Shown here piece after piece: positions 1-64,000 of a stretch of 64,000 nt of DNA; the stretch's first letter is position 1; the number at the start of each line of letters is the position of its first letter. This DNA is from Allacma fusca. Its lineage: Eukaryota; Arthropoda; Collembola; Symphypleona; Sminthuridae. The stretch is taken from the NCBI GenBank assembly GCA_947179485.1, contig OX359245.1, forward strand, positions 72,155,067-72,219,066, read 5' to 3'. The position numbers and the translations under genes are program-made. The notes below the pieces were generated by a model. That model saw nothing but the letters and a program-made list of their open reading frames with translations. It searched no databases and was not told the origin of the DNA.

Positions 1-204
1 TATGTACGAAAAACTCTATATATATCCAGAAGTACTAAGGATAGAATCAAGTACAACACCTTGTTCAAACTGTAGTGTTGTTCCTTAATCTAATACTGAT
101 TTCCCGTGTTGGGTTTTCAAAGCAGTAACAAAAAAATTTTGGAAACACCGTCAATTTTGACTTATTATTTCGGATCACCTCCGTGGTTTTTTGATGTAGT
201 TATC

Positions 205-1364
205 GTATAACCCAAAGGTGCACATCCTTCCTCGAAGGATAGGACTTATAAGCATATAAATAGGATAGGCATTAAAATCGAGCTTCTTATGTAGGTAGGA
301 TAGGATAGTAACCGAAATATTCAGCGTGCAAAAATAGGAATAGGATAGGCAACGTTTTGTACTGAAAATATAAAGGAATATAGGCAGGACTTGGTTTCAT
401 ATAAATGCTGCCTAAAATATAGGAAGGAATCCTCGGATTTAGTGTATATGTATGTCGGATAAGGGAGCGTCCATAAATGATGTCATTAAAATTTTGTATG
501 TTTTAAGAAGACCCCCTCATAATGCCATCACCTCCTGTCATCAAATAGTGTAGTGACGGACCCACCCATGATGATGACGTCAGCAAGACTGAGCGCACTC
601 CAGAATCACCCAAAAATTATGAATGTCTTACCTTTGTTAGGTGGAAACCATTGCAATACGATTTTCGCTGGAGGAGCCGTGGGTAATACATAACTTGCTA
701 ACAAGACATGCACAATTTTTGGGCGATTCTGCAGTATTTTCAGGCTCTTTAAACGTTGTAAATTCAGTGTGGTTTCTGCGGTTTCAGAATGAGTATTCAT
801 TAGTATCGTTGCGATTCATTCTTCTCAACAGCTTTAAAATATTTAATTTTCTTTTTCTGATTGCTGCTTAGTTTTTTCATTTTGATAGGTTTGAGCAATG
901 TTTAATTTTCCATACAGACTATTATGTCGAGTCGGAGGTGGTTAAAAGATGAATGAACAAATTAATTGATAAACTAATTGCTTGGTAATAATTTTGATTA
1001 AAATGCAGAAATTATCAATTATTAATATGTTGCTTACACTTTAACACATTGTTATTAACTTCCTGAGATAGTTGGATTTTTTAACTGATTTAAGGAGTAT
1101 ACATAAGTAATGTGCTGACGCAAAAGGATCGCTGGTCATACACAGAATGAAATTTATAGCATAGGAATAGGCATGTATGCTGCTATTGTATCCTTTATAG
1201 GAAATAGGTAGGCAGCTTGAGTAGGTTTGCCAATCCTATATCTATATATAGGGGGATCGAGAGTTTTCCATTACTTTAAATAGGATATGCAGGATGTATT
1301 CTTAGTTCCCATTTGTAGGAAGGTTATAGGAATGCGGACACATATGTGCATCTTTGGTATAACC
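205..1364. mobile_element. hAT-like non-autonomous element with ATAGGATAGG-rich ends
   Basis: The element proper is 213-1356. It starts CAAAGGTGCACAT and ends with the near-complement ATGTGCATCTTTG. Both sides carry an identical 8-bp direct repeat GTATAACC (205-212 and 1357-1364), which is the target-duplication length of hAT transposases. The outer 200 bp on each side (about 230-440 and 1140-1335) are made of degenerate ATAGGATAGG/AGGTAGG words; the middle is unremarkable AT-rich sequence with no transposase-like ORF. Superfamily assignment rests on TSD length and inverted termini only. Confidence 0.8.
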
Positions 1365-2092
1365 AATTGCAATATCTCGTATAACCCATATAACTATATA
1401 TAACTTTATTATAACTATACACAACTAACTATAACTCGTATAAACCGCGTTTGTAACTTAAACTCAGATATTTGTATTGACTTATAAATTTTCAAAATTC
1501 TAACCGCTAAATTTGGAAAAAATCGGGAATTTGGACCAGTTTTTTGATATGCCATTTTCGTCCTTTAGAAGAAATCATCTGAGATATTGTCCTCCCTTAG
1601 AACAATTTGCCTTACGTCGAAGTTTTTAAATAATTTCAAACAAAAATTACATCGTATCCTTTGCTGTTCAAAATTTCAAAAACAACGATTTTAAAGTCTC
1701 GAAACATTTTCACAAACTGGAATAATTTTAGACTCACAAGGTACATTTTGGTGGATGTTAAACTTTTTTAACGTATTTAATTGCTCTACAAGATTAAATG
1801 ATGTTAGGCTAAATTTCGAAATACTAGACAAATTGCTTGGTGGGGTATTCAAATTTACCAATTTTTGGATCAAAATGTTAACATTTAATTTTATCTAGAA
1901 GAATTATCTGATTTTTAGCCACTCTTAGGACAATTTATTTTTTGATAAAGTATTTGATAATATAAAAAGATTTCAAATTCATTCCGACTGGTGTTCAAAA
2001 TTTCGAAAAAAACTAATTTTCCAGCAAATTGAGATTCTCAAAAAACCCAAAAACGTTTAAAAGATATGATGTTTCTAGATCACTGATACCTC
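1365..2092. other. AT-rich non-coding stretch
   Basis: I see no supported gene. The ORF on the minus strand at 1691-1873 is short and low-complexity. Sequence resembles decayed intergenic or intronic DNA. Confidence 0.4.
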
Positions 2093-2228
2093 ATTTAAAG
2101 ATTACACCTCTAAACGCATAAAAGCTAAACGTATAACAGCTAATACGCATAATCAGCTAAACGTATAAGGTATCTAAACGTATAATCATCTATACGTATA
2201 AAGTATCTAAACGCATAATCGTCTAAAC
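2093..2228. repeat. CTAAACGTATA-type degenerate tandem array
   Basis: About nine degenerate copies of an 11-16 bp word (CTAAACGTATA / CTAAACGCATAATC) run up to the left end of the GTACCC element. The same array occurs at 6869-7015 and, inverted, at 8650-8825, each beginning in similar flanking sequence (ATTACACCTCTAAACGC at 2.1 and 6.87 kb). Confidence 0.75.
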
Positions 2229-4289
2229 CAGTGCTCGGACTGGGTACAGAAATTGTGTACCCGTACCCATACCCGAATTTCGGATACGACAAAATGCTGT
2301 ACCTATACCCGTACCCATACCCGAATACCCGGGTAAATTATTTCAGTACCCGTACCCATACTTGAAACTGCAATGTAGTACCTGTACGCACGAATTACCC
2401 GTAATGTACCCAAAACCTGTACCCATACCCGAGTACCTAGTGTTTGTACCCGGGTAATACTCGGGTACTGGAAGTTTGGCCAATCAAAAGTACCCAAAGA
2501 CATTTGCCTGTTCAGCTGAAAATGTTTAATTGTCCATTTTTCGACTTCCATTAGAAATGTCCGGAATTTTGAAAATTTTCCGTAGGCGTTAAGGGTATCC
2601 TATTTCAAATGGTTTAAAAAATCATTTAAAGTCATTTATGATTTATTTTAACACTGACGAAATTCAAATGCTACTACGTCAAAATATTAACTTACTGAAT
2701 GAAATGAATCGAGGGTGAGTACTCGGGTAGTACCCGCGTACTTGCGAGTACTCAAATTCTGTACCCGGGTAGTACCCATGCCAGTACCCATACCCATTTA
2801 CCCGAGTATTACCCGTACCCATTCCGAGCACTGGACTTGTGTTAAAAGATTTTTGAGAAAAGGATTTGTCACAAACAAAATTGTTTCATGTTCTCGAAGC
2901 TGGAAAGCAAGTTATAGAGAGTTTAGTATTAAAGAATTCGTCCCAATTGTGTATCCTTACACCATACAAGAATTTTTCAATAACCAATTCGCGAGAACTC
3001 ATTTCATTTCATTCAGCAAGTTACTATTTTGGCGTAGTAGCATTTGAATTTCGTCAGTGATCATTAAAAATAAATCACAAAAGGCCTTAAATGATTTTTA
3101 AAAATTGAAATAGAATACGATTAACAACTATGGAAAATTCTCAAAATCCAGGGCATTTTTAAAGAAGGTCAAAAAATTGATGAATTAAAAATGTTCAGCT
3201 GGGCAGGCAAATGTCGTCGGGGATTTTAAATCGGCCAAACTTCCAGTAGCCGAGTAATACCCGGGTGCAAACATTAGGTACTTGGGTACGGGTACAGATT
3301 TTGGGTACATTACGGGTACGAGTAAATTGTGGGTACAGGTACTACATTGTAGTTTCAGGTACGGGTACGGGTACTGAAATAATTCACCCGGGTACTCGGG
3401 TATGGGTACGGGTATAGGTACACCAATTTGTCGTACCCGACATTCGGGTACGGGTACAGGCAGGCGCGTAGCCAGGAATTGGCCAAGGGGGGGGCAACAT
3501 TAATTAGAACGTACCTATGTAAACTGACACATTCTATGGGAAATCCAATTCACGAATGTAAACCTCATCAAATTTTGCAAGCGTAATTTCAGATTTTAAA
3601 ATTATCCACGTTTTACGATTCCATCAAATTTGAATAATTTTGGACCAGATTTTTAATTGGGCTTGATCCGATTTCGGAGAATTTCGAGACCTGGGTTCGC
3701 TTCGCATTCAAATCACCCGCTAAGCAAGGATGAACACAATAAAAATATACTCTAGAATCACCCAAAACGTCTCTTTATTGAATGGTTTATTACCCACGGC
3801 TTCTTCCCGTCAAAAGTTGACCCATCCATACTCGCGAAAATCGTATCGAAATGCTTTTCCATTTCGATAGAAATTTATTGATCTAGAAATCCTTTGCTTT
3901 CGCAATGGACAAACATTGCGATACGATTTTCGCGCGTATGGATGGGTCAATTAATGACGGGAGAAGCCGTGGGTAAGAAATCATTCACACGAAACATGCA
4001 AATTTCATGGGTGATTCTAGAGTTATGCTGTTTATACAAAGATATTGACATGGAATACTGCATATGTTGAGTTTCGAAGTGATGTTTTTTACAAATAAAA
4101 AAAAATTGTACTGTCAAATCACTAAAAAGGTTTGCATGTCTCGGTATGAACTGATTTATTTTTAACGTTTTGAGTGATTTGAGAGTATTTTATTTCGAAT
4201 GGGGGGGGGGCAATTGCCCCATTTGCCCCCCCCCCTTGGCTACGCGCCTGGGTACAGGTACACGGTTTCGGTACCCAGTCCGAGCACTG
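2229..4289. mobile_element. GTACCC-word foldback element (hAT-like termini)
   Basis: Left terminus CAGTGCTCGGACTGGGTAC at 2229 is an exact 19-bp inverted match to the right terminus ending at 4289. Between them, 2240-2715 is repeated in inverted orientation at about 2993-3460, so the unit folds back on itself. An internal CCGAGCACTG terminus also occurs at 2824-2833, so two head-to-head copies may have fused. Both halves are rich in GTACCC/GGTAC words. No clear target duplication is seen at the outer ends (GTCTAAAC left, CGCTGGAG right). A second element (3461-4250) is inserted near the right end. Short ORFs here are word-repeat artefacts. Confidence 0.7.
3453..4258. mobile_element. hAT-like element CAGGCGCGTAGCCA, nested insertion
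   Basis: Element 3461-4250 has 14-bp inverted termini CAGGCGCGTAGCCA ... TGGCTACGCGCCTG, followed internally by G-runs and C-runs (GGGGGGGGCAA / TTGCCCC). It is flanked by identical 8-bp repeats GGTACAGG (3453-3460 and 4251-4258). The target lies inside the GTACCC element, so this insertion is younger. No transposase ORF. A truncated relative (right part only) lies at about 26635-26816. Confidence 0.88.
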
Positions 4290-5106
4290 CGCTGGAGTAA
4301 CACTCTGTATATACTTATTTTATTTTATTGCACAATGCTATTGTCAAAGATCCTATCGTGAGAGTGCGTATTTACATGTGTGCAGTATACTTATGATTGT
4401 ATTTTTCTGAAGGGTTTTAAAGCCAAATAAAAAATATGCCGACACAAGTAAGCCCCTTAAATTTCGTTTATTTATCTAAATCTTGTTCCAGTGAATTGTT
4501 GACTAAAATTAAGGCGTATAAGTGGCATTAAATACCTGGAAAATGATTACTTTTAAAAAGTATTTTAGATAATCCGGTAATAAAGCTATACAATGTTATT
4601 GATTGCAGTGATTCCTTGAATTGTCAATAGCTTAATGCGATGCATGAGAGGTAACTAATCCTAGGCTGTAGATAAATTCTTTTGCGTATTACTGACAATG
4701 AGCCGAAATTAAATGAAATCTTCATATCATATAATGTGTACCTTTGTGTATAGTATGCAAATATTTGTTATTACTATAAGGGTTACCCTGTGCAGTTTCT
4801 AGTAACATGAAAACGTGACAAATCCCTTTAATTTCCCTTGTGAAATGTGTGTACGTGACCATGTACAATGCTTACAATTGTTCTTAAACGCAAATTATTA
4901 GTGCATGGAATCCTATTGTGCCGGGATCTTTTGACAATTCTTGAAGACAAAAGACTCGATATTTTCAAAAGATTAACTCTGGAACGTAAACATCGAAGCG
5001 ATTAATAGTCATAATGCGGAGTTTATACTTTAATATACCCAAAAGTCTCACAGGGTTTACTATACCTCTATTATTCTTTATGATCTCACATCTCCAATGC
5101 CGGCCT
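4290..5106. other. intergenic stretch
   Basis: AT-rich sequence in which I recognise no gene, terminus or tandem repeat. Confidence 0.4.
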
Positions 5107-5975
5107 ATGTGTTAACACGCCAACAAACATGACTGATGATCGAAGAAGGGGCAAGGTGCCCCTGCATGTATGTATGCTGTTCGCTTTATAAGAACATACA
5201 GTTTCATTGCATGTACCCGTTATAATACACAACATCCCTGCACTGTCCCGCAGCCTCGCAAGCATTTTATATCACAACACACATACGCAGATTTAGCTAT
5301 AGAGGGAGTGTGTGAAATGTAAAGTTACAGGTCGGAAGAGAAGGTTTTTGCAGGCAAAGAATGAGATACGGGCTATGCACTGGACACAATTTTACCTGAC
5401 TATCAGTCGTTGCAGTATACACAAATACAACGATTCATCATCATCGATTTATCAGCGTACAGAACATTATCCCTAATAACACTTGTAAAAATTCGTCCCC
5501 AAACCTCATTTGCATACCGGTAGCGTACAAGGAGAGAAAAAAATCAGCATTACGTGATAAGTCGTTAAAGAGCGAAGCGTCACTATTGCATGTAAATTAG
5601 CATAAGCTAGTAACTATACGTTCTCCTCGTAAATAATTACTCTAAAAGGCTTATTATACATATATACCAGTGAGCGTAGTATTTTAAACTAAAAATTAAT
5701 TCGAAATTCCTGCATCTATCGTAATGAGTAATTATGCATCGATTAAATTTTGAAGAACGCTTACGCAAATATTAAAATAACTCATGCTCGAGTTTATGCG
5801 ACATCTACCGATTAACGGAAAAGACAATTTACGAATATTTAATAAAGATAATACATAACCATAATTTCAAATTCGCTTCATCGTTAAACAACCTGGACAT
5901 ATTTGTACTCTGGTACTCTCGAAAGCCGGCTCTACTATGCAACCTTACAGAGTCGATTCACCACCCAACTGTCCA
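5107..5975 (-). mobile_element. SINE-like repeat, long copy
   Basis: Read on the minus strand from about 5975, the head resembles a tRNA-derived pol III promoter (GTGGTGAATCGACTCTGTAAGG, then CCGGCTTTCGAGAGTACC) and aligns with the head of the copy at 17041 (+). The body also matches: the CAAATGAGGTTTGG segment (near 5510 and 17158), the CTATAGCTAA...TGTGTTGTGATAT segment (near 5270-5310 and 17378-17410), and GAAACTGTATGTT (near 5205 and 17457). The segment 5107-5208 occurs again at 6771-6862. This copy is longer than the 17-kb copy and is either interrupted or compound. Confidence 0.55.
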
Positions 5976-6307
5976 GACTACGATGCATCGCAGCGATGAT
6001 AAACTGACGTATGAAGAGTTCTGGATAGGAACTTTCAATTAAAGACTTATTCGGATTCGGGAAAAAAAATTACAAACAGAAAAGTAACTAATTTTTCGGG
6101 GTACATATTAAAAGTGACGAATTAACTTTCATATAGTTTTTCTTATTATTTCCGTCCTCCAAACTCATTCCAAAGACACTTGAAGCTCGATTAATGACAC
6201 TTAGCACGTGTTTGTTGCCCATGCCAATGTTTACCTTACGAAGGTAGACATAAATGAATCTCGTAGAAAATTTGGAACAAACTCCCTGAATTTTTTAAAT
6301 GTTGGCA

Positions 6308-6430
6308 TGTTTTCTTAATTAACCAAATCAATCTATAGTGGAAATTAATGTTTTCTTAATTAACCAAATCAATCTATAGTGGAAATTAATGTTTTCTTAA
6401 TTAACCAAATCAATCTATAGTGGAAATTAC
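6308..6430. repeat. 41-bp tandem repeat, three copies
   Basis: Three near-perfect head-to-tail copies of a 41-bp unit (starts TGTTTTCTTAATTAACC) at 6308, 6349 and 6390. Too few copies and no spacers, so not a CRISPR array. Confidence 0.9.
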
Positions 6431-6770
6431 AAATGCTTACAAAATAGGGAAATAGCATTTATGGAAGTTCAATCGGAATAAGATTTTATTAATTAATATT
6501 TAATACCTTAATCGAAAAAATATAAACCAAGGCTACCATGTTATATTAGTATTACAGACGTCCACATATTATGATACTTCAACGATTCTTGTTCATTATC
6601 AATTATTGGGATGTAATAAATTACATATACATAGGTATCTGGGTTAAGAATTTTGATCTTCATCACTGGATTCAAAGACATTCCGCAAATCTGTACCAGG
6701 TGATACGCAGGACACTTGAGTTGGTTCAATAGACGCGTCTACCATGCTCTTGGTCACACACATGTGTTAA

Positions 6771-6862
6771 CACGCCAACAAACATGACTGATGATCGAAG
6801 AAGGGAAAAGGTGCTCCTGCATGTATGTATGCTGTTCGCTTTATAAGAACATACAGTTTCAT
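6771..6862. repeat. dispersed repeat, second copy of 5107-5208
   Basis: About 92 bp running from ATGTGTTAACACGCC to ATACAGTTTCAT match 5107-5208 in direct orientation with few differences. The segment is the 3' part of the SINE-like family and abuts the CTAAACG foldback. Confidence 0.75.
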
Positions 6863-8827
6863 GATTACACCTCTAAACGCAAAAAAGCTAAACGTATAAC
6901 AGCTAAACGTATAAGCTCAATACGCATAATCAGCTAAACGTATAAGGTATCTAAACGCATAATCACCTATACGTATAGGGTATCTAAACGCATAAGGTAG
7001 CAAAATGTATAATAATGTACAAGTATATATTGACATTCGTTTGAAGAAGGGCAGTATTTTAATTCAGGGATCAAAACAATATTCTACACATAAATAATAT
7101 AATGTTCTACACATTCCCTTGCAGCAGCATCGTCGTTAAAGGGATCAAATTGTCTATTGTATATTAAACCCATGTTAACATGTAATTTAAATAAAAGGAA
7201 TATATACTAATATTTAATAATAATAGTCTAAGTACAGGCAATGTGTACAGGCAAGTCCTCTAACTCTAATAGTCCCAAGTATGCATTCTAACATTCTGTC
7301 AGTCCACTCAGTCGTGTAGTATCCATGCGTTAGTCCCTACCAGTCTCAGTCCTAGCAAAAATCTCAGTCAGTCCATTATGTATTTCGTATGCATTTAAGT
7401 CCAGAAGAGTACCACGTGTTGAGCATACACGTCTTCATGGACTCAATGTCGACAATTTTATTACTTCTCGAACTCACCATTTGCAATAATTTTTTTACAT
7501 TCAGTGTACTAGTAATTTGATAAATAATTATGGAAAGAACAGGTTTTAGCACATATTGGCTAAAAGTCTAAATAACGGAAAAAATACTGGTCGAATAATA
7601 AAAAATTTCCAGATTTTCCAAAAATACCCGCAGCTCCAATACTTTATCACGTTGTCAAACATTTCAGATCCTACAACCTTAATTTTGGTCAAAATTTTTC
7701 CCTTACCGCATTTCTTTTAATTTGGCTCCGGATAGAGTTTTTTGTCTTATTTGTTTCATATTTTTGCTGGCGTCTCAAAATACAATACTATTACAGGGAT
7801 CGTCTAATATACATACGTGCAAACTGTCATTGAAATTTTCTAGAACCAAGCGCCAAAATTAATTTTTTCAAGCAGTTTTAGGATAATAGCAAATATAATT
7901 TTGAATTCCCGATTGAATGATGATCTTATTTATTTATTATCCTGCTTCAATGAGGTCACCGGAGCCAAAAATGTAACGCATGGTTTAATTTTTTTATATT
8001 CAATTTTACTTACTAAACTAAACTTTACAGCATTTCAGCGGAAATCCTACAAGAATTCCAGCAAACATATTAATTTTGAGTTTAGAAAAATTCAGGGGTG
8101 GATTTACGGGGTGGCCCACCCTGTAAAACATTTAGGGCCAGGGTAACACAAATGTTGACTAAGGCCCTCAGATTACATACATAAATGCAAAGGCCCACAA
8201 ATCCATTTTGGGGGTTAGGGCCAGGGTACAAATTATTTTATTAATCCACCCCCGGAACAATCCATACGTGTACCCTTTTTGTGGCTCAAATTACCCAAAC
8301 GTTGACGCAGTTCAATGACGTAAATTTTGGAAAAACTTGGCAAGATCGGTTCAAGAAAATCAAATATATTATAAGCCACTCCCGGAAATATAGTCAGGCA
8401 AATATCAGTAACTGGCGTAAATACTGATTTTTACGGGGTCATCAACGGCTCCTGATAAACAGTGGGATTCAAACTATTTGCGTGCGTTTTACCTGTACGC
8501 ATTGCCTGTACGTAGACTATTTTCCTTTTATTGAAATTACATGTAGACGTTGGTTGAATATGCATAAGACAATTTGGTCTCTTTAGCAACGATGGTCTTG
8601 CAAGGACATGTATTAAATGTAATTACATATAAATGCTTTTAAATAGATACCCTATACGTTTGGCCGATTATACGTTTTTAAAGCCTATACGTTTAGACGA
8701 TTATATGTTTAGATACCTTATACGTATAGATGATTATGCGTTTAGATACCTTATACGTTTAGCTGATTATGCGTATAACTCTATGCGTTTAGCTGTTATA
8801 CGTTTAGCTCTTTATGCGTTTAGCTAG
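6863..8827. repeat. foldback structure with CTAAACGTATA arrays as arms
   Basis: The left arm (6869-7015) and right arm (8650-8825) are inverted copies of the degenerate CTAAACGTATA array also present at 2093-2228. They enclose about 1.6 kb of AT-rich DNA without a convincing ORF. The arrangement fits a word-satellite element like the others in this window, but I could not define exact termini or a target duplication. Confidence 0.5.
8085..8262. mobile_element. small MITE, CAGGGGTGGATT termini
   Basis: Element 8093-8254 (162 bp) starts CAGGGGTGGATTTACGG and ends TTAATCCACCCCCG, imperfect inverted termini. Flanking octamers GAAAAATT and GAACAATC agree at 6 of 8 positions, consistent with an old hAT-type target duplication. 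The interior repeats GGGCCAGGGTA twice. Confidence 0.5.
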
Positions 8828-8829
8828 GA

Positions 8830-10170
8830 TACCCATTTAAAAGCTACTTACGTGCTCTATAAGCTGAAATAATGCCAACCGAAATTTAAAAATTATAGTC
8901 CAGGCCATGGATATTCAAATTTACCAATTTTTACCCCAAAATTCTTTTTACCAACAGGGAAGAAACTGAGACTCCGCCCCCCAGAAAAAATTGTCTTCCA
9001 AAAAAGTTGTTGAATAATTTAAAATAATCCAAATCATCCTTATGGATCTTAAAAATTTTCAAAAAGCACATTTTGGAAGCGATTGTGAAAGTTGAAAAAA
9101 CCACAGTACATTTTGACCTGGCTGTCACAATAACTCGGTTAATAATACCCCATTAAAAAGTTGTATAATTGCTTTAAATCCTAAAACCATTTCGAACAAA
9201 ATTTCGAAATCCTCGTCCTTATTTTGGCAGGATATTCAAAATCATTAATTATTTTAACCAAAATTTTCTCTATTTTGCCTGAAAGAAATCATCTGAGAGC
9301 TGGCCATCCAACTATACTTGTGGTCATCTAAGAGCTCATTATAAAGCTCTTAGATATATATAAAGCATTAAAAACTTAAGTATTTTCACAACAATAAAAG
9401 TATAAAATATTATATATTAATTAAACCTTTACATTATGCTCAGAAACGCCGACTTGACATATATTCCCACAATCTGAACATTTTCTTCAGGGTATAGAAA
9501 ACATTATTATCATTGTATGCTCATAGAGTTAAAATCTGACGGAATTATCCCGTGAATTAATTTCTGAATTCGATTGAGAATAATGAGTCGCACTCAGACT
9601 CTTTCCTCAGTTGAGATTGAAATCAGAGAAATCCTTACTCATGATTTCCACACGCTCTAGAATTAGATCACGCTCGCAAATTATAATAATTATGCACCAG
9701 TTCTTCAATTAGTTTTCTTCTTCAGGAATGAAAGATTCAATTAATTGATTTTTATCAACACTCATCACCAATGACAATGATTGATGAGCAAACTTTGAGT
9801 ATACGTTCAGGATTCATTCAGTGTTCCCGTTAAATAATTATGCAGATGTAATTATTAAAGAATGAGTGAGACATGGTCTGCAGATAAATTACGCTTATCT
9901 CCCATTCAGATATCTGAATTTTTTTTTAATCAGTTGTAGCTGATAGGGGCGATATTCGGTGCTTGAAAAATATCTACTTCATAATAACCAATAAATAATT
10001 ATTATATTCATACAAAACTGTCAAAATCTAATCCCTTTGGGATATCTTGCTTATTGACGATTAATCAGATAGAAGAGCTACAGAGCGCACATTGATGTAC
10101 ATCCGCACCTGGAAATAATAGGAACTCTTTGTATGTTGTTACAGCAAAAGTCATTCCCCCATAAATTCAA
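8830..10170. other. intergenic region upstream of the crystallin gene
   Basis: AT-rich. I see no gene. A minus-strand ORF at 8931-9128 lacks any recognisable feature. The last 200 bp before 10176 presumably contain the promoter of the crystallin-like gene, but no motif stands out. Confidence 0.35.
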
Positions 10171-10175
10171 CCAAA

Positions 10176-10937
10176 ATGAAAGTCTTAATATTTCTATCAG
10201 TCCTTGCCTTAGGAGCTGCTGTGATTCAGGAAATAATTCTTCACGAGAGTAATAATGGTGATCATGATGGGAACTTCTATACTTTTCGGAGGGGAATCCC
10301 AGACGTTACTATTTACCCCTTTGCAAAGGACATTGTTCGGTATTGTCAAAAGTCGAGGTAAATATAATCCTTAAATTATTTTAGGATCACTTCAACCCTT
10401 CATACGCTTTTAATAATTACATTATGCTTCTGAAAATTGGTAAAGCTAATTATATCATAGAATGTTTGTTTGAAAACAATTACTAGAGTTACCTTCTACT
10501 CCGGTATCAATTACACGGGGTCAATATATAACAATTTTGAGGGACAGTTATGCTACGCCTTTGATTCGGGATTGCTCAAATCCGCCCGTTTTCATGGGAA
10601 TTCAAATACAACAATGGACGGCGTGAGCCTCTACCCTGAAACTAATTTACGAGGAGACGAAATCCATGTTGACCGGTCACCATTTGCAGGGATTACCCAA
10701 AAAGTTTCGTCCCTGGGATATACGGGGGGATCAGCCTGGACTGTGTTTGAAGGGATTAATTTCAATGGCAAATCGTCATGTCTCAAACCAGCGACATACA
10801 TTAGCGATTCGTCTTATTATTATAACATCACGAGGGATTTAAACGTCACTACCATCGGATCCCTTTTCAAAGGCTGCGTCACACATGTGACTCCAGAGAT
10901 AAGAAGACAGCTGCTGGAGGGAGCTTTCAAAAATTAA
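10176..10937 (+). CDS. secreted beta/gamma-crystallin-domain protein, two exons
   Basis: Exon 1 is 10176-10357 and exon 2 is 10487-10937. The donor G|GTAAAT and the acceptor TACTAG give a phase-2 join, yielding 633 bp and 210 residues. The N-terminus is a textbook signal peptide (MKVLIFLSVLALGAAV). From about residue 61 the sequence shows Greek-key crystallin strands: VTFYSGINYTG, a central segment with DGVSLYPETNLRGD, then WTVFEGINFNGKSSCL. Each matches the beta/gamma-crystallin pattern (aromatic-x-x-x-x-aromatic/G-x-G near a Ser/Cys). Residues 20-60 are not recognisable. Secreted crystallin-fold proteins of arthropods are poorly characterised; a structural or calcium-binding extracellular role is inference. 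No neighbouring gene suggests a pathway. The ATG is preceded by ACCAAA, a good context. Confidence 0.85.
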
Positions 10938-11318
10938 TTAATTTGTGAATTATGATGAACAAGAATGAACTAGTAAAAAGCCCTGCTTCGCAGGAGTAAT
11001 TGCTTCGTGTTCAGGCATAAAACAGTGAGATTGAAGCTAAATTAGAACATTAGCACATCACAAAGTTGTAATTATCATGGTTGAGCGCACATGGAAACTA
11101 TCCACCAAGGCCCTGCCCATGCCCCATGTTCGATCCGTAGATCGCAGCTAGGAGTTAGTCCCGCATATCGGAAGATAAAGTTATTCATCGATTTACAACT
11201 TCTTTAAATACAACGTTCGTTGTAAATTATTCATTACATAGAACATAGTACATAGAAAAACTCAATGAAATTCTGGAATGTTAACCAAATTTGCAATCCA
11301 CGGTGGAATCAAATATTT

Positions 11319-11767
11319 CTGTGAAGTAGGGCTTCTACTCGGGACGGGACCGGGACAGTTTCGGGACCAACGATTTGTCCCCATGTTATTTCGGGACTGA
11401 ATCGGGACGAATTTGTTTGTCCACAAGATTTCGGGACGGGACGGAACAATAGATCGGGACAGAAACCAATACCTGTGCAGTATACTATTGCTGTGAAAAT
11501 GAATAGTTATGGGAATCGTTTTATATGTAAATATTTTTTAAAGTAATATTTCGCTATTATTGGAGGTATTCTTAAAGAAATCAAGAAATTTGGAGCATTT
11601 TATAAGACTGGTATTATAACCGGGACGGGGCAGTTTCGGGACAAAATGTTTGTCCCCATGCAATGTCGGGACTGAATCGGGAAATGTTTTTGTCCCGAGG
11701 ATCTCGGGACGGGACGGAATTGTCGACGGGACAAAAAATTGTCCCTAGTAGAAGCCCTACTGTGAAG
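11319..11767. mobile_element. hAT-like GGGAC-word element with perfect TSD
   Basis: Element 11327-11759 (433 bp) has termini TAGGGCTTCTACTCGGGAC ... GTCCCTAGTAGAAGCCCTA and is flanked by identical octamers CTGTGAAG (11319-11326 and 11760-11767). The ends are full of GGGAC/CGGGAC words. The core (about 11480-11610) is AT-rich and matches the core of 35204-35727. Non-coding; the 11600-11788 ORF is an artefact. Confidence 0.9.
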
Positions 11768-12081
11768 AGAATTTTTGTACGTAAACATACTGACTCTTGA
11801 CTAACTAAACTAATTTAAATTGTGTGCATTTGTGTTTTATTACATTTCCCGTTTTTCATTTAAATCTATCCTGCCGCTCGGTTACATCCAACATGTATAA
11901 GCTTCTTTGGTAGAAGTATTGTTTTAGTAGCTCCGTTTCTAATTCATTAGAAAACGTTAAGCGTTTACATCTATGACTCACATACTTACAAACTTACAAT
12001 TAGGTAGATATTAGAAACCAATTATTCAACAATAATTTCATATATATTACAGACTAACGTTAAGAACAATTGCAAATATAT

Positions 12082-12215
12082 TAGAGACTCAAAATAATAA
12101 TGAGTGCGGAATAGTTCTGTCAATAGAAACAACATAAAATTCGGGATTTAGAGACTCAAGATAATAATGAGTGCGGAATAGTTCGATCAATAGAAACAAC
12201 ATAAAATTCGGGAGT
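12082..12215. repeat. 67-bp tandem duplication
   Basis: Two copies of a 67-bp unit (TAGAGACTCAARATAATAATG ...) at 12082 and 12149, differing at a few positions. Confidence 0.9.
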
Positions 12216-14261
12216 TTTCCAACCACGTACAAATTTTAGCGAAGCATTTACTCACAAAGATTACTATTGTGAAGTTATTTGATGTTGGCTTCGGTCCGAT
12301 TATTTTTCCGGTACCTTATTTCTGACTGAAAACCAAGCAAGAAATTCATGAGGAATTTTAGCATCATAGCTTTATATAATGCTGACATTTCAATACAGTC
12401 ATAATATTTAGGATACTTGAGATAATTGGAATACTCAATTTTGAAAATTGAGTACAGTGAAAAACAAATGTTTTCACCAATATTACATATAATCAAAATA
12501 CTTACACTGTCCCGAATTTTTATCCGCACCCGCAAGTCTCGAGCTAGCGTTAACCAAATGTTTGTGGGTGAGCAATGCCATACCTCTGGAAAATATTTGA
12601 TCCCGAAATATTAGTAATCACAAAGGTTTCCAGAAGTCTCATTGTTAAATAACATAAGTTAAGAATATTTTATTTCCCCAAGAAATGAACAGGATTATCT
12701 TCAAGCACCCGTATAGTTATGTCATTGATTATTCAATTTCCCAACTTCGCCTAGATTTGTGATTCATTGTGCAACCTGAAAAGTAAAAATAAAACCAGGT
12801 TCACCTAAATGAATTCATTTGAAATTCGGAAATAATAGCATTTCTTTTATGACAGTTTTTACTGTCATTATTATATAAGTCAATCAAAATTACACAATGG
12901 CACTGAATTAATGAAATCTCAAAATGGAATATAAATAAATAAACTCACATAACGATTAATTAAACGGACGTGTAGACATTTCAGTAATTTGGAAGCGATG
13001 GGTACACTTAATGACTACGAAGGATGCAGGATAGTGTGGTTCGACTTGATTTGATTGTGACCATTGTTTGGCATGCCACCTTTTGGGCGTCGTGTAATGT
13101 TATTGAACTATGAAAGTGCGAAACTTTAAATAAATGGACAGAAAGTGCTCTTTAAAAATAAAGGATTAAACCTATTTCTGGATTTTTACGTTAATGAGAG
13201 CGGCTCAGAAAGCTATATTAAATGAGCAGCTTTAATTAATGATAATGTCGTACTACGTATTTATTGTATTATAGACCATTTTTGGGTCGCAGGGGTAACA
13301 AGCTCCTGGAAGCTAGGCATTTTTAGAAAGCAAGCGTCTCATTCTCAAGTAAAACTAAAGTTATCAAGTTTTTTGATGCTCATTTGTGAAAATGTGTTTT
13401 TGGCACTGCTCCATGATAGGAGTAATACACAACTTTCGTATTGTTAGTGGGGCTACTTTATTATGTATGATATTATCTAGTAAGTTTCTGATGAATTAAT
13501 AAACGTATAACGCAAGCAGAATCTCAATTTGACATAGGGGAAATGATTGTGTAGGAAGAGAACTTAGGCGTTCCTATATCAGCATAGTTTCCAACCAATA
13601 TCCATAATCACCAGCATCCTAATATTATACAGGCAAAATGAACTGGGTGCAAGCCTCTTTAAAAGCAAACTGATCTACATACAATTTTCCTTAAAAGCAA
13701 AATGATCTAAGTGCTGGTATATTTTTTTTTGTGAGAAAACTAGCATCTGTAAGGAGGACACGTGGCTTATAAGGACTAACCATGACTGTAATTGACCTAG
13801 GGTTGTGGGTTAATATTCTCTGAAGGGTTTGCTATTACCTTCATATATATATTATTGGATCATTCCGGCAACTAAAGTTAATTTCACTTATTGTATCTAA
13901 TACATTTTTAGTTACGAAAACTGCAACATTCATTTATTTCAAAATCGACGAATTAAAAGACGAATCAAAATCACAGTAAGCTAATGTGTGTGCACATTGA
14001 ATTGGTTTTCCCTTTAATAATTCTCAACGAGGAGTTTTTTCAAATCGTATTCTACGATCATCACCATTATCATAACATTCGGAATCATTTTCAAATGTTA
14101 AATCATAATTGACAACTTGTTTTTCAATGTTACTGAAAGAAAGAAATGGAGGCTTTGGGGAATTAAATGCATATATAAAAAATTTTTGAATACCTCGCAT
14201 TTTTGTACACCGGCATTAGAATGTGTTTACTTATATTGTTTTTATTATAATTTGTATCTAC
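12216..14261. other. long non-coding stretch
   Basis: No supported gene, element terminus or satellite. The short ORFs on both strands near 12275-12614 overlap each other and carry no motif. Confidence 0.35.
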
Positions 14262-14915
14262 AGTGCCAGTCAATTGAAGTTGGACGCCCAACGTTATTTT
14301 GAATAACTGCTAATAACGTTTTACAGAGTTACGCGAATCTTGTCAAAAATTCAGGTTTTAATACCGAACATATGGGGATTCGATACTTGTACGTATTAAC
14401 GTACACAGTACATCTCATACACTGTAAAAAAATTTCAAAAAAAATTGTTTTAAAAAATCGGCGCCATTTGAAGTTGGACGATTGCATTTAACTAATTTTT
14501 TACCTCAATTCCAACTTAACTACTGTACTTTAGTACCACGTAGGCCTACCTCTGACTGCTAGGACAGCTGCTATCCTCCTAAGCATGGTCCCCACTTGCT
14601 TCCGGGTAACCTCGGGGGAATCTTTCCCCGTATTTCGGTGACCAGATTTTTCGACGTGGGTTTCCCAGAAATGTTGAAATTTTGCAACTCCATCTCAATA
14701 AAATATCAAAATTGTTCAATTGGGATCATGTCTGGGCTTCTGAATTCTGAATGTTACCAAGCAATATTGGATTGCAATATCAAGCCTGCTGCGCAAAAAC
14801 TTGGTCTAGGTTGCCGTTTTGTTTCAGGAGGATAATGATCCTAAACACACATCTAAGTTAACATCATCATTCTTCCAGAAATTTTTTTTTGGTGATGAAA
14901 TGGCCAGCACAAAGT
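14262..14915 (+). mobile_element. decayed Tc1/mariner-family transposon
   Basis: The left end CAGTGCCAGTCAATTGAAGTTGGACG resembles a Tc1-type terminus, and its AATTGAAGTTGGACG motif recurs at about 14467. Downstream, two plus-strand frames carry transposase remnants. The frame ending at 14835 holds a segment ending KLGLGCRFV. Shifting one frame from there gives VLFQEDNDPKHTSK, the conserved second-Asp region of Tc1 transposases, followed by SSFFQKFFF. The DNA-binding domain and the third acidic residue are not found, and the right end is not visible, so this is a frameshifted, deleted relic. Confidence 0.75.
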
Positions 14916-14935
14916 TCACAGTTAGTTCAGTTGGT

Positions 14936-15232
14936 ACAGCCGGGGTCGGATTTTTGTAAATCTCGCTGGAAGGTCATTTTTGAGTTTCCCTGCTGAATCA
15001 AATGTCCCAGTGTGGAGGTCCTCAACGATTTCAAACATCCCTGTATGACACAATTTCCTGACAAATAACAAATTAAAAAACCCCAGCCAAAAAAAGATAA
15101 AAAGATAAACGAATTTTAAGAATCTTGGTGGCAAAATAGAATTCCTTCTTATTGAGATTTTCCCTGCCAAAAATATTTTTTCGGTGGGAAGAATCTTCCC
15201 GTGTTCCCACAAAAAAAACCGAACACTGGGAA
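14936..15232. mobile_element. possible MITE, GGGGTCGGATTTTTG family
   Basis: The left end CAGCCGGGGTCGGATTTTTGTAAATCTC matches the terminus of the 43353-43664 MITE, whose right end carries GAGATTTACAAAAATCC. The right boundary here (near CCGAACACTGG) is uncertain and no target duplication is evident. Confidence 0.4.
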
Positions 15233-15239
15233 ATTGCAA

Positions 15240-16402
15240 ATTTATATATGATTGCACCAATAAGTACAATTGTAATTTCTAAGTTAACTTATATGCAGTA
15301 TATATTAAGTACTCCAAAAAAGGGAGCTTATTTATAAATTCGTTTCTTTATTTTGCTAGTGGCGACATACATACATACGCATGTAGCGTAATAGTGCATA
15401 TGTGTTACTCATTGGTCATACAGTATGACAATATTTGTTATCGTATTCTTGTGCTGACACATTTATGGGAGTCGATTTTTCAGCGCCATATACATATTTA
15501 TGTGTGATAAAAATCTTTTAGTGGTGATTCCAGAGCACCAGATGTATCATGTCGGTATGTACACGCATACTAACAGTACACACAGAATGAGAACAGCAAG
15601 TCTACATGCCGGAAATGAGTTTGAATTGACTTCCACTCCCAGGACCAAAGGTGGGCAAAATATGTTGCCTGGTTTATATCCTACATATATTTTTAATGCC
15701 TAATCCTGCTTACAATTACCCTACACTGGTGCCTATTTATTTCTAGTAAAAAATCATCGTCCCCATGTACGCCCATATATTTTAAAAAAACAACAAGATA
15801 CGTTTACAACTAGTAATATGTAGTTAAGCTATGCTGATATATGAATGCCGGAGTGTTCTCCTTAAAACAACACTTCTTCTATAATGACAACTTGAGAATA
15901 TCCCGGCGATCTGTATTTTACTAATTCTTCACTAGCTTAAGAACAGTATAAATAATGCTTACATATATATATATGATTACACCAATAAAGACGTTTGTAG
16001 CTCCCCATCCACCCAAGACATCACTTGAGAGAAACCCAAGCTGCACCTATTCTTAATACTATAGGTATTTACTACTATTGTCCACGAATTTACTTAATGA
16101 GTGAAATTAATTACGTATTTTTAAAATATATGAATCCTCTACCTCATGTTGGATGGTTACATACATGGTAAGCTATGCAATTATTAGATGTTAAATAATT
16201 AAACTCACAATTAGCCTGACCCCTAAGAGTGCCCTTCAGATCCAGATGACGCCAAATGGTTGGTATCTTGCGGTGAGTTTTTATATCACTGTTACGTAAG
16301 TGAAATTATGTTTTTGCATCTACAGTTTCTGCTTTTCTCATCTAGGCACTACAAGTGAAATACATATTTTGGATTGATTAATTTTATTTACTGGTGTATA
16401 AG
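15240..16402. other. AT-rich region before the MOXD pseudogene
   Basis: No intact gene. Around 16220-16272 a short stretch ending GGTATCTTGCG|GTGAGT resembles the end of MOXD exon 1 and its donor and may be a remnant of the missing first exon; this is weak. Confidence 0.3.
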
Positions 16403-19400
16403 GATTATCACGGCATAGGAAACCAGATACCGATTGCTGACGCAAGCCAGGACTGGACGTTACTTTCTGCATATGAAAATGTAACCCATACTACCTGTGA
16501 TAACGAGGACATTTCCATTAGCGTAAGTTCTCTGTTCAGCAACATTTTACTTTGATGAGAATTTCCAGCTAAGCGGACAATAATAATTATTAAAGAATAA
16601 GCGTCAACGATGAGTTGGTTTCAGGAAAAAATAAATATTTTAAAAAAATGTTCATCCATTTGCTATTTATGAGCCTATTTTGTTAAATGAAGGAAAGTTT
16701 TAGCAGATGCTCCTTTTCACGAGAGCAAGATTTAATTACCACTTCCAGTTCTTTTCAAAAAATTATTATCCTTGTTTGTAGAACATTACTTTCGTTGTGA
16801 TTAGTAGGAAATAAAATTTGCTGGACCCATGAATTTGATTCTTCTAATTGTTTCGAGAATCATGATTTCAGTCCTAATATTTGCGGGAGATTTAAGTTGT
16901 GCCAGGGACAAAATGTGTTATTTCCAATGGATAAAACTAAAATTGACAAGTTAAATAAGGATTTTAATTCCCTTGGAATGTTACTCTGTATATAAAAATA
17001 CTTTGCATGCATATATCAATATAAAAGTACTCTACCGAGCCTGCGGTCTGGTGGTGTAGCGAATCTGTAAGGTTGCAGATGAGCCGGCTTTCGACTCTAG
17101 CTCACCCAACATAATTTCAGGTCCTTTCTATCTGTCCCTTTACACTATCGGTATGCAAATGAGGTTTGGAGGTATGTTGCGCATTCTTGGAAGAGTAGCA
17201 GTAGTTGTAGTGTGTGCCGTACACCGATAATGATTCGTAAGATGAATCGGTGTATATGTACATACTGCGAATGCTGACATTCGGATAAGATTGTGTCCTT
17301 GGCATATCCCTTATCTCTTCCCTTATCTGCATATCTTCTCTCTCTACCTGTAGCTTACATTCACTCTCTCTCTCTATAGCTAAGTCTGCGAATGTGTGTT
17401 GTGATATACATGCTTGCGAGACTGCGGGGATGCTGTGTTACACCGGGTATATGCATGAAACTGTATGTTATATAGCGGACCGCATACGTAGCGGAGGCCT
17501 TTGTCTCTACCTTCGGTAATTAGTCATATGATGACGAGTTAGCATACAGGCCTGCGGTTAAAGTAAATTGTGGAATGGACGGACGTCCCACTTCACAGTA
17601 TGTAGCTAATGGGCCTGAATGGCTCCAAGTTGTGAAATTATAAAGAGAATAAAGGAGGTAAAGAAAACTCTGTAAGACCTTACGGTAAATCGGAGTATAA
17701 ACCCCCCCTTTTTTTACTCTACCAACAGAATGACACAACAAAAATTATATGGGCCATCGGAAACACAGTAAACATTCTCCAACATGGGAAACGTGGCACT
17801 GCTTCCGTCAATATACTGGACGCTCCTTACTCTGAGTGGAATCCAAGAGGGTATCGTATATCATTATTTAAATACATTTTTGTATTCAAACATCATTGCA
17901 TTACCTAATACATTTATTTCATATTGGCCCTCGATAGTCCTGACATATGGCATATTGATGTAAAAACAAAGCTGCCTTCCGAAGATACCATCTACTGGTG
18001 TACTGCACACAAAAGCCCACCATTTGATGTCAAGAGACATGTTGTTGGGGTATATCTGTACTTATAAATCTGTTTTCTTTAAATGATAGTTTATTATAGA
18101 TGTGACAATATTTTTATGTGGGATTCGTACTTTAGCTCCGGGTTAAGTTAGAGAGCGACGAGGCACGCACCCACACACACCAATTTGTCCTTCACCATTG
18201 TACTGGAACCTCGGACCAACTTAAGACATTTTATGAGGAAATGCTAAATAAATGTTAATAACATGTATTTTTTGGTAGCCATTGATTCTCCCCGAAGGCA
18301 TTGGCTTTCCATTGAATGAGTTGGGTATCCCGGAATACTTCTTACTGGAAGTGCATTATGATAATCCCAACCAGCTATCAAATTTAAAATTCACCACGGG
18401 CATTGAAATGTACACAGCAACACATTTGCGGTAAGACGAATTCCTTGAGTGTTGAGAATTTAATAAGCGCGTCTTAATAAATTTGAACCTTCTGTTTTAG
18501 CAAACAAGATGCGGGAATAATTCGAATTGGCTATGAAACTGGAATTGGATTGATGATTCCGCCCAGTACATCTAACTATATTGTTGCTGGCCCATGCAGC
18601 GCCACCTGTACTGAGGATCGAGTTCCTGACGACGGAATTCAAGTTTTTACGCTAATACTCCATTCACATCTGGCTGGTAAAATTGTTAAATGAATTTGGT
18701 CACGTAATATTTTTGTTAATATTTTTCAATTTAAAAACTCAAATGAAGAACGCACCACGTAATGCATTCCGTTCAGTTTAGCACGTTTGCGCAACGCGAA
18801 TTAATTGTTTGACCGGCCTGACCATTCCAGGGTTAAATATTTATTGTAAGGATAAATATTAATTCACGAAGACCCTCAGACTACGGTCTACAAATCTATT
18901 TTGTATATTAGTGTCGGCGTGAATTTTTTAGTATTCGCCCTGTGTAGCATTATTATTTACTTTCCCATGATTGCATTGTTAGTTACATAACCATTCCGCA
19001 CAGCTAACACGTAAATACTTATTGAGACTCTATATTGCTCAAGACTGACCAACCCTTCAAACGCATTAGAATATTCTTTGACCATTTTCGGACACATGAA
19101 TACAAGAGGTTACATGTAGGCGCAACAATTTTGCAACTAATACAAATTACTTGTAAACGATGTCAAGCGGCTGTTCCAGGAACTGGATCGTGAATGTTTA
19201 AAATATTTAGGAAGCATTGGTTTAAACAGTTGGATTCAGGCTTCAGTATCTCGTATGAAAACACAGTTGGAAATAAATGACTGCAACAGTAATATTTTTT
19301 AAAAATTAAGTGATATCAAATTCTATCAAGTGTGTTCTATTTTGTTGAAACCACGTGGGGATAGCCAAAAATAACAATGTTTTTTAAATGCCTATGAAAT

Positions 19401-20838
19401 CCAAACGTCTTCAAAGTCGTGATTATCCATGGCTTTGCGTTGGGGTCTCGCATTGAAGCTTTTTAGCTACTCAATAGAAATACATTTTTTGAATTTAGAA
19501 TATGAAATTTTATAGGGATTGTACCATTTAAATATTTTTCTTCTTTGAGACACGTAAAATGGTCCATTGCGACTTCAAGTAAATAAGAACAGCAAAATTA
19601 ACTAACGGCAATTTAATTATTTTCAGTATTTTTGTTTTGATCATTGTAACATTACTAATTATAGTTGTTGTATTTTGCATCAACAGGAATGAAATAAGTC
19701 TCATTTGTTTTAACACTTGGCAGGTCGCAGAATGAAGCTTCGTCAGTACAGAAATGGAATCGAGCTTCCATGGTGGGCATACGACAACAACTATGACTTC
19801 AACTTCCAGCAAAATTGATTATTACCAACGCATCAAGAGATTCTCAAAGGGGATCATTTAACTTTTGGTACAAATACGAACATTGTTTGTTATGTTGGAT
19901 CTTTGTTTTGGATTTATACCGGCAACGTGTATAATTTTATGCAGAGTGTACTTACGATTCTTCACACCTTACTCCCCCTGCGGCTATTCGCGGCGGTTTA
20001 AGCACACGTCGGGAAATTTGCATAGCTTTTTTGATGTATTACCCGCGGATGTCGAGACTTGATAACTGGGAAAGCAGTTTTTACGAAGAAACTAATCTGC
20101 TGAAAAAACTTGGAATAGAAGGAACTGACAAGTTTGTGATTTTAAATGTCATTAACTTATAAACTTACATATCTTATGAAACAACAGTATTTTAAATCCA
20201 TGTGATAATAATATTCCAAAGGCAACCACTGGTAAAAATGTGAATTGGATAGCCCTGATGTGATTCTACTCAAGCGACTAGTTTCGCATTTTTATTTGCA
20301 TCATCAGGCTGTGAAGAAAAAATGACGTTCATTAGGACATTGAAGTAGAATTAAAATTAAATTAATAAGCGTGAATATATTACAAATCTTCAATTCATAT
20401 CATGATTAAAATTAAATTAATAAGCGTGAAGATATTAGAAATCTGAACTTAGCTAAAATAGTTAAAATAGTGACCTTGAGTTAGAAAAGTCCTAGAAGTA
20501 GTTTACAAATTGAATTAACAGGACCACGCATCAATCAAAAAAATATCTGAAAAAGCAACCCACATTATATTAGCCACACAATGTGAATTAAGATTACGAA
20601 AGCTCGTGATTATGTGTATACATATATATAGTCGCAGTAATTTGAGTATCAATATAATAATTATTATATAATGTAATCAACAGAATTTTTCTTCACACGT
20701 TTCGGAGAACATTTCTTAAATTGTGAACCTTACTCCCAGACTACTGTGAGTTTACAAGGAATAGTAACCTATCCTGTATTCCAACCATACATCCCAAATA
20801 ACTATTGCGACGAAGATTCAATCATGCCAAGAAATTAG
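16403..20838 (+). pseudogene. MOXD1-like copper monooxygenase pseudogene (exons 2-10)
   Basis: Nine exon homologues of the intact gene at 44383-40531 lie in order: 16403-16522, 17729-17850, 17938-18049, 18136 to about 18255, 18279-18430, 18501-18676, 19724-19867, 19945-20131, and about 20691-20838. Six have exactly the length of their counterparts. Introns are retained, so this is a DNA duplicate, not a retrocopy. Damage: no clear exon 1; a 27-bp in-frame deletion in exon 2; exon 5 truncated with a TAA at 18253-18255; a CGA-to-TGA stop in exon 8 (near 19816); exon 10 missing its 5' part. Two copper-site positions have also changed: the second His of the HH pair reads Gln and the EMC methionine reads Ile. 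The SINE-like repeat 17041-17505 sits in one intron. Confidence 0.93.
17041..17505 (+). mobile_element. SINE-like repeat with tRNA-like head
   Basis: The head GGTGGTGTAGCGAATCTGTAAGG followed by GCCGGCTTTCGACTCTAGC has A-box and B-box character (TGGTGTAGCG near 17053, TTTCGACTC near 17089) at tRNA-like spacing. The body contains a CT-rich run (about 17335-17380). It aligns along most of its length with the minus-strand copy 5107-5975. It lies in an intron of the MOXD pseudogene. A tRNA-derived SINE is the likely class; the family is not recognised. Confidence 0.6.
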
Positions 20839-21535
20839 CTTGCTTTGACAAATGCTACCGTAGTCCATGTATATATAATGCATGTAGCAAGTATGTGTAA
20901 GTACTTATGTCGTATGTATGAAACAATTTTTTTTCATATAAAGAATTAATTTTGAGAGAACTTTTCATCAAATATGGCTGCCTTAATTGTTCATCTTATC
21001 TGTAATTTCGGTCCACTTTATAATTACCAAATTCACAAGAGAACAATAAAAGGATTTATAGCTACTGATCACTTGGACGCCACTACTAATATAGATCATT
21101 AACTGATCGATTTCGGTTACCTTTAAATAAAATCGAATCAAACCAATACAAAAGTTGTATTCAAATTATTAAAAAATACAACCCTTAAGTTGTATTCGAA
21201 TTCCATTTGATTTTTATCCATATCGATTATTCGGTTTGATTCAAAGTTAGTCTGTTAGTGTAACTTATGCCTTCTGTGATCGAAATAGGATTAAATCATT
21301 TCAAGACTTTGAACTTGAAACAAGCCATTAGTATTGAAGGTCAATGTTTATTTAAATGTTAAATCGAATCAATGAATTTACTTTTTGTTAGTAAATACAT
21401 AATATTCAGGTGGAACAGCACTCTCTACACATAAGGTATCACTAACATCTAACTAATCATCTAGCTCGCCCTTCATCTTGTTAACATTATCAGTATATAT
21501 TACGATCTTCACCCAACTCAAGTGTTACTAAATTT
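20839..21535. other. intergenic stretch
   Basis: AT-rich, with no gene seen. Contains TCGATTTCGGTT / GATTCGAATC-like dyads near 21105-21240 but no element boundaries I can define. Confidence 0.35.
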
Positions 21536-21559
21536 AAGCCAAGCTTTTAAGCTTGGCTT
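21536..21559. repeat. perfect 11-bp stem hairpin
   Basis: AAGCCAAGCTT, TT, AAGCTTGGCTT forms a perfect 11-bp stem with a 2-nt centre. It lies just upstream of a decayed secreted-peptide gene copy; no function is evident. Confidence 0.8.
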
Positions 21560-21782
21560 AGAAGTAAAAATAATTGCAGGGGGGAAAACTTAATCTCATG
21601 ACCTCGAAAAAACTCTCTGCACTTGTCCGTACTTAACAGAAAAGTCGTTCCTTCTATTCTATTTTACAGTCTCGGTTTGAAAAAATCAGAAACTATTTCT
21701 TTCCAAGTTATGTTCTATATTTGTTGAATTATTGAGCAGCTAGGTGTCAGTGATTGGAAGATAGGTACAAAAAATTGTTACT

Positions 21783-21930
21783 ATGATTTGAGGGAATTCC
21801 TCATCGCTGGTCTTATTTTGCGGCCTTCTGATCCGTATGTGCTAATTCAGGAATCGAACCAATCGTTTTGGCGGAACCCAAGCACAGTTCTGAAGATTAC
21901 GAAGGTTACTGTATAATTGATCAAAAATAA
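21783..21930 (+). pseudogene. decayed copy of small secreted peptide gene
   Basis: Homologous to the 32278-32126 (-) gene. The segment after the signal-peptide region reads ANSGIEPIVLAEPKHSSEDY and ends at TAA 21928-21930, against ANSGIQPVVPEE...VSSEDY in the intact copy. The initiator region reads ATG ATT TGA and is out of frame with the mature segment, so translation from the homologous start is blocked. The 5' flank (about 21590-21700, with TTCGAGG/GTGCAGGGAG-type sequence read on the opposite strand) also matches the 5' flank of the intact copy at 32770-32880, so the duplication included upstream sequence. Confidence 0.6.
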
Positions 21931-22320
21931 AAACAACCTGAAGCAAGGGAAGTGCAACAATTTCTATTAATAACATCACCCGAAAATCTCCTGTTGTAGA
22001 CTGACTGACTACAAAGACTTTCATTCAACGTCCACAGAAATGACTCTCTGTGACGTCACGTGCCTTGTATGGACATACATATGTATGTAAGTGCTGCCCA
22101 GAGGATATACTATTTTCCATTACTTTCCTACTCGGATGAAGATTCGATATTTTATGAGGGACTTGAATGCTACAATGAGGACAATTTATTACCCTGTTCC
22201 TTTGTACCTATGTATGTATGTATGTACCAGGGACGGGATATCGGAAAAATATTTTAAATTCGGAATCGAATGCTTTCTAGCTTCGATTTCAATTTTAAAT
22301 ATTTTTTATAATACTTAAAA

Positions 22321-22550
22321 ATTTGAATTCCGATAAAAATTCCAATATATTTGAATACTCCCTGAATTTGAATTCCGATACGAATTCCAATATATTTGAA
22401 TACTCCCTGAATTTGAATTCCGATAAAAATTCCTATATATTTGAATACTCCCTGAATTTGAATTCCGATACGAATTCCAATATATTTGAATACTCCCTGA
22501 ATTTGAATTCCGATAAAAATTCCTATATATTTGAATACTCCCTGAATTTT
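22321..22550. repeat. 45-bp minisatellite with alternating unit types
   Basis: Five head-to-tail units of 45 bp (AATTTGAATTCCGATAAAAATT... ending ACTCCCTG). Units alternate between AAA and CGA at one site, giving a 90-bp higher-order period (AAA, CGA, AAA, CGA, AAA). Because 45 is a multiple of three, long repetitive ORFs appear on both strands (22254-22601 - and 22323-22628 +); these are by-products. Upstream CAGGGACGGGATATCGG (22228) may be an element terminus. Confidence 0.9.
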
Positions 22551-22881
22551 AACTTTGAAGTACTTTTCGGAAATTCGTACAAAAAATGGGAATTTATTCA
22601 AAAGAACTATTTAATCGCAAAAAAATAAGCGACACATAACACATTAAGCGTTGTACGGAAGACTTATTTCATTTTATATCAGCTGTCTCACAAAACAACT
22701 CACTTTCCAGCCTGTCAGGAAGATATTTTAAAAAAATATTTAAATATAGCATTGATTTTTTAAAATTTAGTTAAATTTCAGTATTAAATTTAATATTTAA
22801 ATATTATTGTTTACTGCAAGTTTACTCTACATGTGGATTATAAGGTGAGTATAATACATATGTTGATAACTTATCTGATAC

Positions 22882-23321
22882 TGTTGAGGTGTGTGTGACT
22901 GATAAATAGTAAAATCCCGATGTAGTTTGATTTACTATGATAGTTGCAGATTGCACGTGTAATTAAGTAATTGACTTGCCCGAATACAAGAATTACTATT
23001 CTAAAGATTAACAAGAGAGTATTTATTGAGATGTTAACAGTTCCGTGTCTTAATGCATTCTGTTACAAGCGCTAGTCATCATTGCATCTTAACCAGATCA
23101 ATGTACTAATACTTACATGCGCTTGCTATGCTACATTCATAATACTTGCCTTACAATTATTACTATGAAAGTAATATTCAATACTTTTGCTATTGTCAAA
23201 TAACTTAGAAATGACAAAAATAGCTAAATAAAATAATTTCACTTTCTTCAATTAAAACTAATAGCAGTAACAATTACTACTGCTACACAGTAGCAAAACT
23301 ATGCCATTTCACTTCTCAACA
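22882..23321 (-). repeat. 3' LTR of the BEL/Pao-type element
   Basis: 440 bp, starts TGTTGAG and ends CTCAACA, a perfect 7-bp terminal inverted repeat. Differences from the other LTR that I can see are a 2-bp length change (AACAAGAGAG against AACGAGAG) and a G/C change near the end (GAGGTGTG against GAGGTCTG). Confidence 0.93.
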
Positions 23322-23379
23322 TTCCGCCCATCTTGAAATAATTATTTCAACCCTACCGCCCATCGTGAAATAAAATTGG

Positions 23380-24039
23380 TCAGTCCGATGCATCGCTGTC
23401 AATTGATTGTGATGGACATATTCCTCCGACTGCATAACCCCACACAGTAAATAGTCCGATTGGGTTACCTTTTGCTCCAGTTACTCTTCCACATCTCATA
23501 ACATCGAAGAATACATCAGCCCCCAAAAGTATATCGATGTATCCCGGTACCATAAATCCAGGATCTGCTAAAGGCAAACCTCTTAAATGGCTTACTTCAT
23601 CTTCATTAACTTTTCGCTTCGGTAACATCGTTGTAACCTTGGGAAGAATGTATGCATTGACTTTCATCTCGAAATCATCTTCTTGGTTTGATCTTAAACC
23701 AAGTGCGATCGAAGAATTGGAAATTCCCGCTTTCGATTCTCCAACTCCAGAAATATTAACATCACAAATCTTCCGTTCTAACTTCAAAGATTTTTCTGTT
23801 CTCTCCGAAACAAAACTGACATCGGAGCCTGGATCAAGGAGTGCTCTGAACTCTTGCAACCTTCCTTTGTTATCTTCAACAGCAATCGTTGCAGTAGCCA
23901 TCAATCCTTTCTTTGATGTTGCCGATACAGAACTAATTCCAATATGTGCTGTCACCGATTCTGTCCTGACCTCGGTTCCCGAATTCCTCCGTATGTGTAA
24001 AAGTGATTGATGCGCTCCTTGACAAATGCTGTTGTACAT
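23380..24039 (-). CDS. retroelement aspartic protease (DUF1758-like)
   Basis: 219 codons from the first ATG, in a different frame from gag and overlapping its end between 24039 and 23952. Contains LLDPGSDVSFVSE, the retropepsin active-site region in the form typical of BEL/Pao (D-x-G with flanking hydrophobic residues), and a later hydrophobic ILLGADVFF motif matching the conserved second half of the protease. It ends with a stop 58 bp before the 3' LTR, where reverse transcriptase would normally follow. The sequence before residue 35 looks like the tail of the gag zinc-knuckle region, so the protease was probably once continuous with gag or is reached by frameshifting. The start codon is therefore nominal. 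Confidence 0.85.
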   Translation of the reverse strand: MYNSICQGAHQSLLHIRRNSGTEVRTESVTAHIGISSVSATSKKGLMATATIAVEDNKGRLQEFRALLDPGSDVSFVSERTEKSLKLERKICDVNISGVGESKAGISNSSIALGLRSNQEDDFEMKVNAYILPKVTTMLPKRKVNEDEVSHLRGLPLADPGFMVPGYIDILLGADVFFDVMRCGRVTGAKGNPIGLFTVWGYAVGGICPSQSIDSDASD

Positions 24040-25196
24040 GTTGTACTGCTAAAACACTTCGTTGCCAAATGACCCGCTCGCATGCATTTGTAGCATAACT
24101 TCAATTCTACTACCTTTGCCCTTCTGTCTGCAACCGTCATTTTTAAAAATGCTTCGCAGTCCCCAATCAGGTGCTCCTTACTTGAGCATAATAGACAGCA
24201 AGCATTGACATTCGTATGATGAGCATGCACAATTTTCTTGATGCTGCCCAGCTGCTTTTCCGGCATAGTTTCACTGATTGGCAACTTCTTTCCAAATTCC
24301 GATGAGCACAGAATAACAGCACGATCATCCAGGAACTCAATCAGCTCCGCCATCTTTGGAATTCTTTCCCGTCCAATTTTCGTTTCCCACAACTTATGTG
24401 TTTCGTTGTCCAACTTTGTAGTAATGAGCAACATTGCCAAGTCACTATCTTCATCAATCGGCCTTTCCAGTGCCCTTAATGCTCTCACTACCGATGAAGC
24501 AATATCCACCATCCTCCGCAGCTCGATTCCTGAATCTCTTTCCAGAATAGGCATATCGATTAGTCGATTTAAATGAGTTTTAATTAACTCACGCGTGTTA
24601 TGGTATCTTCGATTCAATGTGGCCCATGCTTCTTCATAATTGGCATCAGAAATTGAAAACGGCTGCAACAATTCTGCTGGACTTCCCTTCAGACAACCTT
24701 TGAGATAACTTAATTTCTCTGCGCCCCTAAGTGTCGGATGATTATGAATACTTGACATAAACAGGTCCCTGAATGAAGTCCACTCCAACATACTACCAGA
24801 AAATGTTGGCGTCTCCAATTTTGGTAACTTCACCGTCACAGCATGCTCCGATGCTCCATCAGCCGACATCCTCCTTTTCGATGCTTGAGGTTCAGTGCCA
24901 GACATCCTTCCGATGATGCGCTTCACTGCCACCTTAACTTCATCAAACCGATCCGCTATTTCATCATACTGTTGAAGATGTACTTCCTCCTCCTGCTCCG
25001 GGCATGAAGACATAATTTCTTCAAATAATGAATTGAAGTCCTTCCACATATCCGTAATTTGTTGATCATAGACCCCAGCTGTTGCCGCATTCCACAGTTG
25101 CGCATTCTCATGGTCAACCTTAGCCTTTACTCTTGTTAACTTGGACTTCACCAACTTTCTTCTTGCAATCAGAGCATCCATAATGTCAGTCACCAC
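23952..25196 (-). CDS. BEL/Pao gag-like polyprotein (DUF1759-like)
   Basis: 414 codons. Residues about 1-110 are helical and charged with coiled-coil character. Then comes the gag core typical of BEL/Pao elements: KLPKLETPTFSG, WTSFRDLF, LKGCLKGSPAELL, and the Y-x-x-AW-x-x-L-x-x-R-Y segment. At about residues 325-390 there are Cys/His clusters (CCLLCSSKEH...C and CYKCMRAGHLATKC), zinc knuckles that bind RNA in particle assembly. The reading frame leaves the family consensus just after the last knuckle; about 88 bp are open in both this frame and the protease frame. That is either a disabling indel or a programmed shift. The ATG lies 55 bp inside the 5' LTR boundary. Confidence 0.9.
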   Translation of the reverse strand: MVTDIMDALIARRKLVKSKLTRVKAKVDHENAQLWNAATAGVYDQQITDMWKDFNSLFEEIMSSCPEQEEEVHLQQYDEIADRFDEVKVAVKRIIGRMSGTEPQASKRRMSADGASEHAVTVKLPKLETPTFSGSMLEWTSFRDLFMSSIHNHPTLRGAEKLSYLKGCLKGSPAELLQPFSISDANYEEAWATLNRRYHNTRELIKTHLNRLIDMPILERDSGIELRRMVDIASSVVRALRALERPIDEDSDLAMLLITTKLDNETHKLWETKIGRERIPKMAELIEFLDDRAVILCSSEFGKKLPISETMPEKQLGSIKKIVHAHHTNVNACCLLCSSKEHLIGDCEAFLKMTVADRRAKVVELKLCYKCMRAGHLATKCFSSTTCTTAFVKERINHFYTYGGIREPRSGQNR

Positions 25197-25231
25197 AATA
25201 ACTCCTCAGTAAAAATATGATTCAGACACTA

Positions 25232-25250
25232 TCCGGTTCGAAGGACCAAA
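25232..25250 (-). promoter_or_regulatory. primer-binding site of the LTR element
   Basis: On the minus strand, TTTGGTCCTTCGAACCGGAT starts directly after the 5' LTR. A TGG two bases inside the LTR edge is expected of a tRNA-primed site (complement of a tRNA 3' CCA). I did not assign the tRNA. Confidence 0.7.
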
Positions 25251-25688
25251 TGTTGAGGTCTGTGTGACTGATAAATAGTAAAATCCCGATGTAGTTTGAT
25301 TTACTATGATAGTTGCAGATTGCACGTGTAATTAAGTAATTGACTTGCCCGAATACAAGAATTACTATTCTAAAGATTAACGAGAGTATTTATTGAGATG
25401 TTAACAGTTCCGTGTCTTAATGCATTCTGTTACAAGCGCTAGTCATCATTGCATCTTAACCAGATCAATGTACTAATACTTACATGCGCTTGCTATGCTA
25501 CATTCATAATACTTGCCTTACAATTATTACTATGAAAGTAATATTCAATACTTTTGCTATTGTCAAATAACTTAGAAATGACAAAAATAGCTAAATAAAA
25601 TAATTTCACTTTCTTCAATTAAAACTAATAGCAGTAACAATTACTACTGCTACACAGTAGCAAAACTATGCCATTTCACTTCTCAACA
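25251..25688 (-). repeat. 5' LTR of the BEL/Pao-type element
   Basis: 438 bp with TGTTGAG/CTCAACA ends, nearly identical to 22882-23321. On the minus strand it lies upstream of gag and should contain the element's promoter. Confidence 0.93.
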
Positions 25689-25693
25689 GATAC

Positions 25694-26634
25694 ATTCCAC
25701 TCCCACCTATTTTTGATAATTCTATTTTGACTTATATATTGTTTCAGCTTGTTTGTCGGTCTAAATAAATAATTAAAATATATTTAAGTATATGACATTT
25801 GCGCAACAAACTTACGCGTGGTCCCAAAAACGAACCCGAAATCATGTTTTAGGCTTAGGCTCTAATGGATCCAGGCTCATTCCGAAGGTTGTGGGTGCCA
25901 AACATTATAATCATGGCTGAAGATTTTCAATTATACGAATATTTATATAAATAACAGGAGTATAAATGGCATAGGTTTCTGGAGCTTTTATTTCAGAAAT
26001 TATTGTGATTGATGACTCATTAGTAATTTATATGCTCTTCGAAAAAATATGTATATTTGGTTTCTGAAATGACTGATTGAACCTGTATTTCAGTTTTGTA
26101 TAAACGATTTCCTCGACGTGGTATTTGATGCATAATTGTTTTTTCCAGAACGCTTAGTTTCCCTCCTTGCAATCTTTGTTTTTGATAAGTGCAAGGTATA
26201 CAACTTTGTCCGAGCCATATGTTTATGCCAGCTCTGTATAACCCTTGTACCAGTTGAAACCGCGTTTATTTCTTAAATTCATGTTTTGCTGATCTAGTTG
26301 TTTAGTATTTATTCGCACGTTACACATAAATACACAATGCTCGTAGTAACAAAATCTATGGAAATGATCGTTCTATGTTGTATGCTATCTTGTATATACT
26401 GCTGTATGCCGCATGCTAAGTTGACGTTCTTTATATATGCCAACGTGAATCAACTGTTGTATGTTGTATGCCAACTTGAATCATTGGTTGTTTGCTTAAT
26501 GCTCGCTTGAAGTAAATGTATACCTGTATGCTGTCTGCTGTAACATACAATTGTATGCTAAGTTGTCTCCACGAATGTATGTTGTACACCAACTTGGACC
26601 TTACATGGATATTTATTTATTCTTATTTACATGG
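25694..26634. other. intergenic stretch
   Basis: No gene recognised. A loose run of TGTATGCT/TTGTATGTTGTATGCCAACTTG words (about 26360-26600) gives the weak plus-strand ORF at 26298-26510; I regard it as low-complexity sequence. Confidence 0.35.
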
Positions 26635-26816
26635 ATTACTGCATATGTTGAGTTTCGCAATGATTTTTTTACAAATAAAAAAATCAGTACTGTGAAATCA
26701 CTGAAAAGGTTTGCATGTCTTGGTATGGACTGATTTATTTATAACTTTTTGAGTGATTTGAGAGTATTTTATTTCGAATATGGGGGCAATTGCCCCCTTA
26801 GTTACGCGCCTGGAGA
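26635..26816. mobile_element. right-end fragment of the CAGGCGCGTAGC element
   Basis: The sequence from TGGATTACTGCATATGTTGAG to TTACGCGCCTG matches about 4050-4250 of the intact 3461-4250 element. The left part is missing. It ends precisely where homology to the 57.78-kb duplicate begins (GAGATAACTAACAAGCAG), so it postdates that duplication. Confidence 0.65.
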
Positions 26817-29180
26817 TAACTAACAAGCAGGTTTTGGCTTAGGATTTGGCGACTAGAGTTTTCACTTTTTGATTTATTGTCTTTTCCACTAATTTTCTCA
26901 TCTCAGTAGCTCTATATACATATAACTCATTAATATTTAGTTAAAAATACCGGTAAAAAACAAACAAAAACTTCACCTGATCAACTACCAATAACATAAA
27001 ATAACTTGCCATCCAACTTATCAGAACTCTAATTTGTAAATTGCATTCATGACTAATGAGGTATCATGTAAGTATGCTACACACGCTTTATGTAATTAGT
27101 GACAAAATACTGTATTATGAAAACGGTTTGTACAAAATTTCATTGAATCCTTTTCTTCACTTCTGTTTTGTTATTATTCTTCGTTTGCGTTTATTTATTT
27201 ATACTTATTAAAACGTGTACTTAAAAGCATATATTTTAGCTACACATTCCAAAATACATTTACTCTATGTTATAAGGTTAAAAGTGTATTAAAAATAAGC
27301 TACATGTATTTAAAATCACTAAAAATACCGACAGAAGTTTCCAACGTCCACCAAAATGTCACAATTCTCAACGTACCCTAATACTCCGGTTCAATGGTCG
27401 CGGGTACGAGTAAATGATCCTACTATACACGTACCCGGTGGTTATTTGCCCATTTTGAAAATCTTACCCGTACCCATATCCGTATCGACACCCGAAATTT
27501 TGAGCCGACCAAAGTATACCCGGGTAGTACCCACAAAATACACAAAGTACACAAGGTACACAAAATCGGTACCCGGGTAGTACCCATACTCATACCCGTA
27601 CCCGTTTACCCGAGTATTACCCATACCTGTGCCGAGCACTGCAAGAAACCCCGTCTGTTTCACTGTCATTGACACCGGTGACCTTACAATTAACATTGAG
27701 GAAGATTTTAGAAAACCAGAAATTATGTTTCCTGCCACGAGGGACAATCAAATAATTTCCGAGTCCCTCCCCTCCTCTGTATCCCACATATTTTCAATAC
27801 TCAATGCAGTATGCTTCTTAGATTTTTAGTGTTAAAATTGTATAAACTCATACGTAAATATAATTCCCGCATGCAGTTTCAATGCATTGCTTCATATTTG
27901 ATGTAGATATTTGCATCTCAGTACCAATAATTTCTGGAAGTATATCTACTTATTTTTATAAGTGTTCAAAAATTAGATTTTTAAGAAAGCTGATGAAGTT
28001 GAATTTACTATTTTGAATAATATTTTAAACAGTCCTTTGTCACTCCATTGAAAAACACTTACAGCGGCGCCTTCACCCAAATGGCAATTCTTGATGGTAG
28101 ACATATGAATCATTTTGACACAGTGTTTGCAAATGCGAAATTTGAGAACCCGAGAGGAGAGTATTTTCTAATAGTTGTATTCTGGTATTTCCAAATGTTC
28201 ACATCGCATTATACTTGTACTTCGAGAAATTTTTCCCAAGGTATTTTATTTTGCAATACTTATTTTGCTTTTTCCGTGAAATATTTCTGTGCTTTTTTTG
28301 GCATTTTGACTTTTTTGAGGAATGCACATATTTCATTTTATGCTTTGACCACAGAGACATCGTTTTAATCATAGCTCAGCTTAAGTAATTATATAAGCGG
28401 GGAATAATTGCAAAATTCAAAATTGCATTTATTATTGATTTTCTTCCAGTGGTACATTTACAACTCAACACTTAAAGTGGGTGTTAAAACATTTGCCTCC
28501 GACAGCGTATACAAATTCTTTTGGTGAAGGGTACAATTCTTAAAATTGTCTAGAATTGGAAGAAGAAACACGAAAGGAAAACATGGAGTCGTTTTATGTA
28601 ATTATTGAAGTTGAAGTTGCTATTCCTGATAAATTTCCAGAACGGCAAATCTTTCGCAAATCGAAAAAAATTTTGCAACAAAATATTTGCAACAATTGCA
28701 ACATAGCAAACGAATCTGAAAGTAAAAACGAAACCAATTGAAGCAAGCATTAACTTAATTACTAATTGCATATCAAACTTGCAAACAGAAAATGTGAGGA
28801 TGATTTGTATAAAAACCACAGCTCTATTTCAAACTTCTGTTGTCAAAAAGTCTTGCATTCAATAACCTGGTCCAAGATTTTCCGACTAGGCACCATGCAG
28901 CATACTTCTCAAACAATGAATGTAGGCATTTTGACTACTAGAGTATCCCTGAAGACGAACTTACCCAGTGAATCAACAAGTCATATATGGTTATGGTACT
29001 TGTGTAGATTAAGTAGTGCTGCCTTTAATTGGTATTCGTAATTCCCAAATTTAGGCCCTTTCAGTTTTAAATTTAGTTGTAAAGTTATGATATTTTTCTG
29101 GCCTCTAGTACCTCCAGGTATTAATATTTATTACCTAAAGTATTTGAATTGTATTGAAATTTATAGACAATATTTGAATA
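26817..29180. repeat. segmental duplication, copy 1 (inverted relative to 55.0-57.8 kb)
   Basis: About 2.4 kb matches 57780-55030 in reverse orientation, in blocks: 26817-27340 with 57780-57200, a GTACCC element (about 27384-27641 with 57145-56911), 27642-27830 with 56910-56704, 28040-28235 with 56500-56307, and 28235-28430 plus 28670-28880 with 55475-55060. The middle contains pieces of an unidentified gene. Differences are several per 100 bp plus indels, so the duplication is not recent. Confidence 0.8.
27629..28530 (+). pseudogene. unidentified gene fragment, copy 1
   Basis: Three exon-like blocks. Block 1 (27645-27829) encodes ARNPVCFTVIDTGDLTINI and continues past FPATRDNQII; its counterpart at 56913-56704 (-) keeps the frame. 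Block 2 (about 28040-28205) encodes EILDGRHMNHFDTVF-like sequence, here frameshifted (MAILDGRHMNHF against KLEILDGRHMNHF). Block 3 follows a good acceptor (TTTTCTTCCAG at 28449): WYIYNSTLKVGVKTFASDS, ending at TGA near 28527. Block 3 is absent from the other copy. I do not recognise the family. The frameshift in block 2 makes copy 1 a probable pseudogene. Confidence 0.45.
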
Positions 29181-29454
29181 ACTTACACATTTAAACGAAA
29201 ATATGGGCATGAAATACGAAAGTGGCTATATTAGCAAAACGGTTTGCAATGCAGTTTATTGTATAAAATAGTCAATCCATTCCATGAACTGCAGACAAGT
29301 AGACAATTTGTTCTTATCAGCGTCGATCCTTGTATTAGAAAATGCATTAAAGAGTAATTATAGCAAATATTTTTAATTCCCGGATTGAAACATCAGCATA
29401 AATCAAACGAATGCGAAGTTTCTTATATCCCTTATGAAATATTATGCATAATTA

Positions 29455-31603
29455 CTGCTTTCTAGTGCTTCTATTGGGGACAAACTTCCTGTCCCGTCCC
29501 GTCCCGTCACGATATTTTTTCAAACATTTGTCCCCAGTAGTGCCTCACATGGGTACGAAAATGTTGTACCTGGACCTGAACCTGTACCTGAATCATGGGT
29601 ACATGGAATTTTAGAACCTATACCCGTACCTGTACCTGAATACCTGGGTTCAATTTTCCTGAACCTGTACCTGTACTCAAACTAAATCGGGAGTACCTGT
29701 ACCTGAAAAGTACCTGTACCCAAAAAGTACCCAAAAAAGTACCTGTACCCGGGTATAATTTAAAAGTACCTGAACATACCCGGGTATTTTCGATTGTAAT
29801 AATTTAAACGATTATAAAAAATTTAAATACCTGCAACTAAGATATTTTGACTTAATAAATTTATTTATCCTATTTGATTTACTTTATTTGCCATTCTTCG
29901 ATATCATAACTAAGTACTGGAATTATCAGCAGTTATAAATGATTAGATAAAGGTTGAAAAGGTAACACATAGGAAAATCTACGATATAAATTACTAAGTT
30001 CAATGCAACAATACAATTGCAGTATCACATTTTCTAAAAGTTCAATAATGCCGAGAAATTAATAAACGATTAAGAATTTGTTTTGCTACCTGCAATTGCT
30101 TTCGCAATGTGAAACATTTTTTTGCATTCAAACTGGCTAGATTTAATTTCAGCCAAGCTTTGAGACAAAAACATTTCCTACCGTATCTTATATTATCGTT
30201 TAGGCGTCAGAAGATCTGAGCCATAGGAGAAGGCTCGCTCTATATGTACTCCAGTTCCAGGAACTACTAAAAAATCTCTGGTCATTCCAGCTATTAATGT
30301 TGGGTAGCTAACCACATGTTCCTGTATGGTGGAATTAGTTTTCATGAGTGAACTTATACATACAAATTTTAATGTAACATGTTTCAAGGGCAAAAATTTG
30401 GATGGAAGTTTGAAGCTCAACAACATTTTTACAGGCGTTACTTGGAGATTATTATTGACTTAAAAGTACCTGAAATTTCAGGTATTTTACATTCAGGTTC
30501 AGGTATTTACCCTGTGAGTACCCGTACCTGATGGGTATATACCCAAAATATTGAATTTTGTACCTGTACCCATACCTGAACCTGAACCTGAATTTTCAGG
30601 TATCTAACGACTGAACCTGAACCTGTACCCAAATTGGGTGGGTACAAAAAGTATGTACCTGATACGCACCTGTACCTGAACCTGTACCCAAATACCCGGG
30701 TAAAACCTGTACCCATGAGGGGCACTGGTCCCCAGTCCCGCCCCCAAAAAATTAAAGAACGTTGTCCCCGGTCCCGTCCCGAAAGTCGGGAGATGGGGAC
30801 AAAAATCTTGTCCCCGTCCCGACCCCAATATTTAAAAAAAACGTTGTCCCCGATCCCGAAAATCGGGGCATGTGAACAAAATTCCTGTCCCGTCCCAATA
30901 ATTACTAAAAACAGTAGTCCACATTCTCATACCGAAAATCGGAACATATAAAACGCATCGTAGTTCCAAGATTCTTCCTAAAGGCAGCTTAAATTACGGT
31001 TATATTTCAACAATTTTTACTATTCTGTTCTTGTTCTATTTCGGTCACCAAAATTATTCTGTCACTCAAGTTTCGAATCCGTTTTCAAATAATGTTTATG
31101 ATTACTTACTTCAATTATGATTGTAAATATATAGATATCTTGTCTTTATTCGCTCTAATGCCAAAATCTAATAATCATAAAACCATTATGAAGTACCTGT
31201 CCTTTTTTAGCAATAAGCTTCATTTTCGACAGCCTAAAATCAAATGTCTTACATTCGGTGAAATAGAACTCACAGTACAGTTTACTCACGAGCATTAAAA
31301 GCTGAAACGTTATCCTTTTTCTGCAATGCTTGCTCGTCCCGTCCCGTTATACACACGACCAAAACGCATGTCCTGTCCCGAATATAATGGGGACAACTTT
31401 TTTCCCGTCCCGTCCCGAATTTAATGGGGACAATTTTTTCTGTCCCCGTCCCGTCCCGAATATAATGGGGGCAATTGTTTTGTCCCCGACTCGTCCCGAA
31501 TACGACATGGGGACAATTATTTTGTCCCCGGGGACGTCCCGTCCCGGTCCGTCCAGTGTCCCGACGGGACGTCCCCGTCCCCGGCAGAAGCTCTGCTGCT
31601 TTC
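29455..31603. mobile_element. hAT-like GTCCC-word element interrupted by another element
   Basis: Outer element 29463-31595 has termini TAGTGCTTCTATTGGGGAC ... GTCCCCGGCAGAAGCTCTG and exact flanking octamers CTGCTTTC (29455-29462 and 31596-31603). Without the nested insertion it is about 940 bp. Ends are arrays of GTCCC/GGGGAC; the core (about 30960-31310) is AT-rich and matches the core of 57823-58463. The proline/arginine-rich ORFs in it are translations of the word repeat. Confidence 0.9.
29530..30735. mobile_element. hAT-like GTACCTG-word element nested in GTCCC element
   Basis: Element 29538-30727 starts TAGTGCCTCACATGGGTAC and ends GTACCCATGAGGGGCACTG. The flanking octamers GTCCCCAG (29530-29537 and 30728-30735) are identical, and the target is the host element's own word repeat. 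The outer about 250 bp on each side consist of GTACCTG/CAGGTAC words; the core is AT-rich, with no transposase-like ORF (30193-30426 - has no motif). Confidence 0.9.
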
Positions 31604-32125
31604 TTATGCTATTAGATACATTATGCGATTGGTTATGTTTTGTGTTTAGAAGTTTCATTGGAATTAATTTGAATCTATTATGAATTTCCTACATCACAAA
31701 TTTCTGAAAAACATTTACGAATATGTGTGATTAATTTTTCTGTCAACAGGTGGAGTCTACAATTTTATGCGTCACTCCTTCACGTGAGCTAGAGGGGGGA
31801 ATGACAATTGCAACCTGATGACTGTTATTTATAAACGTAACAGTTCAGCAGAGTAATTCTCCTTTAAAGAAACGGTTACACACCTGAAAAGATACCAAAT
31901 GTTCAAGTGAGAATTCTATTATGGACAACTGATAAATCCTGAGCGTATTTAGTAAACATGTAAAACACGTGGTCACATAAAGTCAGTCATTCTTGTGGAT
32001 GTCGAATTTGTAATCAGTTAGTCAGTCTCAAATGGGAGATTTTTAAGTGACATCACCCATAAATGTCATAAAGTGTGTAATTTTCACACTTATTTTATAT
32101 TAGTATATTTTTATTTTTGAGCAAT
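31604..32125. other. region downstream of the small peptide gene
   Basis: About 31765-31960 matches 37830-37600 in reverse orientation (GTCACTCC...CCTCTGG, GTAACAGTTCAGC, TCCTGAGCGTATTTA), a further dispersed copy of this gene neighbourhood. No ORF supported. Confidence 0.4.
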
Positions 32126-32278
32126 TCAACACAAACCTTCGTAATCCTCAGAACTGACCGCGGTCTCCTCCGGAACAACTGGTTGAATTCCCGAATTGGC
32201 ACTGACGTATGGGAAGACCGAAAAAAGAAGAACAACGAAGACTGTTTCCTTTAAGTAGGTAATCATTGTGACAAACAT
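32126..32278 (-). CDS. small secreted peptide, 50 residues
   Basis: Read from ATG 32278 (an in-frame ATG also at 32266) to TGA 32128-32126. A hydrophobic signal peptide (core VFVVLLFSVFPYVSA) has a likely cleavage near ANS, leaving a mature segment of about 22 residues that is acidic (EETAVSSEDYEGLC) with a single Cys at the C-terminus. Homologous but broken copies exist at 21783-21930 (+) and 60486-60394 (-); the ANSG and SSEDY motifs are what they share. GAAG|GTTTGT near the end could be a splice donor, in which case this is only a first exon. A word-repeat element (32297-32703) sits 18 bp upstream of the ATG, so expression of this copy may be affected. Function unknown; a secreted peptide role is inferred only from the leader. 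Confidence 0.55.
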   Translation of the reverse strand: MFVTMITYLKETVFVVLLFSVFPYVSANSGIQPVVPEETAVSSEDYEGLC

Positions 32279-32288
32279 TCGTAGTATT

Positions 32289-32711
32289 CTTCCAGCTAGT
32301 GATGCCAATGGTCTGGTCTGAACCAGATTTTATGAGACTGGTCTGGTCCGAAGCTCAGACCAGATCAATGGTCTGGTCCAGTTTTTCGGACCAGACACGA
32401 ACAAAGACCATGGTCCGGACCATGGTCCAGAAAACAATAGAGTGCAATTAAACAATCACTATTTATTAAGTAAAATTCTTGTTTTATTACCAGAAATGAC
32501 ATTTTTAATTTGTTCCATAGGATTTCGTTGACTCATAATTTTTTATTTTGCATACTTTCTGGACCATGGTCCTCGTGGTGTGGTCTGGTCTGGTCCTGAA
32601 GCTGGACCAATTGTATCTGGTCTGGTCTAAGTGTTGGATCAGACCGGACCAGACCAATAACGGACCATTATAAATGGTCCGGACCAGACCATTTTCATCC
32701 CTACTTCCAGC
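32289..32711. mobile_element. hAT-like GGTCTGGTC-word element with perfect TSD
   Basis: Element 32297-32703 (407 bp) starts TAGTGATGCCAATGGTCTGG and ends CCAGACCATTTTCATCCCTA. Exact flanking octamers CTTCCAGC (32289-32296 and 32704-32711). Almost the whole of both halves is GGTCTGG/GGACCA words, with a short AT-rich centre. It splits the small-peptide gene from its conserved upstream region (32712-32880). Confidence 0.93.
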
Positions 32712-34061
32712 CACCGGCACTTGCTCTTTCAATAAATAAATATTTGTCGACTAAAACTTGTGAAGAAATATTTCAGACTGTGACTGTAAAGGAGAGTAAA
32801 AGGAATATATTTTTTTTGAGTATGGACAAGTGCAGGGAGTTTTCGAGGTGAAGAGATTAAGTTTTCCGTCCTGCCATCGTTTTTACTACTGCCATATCCT
32901 CACTGTGAGGAAATGCTGTGTGCACTTTTATTCATTGACTATTTCCACAGAAATGGAACTTCATTTAAAACTGAAGATCTGCAGCTTCTGACCGTTTTAC
33001 TGCATTACGAAAACCATTTTTGATGAGCAGGAAATTTTCAAATAAATATTCTTGAAGTTCTAATTTATCTTTGAAGTGGCGCAGTTCGGCCATAAAAGCA
33101 TCCTAGTCCGTGATCTGCAAATCTGACTTAAAAGGTTCACACCAGTTTATTTCCCCATAGACGTTCCTTCTTAAACAAAACATTTCATATCCCTTCAGCC
33201 AAGCTTACATCCAATAAAATCATACTTTTTATTTATTCCACGAATTTTTTTTCCGTCTACCGAGAAGCCTACCCCAATCTGCTCAACCAGAAAAGGTCAT
33301 ACCTTCCTCATACCTGGCTAAATATTTTCTCTAGAAATTCTCACCTTTCAGAACTTTCCCTCTCGCCCAGCATGCTGGCTGGCAGGATAGGGCAATTTTC
33401 TCATGCCTACTCTGAAAGAGTTTGTTTGATCCCATATTCTATCGAGAGAGTATATTGCAGGTAACACGTATATACAAATCCGTGCACTGCACTGATTTGG
33501 TGAAACTTTGTTTGCCTGTGCAGGAAATTGAAACTTATATTAAAAGATTTACAGTAGGGTAGGGAAATAGAGCTGGATTGTTATCCTTCGCATGTCCGTA
33601 TGTCAATCAGTCAAAGATGAGATGTATGTAAGGCTGTACTAACATAAAGCATGTGCTGTTTGTACACGTAAAATTTTACGGAGAGACCTATCACATAGGT
33701 TCAGACCGTATGTAATTCCTTACGGAAACGTGAATGTGAGCCTGCTCGTAAGCGGTTGAAATGTTGTTTCCGTTTAGTTCCTTCCGTGACGCCGACTAAA
33801 ATATGTACGGTTACGAAGGAACATGTTTTATGTAAGTACCCCTTAAGATTTTTTTCATAACCGTGTCCAGAAAATAAATGTCGGAGGACAAACGGTTGAC
33901 ACCATGTCGCCGGGGTTATCAGAAGACACAATTAGATTTAATTGCCGACGTTTTGGTGAAGGTCACATGTCCGTACGCCAATCCGTAGTAAAGCAAACAA
34001 TTAGAACTTAATTTATGACATGTTTCCCCCTTAATTTTAACCATTTCAGTGTAAATTCTAA
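32712..34061. other. upstream flank of small peptide gene and unassigned sequence
   Basis: 32770-32880 matches (inverted) 21700-21590, the 5' flank of the other peptide-gene copy. 33540-33970 contains loosely palindromic GTACGGA/CCGTAAG words, perhaps another old word element, but I could not set boundaries. No gene recognised. Confidence 0.4.
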
Positions 34062-35024
34062 TAGTGTTTCTTATCGAGACAAAAAAACCGTCCCGACCGT
34101 TCTGTACCGTTCTGCACCGAATGAATTCTTGCGATTCAGGAACCGTTACCGTTCGGATACCCGAAATTATTATCCCAAAACGGCGAAAAATTATTTTTTG
34201 GTCCTGGTATCGATAATAACCCGAAGCCGAATGACCCGATATTGGTTTATCCCGAACAGAGTTTTTCCCGAACCGTTCCGAATCAGTATCGTTAACGAAT
34301 TAAAGTATTTAATCCACAATTTTAAGTATAAGTTCACATTCTGTGTATTCATTGGTTCATACTCAAGTTCACAAACAAAAAACATTTCACACTTTCCACG
34401 CACTATTTTAATCTACAATTAGTGTTAAAAGGTGTTCCAATCAACTTATTTTACACGCCAGAATCCTCGTGTTTTGACCCAGCCATACTTTCAAATAATA
34501 CTTTGGTACCTATAATAAGTTGGACCTGGTTTCGTAATTGGTTTCCTGTCTTTCGACATCCAATATTATTTTTGTTGGATATTGGGTTTACATGACAAAG
34601 TATAATTTGGTTCATCTTATTTAAAACACTAATTTATGACCCATAAAAAAATACTAGACAATAGGAAGTAAAGAAGAGTTCACATGGGATAGCAAAAATC
34701 TGTGTTGAATGCAAAGCGCACATGGTAGGTAATTAAAACCATGTGCATTCTGGTTTCGAATTTTCTGCTTCACTTTTTCCCCGCCTAGTTGTGTTACGTG
34801 TTCACGGCTATCGGCACGAACACTTTGGTTGCGGTACATTTAGCTTGTCAATCCTTTCCCGATAGGTACTACATTACCGATTTCTATTTCGGTACGGAAT
34901 CCCAAAACGAATACGCTCCGTTGTTATAGGAACTGATTCAGTTTTCTCGTTTCCGTCCAGGTAGTGCAAACGGAACCATTTCGTGGGGATACCGTTAGTA
35001 TTCCCGTCTCGATAAGAAACTCTA
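34062..35024. mobile_element. hAT-like element, TAGTGTTTCTTATCGAGAC termini
   Basis: Termini TAGTGTTTCTTATCGAGAC (34062) and GTCTCGATAAGAAACTCTA (ends 35024) are inverted with one mismatch. Subterminal regions carry ACCGTTC/CCGAA words (34085-34280) and their complements (34860-35000). No exact target duplication; TCTAATAG and TCTAGTAG, which overlap the termini, differ at one base. Confidence 0.65.
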
Positions 35025-35203
35025 GTAGACAAATGCATTTGCCCAAATCAGTGCTCGTCACGCGAACGACTATTTTCAAGTCTAAAGTCAATTTATTGAA
35101 CCTAAAATTTATATCACAGTATCCAGGAATGCTATCCAAGTTTCAAATACCTAAACCCAAACCTTTTATTTCGGTTGCCAACGTTTAAAATTACTGCTAT
35201 TAC

Positions 35204-35727
35204 TAGGGCGTTCTCTGTTCGGGACGGGACGTCCAGAGGTTTTCGGGACGGGACCGTGATCGGGACAGTTTCGGGACAACATTTTTGTCCCCATATTATT
35301 TCGGGACTGAATCGGGACGATTGTTTTTGTCCCGAGGATTTCGGGACGGGACGGAACAATAGATCGGGACAGAAAAATATACATATACAGTTTACTATTG
35401 CTGTAAAAATGAATATGTATGGGAATCGTTCCGTTTAAAATTTGTTATTCTATATATAAATATTTTTTAAAGTAAAATTTCGCTATTATTTGAGGTATTC
35501 TTGTAAAAATAAAGGAATTTGGAGCATTTCATAAGACTGGGATTATAATCTTGCCGTCCCGTCCCGAGGTTTTCGGGACGAGACCGGGATCGGGACAGTT
35601 TCGGGACAAAATATTTGTCCCCATGTAATTTCGGGACTGAATCGGGACGATTTTTTTTGTCCCGAGGATTTCGGGACGGGACAGAATTGCTACCGGGACA
35701 ATAATATTGTCCCCAGTAGAAGCCCTA
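35204..35727. mobile_element. hAT-like GGGAC-word element, second copy
   Basis: Termini TAGGGCGTTCTCTGTTCGGGAC and GTCCCCAGTAGAAGCCCTA. The core, about 35400-35550, matches 11500-11610 closely. Flanks CTGCTATTAC and CTGCTAAC are similar but not identical. Same family as 11327-11759. Confidence 0.75.
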
Positions 35728-35979
35728 CTGCTAACGTTACCTCGAAATACGAATTTATGACCCTTAATAGTTACTTGGAAGTTCCTACGACCATTTCTTT
35801 GAAATAATGTTCTCCCGGATCGGTCTTCAATGACAAAATGAGAACATCAGAAATTCCTCCTCAACAACTTCAATGACGTTTAAACATAATCTTCAACGGT
35901 TAATCTCTCCAACCTTGTCCCGATTCAAATAGATTTTTGTAAATCTCCCTGGGAGTTCTAAATTTCCCGGCTGAATCTT

Positions 35980-37399
35980 CCCGAGTAGAAATTTTGGTCA
36001 GTACACGGTTATTAGTACGTTAAAAATTAACGTCAATTGGTCAGAACAAAGTCCAGTTGTGGCGTCCAGCTGAATACAATATGTCCGCTCTGACAACGAC
36101 AGCTGAACGTCACCACCTTGCGAAAATATAACTATAGAAATAACGTCTGGTTTACGCCAAATACTATCGTTAATGCAACGCAATTTAACCTCCCTGTTCA
36201 CGTGGGTTGAAATATAATTTACTGATTAAATTCCATCCCCAAAAAATAATTAAATAGTTAAAAAGTCATCATTCAAAGTTGTCCGCAGCATTCTTCTATG
36301 CGTATTCCTGATTCCAAATCTCAATTTCTGCCCACCGATCGTCAAAATGAAACCTGAAAATAAGAAATATTTCACTTTTAGATTTAGTTGCAACTTAAAG
36401 AAAGGTACAACAATTAATTATCTGCATCTTTTAAAAACTTACAACTAATTATCATATTTGAGGAAATTATTTGCTTTGAATTCACAATTAAATTATTTAT
36501 TGTTTATTTGTCCTTCTGCATTAGAAACTATTTGCTGGAAAGAATGTTGATTGTTGATATGGTAGGGATATACTTGATAGTGTTGGCGACACACTATCAG
36601 TTATTAAAAATGTTGAAAATTGTCACAAATTGAAACCCTATAATTATTCCAAATAAATATTAGGGTTTCCTACCTTTCAACATTAATAATAGCTAACATT
36701 AAGCGTTGCCTTACAAGTACATACTTCCTTAACCATAATCATTTAAAAATTACTTACCTTTGATAAACAGGGACATATTTAGTATTTACATTCTAATAAT
36801 AACTGTTATCATAAAACTCGTTGCTTCAAATAATACACACGACTTACACTTTGATATAAAATAATAATTTGTTTTGCTAACCTGAAATAATTGACGAAAA
36901 GAAGTAATCTTTGGCTGTTAGAAGTTACAGGCAAGTAACAGATCAGAGCCAAGTCATTTAAAGTTTTGACTATAGTGCGCTCTCGGCCAGTTTGTAAATA
37001 CGCATGTGCCGAGTTTACTATGTTTGACCAAAATTTGACGTTGCATTAACGACCGGGCTTGACGTATGTATGTAATGGGTCTATAGAAAGCAATTGCTAG
37101 GAGGCACTATTATTTACGTCAAGTTTACGTAAATATAACCATTGGTATAGTTGCTGTCGTTATTTGGCCGGGATTTTGCGTTAACTAAACGTCGTGATTG
37201 TTCTATTGATTAACGTTAGGTCCTGATGTTAAAAGAACGTTGTATTTTTGTTGAGAATTGCGATAATATTTGTGATAGTCTCATTGACGTTCCTGGGACA
37301 TCGCATCTGTGACCAAAAATTTGAACTTAGTCAGTTTAACGTCAACTAACGTCAATTCACATTTTCAGACGTAAATCTGACCAGTCATTTCTACTCGGG
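35980..37399. mobile_element. inverted-terminus element with AACGTC/GACGTT words
   Basis: Starts CCCGAGTAGAAATTTTGGTCAG and ends CTGACCAGTCATTTCTACTCGGG: inverted termini of about 23 bp with a short indel. Subterminal AACGTCAA/TTAACGTC words occur at both ends (36020-36200; 37020-37370). I see no 8-bp target duplication, so superfamily is open. Interior is AT-rich without a gene. Confidence 0.6.
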
Positions 37400-38265
37400 T
37401 TATGTTGCTAGCGATTTTCAAAATTCTTGTAGTCAAATATAATTGCCTTACAAGGCGTCAAATCAAAAATATACTAAAATAAGGAAAGTTTGATAATTTC
37501 ACACCACATGACATTAAAGGGTCACACCACTCAAAATTCACCGGGTTTAGACTGACTAACCGATTAAAAAGTCATTCATTCGTCATCGTCAAGAATGATT
37601 GACTGTATGTGTTCTCTGTATTTTATAAATACGCTCAGGGTATATTGCTTGAATGTGATAGTATTCACATATCATGACATACTATCTTCTGTGATGTGTA
37701 ACTGTTTCTTTGAGGGAAAATTATTCAGCTGATCTGTTACTTCTATGTATCACAGTCATTATGCGTATAGGGTGACCATTATCATTGGCCCCTCTTACTC
37801 ATATGACGGAGTGACGTATAAATTATTAGTTTGTCTGTAGTTAGAAAAATTAGTCTCAGGTATTCCAAAATCTTCTTTAGACTTGTCATTTTTTGCGCTC
37901 ACAGCGGGTAATAAACTGAATCAAATGTTAGTTCTTTTGAGTTTGTGCGAAATATTTTGATATCGGAAATCCATAATAGATAAAAATTAATCCCAATGAT
38001 ATTTTCTAAACACACTATGTATTTAAATGCGTACGATAGCAGATTGCATAATTATTCTTAACGGAAACAAAGCATTTGATTTTCTCTTTAATGCATTTTC
38101 TTCTAAGAGAACCTAGTTGAGACCAATTGAATAATTACACCTTCAGGCCATGTACGTTTGCAATTTCAATAAACGAAAAATAGTTTATGCAATGAATCCC
38201 CTGTTTTATAAAATACACTGTATGCAAACAATTTGTTGAAACCCGAAAATGGTTATTTTTGGGGT
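37400..38265. other. intergenic stretch with dispersed repeat
   Basis: 37600-37830 is an inverted relative of 31765-31960. Otherwise no gene seen. Confidence 0.35.
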
Positions 38266-39215
38266 GGCGTCAGAAGAGGTGTGGAAAATACACTCAATTT
38301 ATTATTAAAATACAAATACATTTCCAGAAGCATTAAAATACAAAGATGAAATACAGATACTAGGAACAACTTAATTAAGACGCAAAATAAAATACAAATA
38401 TCCGGAGGAATTTTGTCAAGATACAAAAGAAAACACTTTGCCTCCAACAGAACCAAAAATACGAAATAAAAATGCCGTATTTGAAATCCAAAATACATAG
38501 TGAAAATACTCGCAAATTTATCTCAAAATATATGTCCGAGATGTGACTGTGTTCTCTCAAGCACAGTATTTTGGGCAATTTAAAGAAATAATTAGATATC
38601 CGAAAATCATTCAGGAAACGTAAGGTAACATATGCACGTGATTAGAGTTTAGAGCTGTTCATCTGTGCAGATCAAAGTAAATAATATGACCCTAGATACA
38701 GAATATTTTTGCTTAAAATGAATAATCTTATAACTGCTGGGTAACGTATCACTGCTTTTATGTTGGCGTCACTAAGTTTTTATGGCCTCACATACGTACA
38801 ATGAAATTATTGTTTTTATCCGATAAGTTAGTATTGCAAACAAGCCTAAACCGTTAAAGAATTAGTTTCAAATTGTTTCAAATTAGTGCTTTTATCGTTA
38901 AAATATTTGTTTGAACATGTGATACAGACAACTTTAGCAGTTACCAGGGATATGTACTGTGACATTGTATTTTGTATTTGGAATACGGGATTGATAACGT
39001 TACAAGATAAATAAATAAAAAATATCACAAAGTTCGTTGATCTTGAAAACACGAAATTCAAAATACAGTCGAAATTTTGGTGCCGACAAAATACGAAATA
39101 CAAAATATCTTGAAACATTTACGGCGAGAAAAATACCAAATACAAGATACGGAATGTCTTTCAAATACTAATTTATATACAATATTTTAAAATATTCCAC
39201 ACCTCTGGGCGTCAG
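38266..39215. mobile_element. hAT-like ATTTTGTATTTG-word element (copy A)
   Basis: Element 38274-39207 starts AAGAGGTGTGGAAAATAC (first base changed from C) and ends TATTCCACACCTCTG. Exact flanking octamers GGCGTCAG (38266-38273 and 39208-39215). Most of the length is degenerate ATTTTGTATTTG / CAAAATAC words on both strands. Copy B is at 51398-52282. Confidence 0.9.
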
Positions 39216-40200
39216 CCCCCTAGTAAAATAGCCTTGTCCGTACGTCGGTATGTGTGTCCTTCCGCACGATTACGCACAAACAACTGGCCCGATTTCAATG
39301 AACTTTTTTATGGATATTACTTGTGTCAAAAGTAAAGCTGCGTTTGTATTTGGGTGAAATCGACCGAATAGTTTTTGAGAAATTATTGAAATTTTGCACT
39401 TCAAGAAAATCATTACAGTTTATCTTCAAAACTACTGAATGTATTTCAACGAATGTAATTGTGAATATCGCTTAAGTAGTAGTAGCTGTTGGTCATGTTG
39501 TTGAAATCGGCCTTATAGTTTTTTCGAAAAAATACGTGAAATTTTGAAATTCAAGTCAAACGAATAAAAAATCTCTAAAGCTACTGAATAGATTTCAACG
39601 AAATATGTGGTTGAAACCGATAGTATGGATAGTTTTTTCGAAAAAAAATCGGAAATTTTGAAAAAAGTTTCAAATACATCCTGCTTTGACAGCTATAGCT
39701 GACGCTACTCTGCGCGAAACCACAAATTATTGTGTAGCGATGATTTTTTACCTTCATACGCATGATATAATGTAATCATCGAAAGGGTTACTTGAATTGA
39801 GAAAGGTACTTAAAACAAGTACAAAATTGTTTACTCACTTCTTCATGAAATGCATATTCATTTACACTGTCATTGAATGTTTCAAACCCATTGAACGTAT
39901 ACAGAAATGCGCCAAAATAGTCTGAAATTAAAAATCCCTGGCGTAAAACTGCAATAGAGTAATTATGTCCTCCACGATTACTTTTCGCTACCTTATACAC
40001 GTCAGGGAGTAGCAACATTTCACCCTATCGATTTTCTCATATACCAGGACAACAATGTGAGCTTTTTCGCGTGGATTCATCATTTTGCGCGCCCTTGTAC
40101 GTTCTGTGTGAAATCCGATTGCGTGGAACACCTACCACTTAAATTCCGTGTCGCAGAAATGCACTACACGAGCATAGATCGATCTCACATAAACTTAAAC
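39216..40200. repeat. inverted duplication, left arm
   Basis: About 1 kb matches 51389-50740 and then 49685-49560 in reverse orientation. One strand contains SVNEYAFHEE-type sequence before a good donor (GAAGAA|GTGAGT, minus strand); the other contains TFHPIDFLIYQDNNVSFFAW and WIHHFARP (plus strand, about 40014-40085). The plus-strand frame continues further in the right arm, so it is the likelier coding strand. I do not recognise a family. This arm lacks about 1.05 kb that the right arm has, the junction being at CGCGCCC|TTGTACG (about 40092). Confidence 0.7.
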
Positions 40201-40384
40201 ATACAAACAATTTCAAGTGCTCGAATAGACAGTATGTATTACACGTGTTTAATGATATCTGCGATATTAATTTTTTACAATTTCATGGTAAATTCCAAAA
40301 GAGTATGACACTCAAAAAGAAGAAACTTCATGTTCTAATGTTAGTAAATAGGTAATAGGATTTTGATAAGGCTCCGATTTTCTT

Positions 40385-40485
40385 TCCCAGTATCTGCTTA
40401 ATAGTATTAGTATTAGTACTATAGTACTATTAGTATACTAGTATACTATACTAATACTAGTATACTATACTACTATGTATTAGTA
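40385..40485. repeat. TAGTATACTA-rich palindromic low-complexity run
   Basis: About 100 bp of degenerate AGTATTAGTATACTAGTATACT units that are self-complementary and could extrude a cruciform. Lies just 3' of the MOXD1-like gene. Confidence 0.75.
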
Positions 40486-40530
40486 AAAGTATAAGTACTT
40501 ACATATTTTTACTACATACGTCAATGCCAG

Positions 40531-43500
40531 CTAATTTGTCGTCATGATTGCATCTTTGTCGCAATCATTCTTTGGAATGTATGGTTTGAATTCTGGGTAA
40601 GTAACTACTGTTTGTGGATTCTCAGCCATCAGATCTTGAGGTTGACAAACTTCGATATGATCTCCGAAACGTGTGAGTTTCTGGACTTCAAGCTTTAAGG
40701 TGTCATTCCATGGTATCTCGTAACTTAAAACTTCCGAATAAAGTTTGTTGGCGTATTCAGGTGGTGATGTCACTACGATGTCCCAGGGATCGGACCTTTT
40801 TGAGAGTTAGACATCAAAGTAAAATTTTGCTGTGTGTTCTGCTTAAAACAATCGAATGTTTAATATTTAGAAAACTATTGAAATTTAAAATCACACACTG
40901 GTTTTTGAATCCCTCTATTCCGAGTTTCTTCATCAAGTCTTTTTCGTCAAAATGACTTCCACAATTATCAAGCCTTGACATACGCGGGTAATACATCAAA
41001 AACGCCATGCACATTTCCTGACTTGTGCTCAAACCACCGAGAATAGCCCCAGGGGGAGAAAGGTGTGAAGAATCGTAAGTACACTCTACATACACATATA
41101 TATTGTCGGAATAAATCCGATAGATCTAATATAACAAATAATGTTGATATTATTACCTAAAGTTAAATGATCTCCTTTGTAAATCTCCTGATGTGCCGGT
41201 AATAATCGGTTTTGCTGAAAGTTAAAGTCATAGTTGTTGTCATAGGCCCACCAAGGAAGCTCGATTGCATTTCTAAACTGCCGAAGCTTCATTTTGCGGC
41301 CTGTGAAATGCCCCAAAGAAAAATGCTGTAAAATTCGTATTGTTGTAAAATATTATAATCTTTCAAGTGCTGAAAACAAAAATACGGAATAAATTGTTAT
41401 TTTCGTCAAATAATATTTCTCTTATTTACATGAACCTGCAATTGCTTCTACGAAACTCAGCAAAACAATAATATTCAGAAAATCTATTTATTAACAGACT
41501 TTCTAAGTCAAATTTAATAAAGCAAATTTCTATTGAATAATTTAAAATCTATTATCAGGAAAGTAAAACTGCTAATTTAAAAACGTCATTTCCAAAAAAC
41601 GCAAAAGCAAAATACATTTAGATTTTTTACATAAAATGACATTGCAAAAATCAAGGTTGTAGTCATTTACTGCCCACGAATACTTTCGCTTCCGCTACTG
41701 AAGCTAACTATTCCTCTCTAGATACAATTCACTATCTAGATTTTCAGGACACTCACTTTAACACTAAATTGCTATTAATTGCAAAATTAGTACGAAATTG
41801 AGTGATAGAATGTTCCAATGGGTTTTGCTTATGCGCAAACATTTCCGGCTGGGTTTTTTAAGCCTGAGAAATATTTGGTCTTAAGATATAAAGGTGGGAT
41901 TAGCTATGTAGAATCTTTTAAAAAATGTTTTCGAATGTTTGTTTCAATCTCGATTTCAAAACACAAAGGGGTGAATAGGGACTCCTCGCGTATGACTTAA
42001 ACTGACAAAAATGCATCGGGTGGTAGATTCTTCATTTTTAAAATGTCTACCAGCCAAATGAGAATGAAGAAATAGCGTAAAGACGTTAATTCCTTCTTCG
42101 GGAAGGAGATCCTCAGTACATGTACCGCTGCAATGTCCTGGAATAATATAGTTCGATGTATTGGGTGGAATCATCAATCCAGGTCCAGTCTTTTGGGCAA
42201 TTCGAATTATTCCTGCCTCTTGTTTGCTAACACAAAGGTTCAAATTTTTTCAGCTACATGTGGCAAAACTGTATTAGTGTTTGCTGTACTTCAGAAATCC
42301 GTCTTACCGCAAATTTGTGGTTGTGTAAATTTCAATGCCTGTGTTGAATTTTAAATCGGATAGCTTGCTGGGATTAACGTAATGCACTTCCAATAAAAAG
42401 TACTCTGGCAAACCTAACGCATTTATTGGAATGCCAATATTTTCGGGTAAAATCAATGGCTGGAAAACAGTATCACTTAACATTTCAGGCCTTATAATGA
42501 CATATACTAAATCATATGGTTAATTTGCGCATAAATTGTACTAACGTCTCCACCAACCGCCCAGGCATACAGGTATTTCTTGCAGGTACGTTGCATTTTA
42601 AACATGTCGTTGGGTTTATAACAATGGTCTCCATGCGTCTTTAACATGCGTTCATAAAACTTCTTAAGTTGGTCCGATGATCCAGTACAATGTTGGAGGA
42701 CAAGGTGGTGCGTATAGGTGCGAGCTTCGATGGTCTCCAACTTAACCCGGAACTAAAGTACAATTAATACATGACTATTTAGTCACACTTGTAAAATTTA
42801 CCATTGAAATGAAAACACGTAATTGTAAGTAAAGGATACATATAATCGAAACACTGATTTACTCCAACAATATGTCTCTTGACATCAAAACGTGGGCTTT
42901 TGTGCGCAGTACACCAGTAGACGGTATCTTCTGAAGGCAATTCCATTTTTACATCGATATGCCATTCGTCAGATCTGTTTTGGGTCAATATATATTAAAC
43001 GTATAACAGTAAAATTCTATTGCATGTCATCTCCGACCTAATCAAAAGAATCAAGCAAAATGTAATCGGATAATATTACTCTGTTGAATTCCATTCAGAA
43101 GCAGGAGCGTCCAATATATTAACGGAAGCAGCGCCACGTCTCTGATGGTAGAGGATGTTATCTGAGTTTCCGATGGCCCATATGATTTTTGTCGTGTCAT
43201 TCTGTTTTTAGAGCGCGTACATGTATACAATGAATTTATTATTTAGTCATGCAAAATAAAAGGCCTTATTAGAATTCCTAACTACTATTTCATGTATTTA
43301 TGTATGTAAAACATGTTTTCCAATTCACACAAAAATTCTTTTAAAAAGTATACAGGGGTCGGATTTTTGCAGTAAGCCAATAAGTTTCTTCCTAGGGAAA
43401 AATCATTTTTGGTAGGAAGAATCTCAAAAGGAAGGATTTCTTTTTACGAAAAGAGATTTTGAAATTCGTGTTCCTTTGAATTTACAAGTTTTGTGCATGT

Positions 43501-44383
43501 GTCAGGGGAATACGCTTTGAATACAGGGATTTTTATATTGATTGACTTTTCTAGCAGTGATTTGTTGCTTCGCAGGGAAATAAGTTTGTGAATTCCTTGC
43601 GGACTTTAAATAAGGCAAATTATGAAATAATTTTCCTGGGAGATTTACAAAAATCCAACCCCCCAAAAAATATAAGCACCGACTTACTTATTATCACAAA
43701 TGATTAGAGGAATCTAATTAATGAGCTCGGGAATTTTATTTTCTACTAACAATAATTGATATGAAACTTGTATTGGTGTTTGTCTAATGGTTTAAAATGA
43801 CTGCAAGCTTAAAAATTCTTATCAAATTCTCAACATTTCCGAAAAATATCTTACGTTGATTGAAACATCCTCGTTATCACAGGTGTTAAATACCCGTGTG
43901 ACCTTTAAAGTAGTATGGGTTTCATTTTCAGATGCAGAAAGTAAGGCCCAGTCCTGCCTAGCATCAACAATTGGTGCCTGCTTTCCAATGGCATGATAGT
44001 CCTGCAAAACCAGAAAAAAATTAATCAATACGTAATATGCATTCCACGTTTTGTGTATAGACTGGAAGAGCAAAAAAATGAAGTAATTTTACTTAAATAG
44101 CAGGGAAATGATACTTTACCGCAAAATAAGGCTTTCCATGCTGAATTCCACCAATAATGATGTCCGCGCCCTTCATGCCTCCCGCCGGGGAAATTCCAAA
44201 TCCAACAAACCCTAATGTTTTTGCCGTGATAGTGAAAGTAATGTTTTGGGTCTGAAAATCAGCCCTCCATTCAACGTGATAATCATCATCAAGTATTTTT
44301 AACCTGTTTATATCACATTTAATTCCGGGGCAATGTGCGAAATAAAATATGATGAGAAGCCCATATTGAAGGCATACAGACAT
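40531..44383 (-). CDS. MOXD1-like copper type II ascorbate-dependent monooxygenase
   Basis: Ten exons: 44383-44120, 44001-43855, 43201-43080, 42974-42863, 42752-42546, 42459-42308, 42226-42051, 41300-41157, 41085-40899, 40795-40531. All joins are GT-AG with consistent phases, giving 1776 bp and 591 residues, close to vertebrate MOXD1. Residues 1-20 are a signal peptide. A DOMON domain follows (about 30-175, with FVGFGISPAGGMKGADI and later DTVYWC). The copper monooxygenase N-domain has the HH pair (230-231, THHLVLQHC) and VHY His (310). The C-domain has HSH (389, 391) and the copper-binding Met of EMC (466). All five His and the Met are intact, so it should hydroxylate a small or peptide-like substrate in the secretory pathway; the substrate is unknown. 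Its tail does not obviously encode a membrane anchor. The broken paralogue at 16.4-20.8 kb shares its exon lengths. Confidence 0.95.
43345..43672. mobile_element. MITE in intron 2 of the MOXD1-like gene
   Basis: Element 43353-43664 starts CAGGGGTCGGATTTTTGCAG and ends with ACAAAAATCCAACCCCCC; the flanks AAAGTATA and AAAAAATA agree at 6 of 8. Lies between exon 2 and exon 3, away from splice sites. Same family as 14936-15232. Confidence 0.6.
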
Positions 44384-45569
44384 TTCCGAATCAGTTTTAG
44401 TTCGTGTATAAGAATTAGTCGATTTGCTCGGTATTGATGTTATCCTGCTCGAATTGATTTGACAATGAAACGTAAGCACAGAATGGGAGAAGTGTAAGTT
44501 GTGACAATTATGTATTAAAATCTTCTGGATTTTGTTTAAAAATATAAACATATGTTCAAGAAAATGTACGTACTTTCCCCAGTTGGCTTAAAACTGTGGG
44601 TAGCATAAGTGGTTCGGCTAAACGTTGCACAAAATAAATAATTACTCACATTGAGAATCCCGAAATGATATAAAATCTGAACGACACGTAGCACAAGTTT
44701 TTATTTTATTAAAATGACATCTCCAGCAGCTTAATAGTATGCTTTAAAGTTTACGCTTTGCACGTATTGTATGTATATCCTTGGGAAATGATACGCTAAG
44801 TTTTATTGCTTGAAACAGAAGGTCTTGTTTTGGAATGTGCTTTTCGTTCCCGTGCTTAAACTGGTTGGGAACAAAATAGTCGTTCCCGTGACGAGCACTG
44901 ATTCAGGCAAATACATTTATCCACACTGAAAAGGTTACATTTAAGTGGAATACCTATAAAACGACAAAAGGGTCTGGACGTATTTTAGAATTAAAGCAAT
45001 GTAGCTTACATCTATTGTCTCTTAACGCAAAACAGTTCACATACTTGTATTTTTACCTGTTAATGGAGCATTATTTTTTGTGAAACTGCAATTACATCGT
45101 TTGGCTTTCAACCGAAAATACAACAATACCCTATTACATTTCCACCAAGGGCATGTAGCTTAATAGGTAATTTGTGTTACTCATCAATATGCAATCCTTT
45201 GAGGGATGTATCATACTGTTCTGTAGATACAGTTTCATTTCCGTATGCACTTCAAACTTTACAGACTTGAACAGTATAGTGTTCATATATATGTAGTACA
45301 TACATATACCTGTCACAGATTTTGCCATTTGCTAAGGCAAACATCATAATTTTATTTTGGGAAATCTGATCACGCAATATCTGGAAGTAAGTGATAATTT
45401 TGTTTTGCCAGTCCGAATCTTAAATTAAAGTTCGGACGCATATATGTATGTATTTATTGTGTTTACGAGAAAGCTAATACACAAGTTATATAGATCATAC
45501 GTATTACATATTACAGATACGGTTTTGTAAAAAACGATAAACGCTGCAAGCATTTAACGTTAACTACGT
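44384..45569. other. upstream region of the MOXD1-like gene
   Basis: About 1.2 kb between the MOXD1-like start and the non-LTR element. It should hold the promoter; no motif is clear. The segment near 44840-44900 (CGTTCCCGTG ... CGAGCACTG) resembles the end of a word-repeat element. Confidence 0.35.
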
Positions 45570-45575
45570 TTAGTT

Positions 45576-47100
45576 TCATATTTTACTGACATTAGTTTTG
45601 CAGATTTCGATGAAAAAATCATAAATCTTATTTAATGAGTTTGTTTCTGACGTGCATAGTAATTCCTCAAATACTTTTGTAGGATTCCTCTTACCTAGTA
45701 CAAAGCCCAAACATTTACTGTCTCGGCTTTTGCATGTATATACACTCCATAAATAAGTGTAGGATTGGTTGGTTAGGTCTACCACATCGGGAGCAGACGT
45801 TTTTACCCCTTGTGCATATTACATAGTTCCTAAATCTAATTTCAGCTGCGTCGACATCTAGAAGCCTAATCTGCGCTATAAGCTTCATTTTATAGAAATG
45901 TAGGTCAGACTGTAAGTATAATGGGTACACAGTATATTTAAGTAAGAACTTATACATAGGATTTTGTTTTGAAAACATTATTCTATCTATATCCTTCATA
46001 TATGATTGTAATCGACTTGCTTCAATTATTAATTCAAAGTTTTCCTTTGGCCAACTACTGTTTAATTCGCCCCAAGATGTATTAAATCCTAAAGATTCGA
46101 TTTCATTTATAATCGCCATTATCCAATTCCAAGCTGCTGGATAAACGCTGCTTTTTGCTATTTGAATCATTTTTGAAAGCACCAAATTTGGGTACCTGTT
46201 ACCCACCATATCTAGCATTTTGTGTAAATACATGAGAGAAAATTTAAGAATTGTACAGCTAATGTTACATCGTACACTCCATTCTTATCGAGTGATTTGA
46301 AGTGCGTGGAGACAGCCCTAAACACTTTCTGATGAAGGTTGTCTGTACCGGCTCTAAATCCCCGTCTAGCCCTATGCCCCACACCGCTGCGCAATACAAA
46401 AGATTTGATGTACATAACAACTCAAATAATTTACAAATAGCCTCCCATGAGTTACATCGAGACATTTTAAGTATTCGTGTTCACTACTAATTGGTTTTTC
46501 AGACAATATTCTTCTAGTATTAATAATTTCTGTTTCAAATCGCCAGGACTGTGTGCCAAAATAATAGTATCGTCTGCATACATTAAAACTAGTATTGCTT
46601 ATCTTTCATTTATACTAATACCATATGAACATCTTTTATCAAAGAATGACCCAATGTCCGAAATGAAGAGCGCAAAGAGCATTTCTCCTTGGAGCATAAG
46701 ATCTTATAATCTTACCACTCAGGCCTAACTTGTGTACCTTATTCCATAGCAATTTTTGCGATACAGAATCAAATGCCCTTTTGTGGTCAACAAATATAGC
46801 AAAAACCACCCGCTTCGGGATTCTGATATGTTTATGTACAATTCCTGCCAACGTGAATAATTGATCCATATATGATCTGTTTTTTTGGAAACCTGCTTGC
46901 GATTCAGGAATCACTTGGCAATTGTCAGCCCATCCAATTACTCTATTCAATAAAGCCTGTGTGAACAACTTTGTAATACAGCTCAATAATGATATTCCTC
47001 TGTAATTTGCCGGATCGTCACTACTACCGTTTTTGAAAAGCGTTATAATTTCAATTTCCGACATTTGCGAAGGACATACCCCAGAGTTAATTATTTTATT
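45576..47100 (-). pseudogene. LINE ORF2: reverse transcriptase and C-terminal domain
   Basis: Several frames in succession. 47064-46639 carries fingers/palm motifs: NYRGISLLSCITKLF, QAGFQKNRS and DHKRAFDSV (first catalytic Asp region). The YADD box is at 46580-46569, followed by TIILA, in another frame. 46233-45715 ends with CTRGKNVCSRCGRPNQPILH, the C-terminal Cys/His motif seen in many LINEs. The closing segment 45785-45576 is in yet another frame. At least three frame changes separate these blocks. Confidence 0.88.
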
Positions 47101-47333
47101 GTAAAAATCTAGTAGTGCTTCGTTTTAATTTTCAGGCAGCGTTTTTTAGGAGTCATTAGTGACTCCATCTAATCCTGGGGTTTTACCAGAACTTATTGAT
47201 TTTAGCGTTACTTTTAATTCGTACATAGTTATATCTTCCTCTAAATAAGATTCACTTACGTTGCTGTAATAATTATTATAGCTTTCACGTGCTGGCATTA
47301 CCTTCGCATAGAAACTTTCCCAGGCTTTAATAC

Positions 47334-48530
47334 CTACTTTTGAGCTTTGAATGGGTTTAAACCTACATTTTTTAACTGATTCCAGAAAACTTTGCTATTT
47401 CTACTATCACTAACCTCTTTTTGAATCTTGTCAAAATATTGGACCCTTTTCTTCCTACACATATTTCGATACAACTTTCTATACCTAACTAGCTCCTCAC
47501 GATAACGCCTATTGTATTGAGATTTTTTAATGCGCCTAGATATTCTTCGCACTTCTCTCTTCAACCCTTTGTACTTCTCATTGAACCATGGCTTGTCTAT
47601 CCATGGGGTTAATCTGATTCGTGGTTTTGTACACTAATGTTCTTTTGCCATATCAGTTTGAGATCTTGTGATAGATTCAAACATACTCTCCGAAATTCCT
47701 TTCAAGTCTGGAGTGACTTTTTATATTCCTTGGGAGTAATCTTCTGATTGTTTAATTTGAATAGGTTTGTTACCACCGTATAATGGTCAGAGTTTCCAAT
47801 CGTTACGACTTTAAATCGGTGCACTGCTGAGAAAAGACTGGGGCTAATTACGCAAAAATCTAGCCCACTCGCAGAATTGTGGCCGATAAATGTAAAACTT
47901 CCCATTTCATCTCCTGTAGTCCTACCATTCAAAACTGTTAGACAACCTTCATTGAAAATACTCAGCATCATTTCCGCCCTCGGACTTACAACAATATATT
48001 GTGACACTCGCCTTGATGAAAGGCGTGTATTTGCAGCTGCCTCCACAGAAAGTATGACCTTTGAGCCAATGCGACAATTGAAATCTCCTCCTATAATTAT
48101 ATTCAGGTTAGGTTCATTATATATATTCTTTAAGCAGGTTTTTAAATTATTACAAGCTACTTTCCATTCCATTTCTTCTATCGGAAAATACACACTATCA
48201 TTAACCAAATACCTTCCTTCTGCTATACATTTAATTTTAATTATAACAAAATATTTATTCACATCAATATTTTGAACAAGCTTAAATTTCAAATTATACA
48301 AAATTCCTACACCTCCTGAGGTCCTCCCTTTCACTTCTCTTCTAACAGCAGGCGCATGCACATAAATATAATTATTTAAATAACTTCCTAGCGTTAATGT
48401 TTCTTGTTTGGTCCATGTTTCACTCACACCAATAATGTCCCACATTAGATTAGTTTCTCCTTCAATACTTTCTAGATCCATTAAATTTTTAATACCATGA
48501 AGATTCCAAAAAGATAAACTAACCGGTTGT
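47334..48530 (-). pseudogene. LINE ORF2: AP-like endonuclease and linker
   Basis: The frame at 48481-47702 contains GVSETWT, GGDFNCRIG, ASGLDFCVIS and SDHYTVV, the catalytic motifs of the apurinic-type endonuclease that nicks target DNA. The same frame is open upstream of the ATG at 48481 (encoding SLSFWNLHGIKNL, the expected first beta strand), so translation must start before that ATG. The ORF1 stop overlaps the ATG as TAATG. After 47702 the frame is lost; 47564-47334 is a basic linker with RRISRRIKKSQYNRRYREEL. Confidence 0.85.
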
Positions 48531-49142
48531 TTATTACTGTTCCTTGCGTATGAGCGTAATTCCTATGGGAGAGCCCATCGCTGGTATACTTTGTACCCTT
48601 AATTGTGACCACAGTTGAAGAAATAAATTTAGCCTCTTTCCCCGAATTTTTCGCTCGGTAACGTTTTAGCTCTTCATGTAGTCTCTTGTTAATATCCCGG
48701 TCCTTCTGAATTAGAGCCCTGTTTATGTAGACGTCAGACATATTTTTCTTCATGTTTCCCTTTGCTTTCATTTTCGCTACCACGTCGAATCTGTCCGTCA
48801 GCTTGACCAAAAGCGGCGGGGCCTTTCCTTTTGCCTTTGACCTACCAGACACTCTCCTTGCATCTATAATCACAGCAGAATTAACACCTAAAGTTCCATT
48901 AATAAGAACAGCAGCGTCAGCTGTAGCTGCTGTATCCCCCAAAACCCAGGGAGGACCACGGTTGAATGTAACTCCTTTCTCTCTATTTTTTCAATGGTTA
49001 TTTGCTGACTACTGACCACTCGCTCCAGGTTTTCAATCATTCTATCCGCTTCTCCAATTTTTGCATCTGTTGCAACACATCTGTTATCGTACTGAATCAT
49101 AAAATCGCTAAACCGTGCGATGTGTTGATTTATTGGTTCCAT
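48481..49142 (-). pseudogene. LINE ORF1 (RNA-binding protein), two frames
   Basis: The N-terminal part (49142-48888) has a coiled-coil-like segment (IGEADRMIENLERVVSSQQ). The C-terminal part (48942-48481) has LLVKLTDRFDVVAKMKAKGN and YINRALIQKDRDINKRL, resembling the RNA-binding and C-terminal domains of ORF1 proteins that lack zinc knuckles. A frame change lies between 48942 and 48888. Confidence 0.7.
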
Positions 49143-49559
49143 TATGGCTGCAGTGCTGCTCCGAGTCCCGCAAAATCATGTACTTTACTGAAATCATATA
49201 CTTCCATCCTGTTGTATAGATTGTCCTCAGTTCTACGTATACAATATTTCAAGTGCTAGCACACACAAGATAGCAAATAACTAATAAATGGAGCTGCTTT
49301 CCACCCTTTACGTATACCCTAAAAATTACACTTAGCTGTTAATTTTGAGTAGTCCCTCCTTTTGCTGCTATAAGAGTGCTTGACGGAATGTATGAACCCG
49401 TTATAATTTCTTGTCTTCTCCAGATTTTTCTCAAACGATTAACTTTCAAGTCTGTCACTTCTGCTTATACTCCCTTCCCCCACCCACGTGACAATTAATA
49501 CTAGAAACCGTTTTCAAATTCTAAAAACGTTCAGAGTAGAAATTAGTGTGACTTGCTGG

Positions 49560-51389
49560 TCTGTATCCAAGGAAAACTCGAGATCGATCTATGTTCGTGT
49601 AGTGCATTTCTGCGACACGGCATTTAAGTGGTTGGTCTTCAAGCAATTGGATTTTGCACAGAACGTACATGGTAAGTCTCAATATATCTAGTCTTGATAA
49701 TTTCAGGTAATTTTTGCTTTATAGTTTTAAAAATTTGATTTATATTATCCTATTTCAAGAGTACCAGCCAAAATCCTTATGCGCTTTAAGCAAAATTGAG
49801 ATACTTTGTGGATTGTGGAAAAAAGTAGAAACATATTTTTTGAAATGTTTTGAAGCATGGTTGTAGCAAATCTCATTTGATTTCCAGGAGATATTTAAAG
49901 CAGTGTTAGGACCGGGCACTGTAGATGCACGCGTAAATGGGTACGGGAACAGAATTTGCATACTTGCAAGTACCCGGGCAGTACCGGGTTCCTTGAATTT
50001 GAAACAGCAACATGTATATAGATGCAAAGTATGGATACCTACTCATGAGTAATTAGGTAGTATCCAATAAATAAGTGCATTCTATGTAATATATCTGCAC
50101 ACGAGTACTTTTGGGTAATTCTAAGATTCGTACTGAGATGGATTACTACGGCTAAAACCTTCAAGCCTAGACGCCTTACGATTGAAAACGACTGCAACTG
50201 CAGTATTTTAGAAATTACAATATTAAAACTGTTATGGTACCCGGAATCCAATTTCGAAAATAATTGAACAATTTTCAAGAGTCTGGTAGCGGAATTTTTA
50301 AAAACCTTTTAATTTGGACAAAATTGTTAGCACGAAAAATTTTCCTAGACGGAATAACCCCACACCAGCCCCCTCTCTCAGGACAAATAGTGTTTTGAAT
50401 GAAGATTTTGAATATATTTAAAAAATTTCTAATCGCTATTACCAATTACGCATCTTACACTTACTACAACTTGTGTTTCCCAAGATAAATGAACCTGCGA
50501 GTAATTTCAAATGGATGTGTATCAAAACAAGGTAATCGTTTATTTAATTTCGACGGACCAATATTTGATCAGCCAATTTTTATGAGCGATTTTCTTTTCT
50601 TGTGTCCAATATTCACCTTTGCATACTAAGGAATATTCGAATCTCGTAAATTGGAAGACATGAACTTCTTTTTAACTGTTTCAATAACGCCGAGAAGTTT
50701 TGTTGGATAAATTCTCGCACTGAGACAATCTAAATATGGAGGGCGCGCAAAATGATGAATCCACGCGAAAAAGCTCACATTTTTGTCCTGGTATATGAGA
50801 AAATCGATAGGGTGAAATGTTGCTACTTCCTGACGTGTATAAGGAAGAGAAAAGTAATCGTGGAGCACATAATTACTCTATTGCAGTTTTACGCCAGGGA
50901 TTTTTAATTTTAGACTATTTTGGCGCATTTCTGTATACGTTCAATGGGTTTGAAACATTCAATGACAGTGTAAATAAATATGCATTTCATGAAGAAGTGA
51001 GTTAACAATTTTGTACTTGTTTTAAGTACCTTTCTCAATTCAAGTAACCCTTTCGAAGATTACATTATATCATGCGTATGAAGGTAAAAAATCATCGCTA
51101 CGCGATAATTTGAGGTTTCGCGTAGGGTAGCGTCAGCCACAGCTGTCAAAGTAGGATGTATTTTAAACTTTTTTCAAAATTTCCGATTTTTTTTCGAAAA
51201 ACTATCCATACTATCGGTTTCAACCACATAAGCAATAACCATATCCATTTACATAAGTAATATTCACAAAATATTTCGTTGAAATCTATTCAGTAGTTTT
51301 AGAGATTTTTCGACTTGAATTTCAAAATTTCAAGTATGTTTTCGAAAACACTATAAGGCCGATTTCAACAACATGACCAACAGCTCTTA
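49560..51389. repeat. inverted duplication, right arm
   Basis: 51389-50740 and 49685-49560 match the left arm (39216-40200) in reverse orientation. 50735-49690 is unique to this arm. On the minus strand, LPYTRQEVATFHPIDFLIYQ continues into FARPPYLDCLSARIYPTKLL (to 50626), an uninterrupted protein-like stretch of unknown family. 49910-49990 contains a fragment of a GTACCC element. The two arms flank the MOXD1-like gene and the LINE. Confidence 0.7.
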
Positions 51390-52290
51390 CTATTTACCAG
51401 AGGTGTGGAATATTTTGAAATTTTGTATTTGAAATAGTATTTGAAATACATTTAGTATTTAGTATTTTTCTAGCCGTAAATTGTTTAAGGTATTTTGTAT
51501 GTAGTCAGCACTAACATGTCTACTGTATTTTGCATTTCGTATTTTGAAGATTACGAACGTGATAGTATTTTGTATTTATTTATCTTGTAAAGTTTACCCA
51601 CCCCGTATTTCAAATACAAAATATAGTTTTAAAATCCATTACTCTGGCAATTGTTAAGGTCGTCTCTAAAACATATTCAAATAAATATTTTGAAGGTAAG
51701 AGCACTAATTTAGAACATTTTGAAACCAGTTTTTGAAACTTGTTTGGCGGAGGGTTTCTGAGGCTGAGAACTAAAAAGTTAACTAAATTGGTGACTCGAA
51801 TATAAATACATTACCCAGGAGTTAAGATTATTTGTTTAAGGGAAAATATTCTTTACCTAGGGACATGTTAATTTACTCACACACAAATGTGATACACACA
51901 AATGCACAACTCTAAGTCAAATAACTTGCAGTTACCTTGCGTTAGCCGATTCATGTTTAAATGTCATATTATTTGGCCGAATTATACAAAATACGTTGAG
52001 AGAATAAACTGTAAAAAGCCTCAGATGTGTACTTTGAGAGTATTTTTATTATAAATTTCGTATTTCAAATCCGGTATTTTATATCGTATTTTCTCTTTTT
52101 GTCGGCAGCAAAATATCTTATTTTGTATCTTGCCCAGATGACTCCGAATATTTGTATTTTATTTTGTATCTTAACTAAGTTGCACCTGGTTTTTGTATTT
52201 TATACTTGTGTTTTAACTTTTTTGTAAATGTATTTGTATTTTGCATTTCAATAGTAAATTGCATGTATTTTCCGCACCTCTGTTTATTAC
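51390..52290. mobile_element. hAT-like ATTTTGTATTTG-word element (copy B)
   Basis: Element 51398-52282 starts CAGAGGTGTGGAATATTTTG and ends TGTATTTTCCGCACCTCTG. Flanks CTATTTAC and TTTATTAC agree at 5 of 8. Same family as 38274-39207 but inserted at a different point of the duplicated sequence, so the two insertions are independent. Confidence 0.8.
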
Positions 52291-52496
52291 TCATATTTAA
52301 GACAATTACCAGGACGCCTTCGATCCAATGCCGGAATTCAGCCCTTGCAAAAATAAACGAAAGACTAGATCGTATGGAAATTAGTAATGCATTGGGAATT
52401 AAGTATTCTTGAAGGTAAACTAAAGATTACGTTGTGCTAGCTGGAGATAGTTTGGAATAACAAATTACTGATGCGTAATGCTCATACAATTTTAAC

Positions 52497-53177
52497 CAGA
52501 GATGTACAAATGAAAAAGTCTTCCTTTAAACCTTCGAAGGGATTTTTTTGAAAAACGCATTCCTTCATCTTTCTTTTAAATGAAGCCTTTAAAATATAAT
52601 TCATTACCTCAGCCTTATTTTGCTTATTAATTTAATGCCTCCAACCTTCAGCCCTAAATAAAATCAGCCTTTGCCACTCAGCCTTCATAACACGAAATAT
52701 CATAACAATTTATTTAAACAGCCCTTTTGCATGGCAAACACCTTAAAATAAGCAATAAAATTCAAAATTGCACGATTACTAGGGATGTCATTAAACAATC
52801 GTACTCAAATTCGTCCGAAGCATAAATTCCATGAGTATATCAATAGCTGGTTACTGTTTTTTATTGTGCATGTGCATAAAACTATGTACATCATGCAGTT
52901 GCAGTGTTTTCAGTAGCACTCTCATTGTTTTATTTGTGACACGATCTATTGTCTTAATTGTACATGCAAAGCCTTTTAAATAGCAGAGGGATTTTTTACA
53001 GACGTCCTTCCTTCCCCTACCACTTTTGGTTAATACAAGGAAGCCTTCATATAGCCTTCCCAAATTAATTCAACCAAACTGCCTTCCCTTCCCAATTCTC
53101 TGAAAAATTGATCTTCCGTCTTCAGCCTTCAATGATGCCTTCATTGAAGGCTAGCCTACGAAGGCTGGACATGTCTG
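52497..53177. mobile_element. putative word-repeat element, CCTTC/GAAGG
   Basis: Starts CAGAGATGTACAAATGAAAAAG and ends GGACATGTCTG, with short imperfect inverted termini. The ends are full of GCCTTCA/TGAAGGC words (52520-52700 and 52980-53165). No target duplication seen. Confidence 0.45.
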
Positions 53178-53250
53178 CTTCAAAAGTTCCTCCCCTTCAT
53201 CAATTGCATTTAATTTTGTTCCTTCAGCGGAATTTGTCAATCATTTTTCT

Positions 53251-54898
53251 CTATTTTTCAGGGCTGGAGTATTCAAAAAAATATGGATACAATTCCGATT
53301 AAGACTAATCGTAACGGGTTCCAATCATAATTCAAATTTATTTGTTTCTTGAAATGAAAATTCCAATACAATTTATTCAAACATTTTCTATAAATCTCAA
53401 TACAATTCAAATATTTTCTATAAAATTTCAATACAATTCAAATATTTTCTATAAATTTCAATACAATTGAAATATTTTCTATAAAATTTCAATACAATTC
53501 AAATATTTTCTATAAATTTCAATACAATTCAAATATTTTCTATAAATTTCAAAACAATTCAAATATTTTCTATAAATCTCAATACAATTCAAATATTTTC
53601 TATAAAATTTCAATACAATTCAAATATTTTCTATAAATTTCAATACAATTCAAATATTTTCTATAAATTTCAATACAATTCAAATATTTTCTATAAATTT
53701 CAATACAATTCAAATATTTTCTATAAATTTCAATACAATTCAAATATTTTCTATAAATTTCAAAACAATTCAAATATTTTCTATAAATTTCAATACAATT
53801 CAAATATTTTCTATAAATTTCAATACAATTCAAATATTTTCTATAAATTTCAATACAATTCAAATATTTTCTATAAATTTCAATACAATTCAAATATTTT
53901 CTATAAATTTCAATACAATTCAAATATTTTCTATAAATTTCAAAACAATTCAAATATTTTCTATAAATTTCAATACAATTCAAATATTTTCTATAAATTT
54001 CAATACAATTCAAATATTTTCTATAAATTTCAATACAATTCAAATATTTTCTATAAATTTCAATACAATTCAAATATTTTCTATAAATTTCAATACAATT
54101 CAAATATTTTCTATAAATTTCAATACAATTCAAATATTTTCTATAAATTTCAATACAATTCAAATATTTTCTATAAATTTCAATACAATTCAAATATTTT
54201 CTATAAATTTCAATCAATTCAAATACTTTAGGTAAAAAATTTCAATACAATTCAAATATTTTCTATAAATTTCAATACAATTCAAATATTTTCTATAAAT
54301 TTCAATACAATTCAAATATTTTCTATAAATTTCAATACAATTCAAATATTTTCTATAAATTTCAATACAATTCAAATATTTTCTATAAATTTCAATACAA
54401 TTCAAATATTTTCTATAAATTTCAATACAATTCAAATATTTTCTATAAATTTCAATCAATTCAAATACTTTAGGTAAAAAATTTCAATACAATTCAAATA
54501 CTTTAGGTAAAAAATTTCAATACAATTCAAATACTTTAGGTAAAAAATTTCAATACAATTCAAATACTTTAGGTAAAAAATTTCAATACAATTCAAATAC
54601 TTTAGGTAAAAAATTTCAATACAATTCAAATACTTTAGGTAATAAATATTAATACCTTTTTTTAAGTCAAAACCAAACCCAAACGTAGCTTAAATGCGTC
54701 ACATACATATTGATACAGTATTCAAATATAATTTAAATACTAATTCGAATACAGCTATTTCATTTCGATTCAATACGGATTTAAATACTTAAAAAAATAT
54801 ATTTAAGTATACCACTTCCGATAAAAATGCCAAAAAATAGGAATGAAATACCGATTCCAATTCTAATTCCGTTTCGAATGACCAGCCCTGCTATTTTT
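53251..54898. mobile_element. hAT-like element carrying an internal 30-bp satellite
   Basis: Element 53259-54890 (1632 bp) starts CAGGGCTGGAGTATTC and ends GAATGACCAGCCCTG, with exact flanking octamers CTATTTTT (53251-53258 and 54891-54898). Interior: about 100 bp of left sequence, the satellite (53370-54650), then about 240 bp of right sequence with GATTCCAATTCTAATTCCG words. A related terminus with the same right-end sequence lies at 63377. Confidence 0.92.
53370..54650. repeat. 30-bp satellite array with 32-bp edge variant
   Basis: About 40 units. The main unit is 30 bp (AAATTTCAATACAATTCAAA plus TATTTTCTAT). A few units at the left differ by 1 bp. Near 54210-54240 and again from 54455 to 54650 a longer variant with ACTTTAGGTAAAAA replaces TATTTTCTATA, forming a homogeneous run at the right edge. 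The 30-bp period keeps the minus strand open (205 and 81 codons of a 10-residue repeat), which is a by-product. Confidence 0.97.
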
Positions 54899-55475
54899 AC
54901 TGGTGATAACCCGATTGCTAATAGTGAGGAATTATACCGGAAACTCCCTGCAAAATCTACACAGCTCTCTGTAAAGATTCCTGTAAGGAAACGTTCGACG
55001 GAAAATTGTCAGTGAGAATGTATAGTGAAAACTAGTGGAAATAAATTATAGTTGATGGGTCAACCAGGTTATTGAATGCAAGATTTTTTGAAAACAGAAG
55101 TTTGGAAGGGAGCTGTGGTTTTTATAAAAATCATCCTCACATTTTTTGTTTGCAAGTTTGAAATGCAATTAGTAATTAAGTTATCGCTTGCTTCAATTGG
55201 TTCAGTTTTTACTTTCAGAGTTGTCTACTAAGTTGCGATTGTTGCAAATATTTTGTTACAAAGTTGCAATTTTGAATTTTGCAATTCCCCGCTTATGTAC
55301 GTATACCCTTAAGCTGAGCTATGATTAAAACGAGGTCTCTGTGGTCAAAGCATGAAATGAAATATGTACATTCCTCAAAAAAGCTAAAATGCCGGAGAAA
55401 GCACAGAAATATTTCACGCAAAAAGCAAAATAAGAATTGCAAAGTAAATTACCTGGGAAACAATTCCTCGAAGTA

Positions 55476-56306
55476 CAAATACACAGAGCTGTGCAATATT
55501 TTCAAATAAAGTATTTTAAAATACGTACTTTCAGACCACAAAGTATTTTGTATTTAAAAGTTGGTAAGCAGTAAGCAAGTATTTTGTACTTAGTATTTTG
55601 AGAGCCAGGAAGTACAAAAGTATTTCGTATTTACTTACTCTCAATGAAATGGAATGATGTAATTCAAATAAAGTATTTTGCTCAAAATACTTTTCGCTGG
55701 TATTATTTGTGATTTTGACACTGTATGTAGCTTATACGATGAGCAAAATATCTGTGAAAATTCCATTTTACACATTGGAATAACATACGGTGGAATGAAT
55801 CCCTTGGCTACATCAAACATGTTCAGATTCTCGATACTGCATATTGTCGTTGAAGAGGCGAAATGGTCTACGTGCGTATGGTTTTTACAGCTCAGACCAT
55901 TTTGCCTCTCCAACAACGATATTAAAGATACGCCGAAGACGAATACCTACTCGATTTAATTTCCAGTTACTAGCCCCTTTTTATAATAATTATTCCGAAA
56001 ACACATTTCATTTACTACTTAATAAAAATTTCATATTAATATGTTACTTGATTAACATTCAAAACGACTTAAAATATAATTGTAATGGACAGACCTATTC
56101 AGCAACCGTTGAACAATTTGTTACTACGCATGTCTGATACGCAGTCTTTTAAATTGTCTACCAAGTATTGTGTTTTTATTTGTATTTTAGCAATGTCACC
56201 TGAAGTATTTTACTTTGTATTTTGTATTTTCCATATTTTAATTCGGGTATTTAATTTTGTATTTTGGCATCGAAGACAAAGTATTTTGCATAGCTCTGCA
56301 AATACA
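55476..56306. mobile_element. hAT-like element CAGAGCTGTGCAATATTTT
   Basis: Element 55484-56298 (815 bp) has termini CAGAGCTGTGCAATATTTT and AAAGTATTTTGCATAGCTCTG and exact flanking octamers CAAATACA (55476-55483, 56299-56306). The duplicate at about 28235 is an empty site lacking this element. Related by its TATTTTGTATTT words to 38274-39207. A long hairpin lies inside at 55841-55922. Confidence 0.9.
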
Positions 56307-56703
56307 AATATAATGCGATGAGAACATTTGGAAATACCAGAATACAACTATTAGAAAATAATCTCCTCTCGGGTTCTCAAATTGCGCATTTAAAAAGACT
56401 GTGTCAAAATGATTCATATGTCTACCATCAAGAATTTCCAATTTGGGTGAAGGCGCCGCTGTAATTGTCTTCCCGTGGAGTGACAATGCACTCTTCACAT
56501 TCTAAAATAGTATTCAAAACAGTAATTCAACATCATCAGCTTTCTGAAAAAATGCTAATTCAAAATTTTGTTCACTTTTGAAAATCAGTATACTTCCAGA
56601 AACTAGTGGTACTGAGACGCAAATTTCTCCATTGATTATTAAGCAATGCATTGAAATTGATACTTAATATAGGAATTATATTTCCGGATGAATTTACATA
56701 ATT

Positions 56704-56913
56704 TTAATACTTAAAATCTAATTGTAAGTATACTGCATCGAGTTTTGCAAATATGTGGGACACCGAGGCGAGGAGCGACTCGTAAATTATTTGATTGTCC
56801 CTCGTGGCTGGAAACATAATTTCTGGTTTACTAAAATCTCCAACATTGTTAATTTTAAGGTCACCGGGGTCAATGACAGTGAAACAAATGGGGTTTCTTG
56901 CAGTGCTCGGCAC
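56704..56913 (-). pseudogene. unidentified gene fragment, copy 2
   Basis: ARNPICFTVIDPGDLKINN followed by KPEIMFPATRDNQII, homologous to 27645-27829 (+). The conserved reading frame between the copies suggests real coding ancestry. The ATG lies in the adjoining GTACCC element, so it is not the true start. Family unknown. Confidence 0.45.
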
Positions 56914-57145
56914 AGGTATGGGTAATACTTGGGTAAATGGGTACGGGTATGAGTATGGGTACTATCTGGGTACCGATTTTTGGTACCCGAACAATTCCGG
57001 GTACTACCCGGGTACACCTTGGTCGGCTCAAAATTTCGGGTATGCATACGGGTATGGGTACGGGTACAAGAATTTCAAAACGGGTATATAATCACCTGGG
57101 AAGGGTATGGTGGGGTCACATACTCGTAGCGCGGCCATTGTACCG
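56911..57145. mobile_element. GTACCC-word element, copy shared by both duplicates
   Basis: Begins CAGTGCTCGGCACAGG at 56911; the same terminus (CCGAGCACTG) ends at about 27641 in copy 1, at the homologous position. Insertion therefore predates the segmental duplication. The other end is degenerate. Confidence 0.7.
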
Positions 57146-57822
57146 GAGTATTTGGGTACATTGAGACATTTTGATGAATTTTATGTCATCATGCCCGTAC
57201 GTTGGAAGTTTTATTTCCTAAACATTTTCTAAAAATGGTATTTTTAGTAATTTTAAATACATGTAGCTTATTGTTAATACCCTTTTAACCTTATAACAAA
57301 TAGTAAATGTATGTATTTTGGAATGTGAAGCTAAAATATATGCTTTTAGTTAAACAAGTTTTAGGAATTATAAATAAATAAACGCAAACGAAGAATAATA
57401 ACAAAACAGAAGTGGAGAATAGGATTCAGCGAAATTTTGTACAAACCGTTTTCATAATACAGTATGTTATTGTCACTAATTACAAAAAGAATATGTAACA
57501 CACTTTCATAAAGAATATGTGACACACTTAGTTGATATTTAATTAGTCACAATGAATGCAATTTACAAATTAGAGTTCTGATGAGTTAGATGGCAAGTTA
57601 TTTTGTGTTATTGGTAGTTGATAAGGAGAAGTTTTTTATTTGTTTTTTACCGGTATTTTTAACTAGATATTAATGAGTTATATGTAGACAGAGCTACTGA
57701 GATGAGAAAATTAGTGGAAAAGGCGTAAATCAAGAAGTGAAAAATCGAGTCGCCAAATCCAAAACCTGCTTGTTAGTTATCTCTATGTACAAAAATACAT
57801 ATACATACATATGGGCTGGGTG

Positions 57823-58463
57823 CAGAGCTTCTAATGGGGACAAAATTCCAGCCCCGTCCCCAAGAATTTAAAAAACAGTTGTCCCCGGTCTCGTCCTGCA
57901 AATCGGGACATGGAGAAACTTCGTACAAGAAAATATATGTACCAAAAACATAAAAACGCATTTAAAAAATCGTAGTTCCCAGATTCCTCTTTAAGACAGC
58001 TTAGCTTACGGCCATATTTCAACAAGCAGTACTATTATCCTTCTATTTCGGCCACCAAAATTATTCTATCGCTCAAGTTTCGAATCCGTTGTCAAATAAT
58101 GCGATGATTACTTACTTCAGTAATGATTGTAAACATGTCATATTGTGTTGTTCAGAACGTTATACATGTAAAATAGTGTTCACATATTAGTTTACGCATG
58201 AGCATAAAAAGCTGAAACGTTATCCTTGTTCCCCTATGCTTGCTCGTCCCGTTATACACACGGCCAAATGGCATGACCCGTCCCGAATTTAATGAGAACA
58301 ATTTTTTTTGTCCCCGTCCCGTCCCAAATATAATGTGGAAAATTTGTCTGTCCCCGCTCCGTCCCGAATACGATATGGGGACATTTATTTTGTCCTTGGG
58401 AACGTCCCGCACCGGTTCGTCCCGTCTCCCGACGTGACGTCCCCGTCCTCGGTAGAACCCCTA
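57823..58463. mobile_element. hAT-like GTCCC-word element
   Basis: Starts CAGAGCTTCTAATGGGGAC and ends near GTAGAACCCCTA. The core (about 57970-58230) matches 30960-31310. Flanks GCTGGGTG and GCTGGGCT (a few bases beyond the right end) are similar. Old copy of the 29463-31595 family. Confidence 0.7.
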
Positions 58464-59224
58464 TAGCTGGGCTCCACAAAACACTTCGCTCACATCAGCC
58501 CATAAACAACCAAAGGGGTAAAATATTTGACTTCCCTACTTTTTAGTAGTGTGTTGCAAATTTTTCAAAATTAGTTCCATACTTGTAGCTCAAAACCATA
58601 CAGCGGTCAAGAAAGTAACGTTTACATTACTATTTTGCTTACAAGTTTGCTGAACAGAAATGTTTTGATATAATTTAAATTTAGAAAACGCTATCCTCAT
58701 CTTTACAGATCATCTGTAACATTTCCACGTTTATTAGGGACCTGTTTGGTAATTGAGTCCTTGAGATTTTACAAATGCAGCAAAATTAACATTTAGAATC
58801 ATTCTTTTAGACAAAATACCAAGACACATTTCTAGAAACAAGTGGAGAATATTGGGAAATGCAATATTTATTTTACCTCTTCTCCTATGCTGATGATGTA
58901 ACTCTTCTACAACTTGTAAATACTTAGTGGATGTGGGGCATGCTAAAAGACGTGATACTATGTATGATACAATGTTCAGTTTGCTTTAAAGATCTTCACC
59001 TATACCATTCCACTTTTGATTCTGAAACACTTCTGTGGGTAATATTTTGGTGGATCTGCAAGTAGGCAAGTTAATTTTATTTCTAATCAAAAACACTTAG
59101 TTTTTCTGCTCTTCTATGAAAATACACAATAGTAAATACCGCTTTAGCTAGTCAAAATTACACACTAATTACTGTCATAATAACTGTCATGAATTATTAC
59201 ATATAACGTACTACTTAGACATTT
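58464..59224. other. intergenic stretch
   Basis: AT-rich; no gene or repeat recognised. Confidence 0.35.
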
Positions 59225-59510
59225 AGACCATTTAAACAAATCTGGATAAAGTACCAGGGTACCTGTATACGTGTACGACACTGAGATACCTGAGTATGGG
59301 TACAATTTTCGTGTCTTTTTCGGGTACGAGTACAATGCGGGTACAGATAAATGGTTTGAGATCCTATTGAGGGTACGGGTATGAAAAATATGTCCCCGGA
59401 TACTCGGGTATGGGTATAGATAATAGATATTGCAATATCCGCACTTCGGTCACGAGTACGGGTACCGATTTTTTGTACCCGTGCAGAGCAGTGGTTTCTT
59501 GACAGACGAA
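59225..59510. repeat. degenerate GTACCC-word element
   Basis: Dense GGTAC/GGGTACG words between AGTACCAGGGTACC and GTACCCGTGCAGAGCAGTG. The right end resembles the CAGTGCTC... terminus. The minus-strand ORF at 59215-59535 is an artefact of the words. Confidence 0.6.
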
Positions 59511-60089
59511 TTTCTTCGACTTTTTTTATTCTCAAACCAAACAGAAATGCTTTTCAAAAAAAGTGCGACTGTCATTGGTATGAAATTTGATTGATTCCTA
59601 ATTTAATTCGGTGCATGCCTAGTGCGTTGAAAAATATTAACGTGACCTAGTCCTTGAGAAAAGGAAATAAAATTTTCTTGAATTTAAGCTTAATTTTTTA
59701 AGCTAAGCTCCAACCGTTCCCCGCATCCTTCTGGACCACATCTCTTCATGTTCACAATTATCAACATAAAGACCTATGAAATGGCTCCCTGGCAAGCTCT
59801 TACACGTTCCTCCAAAAAAATCTCAAACGATTTATGTAAAACAATTTTATCTGATAATGGCATGAGGAAATTAAAATTACCAAAAAACTACTTTTCTTCA
59901 TCCTCATGACCCCAGTGACTTAAAGTAATCACACAGGACAAATCAAATGGTTCTAGAAATTCGTGAGCCGAATTTACTACAAAATGGAGAAATCAAATAC
60001 ACGAGGCTTCCCCTAGTGTGGACTATATGGTTATTTAATGACTATATGTAGATACATAATTATACACACATATGCATATACAGTACAAG

Positions 60090-60780
60090 GGAACAGAATA
60101 ATTTGTCCTCATCGCAGCATTCAAGCCCCTCAAAAAATATCGAATCTTCATCCGAGTAGGAAAGTAATGGAAAAAGGTATATCCTCAAAGCAGCACATAA
60201 ATATAGATTTTCATAGAAGACACGCGACGTCACAGGGAGTCACTCATTACTGTAGACGGTTAATCAATGGCTTTGTAGTCAGTCAGTCTAAAATAGGAGA
60301 TTTTTGGGTGAGGTTAATAATAAAAATTGTTGCCCTTCTTATGCTTCCGATTATTTTTATTTTTGATCAATTTTATACAAAAAGTCGTAATCTTCAGAAC
60401 TGTACGTGGTCTCCCTCACAACGACTGGTTCCCGAATTAGCACACACGTATGAGAAGGTCACAAAAATAAGACCAGCGACGAGCATTTTGCTGAAATCAC
60501 AGTGACAATACTTTGTACACTTATCTGCCAGGGACTGACACCTAGTTACTCAATAATTAAACAAGTATTTGGGCGCATGCGCATAAAAGGGTCCAGGCTA
60601 CTAATTTGCCCTCACAGGAATATTTCAGCCCCTTATAAAGTATCAAATCTTCATTTATGTGGAATAGTATGGGGAAATGATATATCCTTAGCGCAGCACA
60701 TATTAAAGGCACGTGACGGCACAAGGATTCAGTCATTCTTGTGGATGACGAATGGATGACTTTGTAGTAAGTTAATTTTA
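60090..60780 (-). pseudogene. decayed small secreted peptide gene region
   Basis: On the minus strand, ATG 60486 starts MLVAGLIFVTFSYVCANSG, a signal peptide plus the ANSG motif of the 32-kb gene. The frame then shifts (3-bp-incompatible deletion) and stops at 60396-60394, while the SSEDY-coding sequence follows in another frame. The 3' flank (60200-60330) matches 31980-32060 and 22010-21960. A second partial copy of that flank is at 60660-60780. The plus-strand ORFs (60038-60505 and 60502-60759) are antisense shadows. Confidence 0.55.
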
Positions 60781-60789
60781 AATGGAATA

Positions 60790-61890
60790 TTTTCTGAATT
60801 TTGTCAAAATGTAATTGCAAACTTGCCTAATTTGCGTAAATTTAGAATTAGTAAATTAGGGCATTTAGAATTTAGAAAAAATAGATCCGCCTGAGAATAT
60901 TTTAAAATTCTATTTAGTCAAATTGCTCTGAAAGCAGTTACAATGTATTTCCTTTATAATGGCTTCCACGGGATAGTGACAACCCTTTCACTGTGTAAAG
61001 ATGCCTCTGTAAGATAAAATTACACGTCCAAGCCTAAATGTTGTTTATGAATGTTTTCCGCTCATCTGCACTCAGAAACTATGTACGTTTCTTGAAATAA
61101 GATCAAATATGAGCTCCTGATGATAGTAATGCTCACAAATATAGTTTTTGCGTAAGACATTCCAAACGACCATTAATTTATGCAATTTTAGATTTTTAGA
61201 TAATTATAGACATTAAAGTTCACACTATATACAATTATATTACTAGAGTATAGTTACAGCTATAGAAATGACTTACATTCTTTCGAAATTTAAACATTTG
61301 TTCTTTGTTTAAAAAAAATATTGGTTGATGTCACTGCTCGTAATACGTAATTGTCACCACACAAATCTACACTTTGCTAAAATCGGTGGGAAATCGCAGT
61401 TTGTCAGATTTTATGTATTTTAAAATTTTGAACCATTCCATGCGTGCAACGTTTTTCAGTCAAAGCGTTCTACATAATTATGTGTAACACACAACGGCCC
61501 TTTCAATTTGTGCCGATTCACACTATAAATTCCCAAATCCCTTAATCATTTAAAATCATGACATTACAGAGGGAAAACTGGCCCTGAGAAATACAATGAT
61601 AGTTAGAAGTGTATATGAAGTGTAGTGTAGTAAGAAGTTACAAATGATTGCATTTCGACATTAAACCTATTGTATTAGAAAATATTTTAATTTGAAATAT
61701 AGATATATACCCCCGGCACTTTGTACCAATCAGAAACTAACGTGTTTATTAATTAGGGGGAAAATAATTTGCAACGATTTCATATCAGAATACAGAATGA
61801 GGCACATAACCATTACATTATTTAATTACACTGCGATTTCCGTAATCCAAGACAATAGTTCAACTTCAACCTGGAAATTTGTAGGATAAG
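60790..61890. other. intergenic stretch
   Basis: AT-rich and without a supported feature; lies downstream of the 62-kb gene (minus strand). Confidence 0.35.
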
Positions 61891-61894
61891 AACT

Positions 61895-62751
61895 TCAGAG
61901 TGTGAAGTTAAAAACCTCAACGGTCAGAGTGCTTGGCGTCTCTTTTGGGGTGAAAGTCAGCTTGGCGTAAACATTTCCCTCATGAATTAGCAGACTCTTC
62001 GTTGTATTGTAAATCACCTACAAACAAAATTATGGACTCGATTTGAACTGTTGTATTTAAAGAAATGCGTGAGTGTGACTATTTTCTACAAACTCAACAC
62101 TTTCAGGAAATAAATTATTTAAGACTTAGTAAACGAAACAATATTAGCAAAATAAATCAGAATGCAATTTTCTCACGAACATCTGTTTCACATCGATACT
62201 TTTCAATTGGTTGAGTGGGTCTTCCAGGATGTGTGCATCTATTCCATCCTATAGTGAAATCGGGAGCATTTTTCGACAAGAAAGATGCCGCAAACGTTCG
62301 ACCATAAATACCATGAACATCAAAGAACACGTGCAGGGAGGAATTTGTTCCCTCTATGCGGTACAACATCGTTGCAGTGACGTCACCATCACTTTGTAAT
62401 ATTTAATAAAAAACCAGTTTAAAAATTAATTAAATATGTCCACAATATTGAAAGCGCAGTGCTCGTTCCGTATTAATCCAAATTGAGAGCAACCCCGAAC
62501 GGAATTATCCTCAGTCTCAAAGAAAATGATTAAATGTCGAAATCAAAATACGTGTTTTGAATTTGTTTTCGATTTGTATAATTGCCAAAATTTGGGTAAC
62601 TAAAATTGTCATTTTTCATGAACTTACTTATCCGGTGTGAATGTGGCCACTTGAGCTGCTTGAGAAGGAACGTTGTTCGGAGGATTAATTTGAGCAGAAC
62701 CGTAATGAAGATCTAACTGGCATCCTATTAAGGCAGTTTCCATGTAGTTTA
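61895..62751 (-). CDS. C-terminal exons of an unidentified, probably secreted protein
   Basis: Three exons on the minus strand: 62751-62628, 62391-62181 and 62017-61895 (TGA 61897-61895). Joins: acceptor TTTACAG before the first, GATAA|GTAAGT donor, acceptor ACAAAG, then GAT|GTTCGT as the donor that keeps frame, acceptor TTTGTAG. Protein segments: METALIGCQLDLHYGSAQIN, then DGDVTATMLYRIEGTNSSLH with VFFDVHGIYGRTFAASFL and a CTHPGRPTQP stretch, then TLTVEVFNFTL at the C-terminus. Alternating hydrophobic strands, several Cys and N-glycosylation sites (NSS, NTT, NFT) suggest a beta-rich extracellular protein. The first visible exon starts mid-codon, so upstream exons exist, beyond 62755 and possibly outside the window. 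Family not recognised. The GTGAGA donor 4 bp further on would shift the frame to an early stop. Confidence 0.65.
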
Positions 62752-63376
62752 CTGTAAATAAGTGTTTTCGGAAATTCTCATCGTTTCAAGAATCGTTTTA
62801 CTTTAGAATTTTAAAATTCTAACATTTTATGATTATATTCTTGGATGTTGTTTTAGTTCCGAGTGATTCTACGGAATTGGGGTTGGACTCAACTACATTT
62901 GGTTGCAGCATAAAGAGTTTTCACAAGACCCCCAAAATAATGCTCGTTGATTTTTCAGATAAAGTTGTATATTATATTGTTTTTGAGTTTAATTTTTGAA
63001 ACTTCATGATAGAGCAAAACTTCTCAAACAATATATTCAATCCAGCCTACCCTATTGTGAGCAGTTCCACTGGACACAAATTGACTTGAATTCTCTCGTG
63101 TTATGTTGGATTCCTGTTATGATTCAATGATTATGGTCAAAGTAAAAATTGGATTGAGTACTAAACAAATATGCGATTTTTAGGGGGTCATACCATTGGA
63201 ATGACGTTGCCAGAATTAGATTGAACCAATTCGTGAAATTTAAAAGAATTTACATGGAACTTAACAAGCTAATTTTGCAATGACATGATCTGGAACAAAT
63301 ATGAAAATTTGACATTTCCCACTTGCCTTCTATTTCTTATAAAATATTATTTCGCATGGAACAATGTATTTTTAAT
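62752..63376. other. probable upstream intron of the 62-kb gene
   Basis: No exon recognised. Expected to be intronic for the minus-strand gene. Confidence 0.3.
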
Positions 63377-63595
63377 CAGGGCTGGTCATTCGAATCGGAA
63401 TTAGAATTTGAATCGGTATTTCATTCCTATTTTTTGGTATTTTTATCGGAATTGGTATTTTTAATTATATTTTTTCAAGTATTTAAATCTATATTGAATC
63501 GAAAAGAAATAACTTTATTCGAATCAGTATTCAAAATATATTTGAATACTGTATCGAATACTTGGATATTCGAAAAATCCGTGACATTTTGAAGT
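63377..63595. mobile_element. hAT-like element end, CAGGGCTGGTCATTCG
   Basis: From CAGGGCTGGTCATTCGAATC onward the sequence matches the complement of the right end of 53259-54890 (GGAATTAGAATT, CGGTATTTCATTCCTATTTTTTGG). Interior words GAATCGGTATT. The opposite terminus is not visible, so this is a truncated or diverged copy without the satellite. Confidence 0.65.
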
Positions 63596-64000
63596 TTATC
63601 TCGTAAATTTAAACAACAAAAGAAATTTTCAGACAGCCATTACATAACTTTTTAAAACTAATTACTCATTGAAATACAAAATTTAGGATTACGTTTGACT
63701 CCATAAAATAACGCAGAGCAATAGTACTAATTTTTTATGGAAATTAATTTGCTGCAATCTGTTTCCAATTAATTCATTTGTCAGTAATTATCTCAATTGA
63801 TAAAAACGGGTCTAATATTGTCGGGGGAAAAAGCATGCAGCTCACGTTTTTACTACTAGAGTATCTCTGAAAAACAAATTGAATCAACAAGTTCTATACG
63901 GTTATGGTGTACTTGTGTAGATTAAGCAGTAAAGCTATTATAAAATGGTTTCGCATATTCACTGGCTTCTTTTCAATCGTAATTGCCGAATTCAGATGTT

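Follow-up and report, generated by a model that had tools for sequence, protein, structure and literature searches.

A common polar layout of family-specific subterminal words in a suite of probable hAT-type elements

The window, which is the whole 64-kb stretch of DNA analysed here, contains a suite of inserted elements, with no gene seen inside them, in which one short word of five to seven letters is repeated beneath the ends, the word differing from family to family. Subterminal words are a known trait of hAT elements; the new part is the geometry, which is kept while the word changes. Fourteen elements were examined, 12 of which carry a family word subterminally at both ends, the remaining two being E3 and E11. 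The suite probably consists of small non-autonomous elements of hAT type, with words that serve as BED-finger sites of several transposases not seen here.

In the proposed mechanism, each family would be moved in trans by its own transposase, the catalytic core of which would grip the outermost ~14 bases. The word would be a short subterminal repeat read by the N-terminal zinc finger (BED) of this transposase. At most tips the first word would lie at +13..15 and point inward. At an end of the LE kind (named after Hermes), the next word, near +28, would be reversed and an array of reversed words would follow, and an end of the RE kind would keep the inward direction throughout. Such a layout would place most words on one strand and make the two ends distinguishable, as Hermes needs for productive pairing, and families would differ by exchange of the word within a constant layout.

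A preliminary description had listed nine insertions with exact 8-bp direct repeats adjoining inverted termini, and such repeats are present in 9/9. A tenth, E13, is absent from that description and came from a mechanical scan. The 12 word elements comprise seven of the nine listed insertions and five further ones, of which E8, E10, E14 and the fold-back E2 were added by self-comparison and reading. The coordinates of E8 below are those used in the polarity and position analyses; rougher boundaries for E2, E8, E10 and E14 were used in the leading-word, zoning and raw conservation analyses. A CTAAACG family around 6863-8825 was not counted among the 12, because its words are inverted, not direct, and no convincing duplication was seen by eye. 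The elements (unstranded, in window coordinates) are as follows.

E1, 213..1356: word ATAGGA/TCCTAT; duplication GTATAACC; left end LE-like.
E2, 2229..4289: words GGGTAC/CGGGTA; fold-back with arms at 2260-2708 and 3460-3003 (84%, self-comparison); both outer ends LE-like; a further RE-like element end inside at 2834; hosts E3.
E3, 3461..4250: not a word element; duplication GGTACAGG; tip CAGGCGCGTAGCC; poly-G near its ends; inserted within a word of E2.
E4, 11327..11759: word GGGAC; duplication CTGTGAAG; left end RE-like, right end LE-like.
E5, 29463..31595: word GGGAC; duplication CTGCTTTC; left end LE-like, right end RE-like; hosts E6.
E6, 29538..30727: words GTACC/ACCTG; duplication GTCCCCAG; left end LE-like, right end RE-like.
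E7, 32297..32703: word GGTCTGG/GGTCC; duplication CTTCCAGC; words in mixed orientation (exception).
E8, 35204..35727: GGGAC element; relative of E4 (77%); flanking repeat imperfect.
E9, 38274..39207: word AAATAC; duplication GGCGTCAG; left end RE-like, right end LE-like.
E10, 51398..52282: AAATAC element; relative of E9 (70%) in inverted orientation; left end LE-like, right end RE-like; no clear duplication.
E11, 53259..54890: not a word element; duplication CTATTTTT; interior minisatellite of 30 bp, 41.4 copies at 53375-54636 (Tandem Repeats Finder), the leading k-mers of the element being absent from its termini.
E12, 55484..56298: word AAATAC; duplication CAAATACA; left end LE-like, right end RE-like.
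E13, 56901..59493: word GGGTA(C); 8-bp duplication GTTTCTTG; left end RE-like, right end LE-like; hosts E14.
E14, 57823..58463: GGGAC element; relative of E5 (74-83% in pieces); left end LE-like, right end RE-like; flanking repeat imperfect, sharing GCTGGG.

The 8-bp target site duplication is exact in ten of the 14 elements. The flanking repeats of E8, E10 and E14 are imperfect or unclear, and at E2 a duplication was looked for and none was seen. The mechanical scan, which asked for an exact 8-bp repeat and at least 10/12 matching terminal bases, returned 10 pairs in the window, the average over ten Markov-1 sequences being 0.4; five of these pairs are listed insertions, one is new, and four are seemingly chance or word-driven. 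Four listed insertions with poorer termini were missed. The window also exceeds the controls at other repeat lengths (5-bp, 10 vs. 1.3; 6-bp, 6 vs. 0.3; 7-bp, 15 vs. 3.1), and a looser scan gave 12 pairs vs. 2-9 in eight controls. Pair counting is weak evidence, because word-rich DNA itself generates such pairs; the case for insertions rests on exactness at the tips, not on scan counts. Short inverted termini with a YARNG-type tip are a criterion of the hAT superfamily, and tips of this type are seen here as TAGTG, TAGGG, CAGAG, CAGTG, CAGGG, and CAAAG. The exceptions are AAGAG (left tip of E9), CACTG (right tip of E13), and CAGGC (E3).

The words themselves were recovered by a search that was blind to those of the preliminary description and left out the terminal 25 bp. 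The leading words are ATAGG, GGGTA/GTAC, GGGAC, ACCTG/GTACC, GACCA (of GGTCTGG), and AAATAC. The best 5- or 6-mer of each of the 12 word elements has a log10 P of -12.2 to -48.8, the median for 239 overlapping 900-bp control segments outside the elements being -3.8. The most extreme control values are -15.5, for CCTTC in the segment that begins at 52351, and -11.2, for TACTA at ~39601-40500, so that by enrichment alone E1, E9, E12, and E14 (-12.2 to -14.4) do not surpass the first of these. The CCTTC-rich stretch may be an element of this kind; the TACTA-rich region contains a microsatellite. E3 scores -13.0, which is owed to poly-G.

A family word had been ascribed to most of the listed insertions, and this is borne out for seven of the nine, 3461-4250 having poly-G only and 53259-54890 its 30-bp minisatellite. 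The word had further been placed at or just inside the terminus, and in 11/12 the terminal 25 bp do contain one or more of the six leading k-mers, the word of E1 starting just inside. Words occupy the outer deciles at both ends, and the two middle deciles hold 0-0.07 in 11 of the 12 elements; E2 is the exception to this zoning (0.36 and 0), its internal word-rich stretch being the further end at 2834. Coverage by the word amounts to 8-35% of an element. Tandem Repeats Finder reports an array in three of the 12 (29692-29731, 31370-31530, and 58277-58370), and word spacing is irregular, with recurrent steps of 5-7, 11-13, and ~28-35 bp. The portrayal of the interiors as word satellites making up most of the element therefore has to be given up. 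A satellite-filled MITE is likewise ruled out by the middles, at or near word-free in 11/12, only E11 having an interior made of tandem repeats.

Polarity was scored as the word-covered bases beyond +34, read inward from each tip, and is given below as sense/antisense.

E1: left 0/39, right 30/10.
E2: left 16/93, right 11/96 (antisense at both ends, LE/LE).
E4: left 30/5, right 10/25.
E5: left 5/59, right 69/20.
E6: left 16/73, right 60/11.
E7: left 30/20, right 30/30 (ambiguous, breaks the rule).
E8: left 45/10, right 20/35.
E9: left 48/12, right 12/36.
E10: left 12/54, right 48/6.
E12: left 12/42, right 36/0.
E13: left 79/21, right 10/45.
E14: left 5/9, right 45/5.

Ten of the 12 word elements (E1, E4, E5, E6, E8, E9, E10, E12, E13, and E14), representing about seven families and four words, have one end at which sense words predominate and one at which antisense words do, and the words therefore lie mainly on one strand despite the inverted termini. 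E2, the sole LE/LE element, was kept among the 12 and counted as a polarity exception. The right end of E14 was taken one base short in the polarity and position analyses, which makes its RE positions one too low.

Of the 22 tips that were typed, 15 have a word beginning at +13..15. Nine of the 12 LE-like ends have a sense word beginning there (mean for 3-bp windows at +35..150, 0.025), and ten have an antisense word that begins at +27..29, across four words (mean 0.171). At the two ends that miss the antisense word (E9 right and E14 left), it is present with one mismatch when inspected by eye; the three AAATAC LE ends are without the sense word at +15. The naive P values for LE ends, 8e-13 (sense) and 1e-6 (antisense), are too good, because families have related tips and are hence non-independent, and they are inflated, because the same scoring gives P 1.5e-4 to an unexplained antisense word at +81..84 in 4/10 RE ends. 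A family-level shift test, in which the right end of E7 was included after being classed LE on a tie, gives P 0.0024 (sense) and 0.010 (antisense). No position lock was found at RE-like ends, where the sense word stands at +13..15 in 6/10 and equally at +40..42 in 6/10 (shift test not significant, P 0.70). Deeper in the elements, 44 sense words have an antisense word after them; in 11 of these cases the distance is 14-15 bp, and such pairs occur only in E4, E5, E6, and E8; the tip module therefore recurs within the arrays of these four.

When related copies are compared directly, the words are retained more often than k-mers at large. Strong conservation of the word was nevertheless rejected, as part of the raw contrast is ascertainment (if one copy still has the word, only the other lineage can have lost it by mutation) and what is left after neutral correction is modest. 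The shared/union counts are 16/21 for E4/E8 (expected 0.51, neutral-model P 0.017), 11/24 for E5/E14 (expected 0.45, P 0.55), and 12/28 for E9/E10 (expected 0.23, P 0.017).

The window is arthropod DNA, probably that of a springtail. An ORF similar to BEL/Pao at 23952-25202 (minus strand) found three relatives in a protein search, all from Allacma fusca and the best at 59% identity. A DOMON ORF found one relative, and the window also has copper-monooxygenase exons, a LINE-like reverse transcriptase, and a 45-bp repeat at 22320-22549 (Tandem Repeats Finder). An Rfam search gave no match. No hAT transposase domain was found in the scanned parts of the window, namely ~41.7 of the 64 kb in six-frame scans (4301-19300, 25301-29460, 29461-32708, 32711-37710, 39211-44090, 51391-56300, and 59501-63999) and, outside these, ORFs of at least 110 aa (18 of 31 scanned) and the middle of E13; the latter was covered in 10 of 12 frames, with Pfam matches that were all sub-threshold.

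Typical hAT elements combine tips of the CAGNG/TAGNG kind and 8-bp duplications. These features argue against placing the elements in another superfamily with 8-bp duplications (e.g., P- or Merlin-like), where the words would be the sites of other zinc fingers, as in Galileo, and so does the layout of the words, which resembles that of Hermes in the excerpts of its report (PMC10368747). Such a placement is highly improbable, though it would suit the scanned parts, in which no transposase was seen, and though Galileo (P superfamily) is described in excerpts as having several THAP sites in long inverted repeats (PMC3688188). The authors of that report also suggest, in the same excerpts, that having several sites may compensate for the length of an element and confer specificity (PMC3688188), and the present elements have far more words than Ac needs, for which an excerpt mentions three in the 5' end (PMC3260210). 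Both points would favor arrays that act as a sink or a lure, titrating transposase or drawing it in trans and so competing with autonomous copies. This function needs no fixed polarity or LE position, both of which are observed, and it must be regarded as quite improbable.

The words could also be passive, slippage, unequal exchange or faulty repair of gaps having enlarged a short array beside the terminus; its halves would then be direct since they come from one array, the middle would be later filler, and no binding function would be needed. Self-comparison does find direct-repeat modules of ~120 bp at both ends of E4 (11345-11465 with 11621-11737, 81%) and of E8 (35230-35356 with 35560-35686, 93%), and a single array with inverted tips would yield the same one-strand polarity, along with an inverted pair at one of the ends. 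In one of the three pairs of related copies the words are conserved no better than under neutrality, and both E11 and the 45-bp repeat at 22320-22549 attest to minisatellite growth in such DNA. On the other hand, the AAATAC elements are polar, yet self-comparison (E up to 1e-6) lists no internal direct repeat in them. Irregular word spacing and the scarcity of tandem arrays (3/12) also speak against passive growth, as do the LE antisense position, common to different words, and the layout of Hermes, the same in outline in the excerpted report (PMC10368747). Overall, passive growth appears unlikely. The preferred reading, hAT elements with amplified subterminal binding repeats, had in part been anticipated in the preliminary description; it finds support in polarity and position, which that description does not mention, and the added idea that the repeats fill the interior is contradicted. 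E2, an LE/LE element without a duplication, was counted in its favor. Against it stand the absence of a hAT transposase domain from the scanned parts of the window, the broken polarity of E7, the unlocked RE ends, the three AAATAC LE ends without the +15 word, and the modest conservation of words between copies.

It is possible, although we do not lean towards it, that hAT ends follow a word-independent grammar and, jointly, that the transposase systems have diverged by exchanging the word at all sites together. The grammar would consist of an inward word at ~+15 of both tips, an inverted word one fixed step on at one end, and deeper words on one strand. If this were true, mutually private transposition systems would exist side by side in one genome, leaving a natural record of a zinc finger and its binding sites changing together.

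Several word families on a shared layout would amount to a natural mutagenesis of hAT ends that shows which positions are kept, and would bear on the question why the ends of hAT elements have to be long, rich in repeats and not interchangeable. The word alone would predict which transposase moves which element, and such families may be a source of matched sets of orthogonal transposon ends.

Among known systems, the closest points of comparison are in Hermes, a hAT element of the housefly that, in the excerpted report, has AAG(T/C) sites, 17 left and 14 right (PMC10368747). As in the elements described here, many short words occur at both ends, and in Hermes they are BED sites (PMC10368747). 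LE-STR1 points inward from ~+15 and is aligned with RE-STR1; LE-STR1 is sense, STR2-7 antisense, and RE-STR1-5 sense, so that later sites, antisense on the left and sense on the right, lie on one strand (PMC10368747). This likeness assumes that "sense" in Hermes means inward from each tip, and otherwise fails; it was so taken because LE-STR1 and RE-STR1 are said in the excerpts to align (PMC10368747). Hermes likewise has an inverted pair at the left tip and ends that are not interchangeable (PMC10368747). Its pair is closer, lying within A15-T23 (PMC10368747), whereas the inverted pair of the LE ends is spaced ~14 bp, and no quasi-palindromic pair of the Hermes type was found here. The comparison with Hermes followed the scoring of polarity and positions. 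Hermes also has one more site, inside its right terminal repeat (PMC10368747), and the present elements differ in their word, in having several words in one genome, and in that no transposase gene was seen in the scanned parts. In cells, according to the excerpts, LE/LE Hermes constructs have little activity and RE/RE none, restoring asymmetry in the first 50 bp does not rescue a symmetrised element, and an LE scrambled beyond 50 or 140 bp has little or no activity (PMC10368747). Mutating putative inner LE sites leaves ~70% activity, and the authors consider it unlikely that extra transposases bind inside the ends (PMC10368747); thus, the deep words of the present elements may be dispensable.

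Open-licence papers on word-filled or repeat-rich hAT elements and on Collembola hAT elements yielded no recognised match, and a pattern scan of viral contigs gave six matches, each of them (6/6) an isolated site at which 400 bases hold 2-3 words; the contigs have 0.48-0.66 GC, and the matches are taken as chance. The following likenesses are drawn from excerpts of the reports cited. Galileo (P superfamily, Drosophila) and Foldback share several transposase-binding sites in repetitive ends (PMC3688188). Long inverted repeats of the Foldback/Galileo type were rejected as a description, since words are direct at the two ends in 10/12 and only E2 is a fold-back. The target of Kat1, a domesticated hAT transposase of yeast, has the hexamer TGAATT six times (12 times at 5/6 bases), with a polarity that differs between the two ends (PMC4763223); unlike the present suite, it is a domesticated system with one locus and few repeats (PMC4763223). 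In Ac/Ds (hAT, maize), the repeats bound by Ac are AAACGG copies within the terminal 200 bp, three of which are required at the 5' end (PMC3260210). The Ds-l4 class resembles the present elements in its 8-bp duplications, short tips, unrelated middle filler, and length of ~1 kb; unlike them, the whole Ac/Ds family has one word (PMC3260210). The preliminary remark that no named class is defined by such words was too strong in view of AAACGG in Ac/Ds (PMC3260210), the sites of Hermes (PMC10368747), and TGAATT in Kat1 (PMC4763223). More generally, the words recognised by the DNA-binding parts of hAT proteins are diverse, and each of the four hAT proteins that gave a motif in the excerpted survey has matching words in the subterminal regions of its element (PMC8097297).

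Three of the small, probably hAT-type insertions have a short word at their target site, either one of the element that hosts them or their own. E6 (29538-30727) is inserted exactly in the host word GTCCC of E5 (29530-29537 and 30728-30735), and E3 (3461-4250) exactly in the host word GGTAC of the fold-back element E2 (3453-3460 and 4251-4258). The 8-bp duplication flanking E12 (55484-56298) includes that element's own word, AAATAC. These cases are too few to claim a preference for insertion into words.

The words of a further family, CTAAACG(T/C)ATAA, at 6863-8825 form arrays that are inverted rather than direct, as 11 of 11 words are in plus orientation in the left array and 0 of 11 in the right. 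A solitary left array of the same family adjoins E2 at 2109-2228. A flanking duplication was looked for by eye in this family (6863-8825; 2109-2228), and none was seen. Beside E11 (53259-54890), which has a 30-bp minisatellite interior, the stretch 52960-53250 is rich in CCTTC and was the top outlier among the control segments for word enrichment. The 900-bp segment starting at 52351 holds 18 copies of CCTTC versus 1.1 expected, and 52960-53250 is possibly part of an additional word element adjoining E11.

A 91% copy of the E11 right end is present at 63377-63560, and 29118-29204 is similar to the 30-bp repeat of E11; therefore, the E11 family has more traces within the window. A tandem repeat at 22320-22549 (45-bp unit, 5.1 copies) has a unit that terminates in GAATACTCCCTG, similar to the complement of the E11 tip, and this minisatellite appears to include a transposon tip.

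Inside E3, the stretch 3749-4023 is palindromic (78% to its own complement) and is perhaps another small element; by eye, similar motifs occur in the interior of E1 (213-1356). An inverted duplication (82%) between 26813-28222 and 56300-57783 takes in the left end of E13 (56901-59493) and its flank, placing a copy of the E13 tip at 27641. Repeated segments in opposite orientation, at 17717-18690 and 42037-43213, lie in regions with copper-monooxygenase domains and close to a DOMON ORF, and are likely duplicated host genes.

Among the word elements, 4 of the 10 ends resembling the RE of Hermes carry the word in antisense, read inward, at about +81 to +84 from the tip, compared with a mean of 0.03 across 3-bp windows. 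Kinship among the elements may perhaps be a partial cause of this excess.
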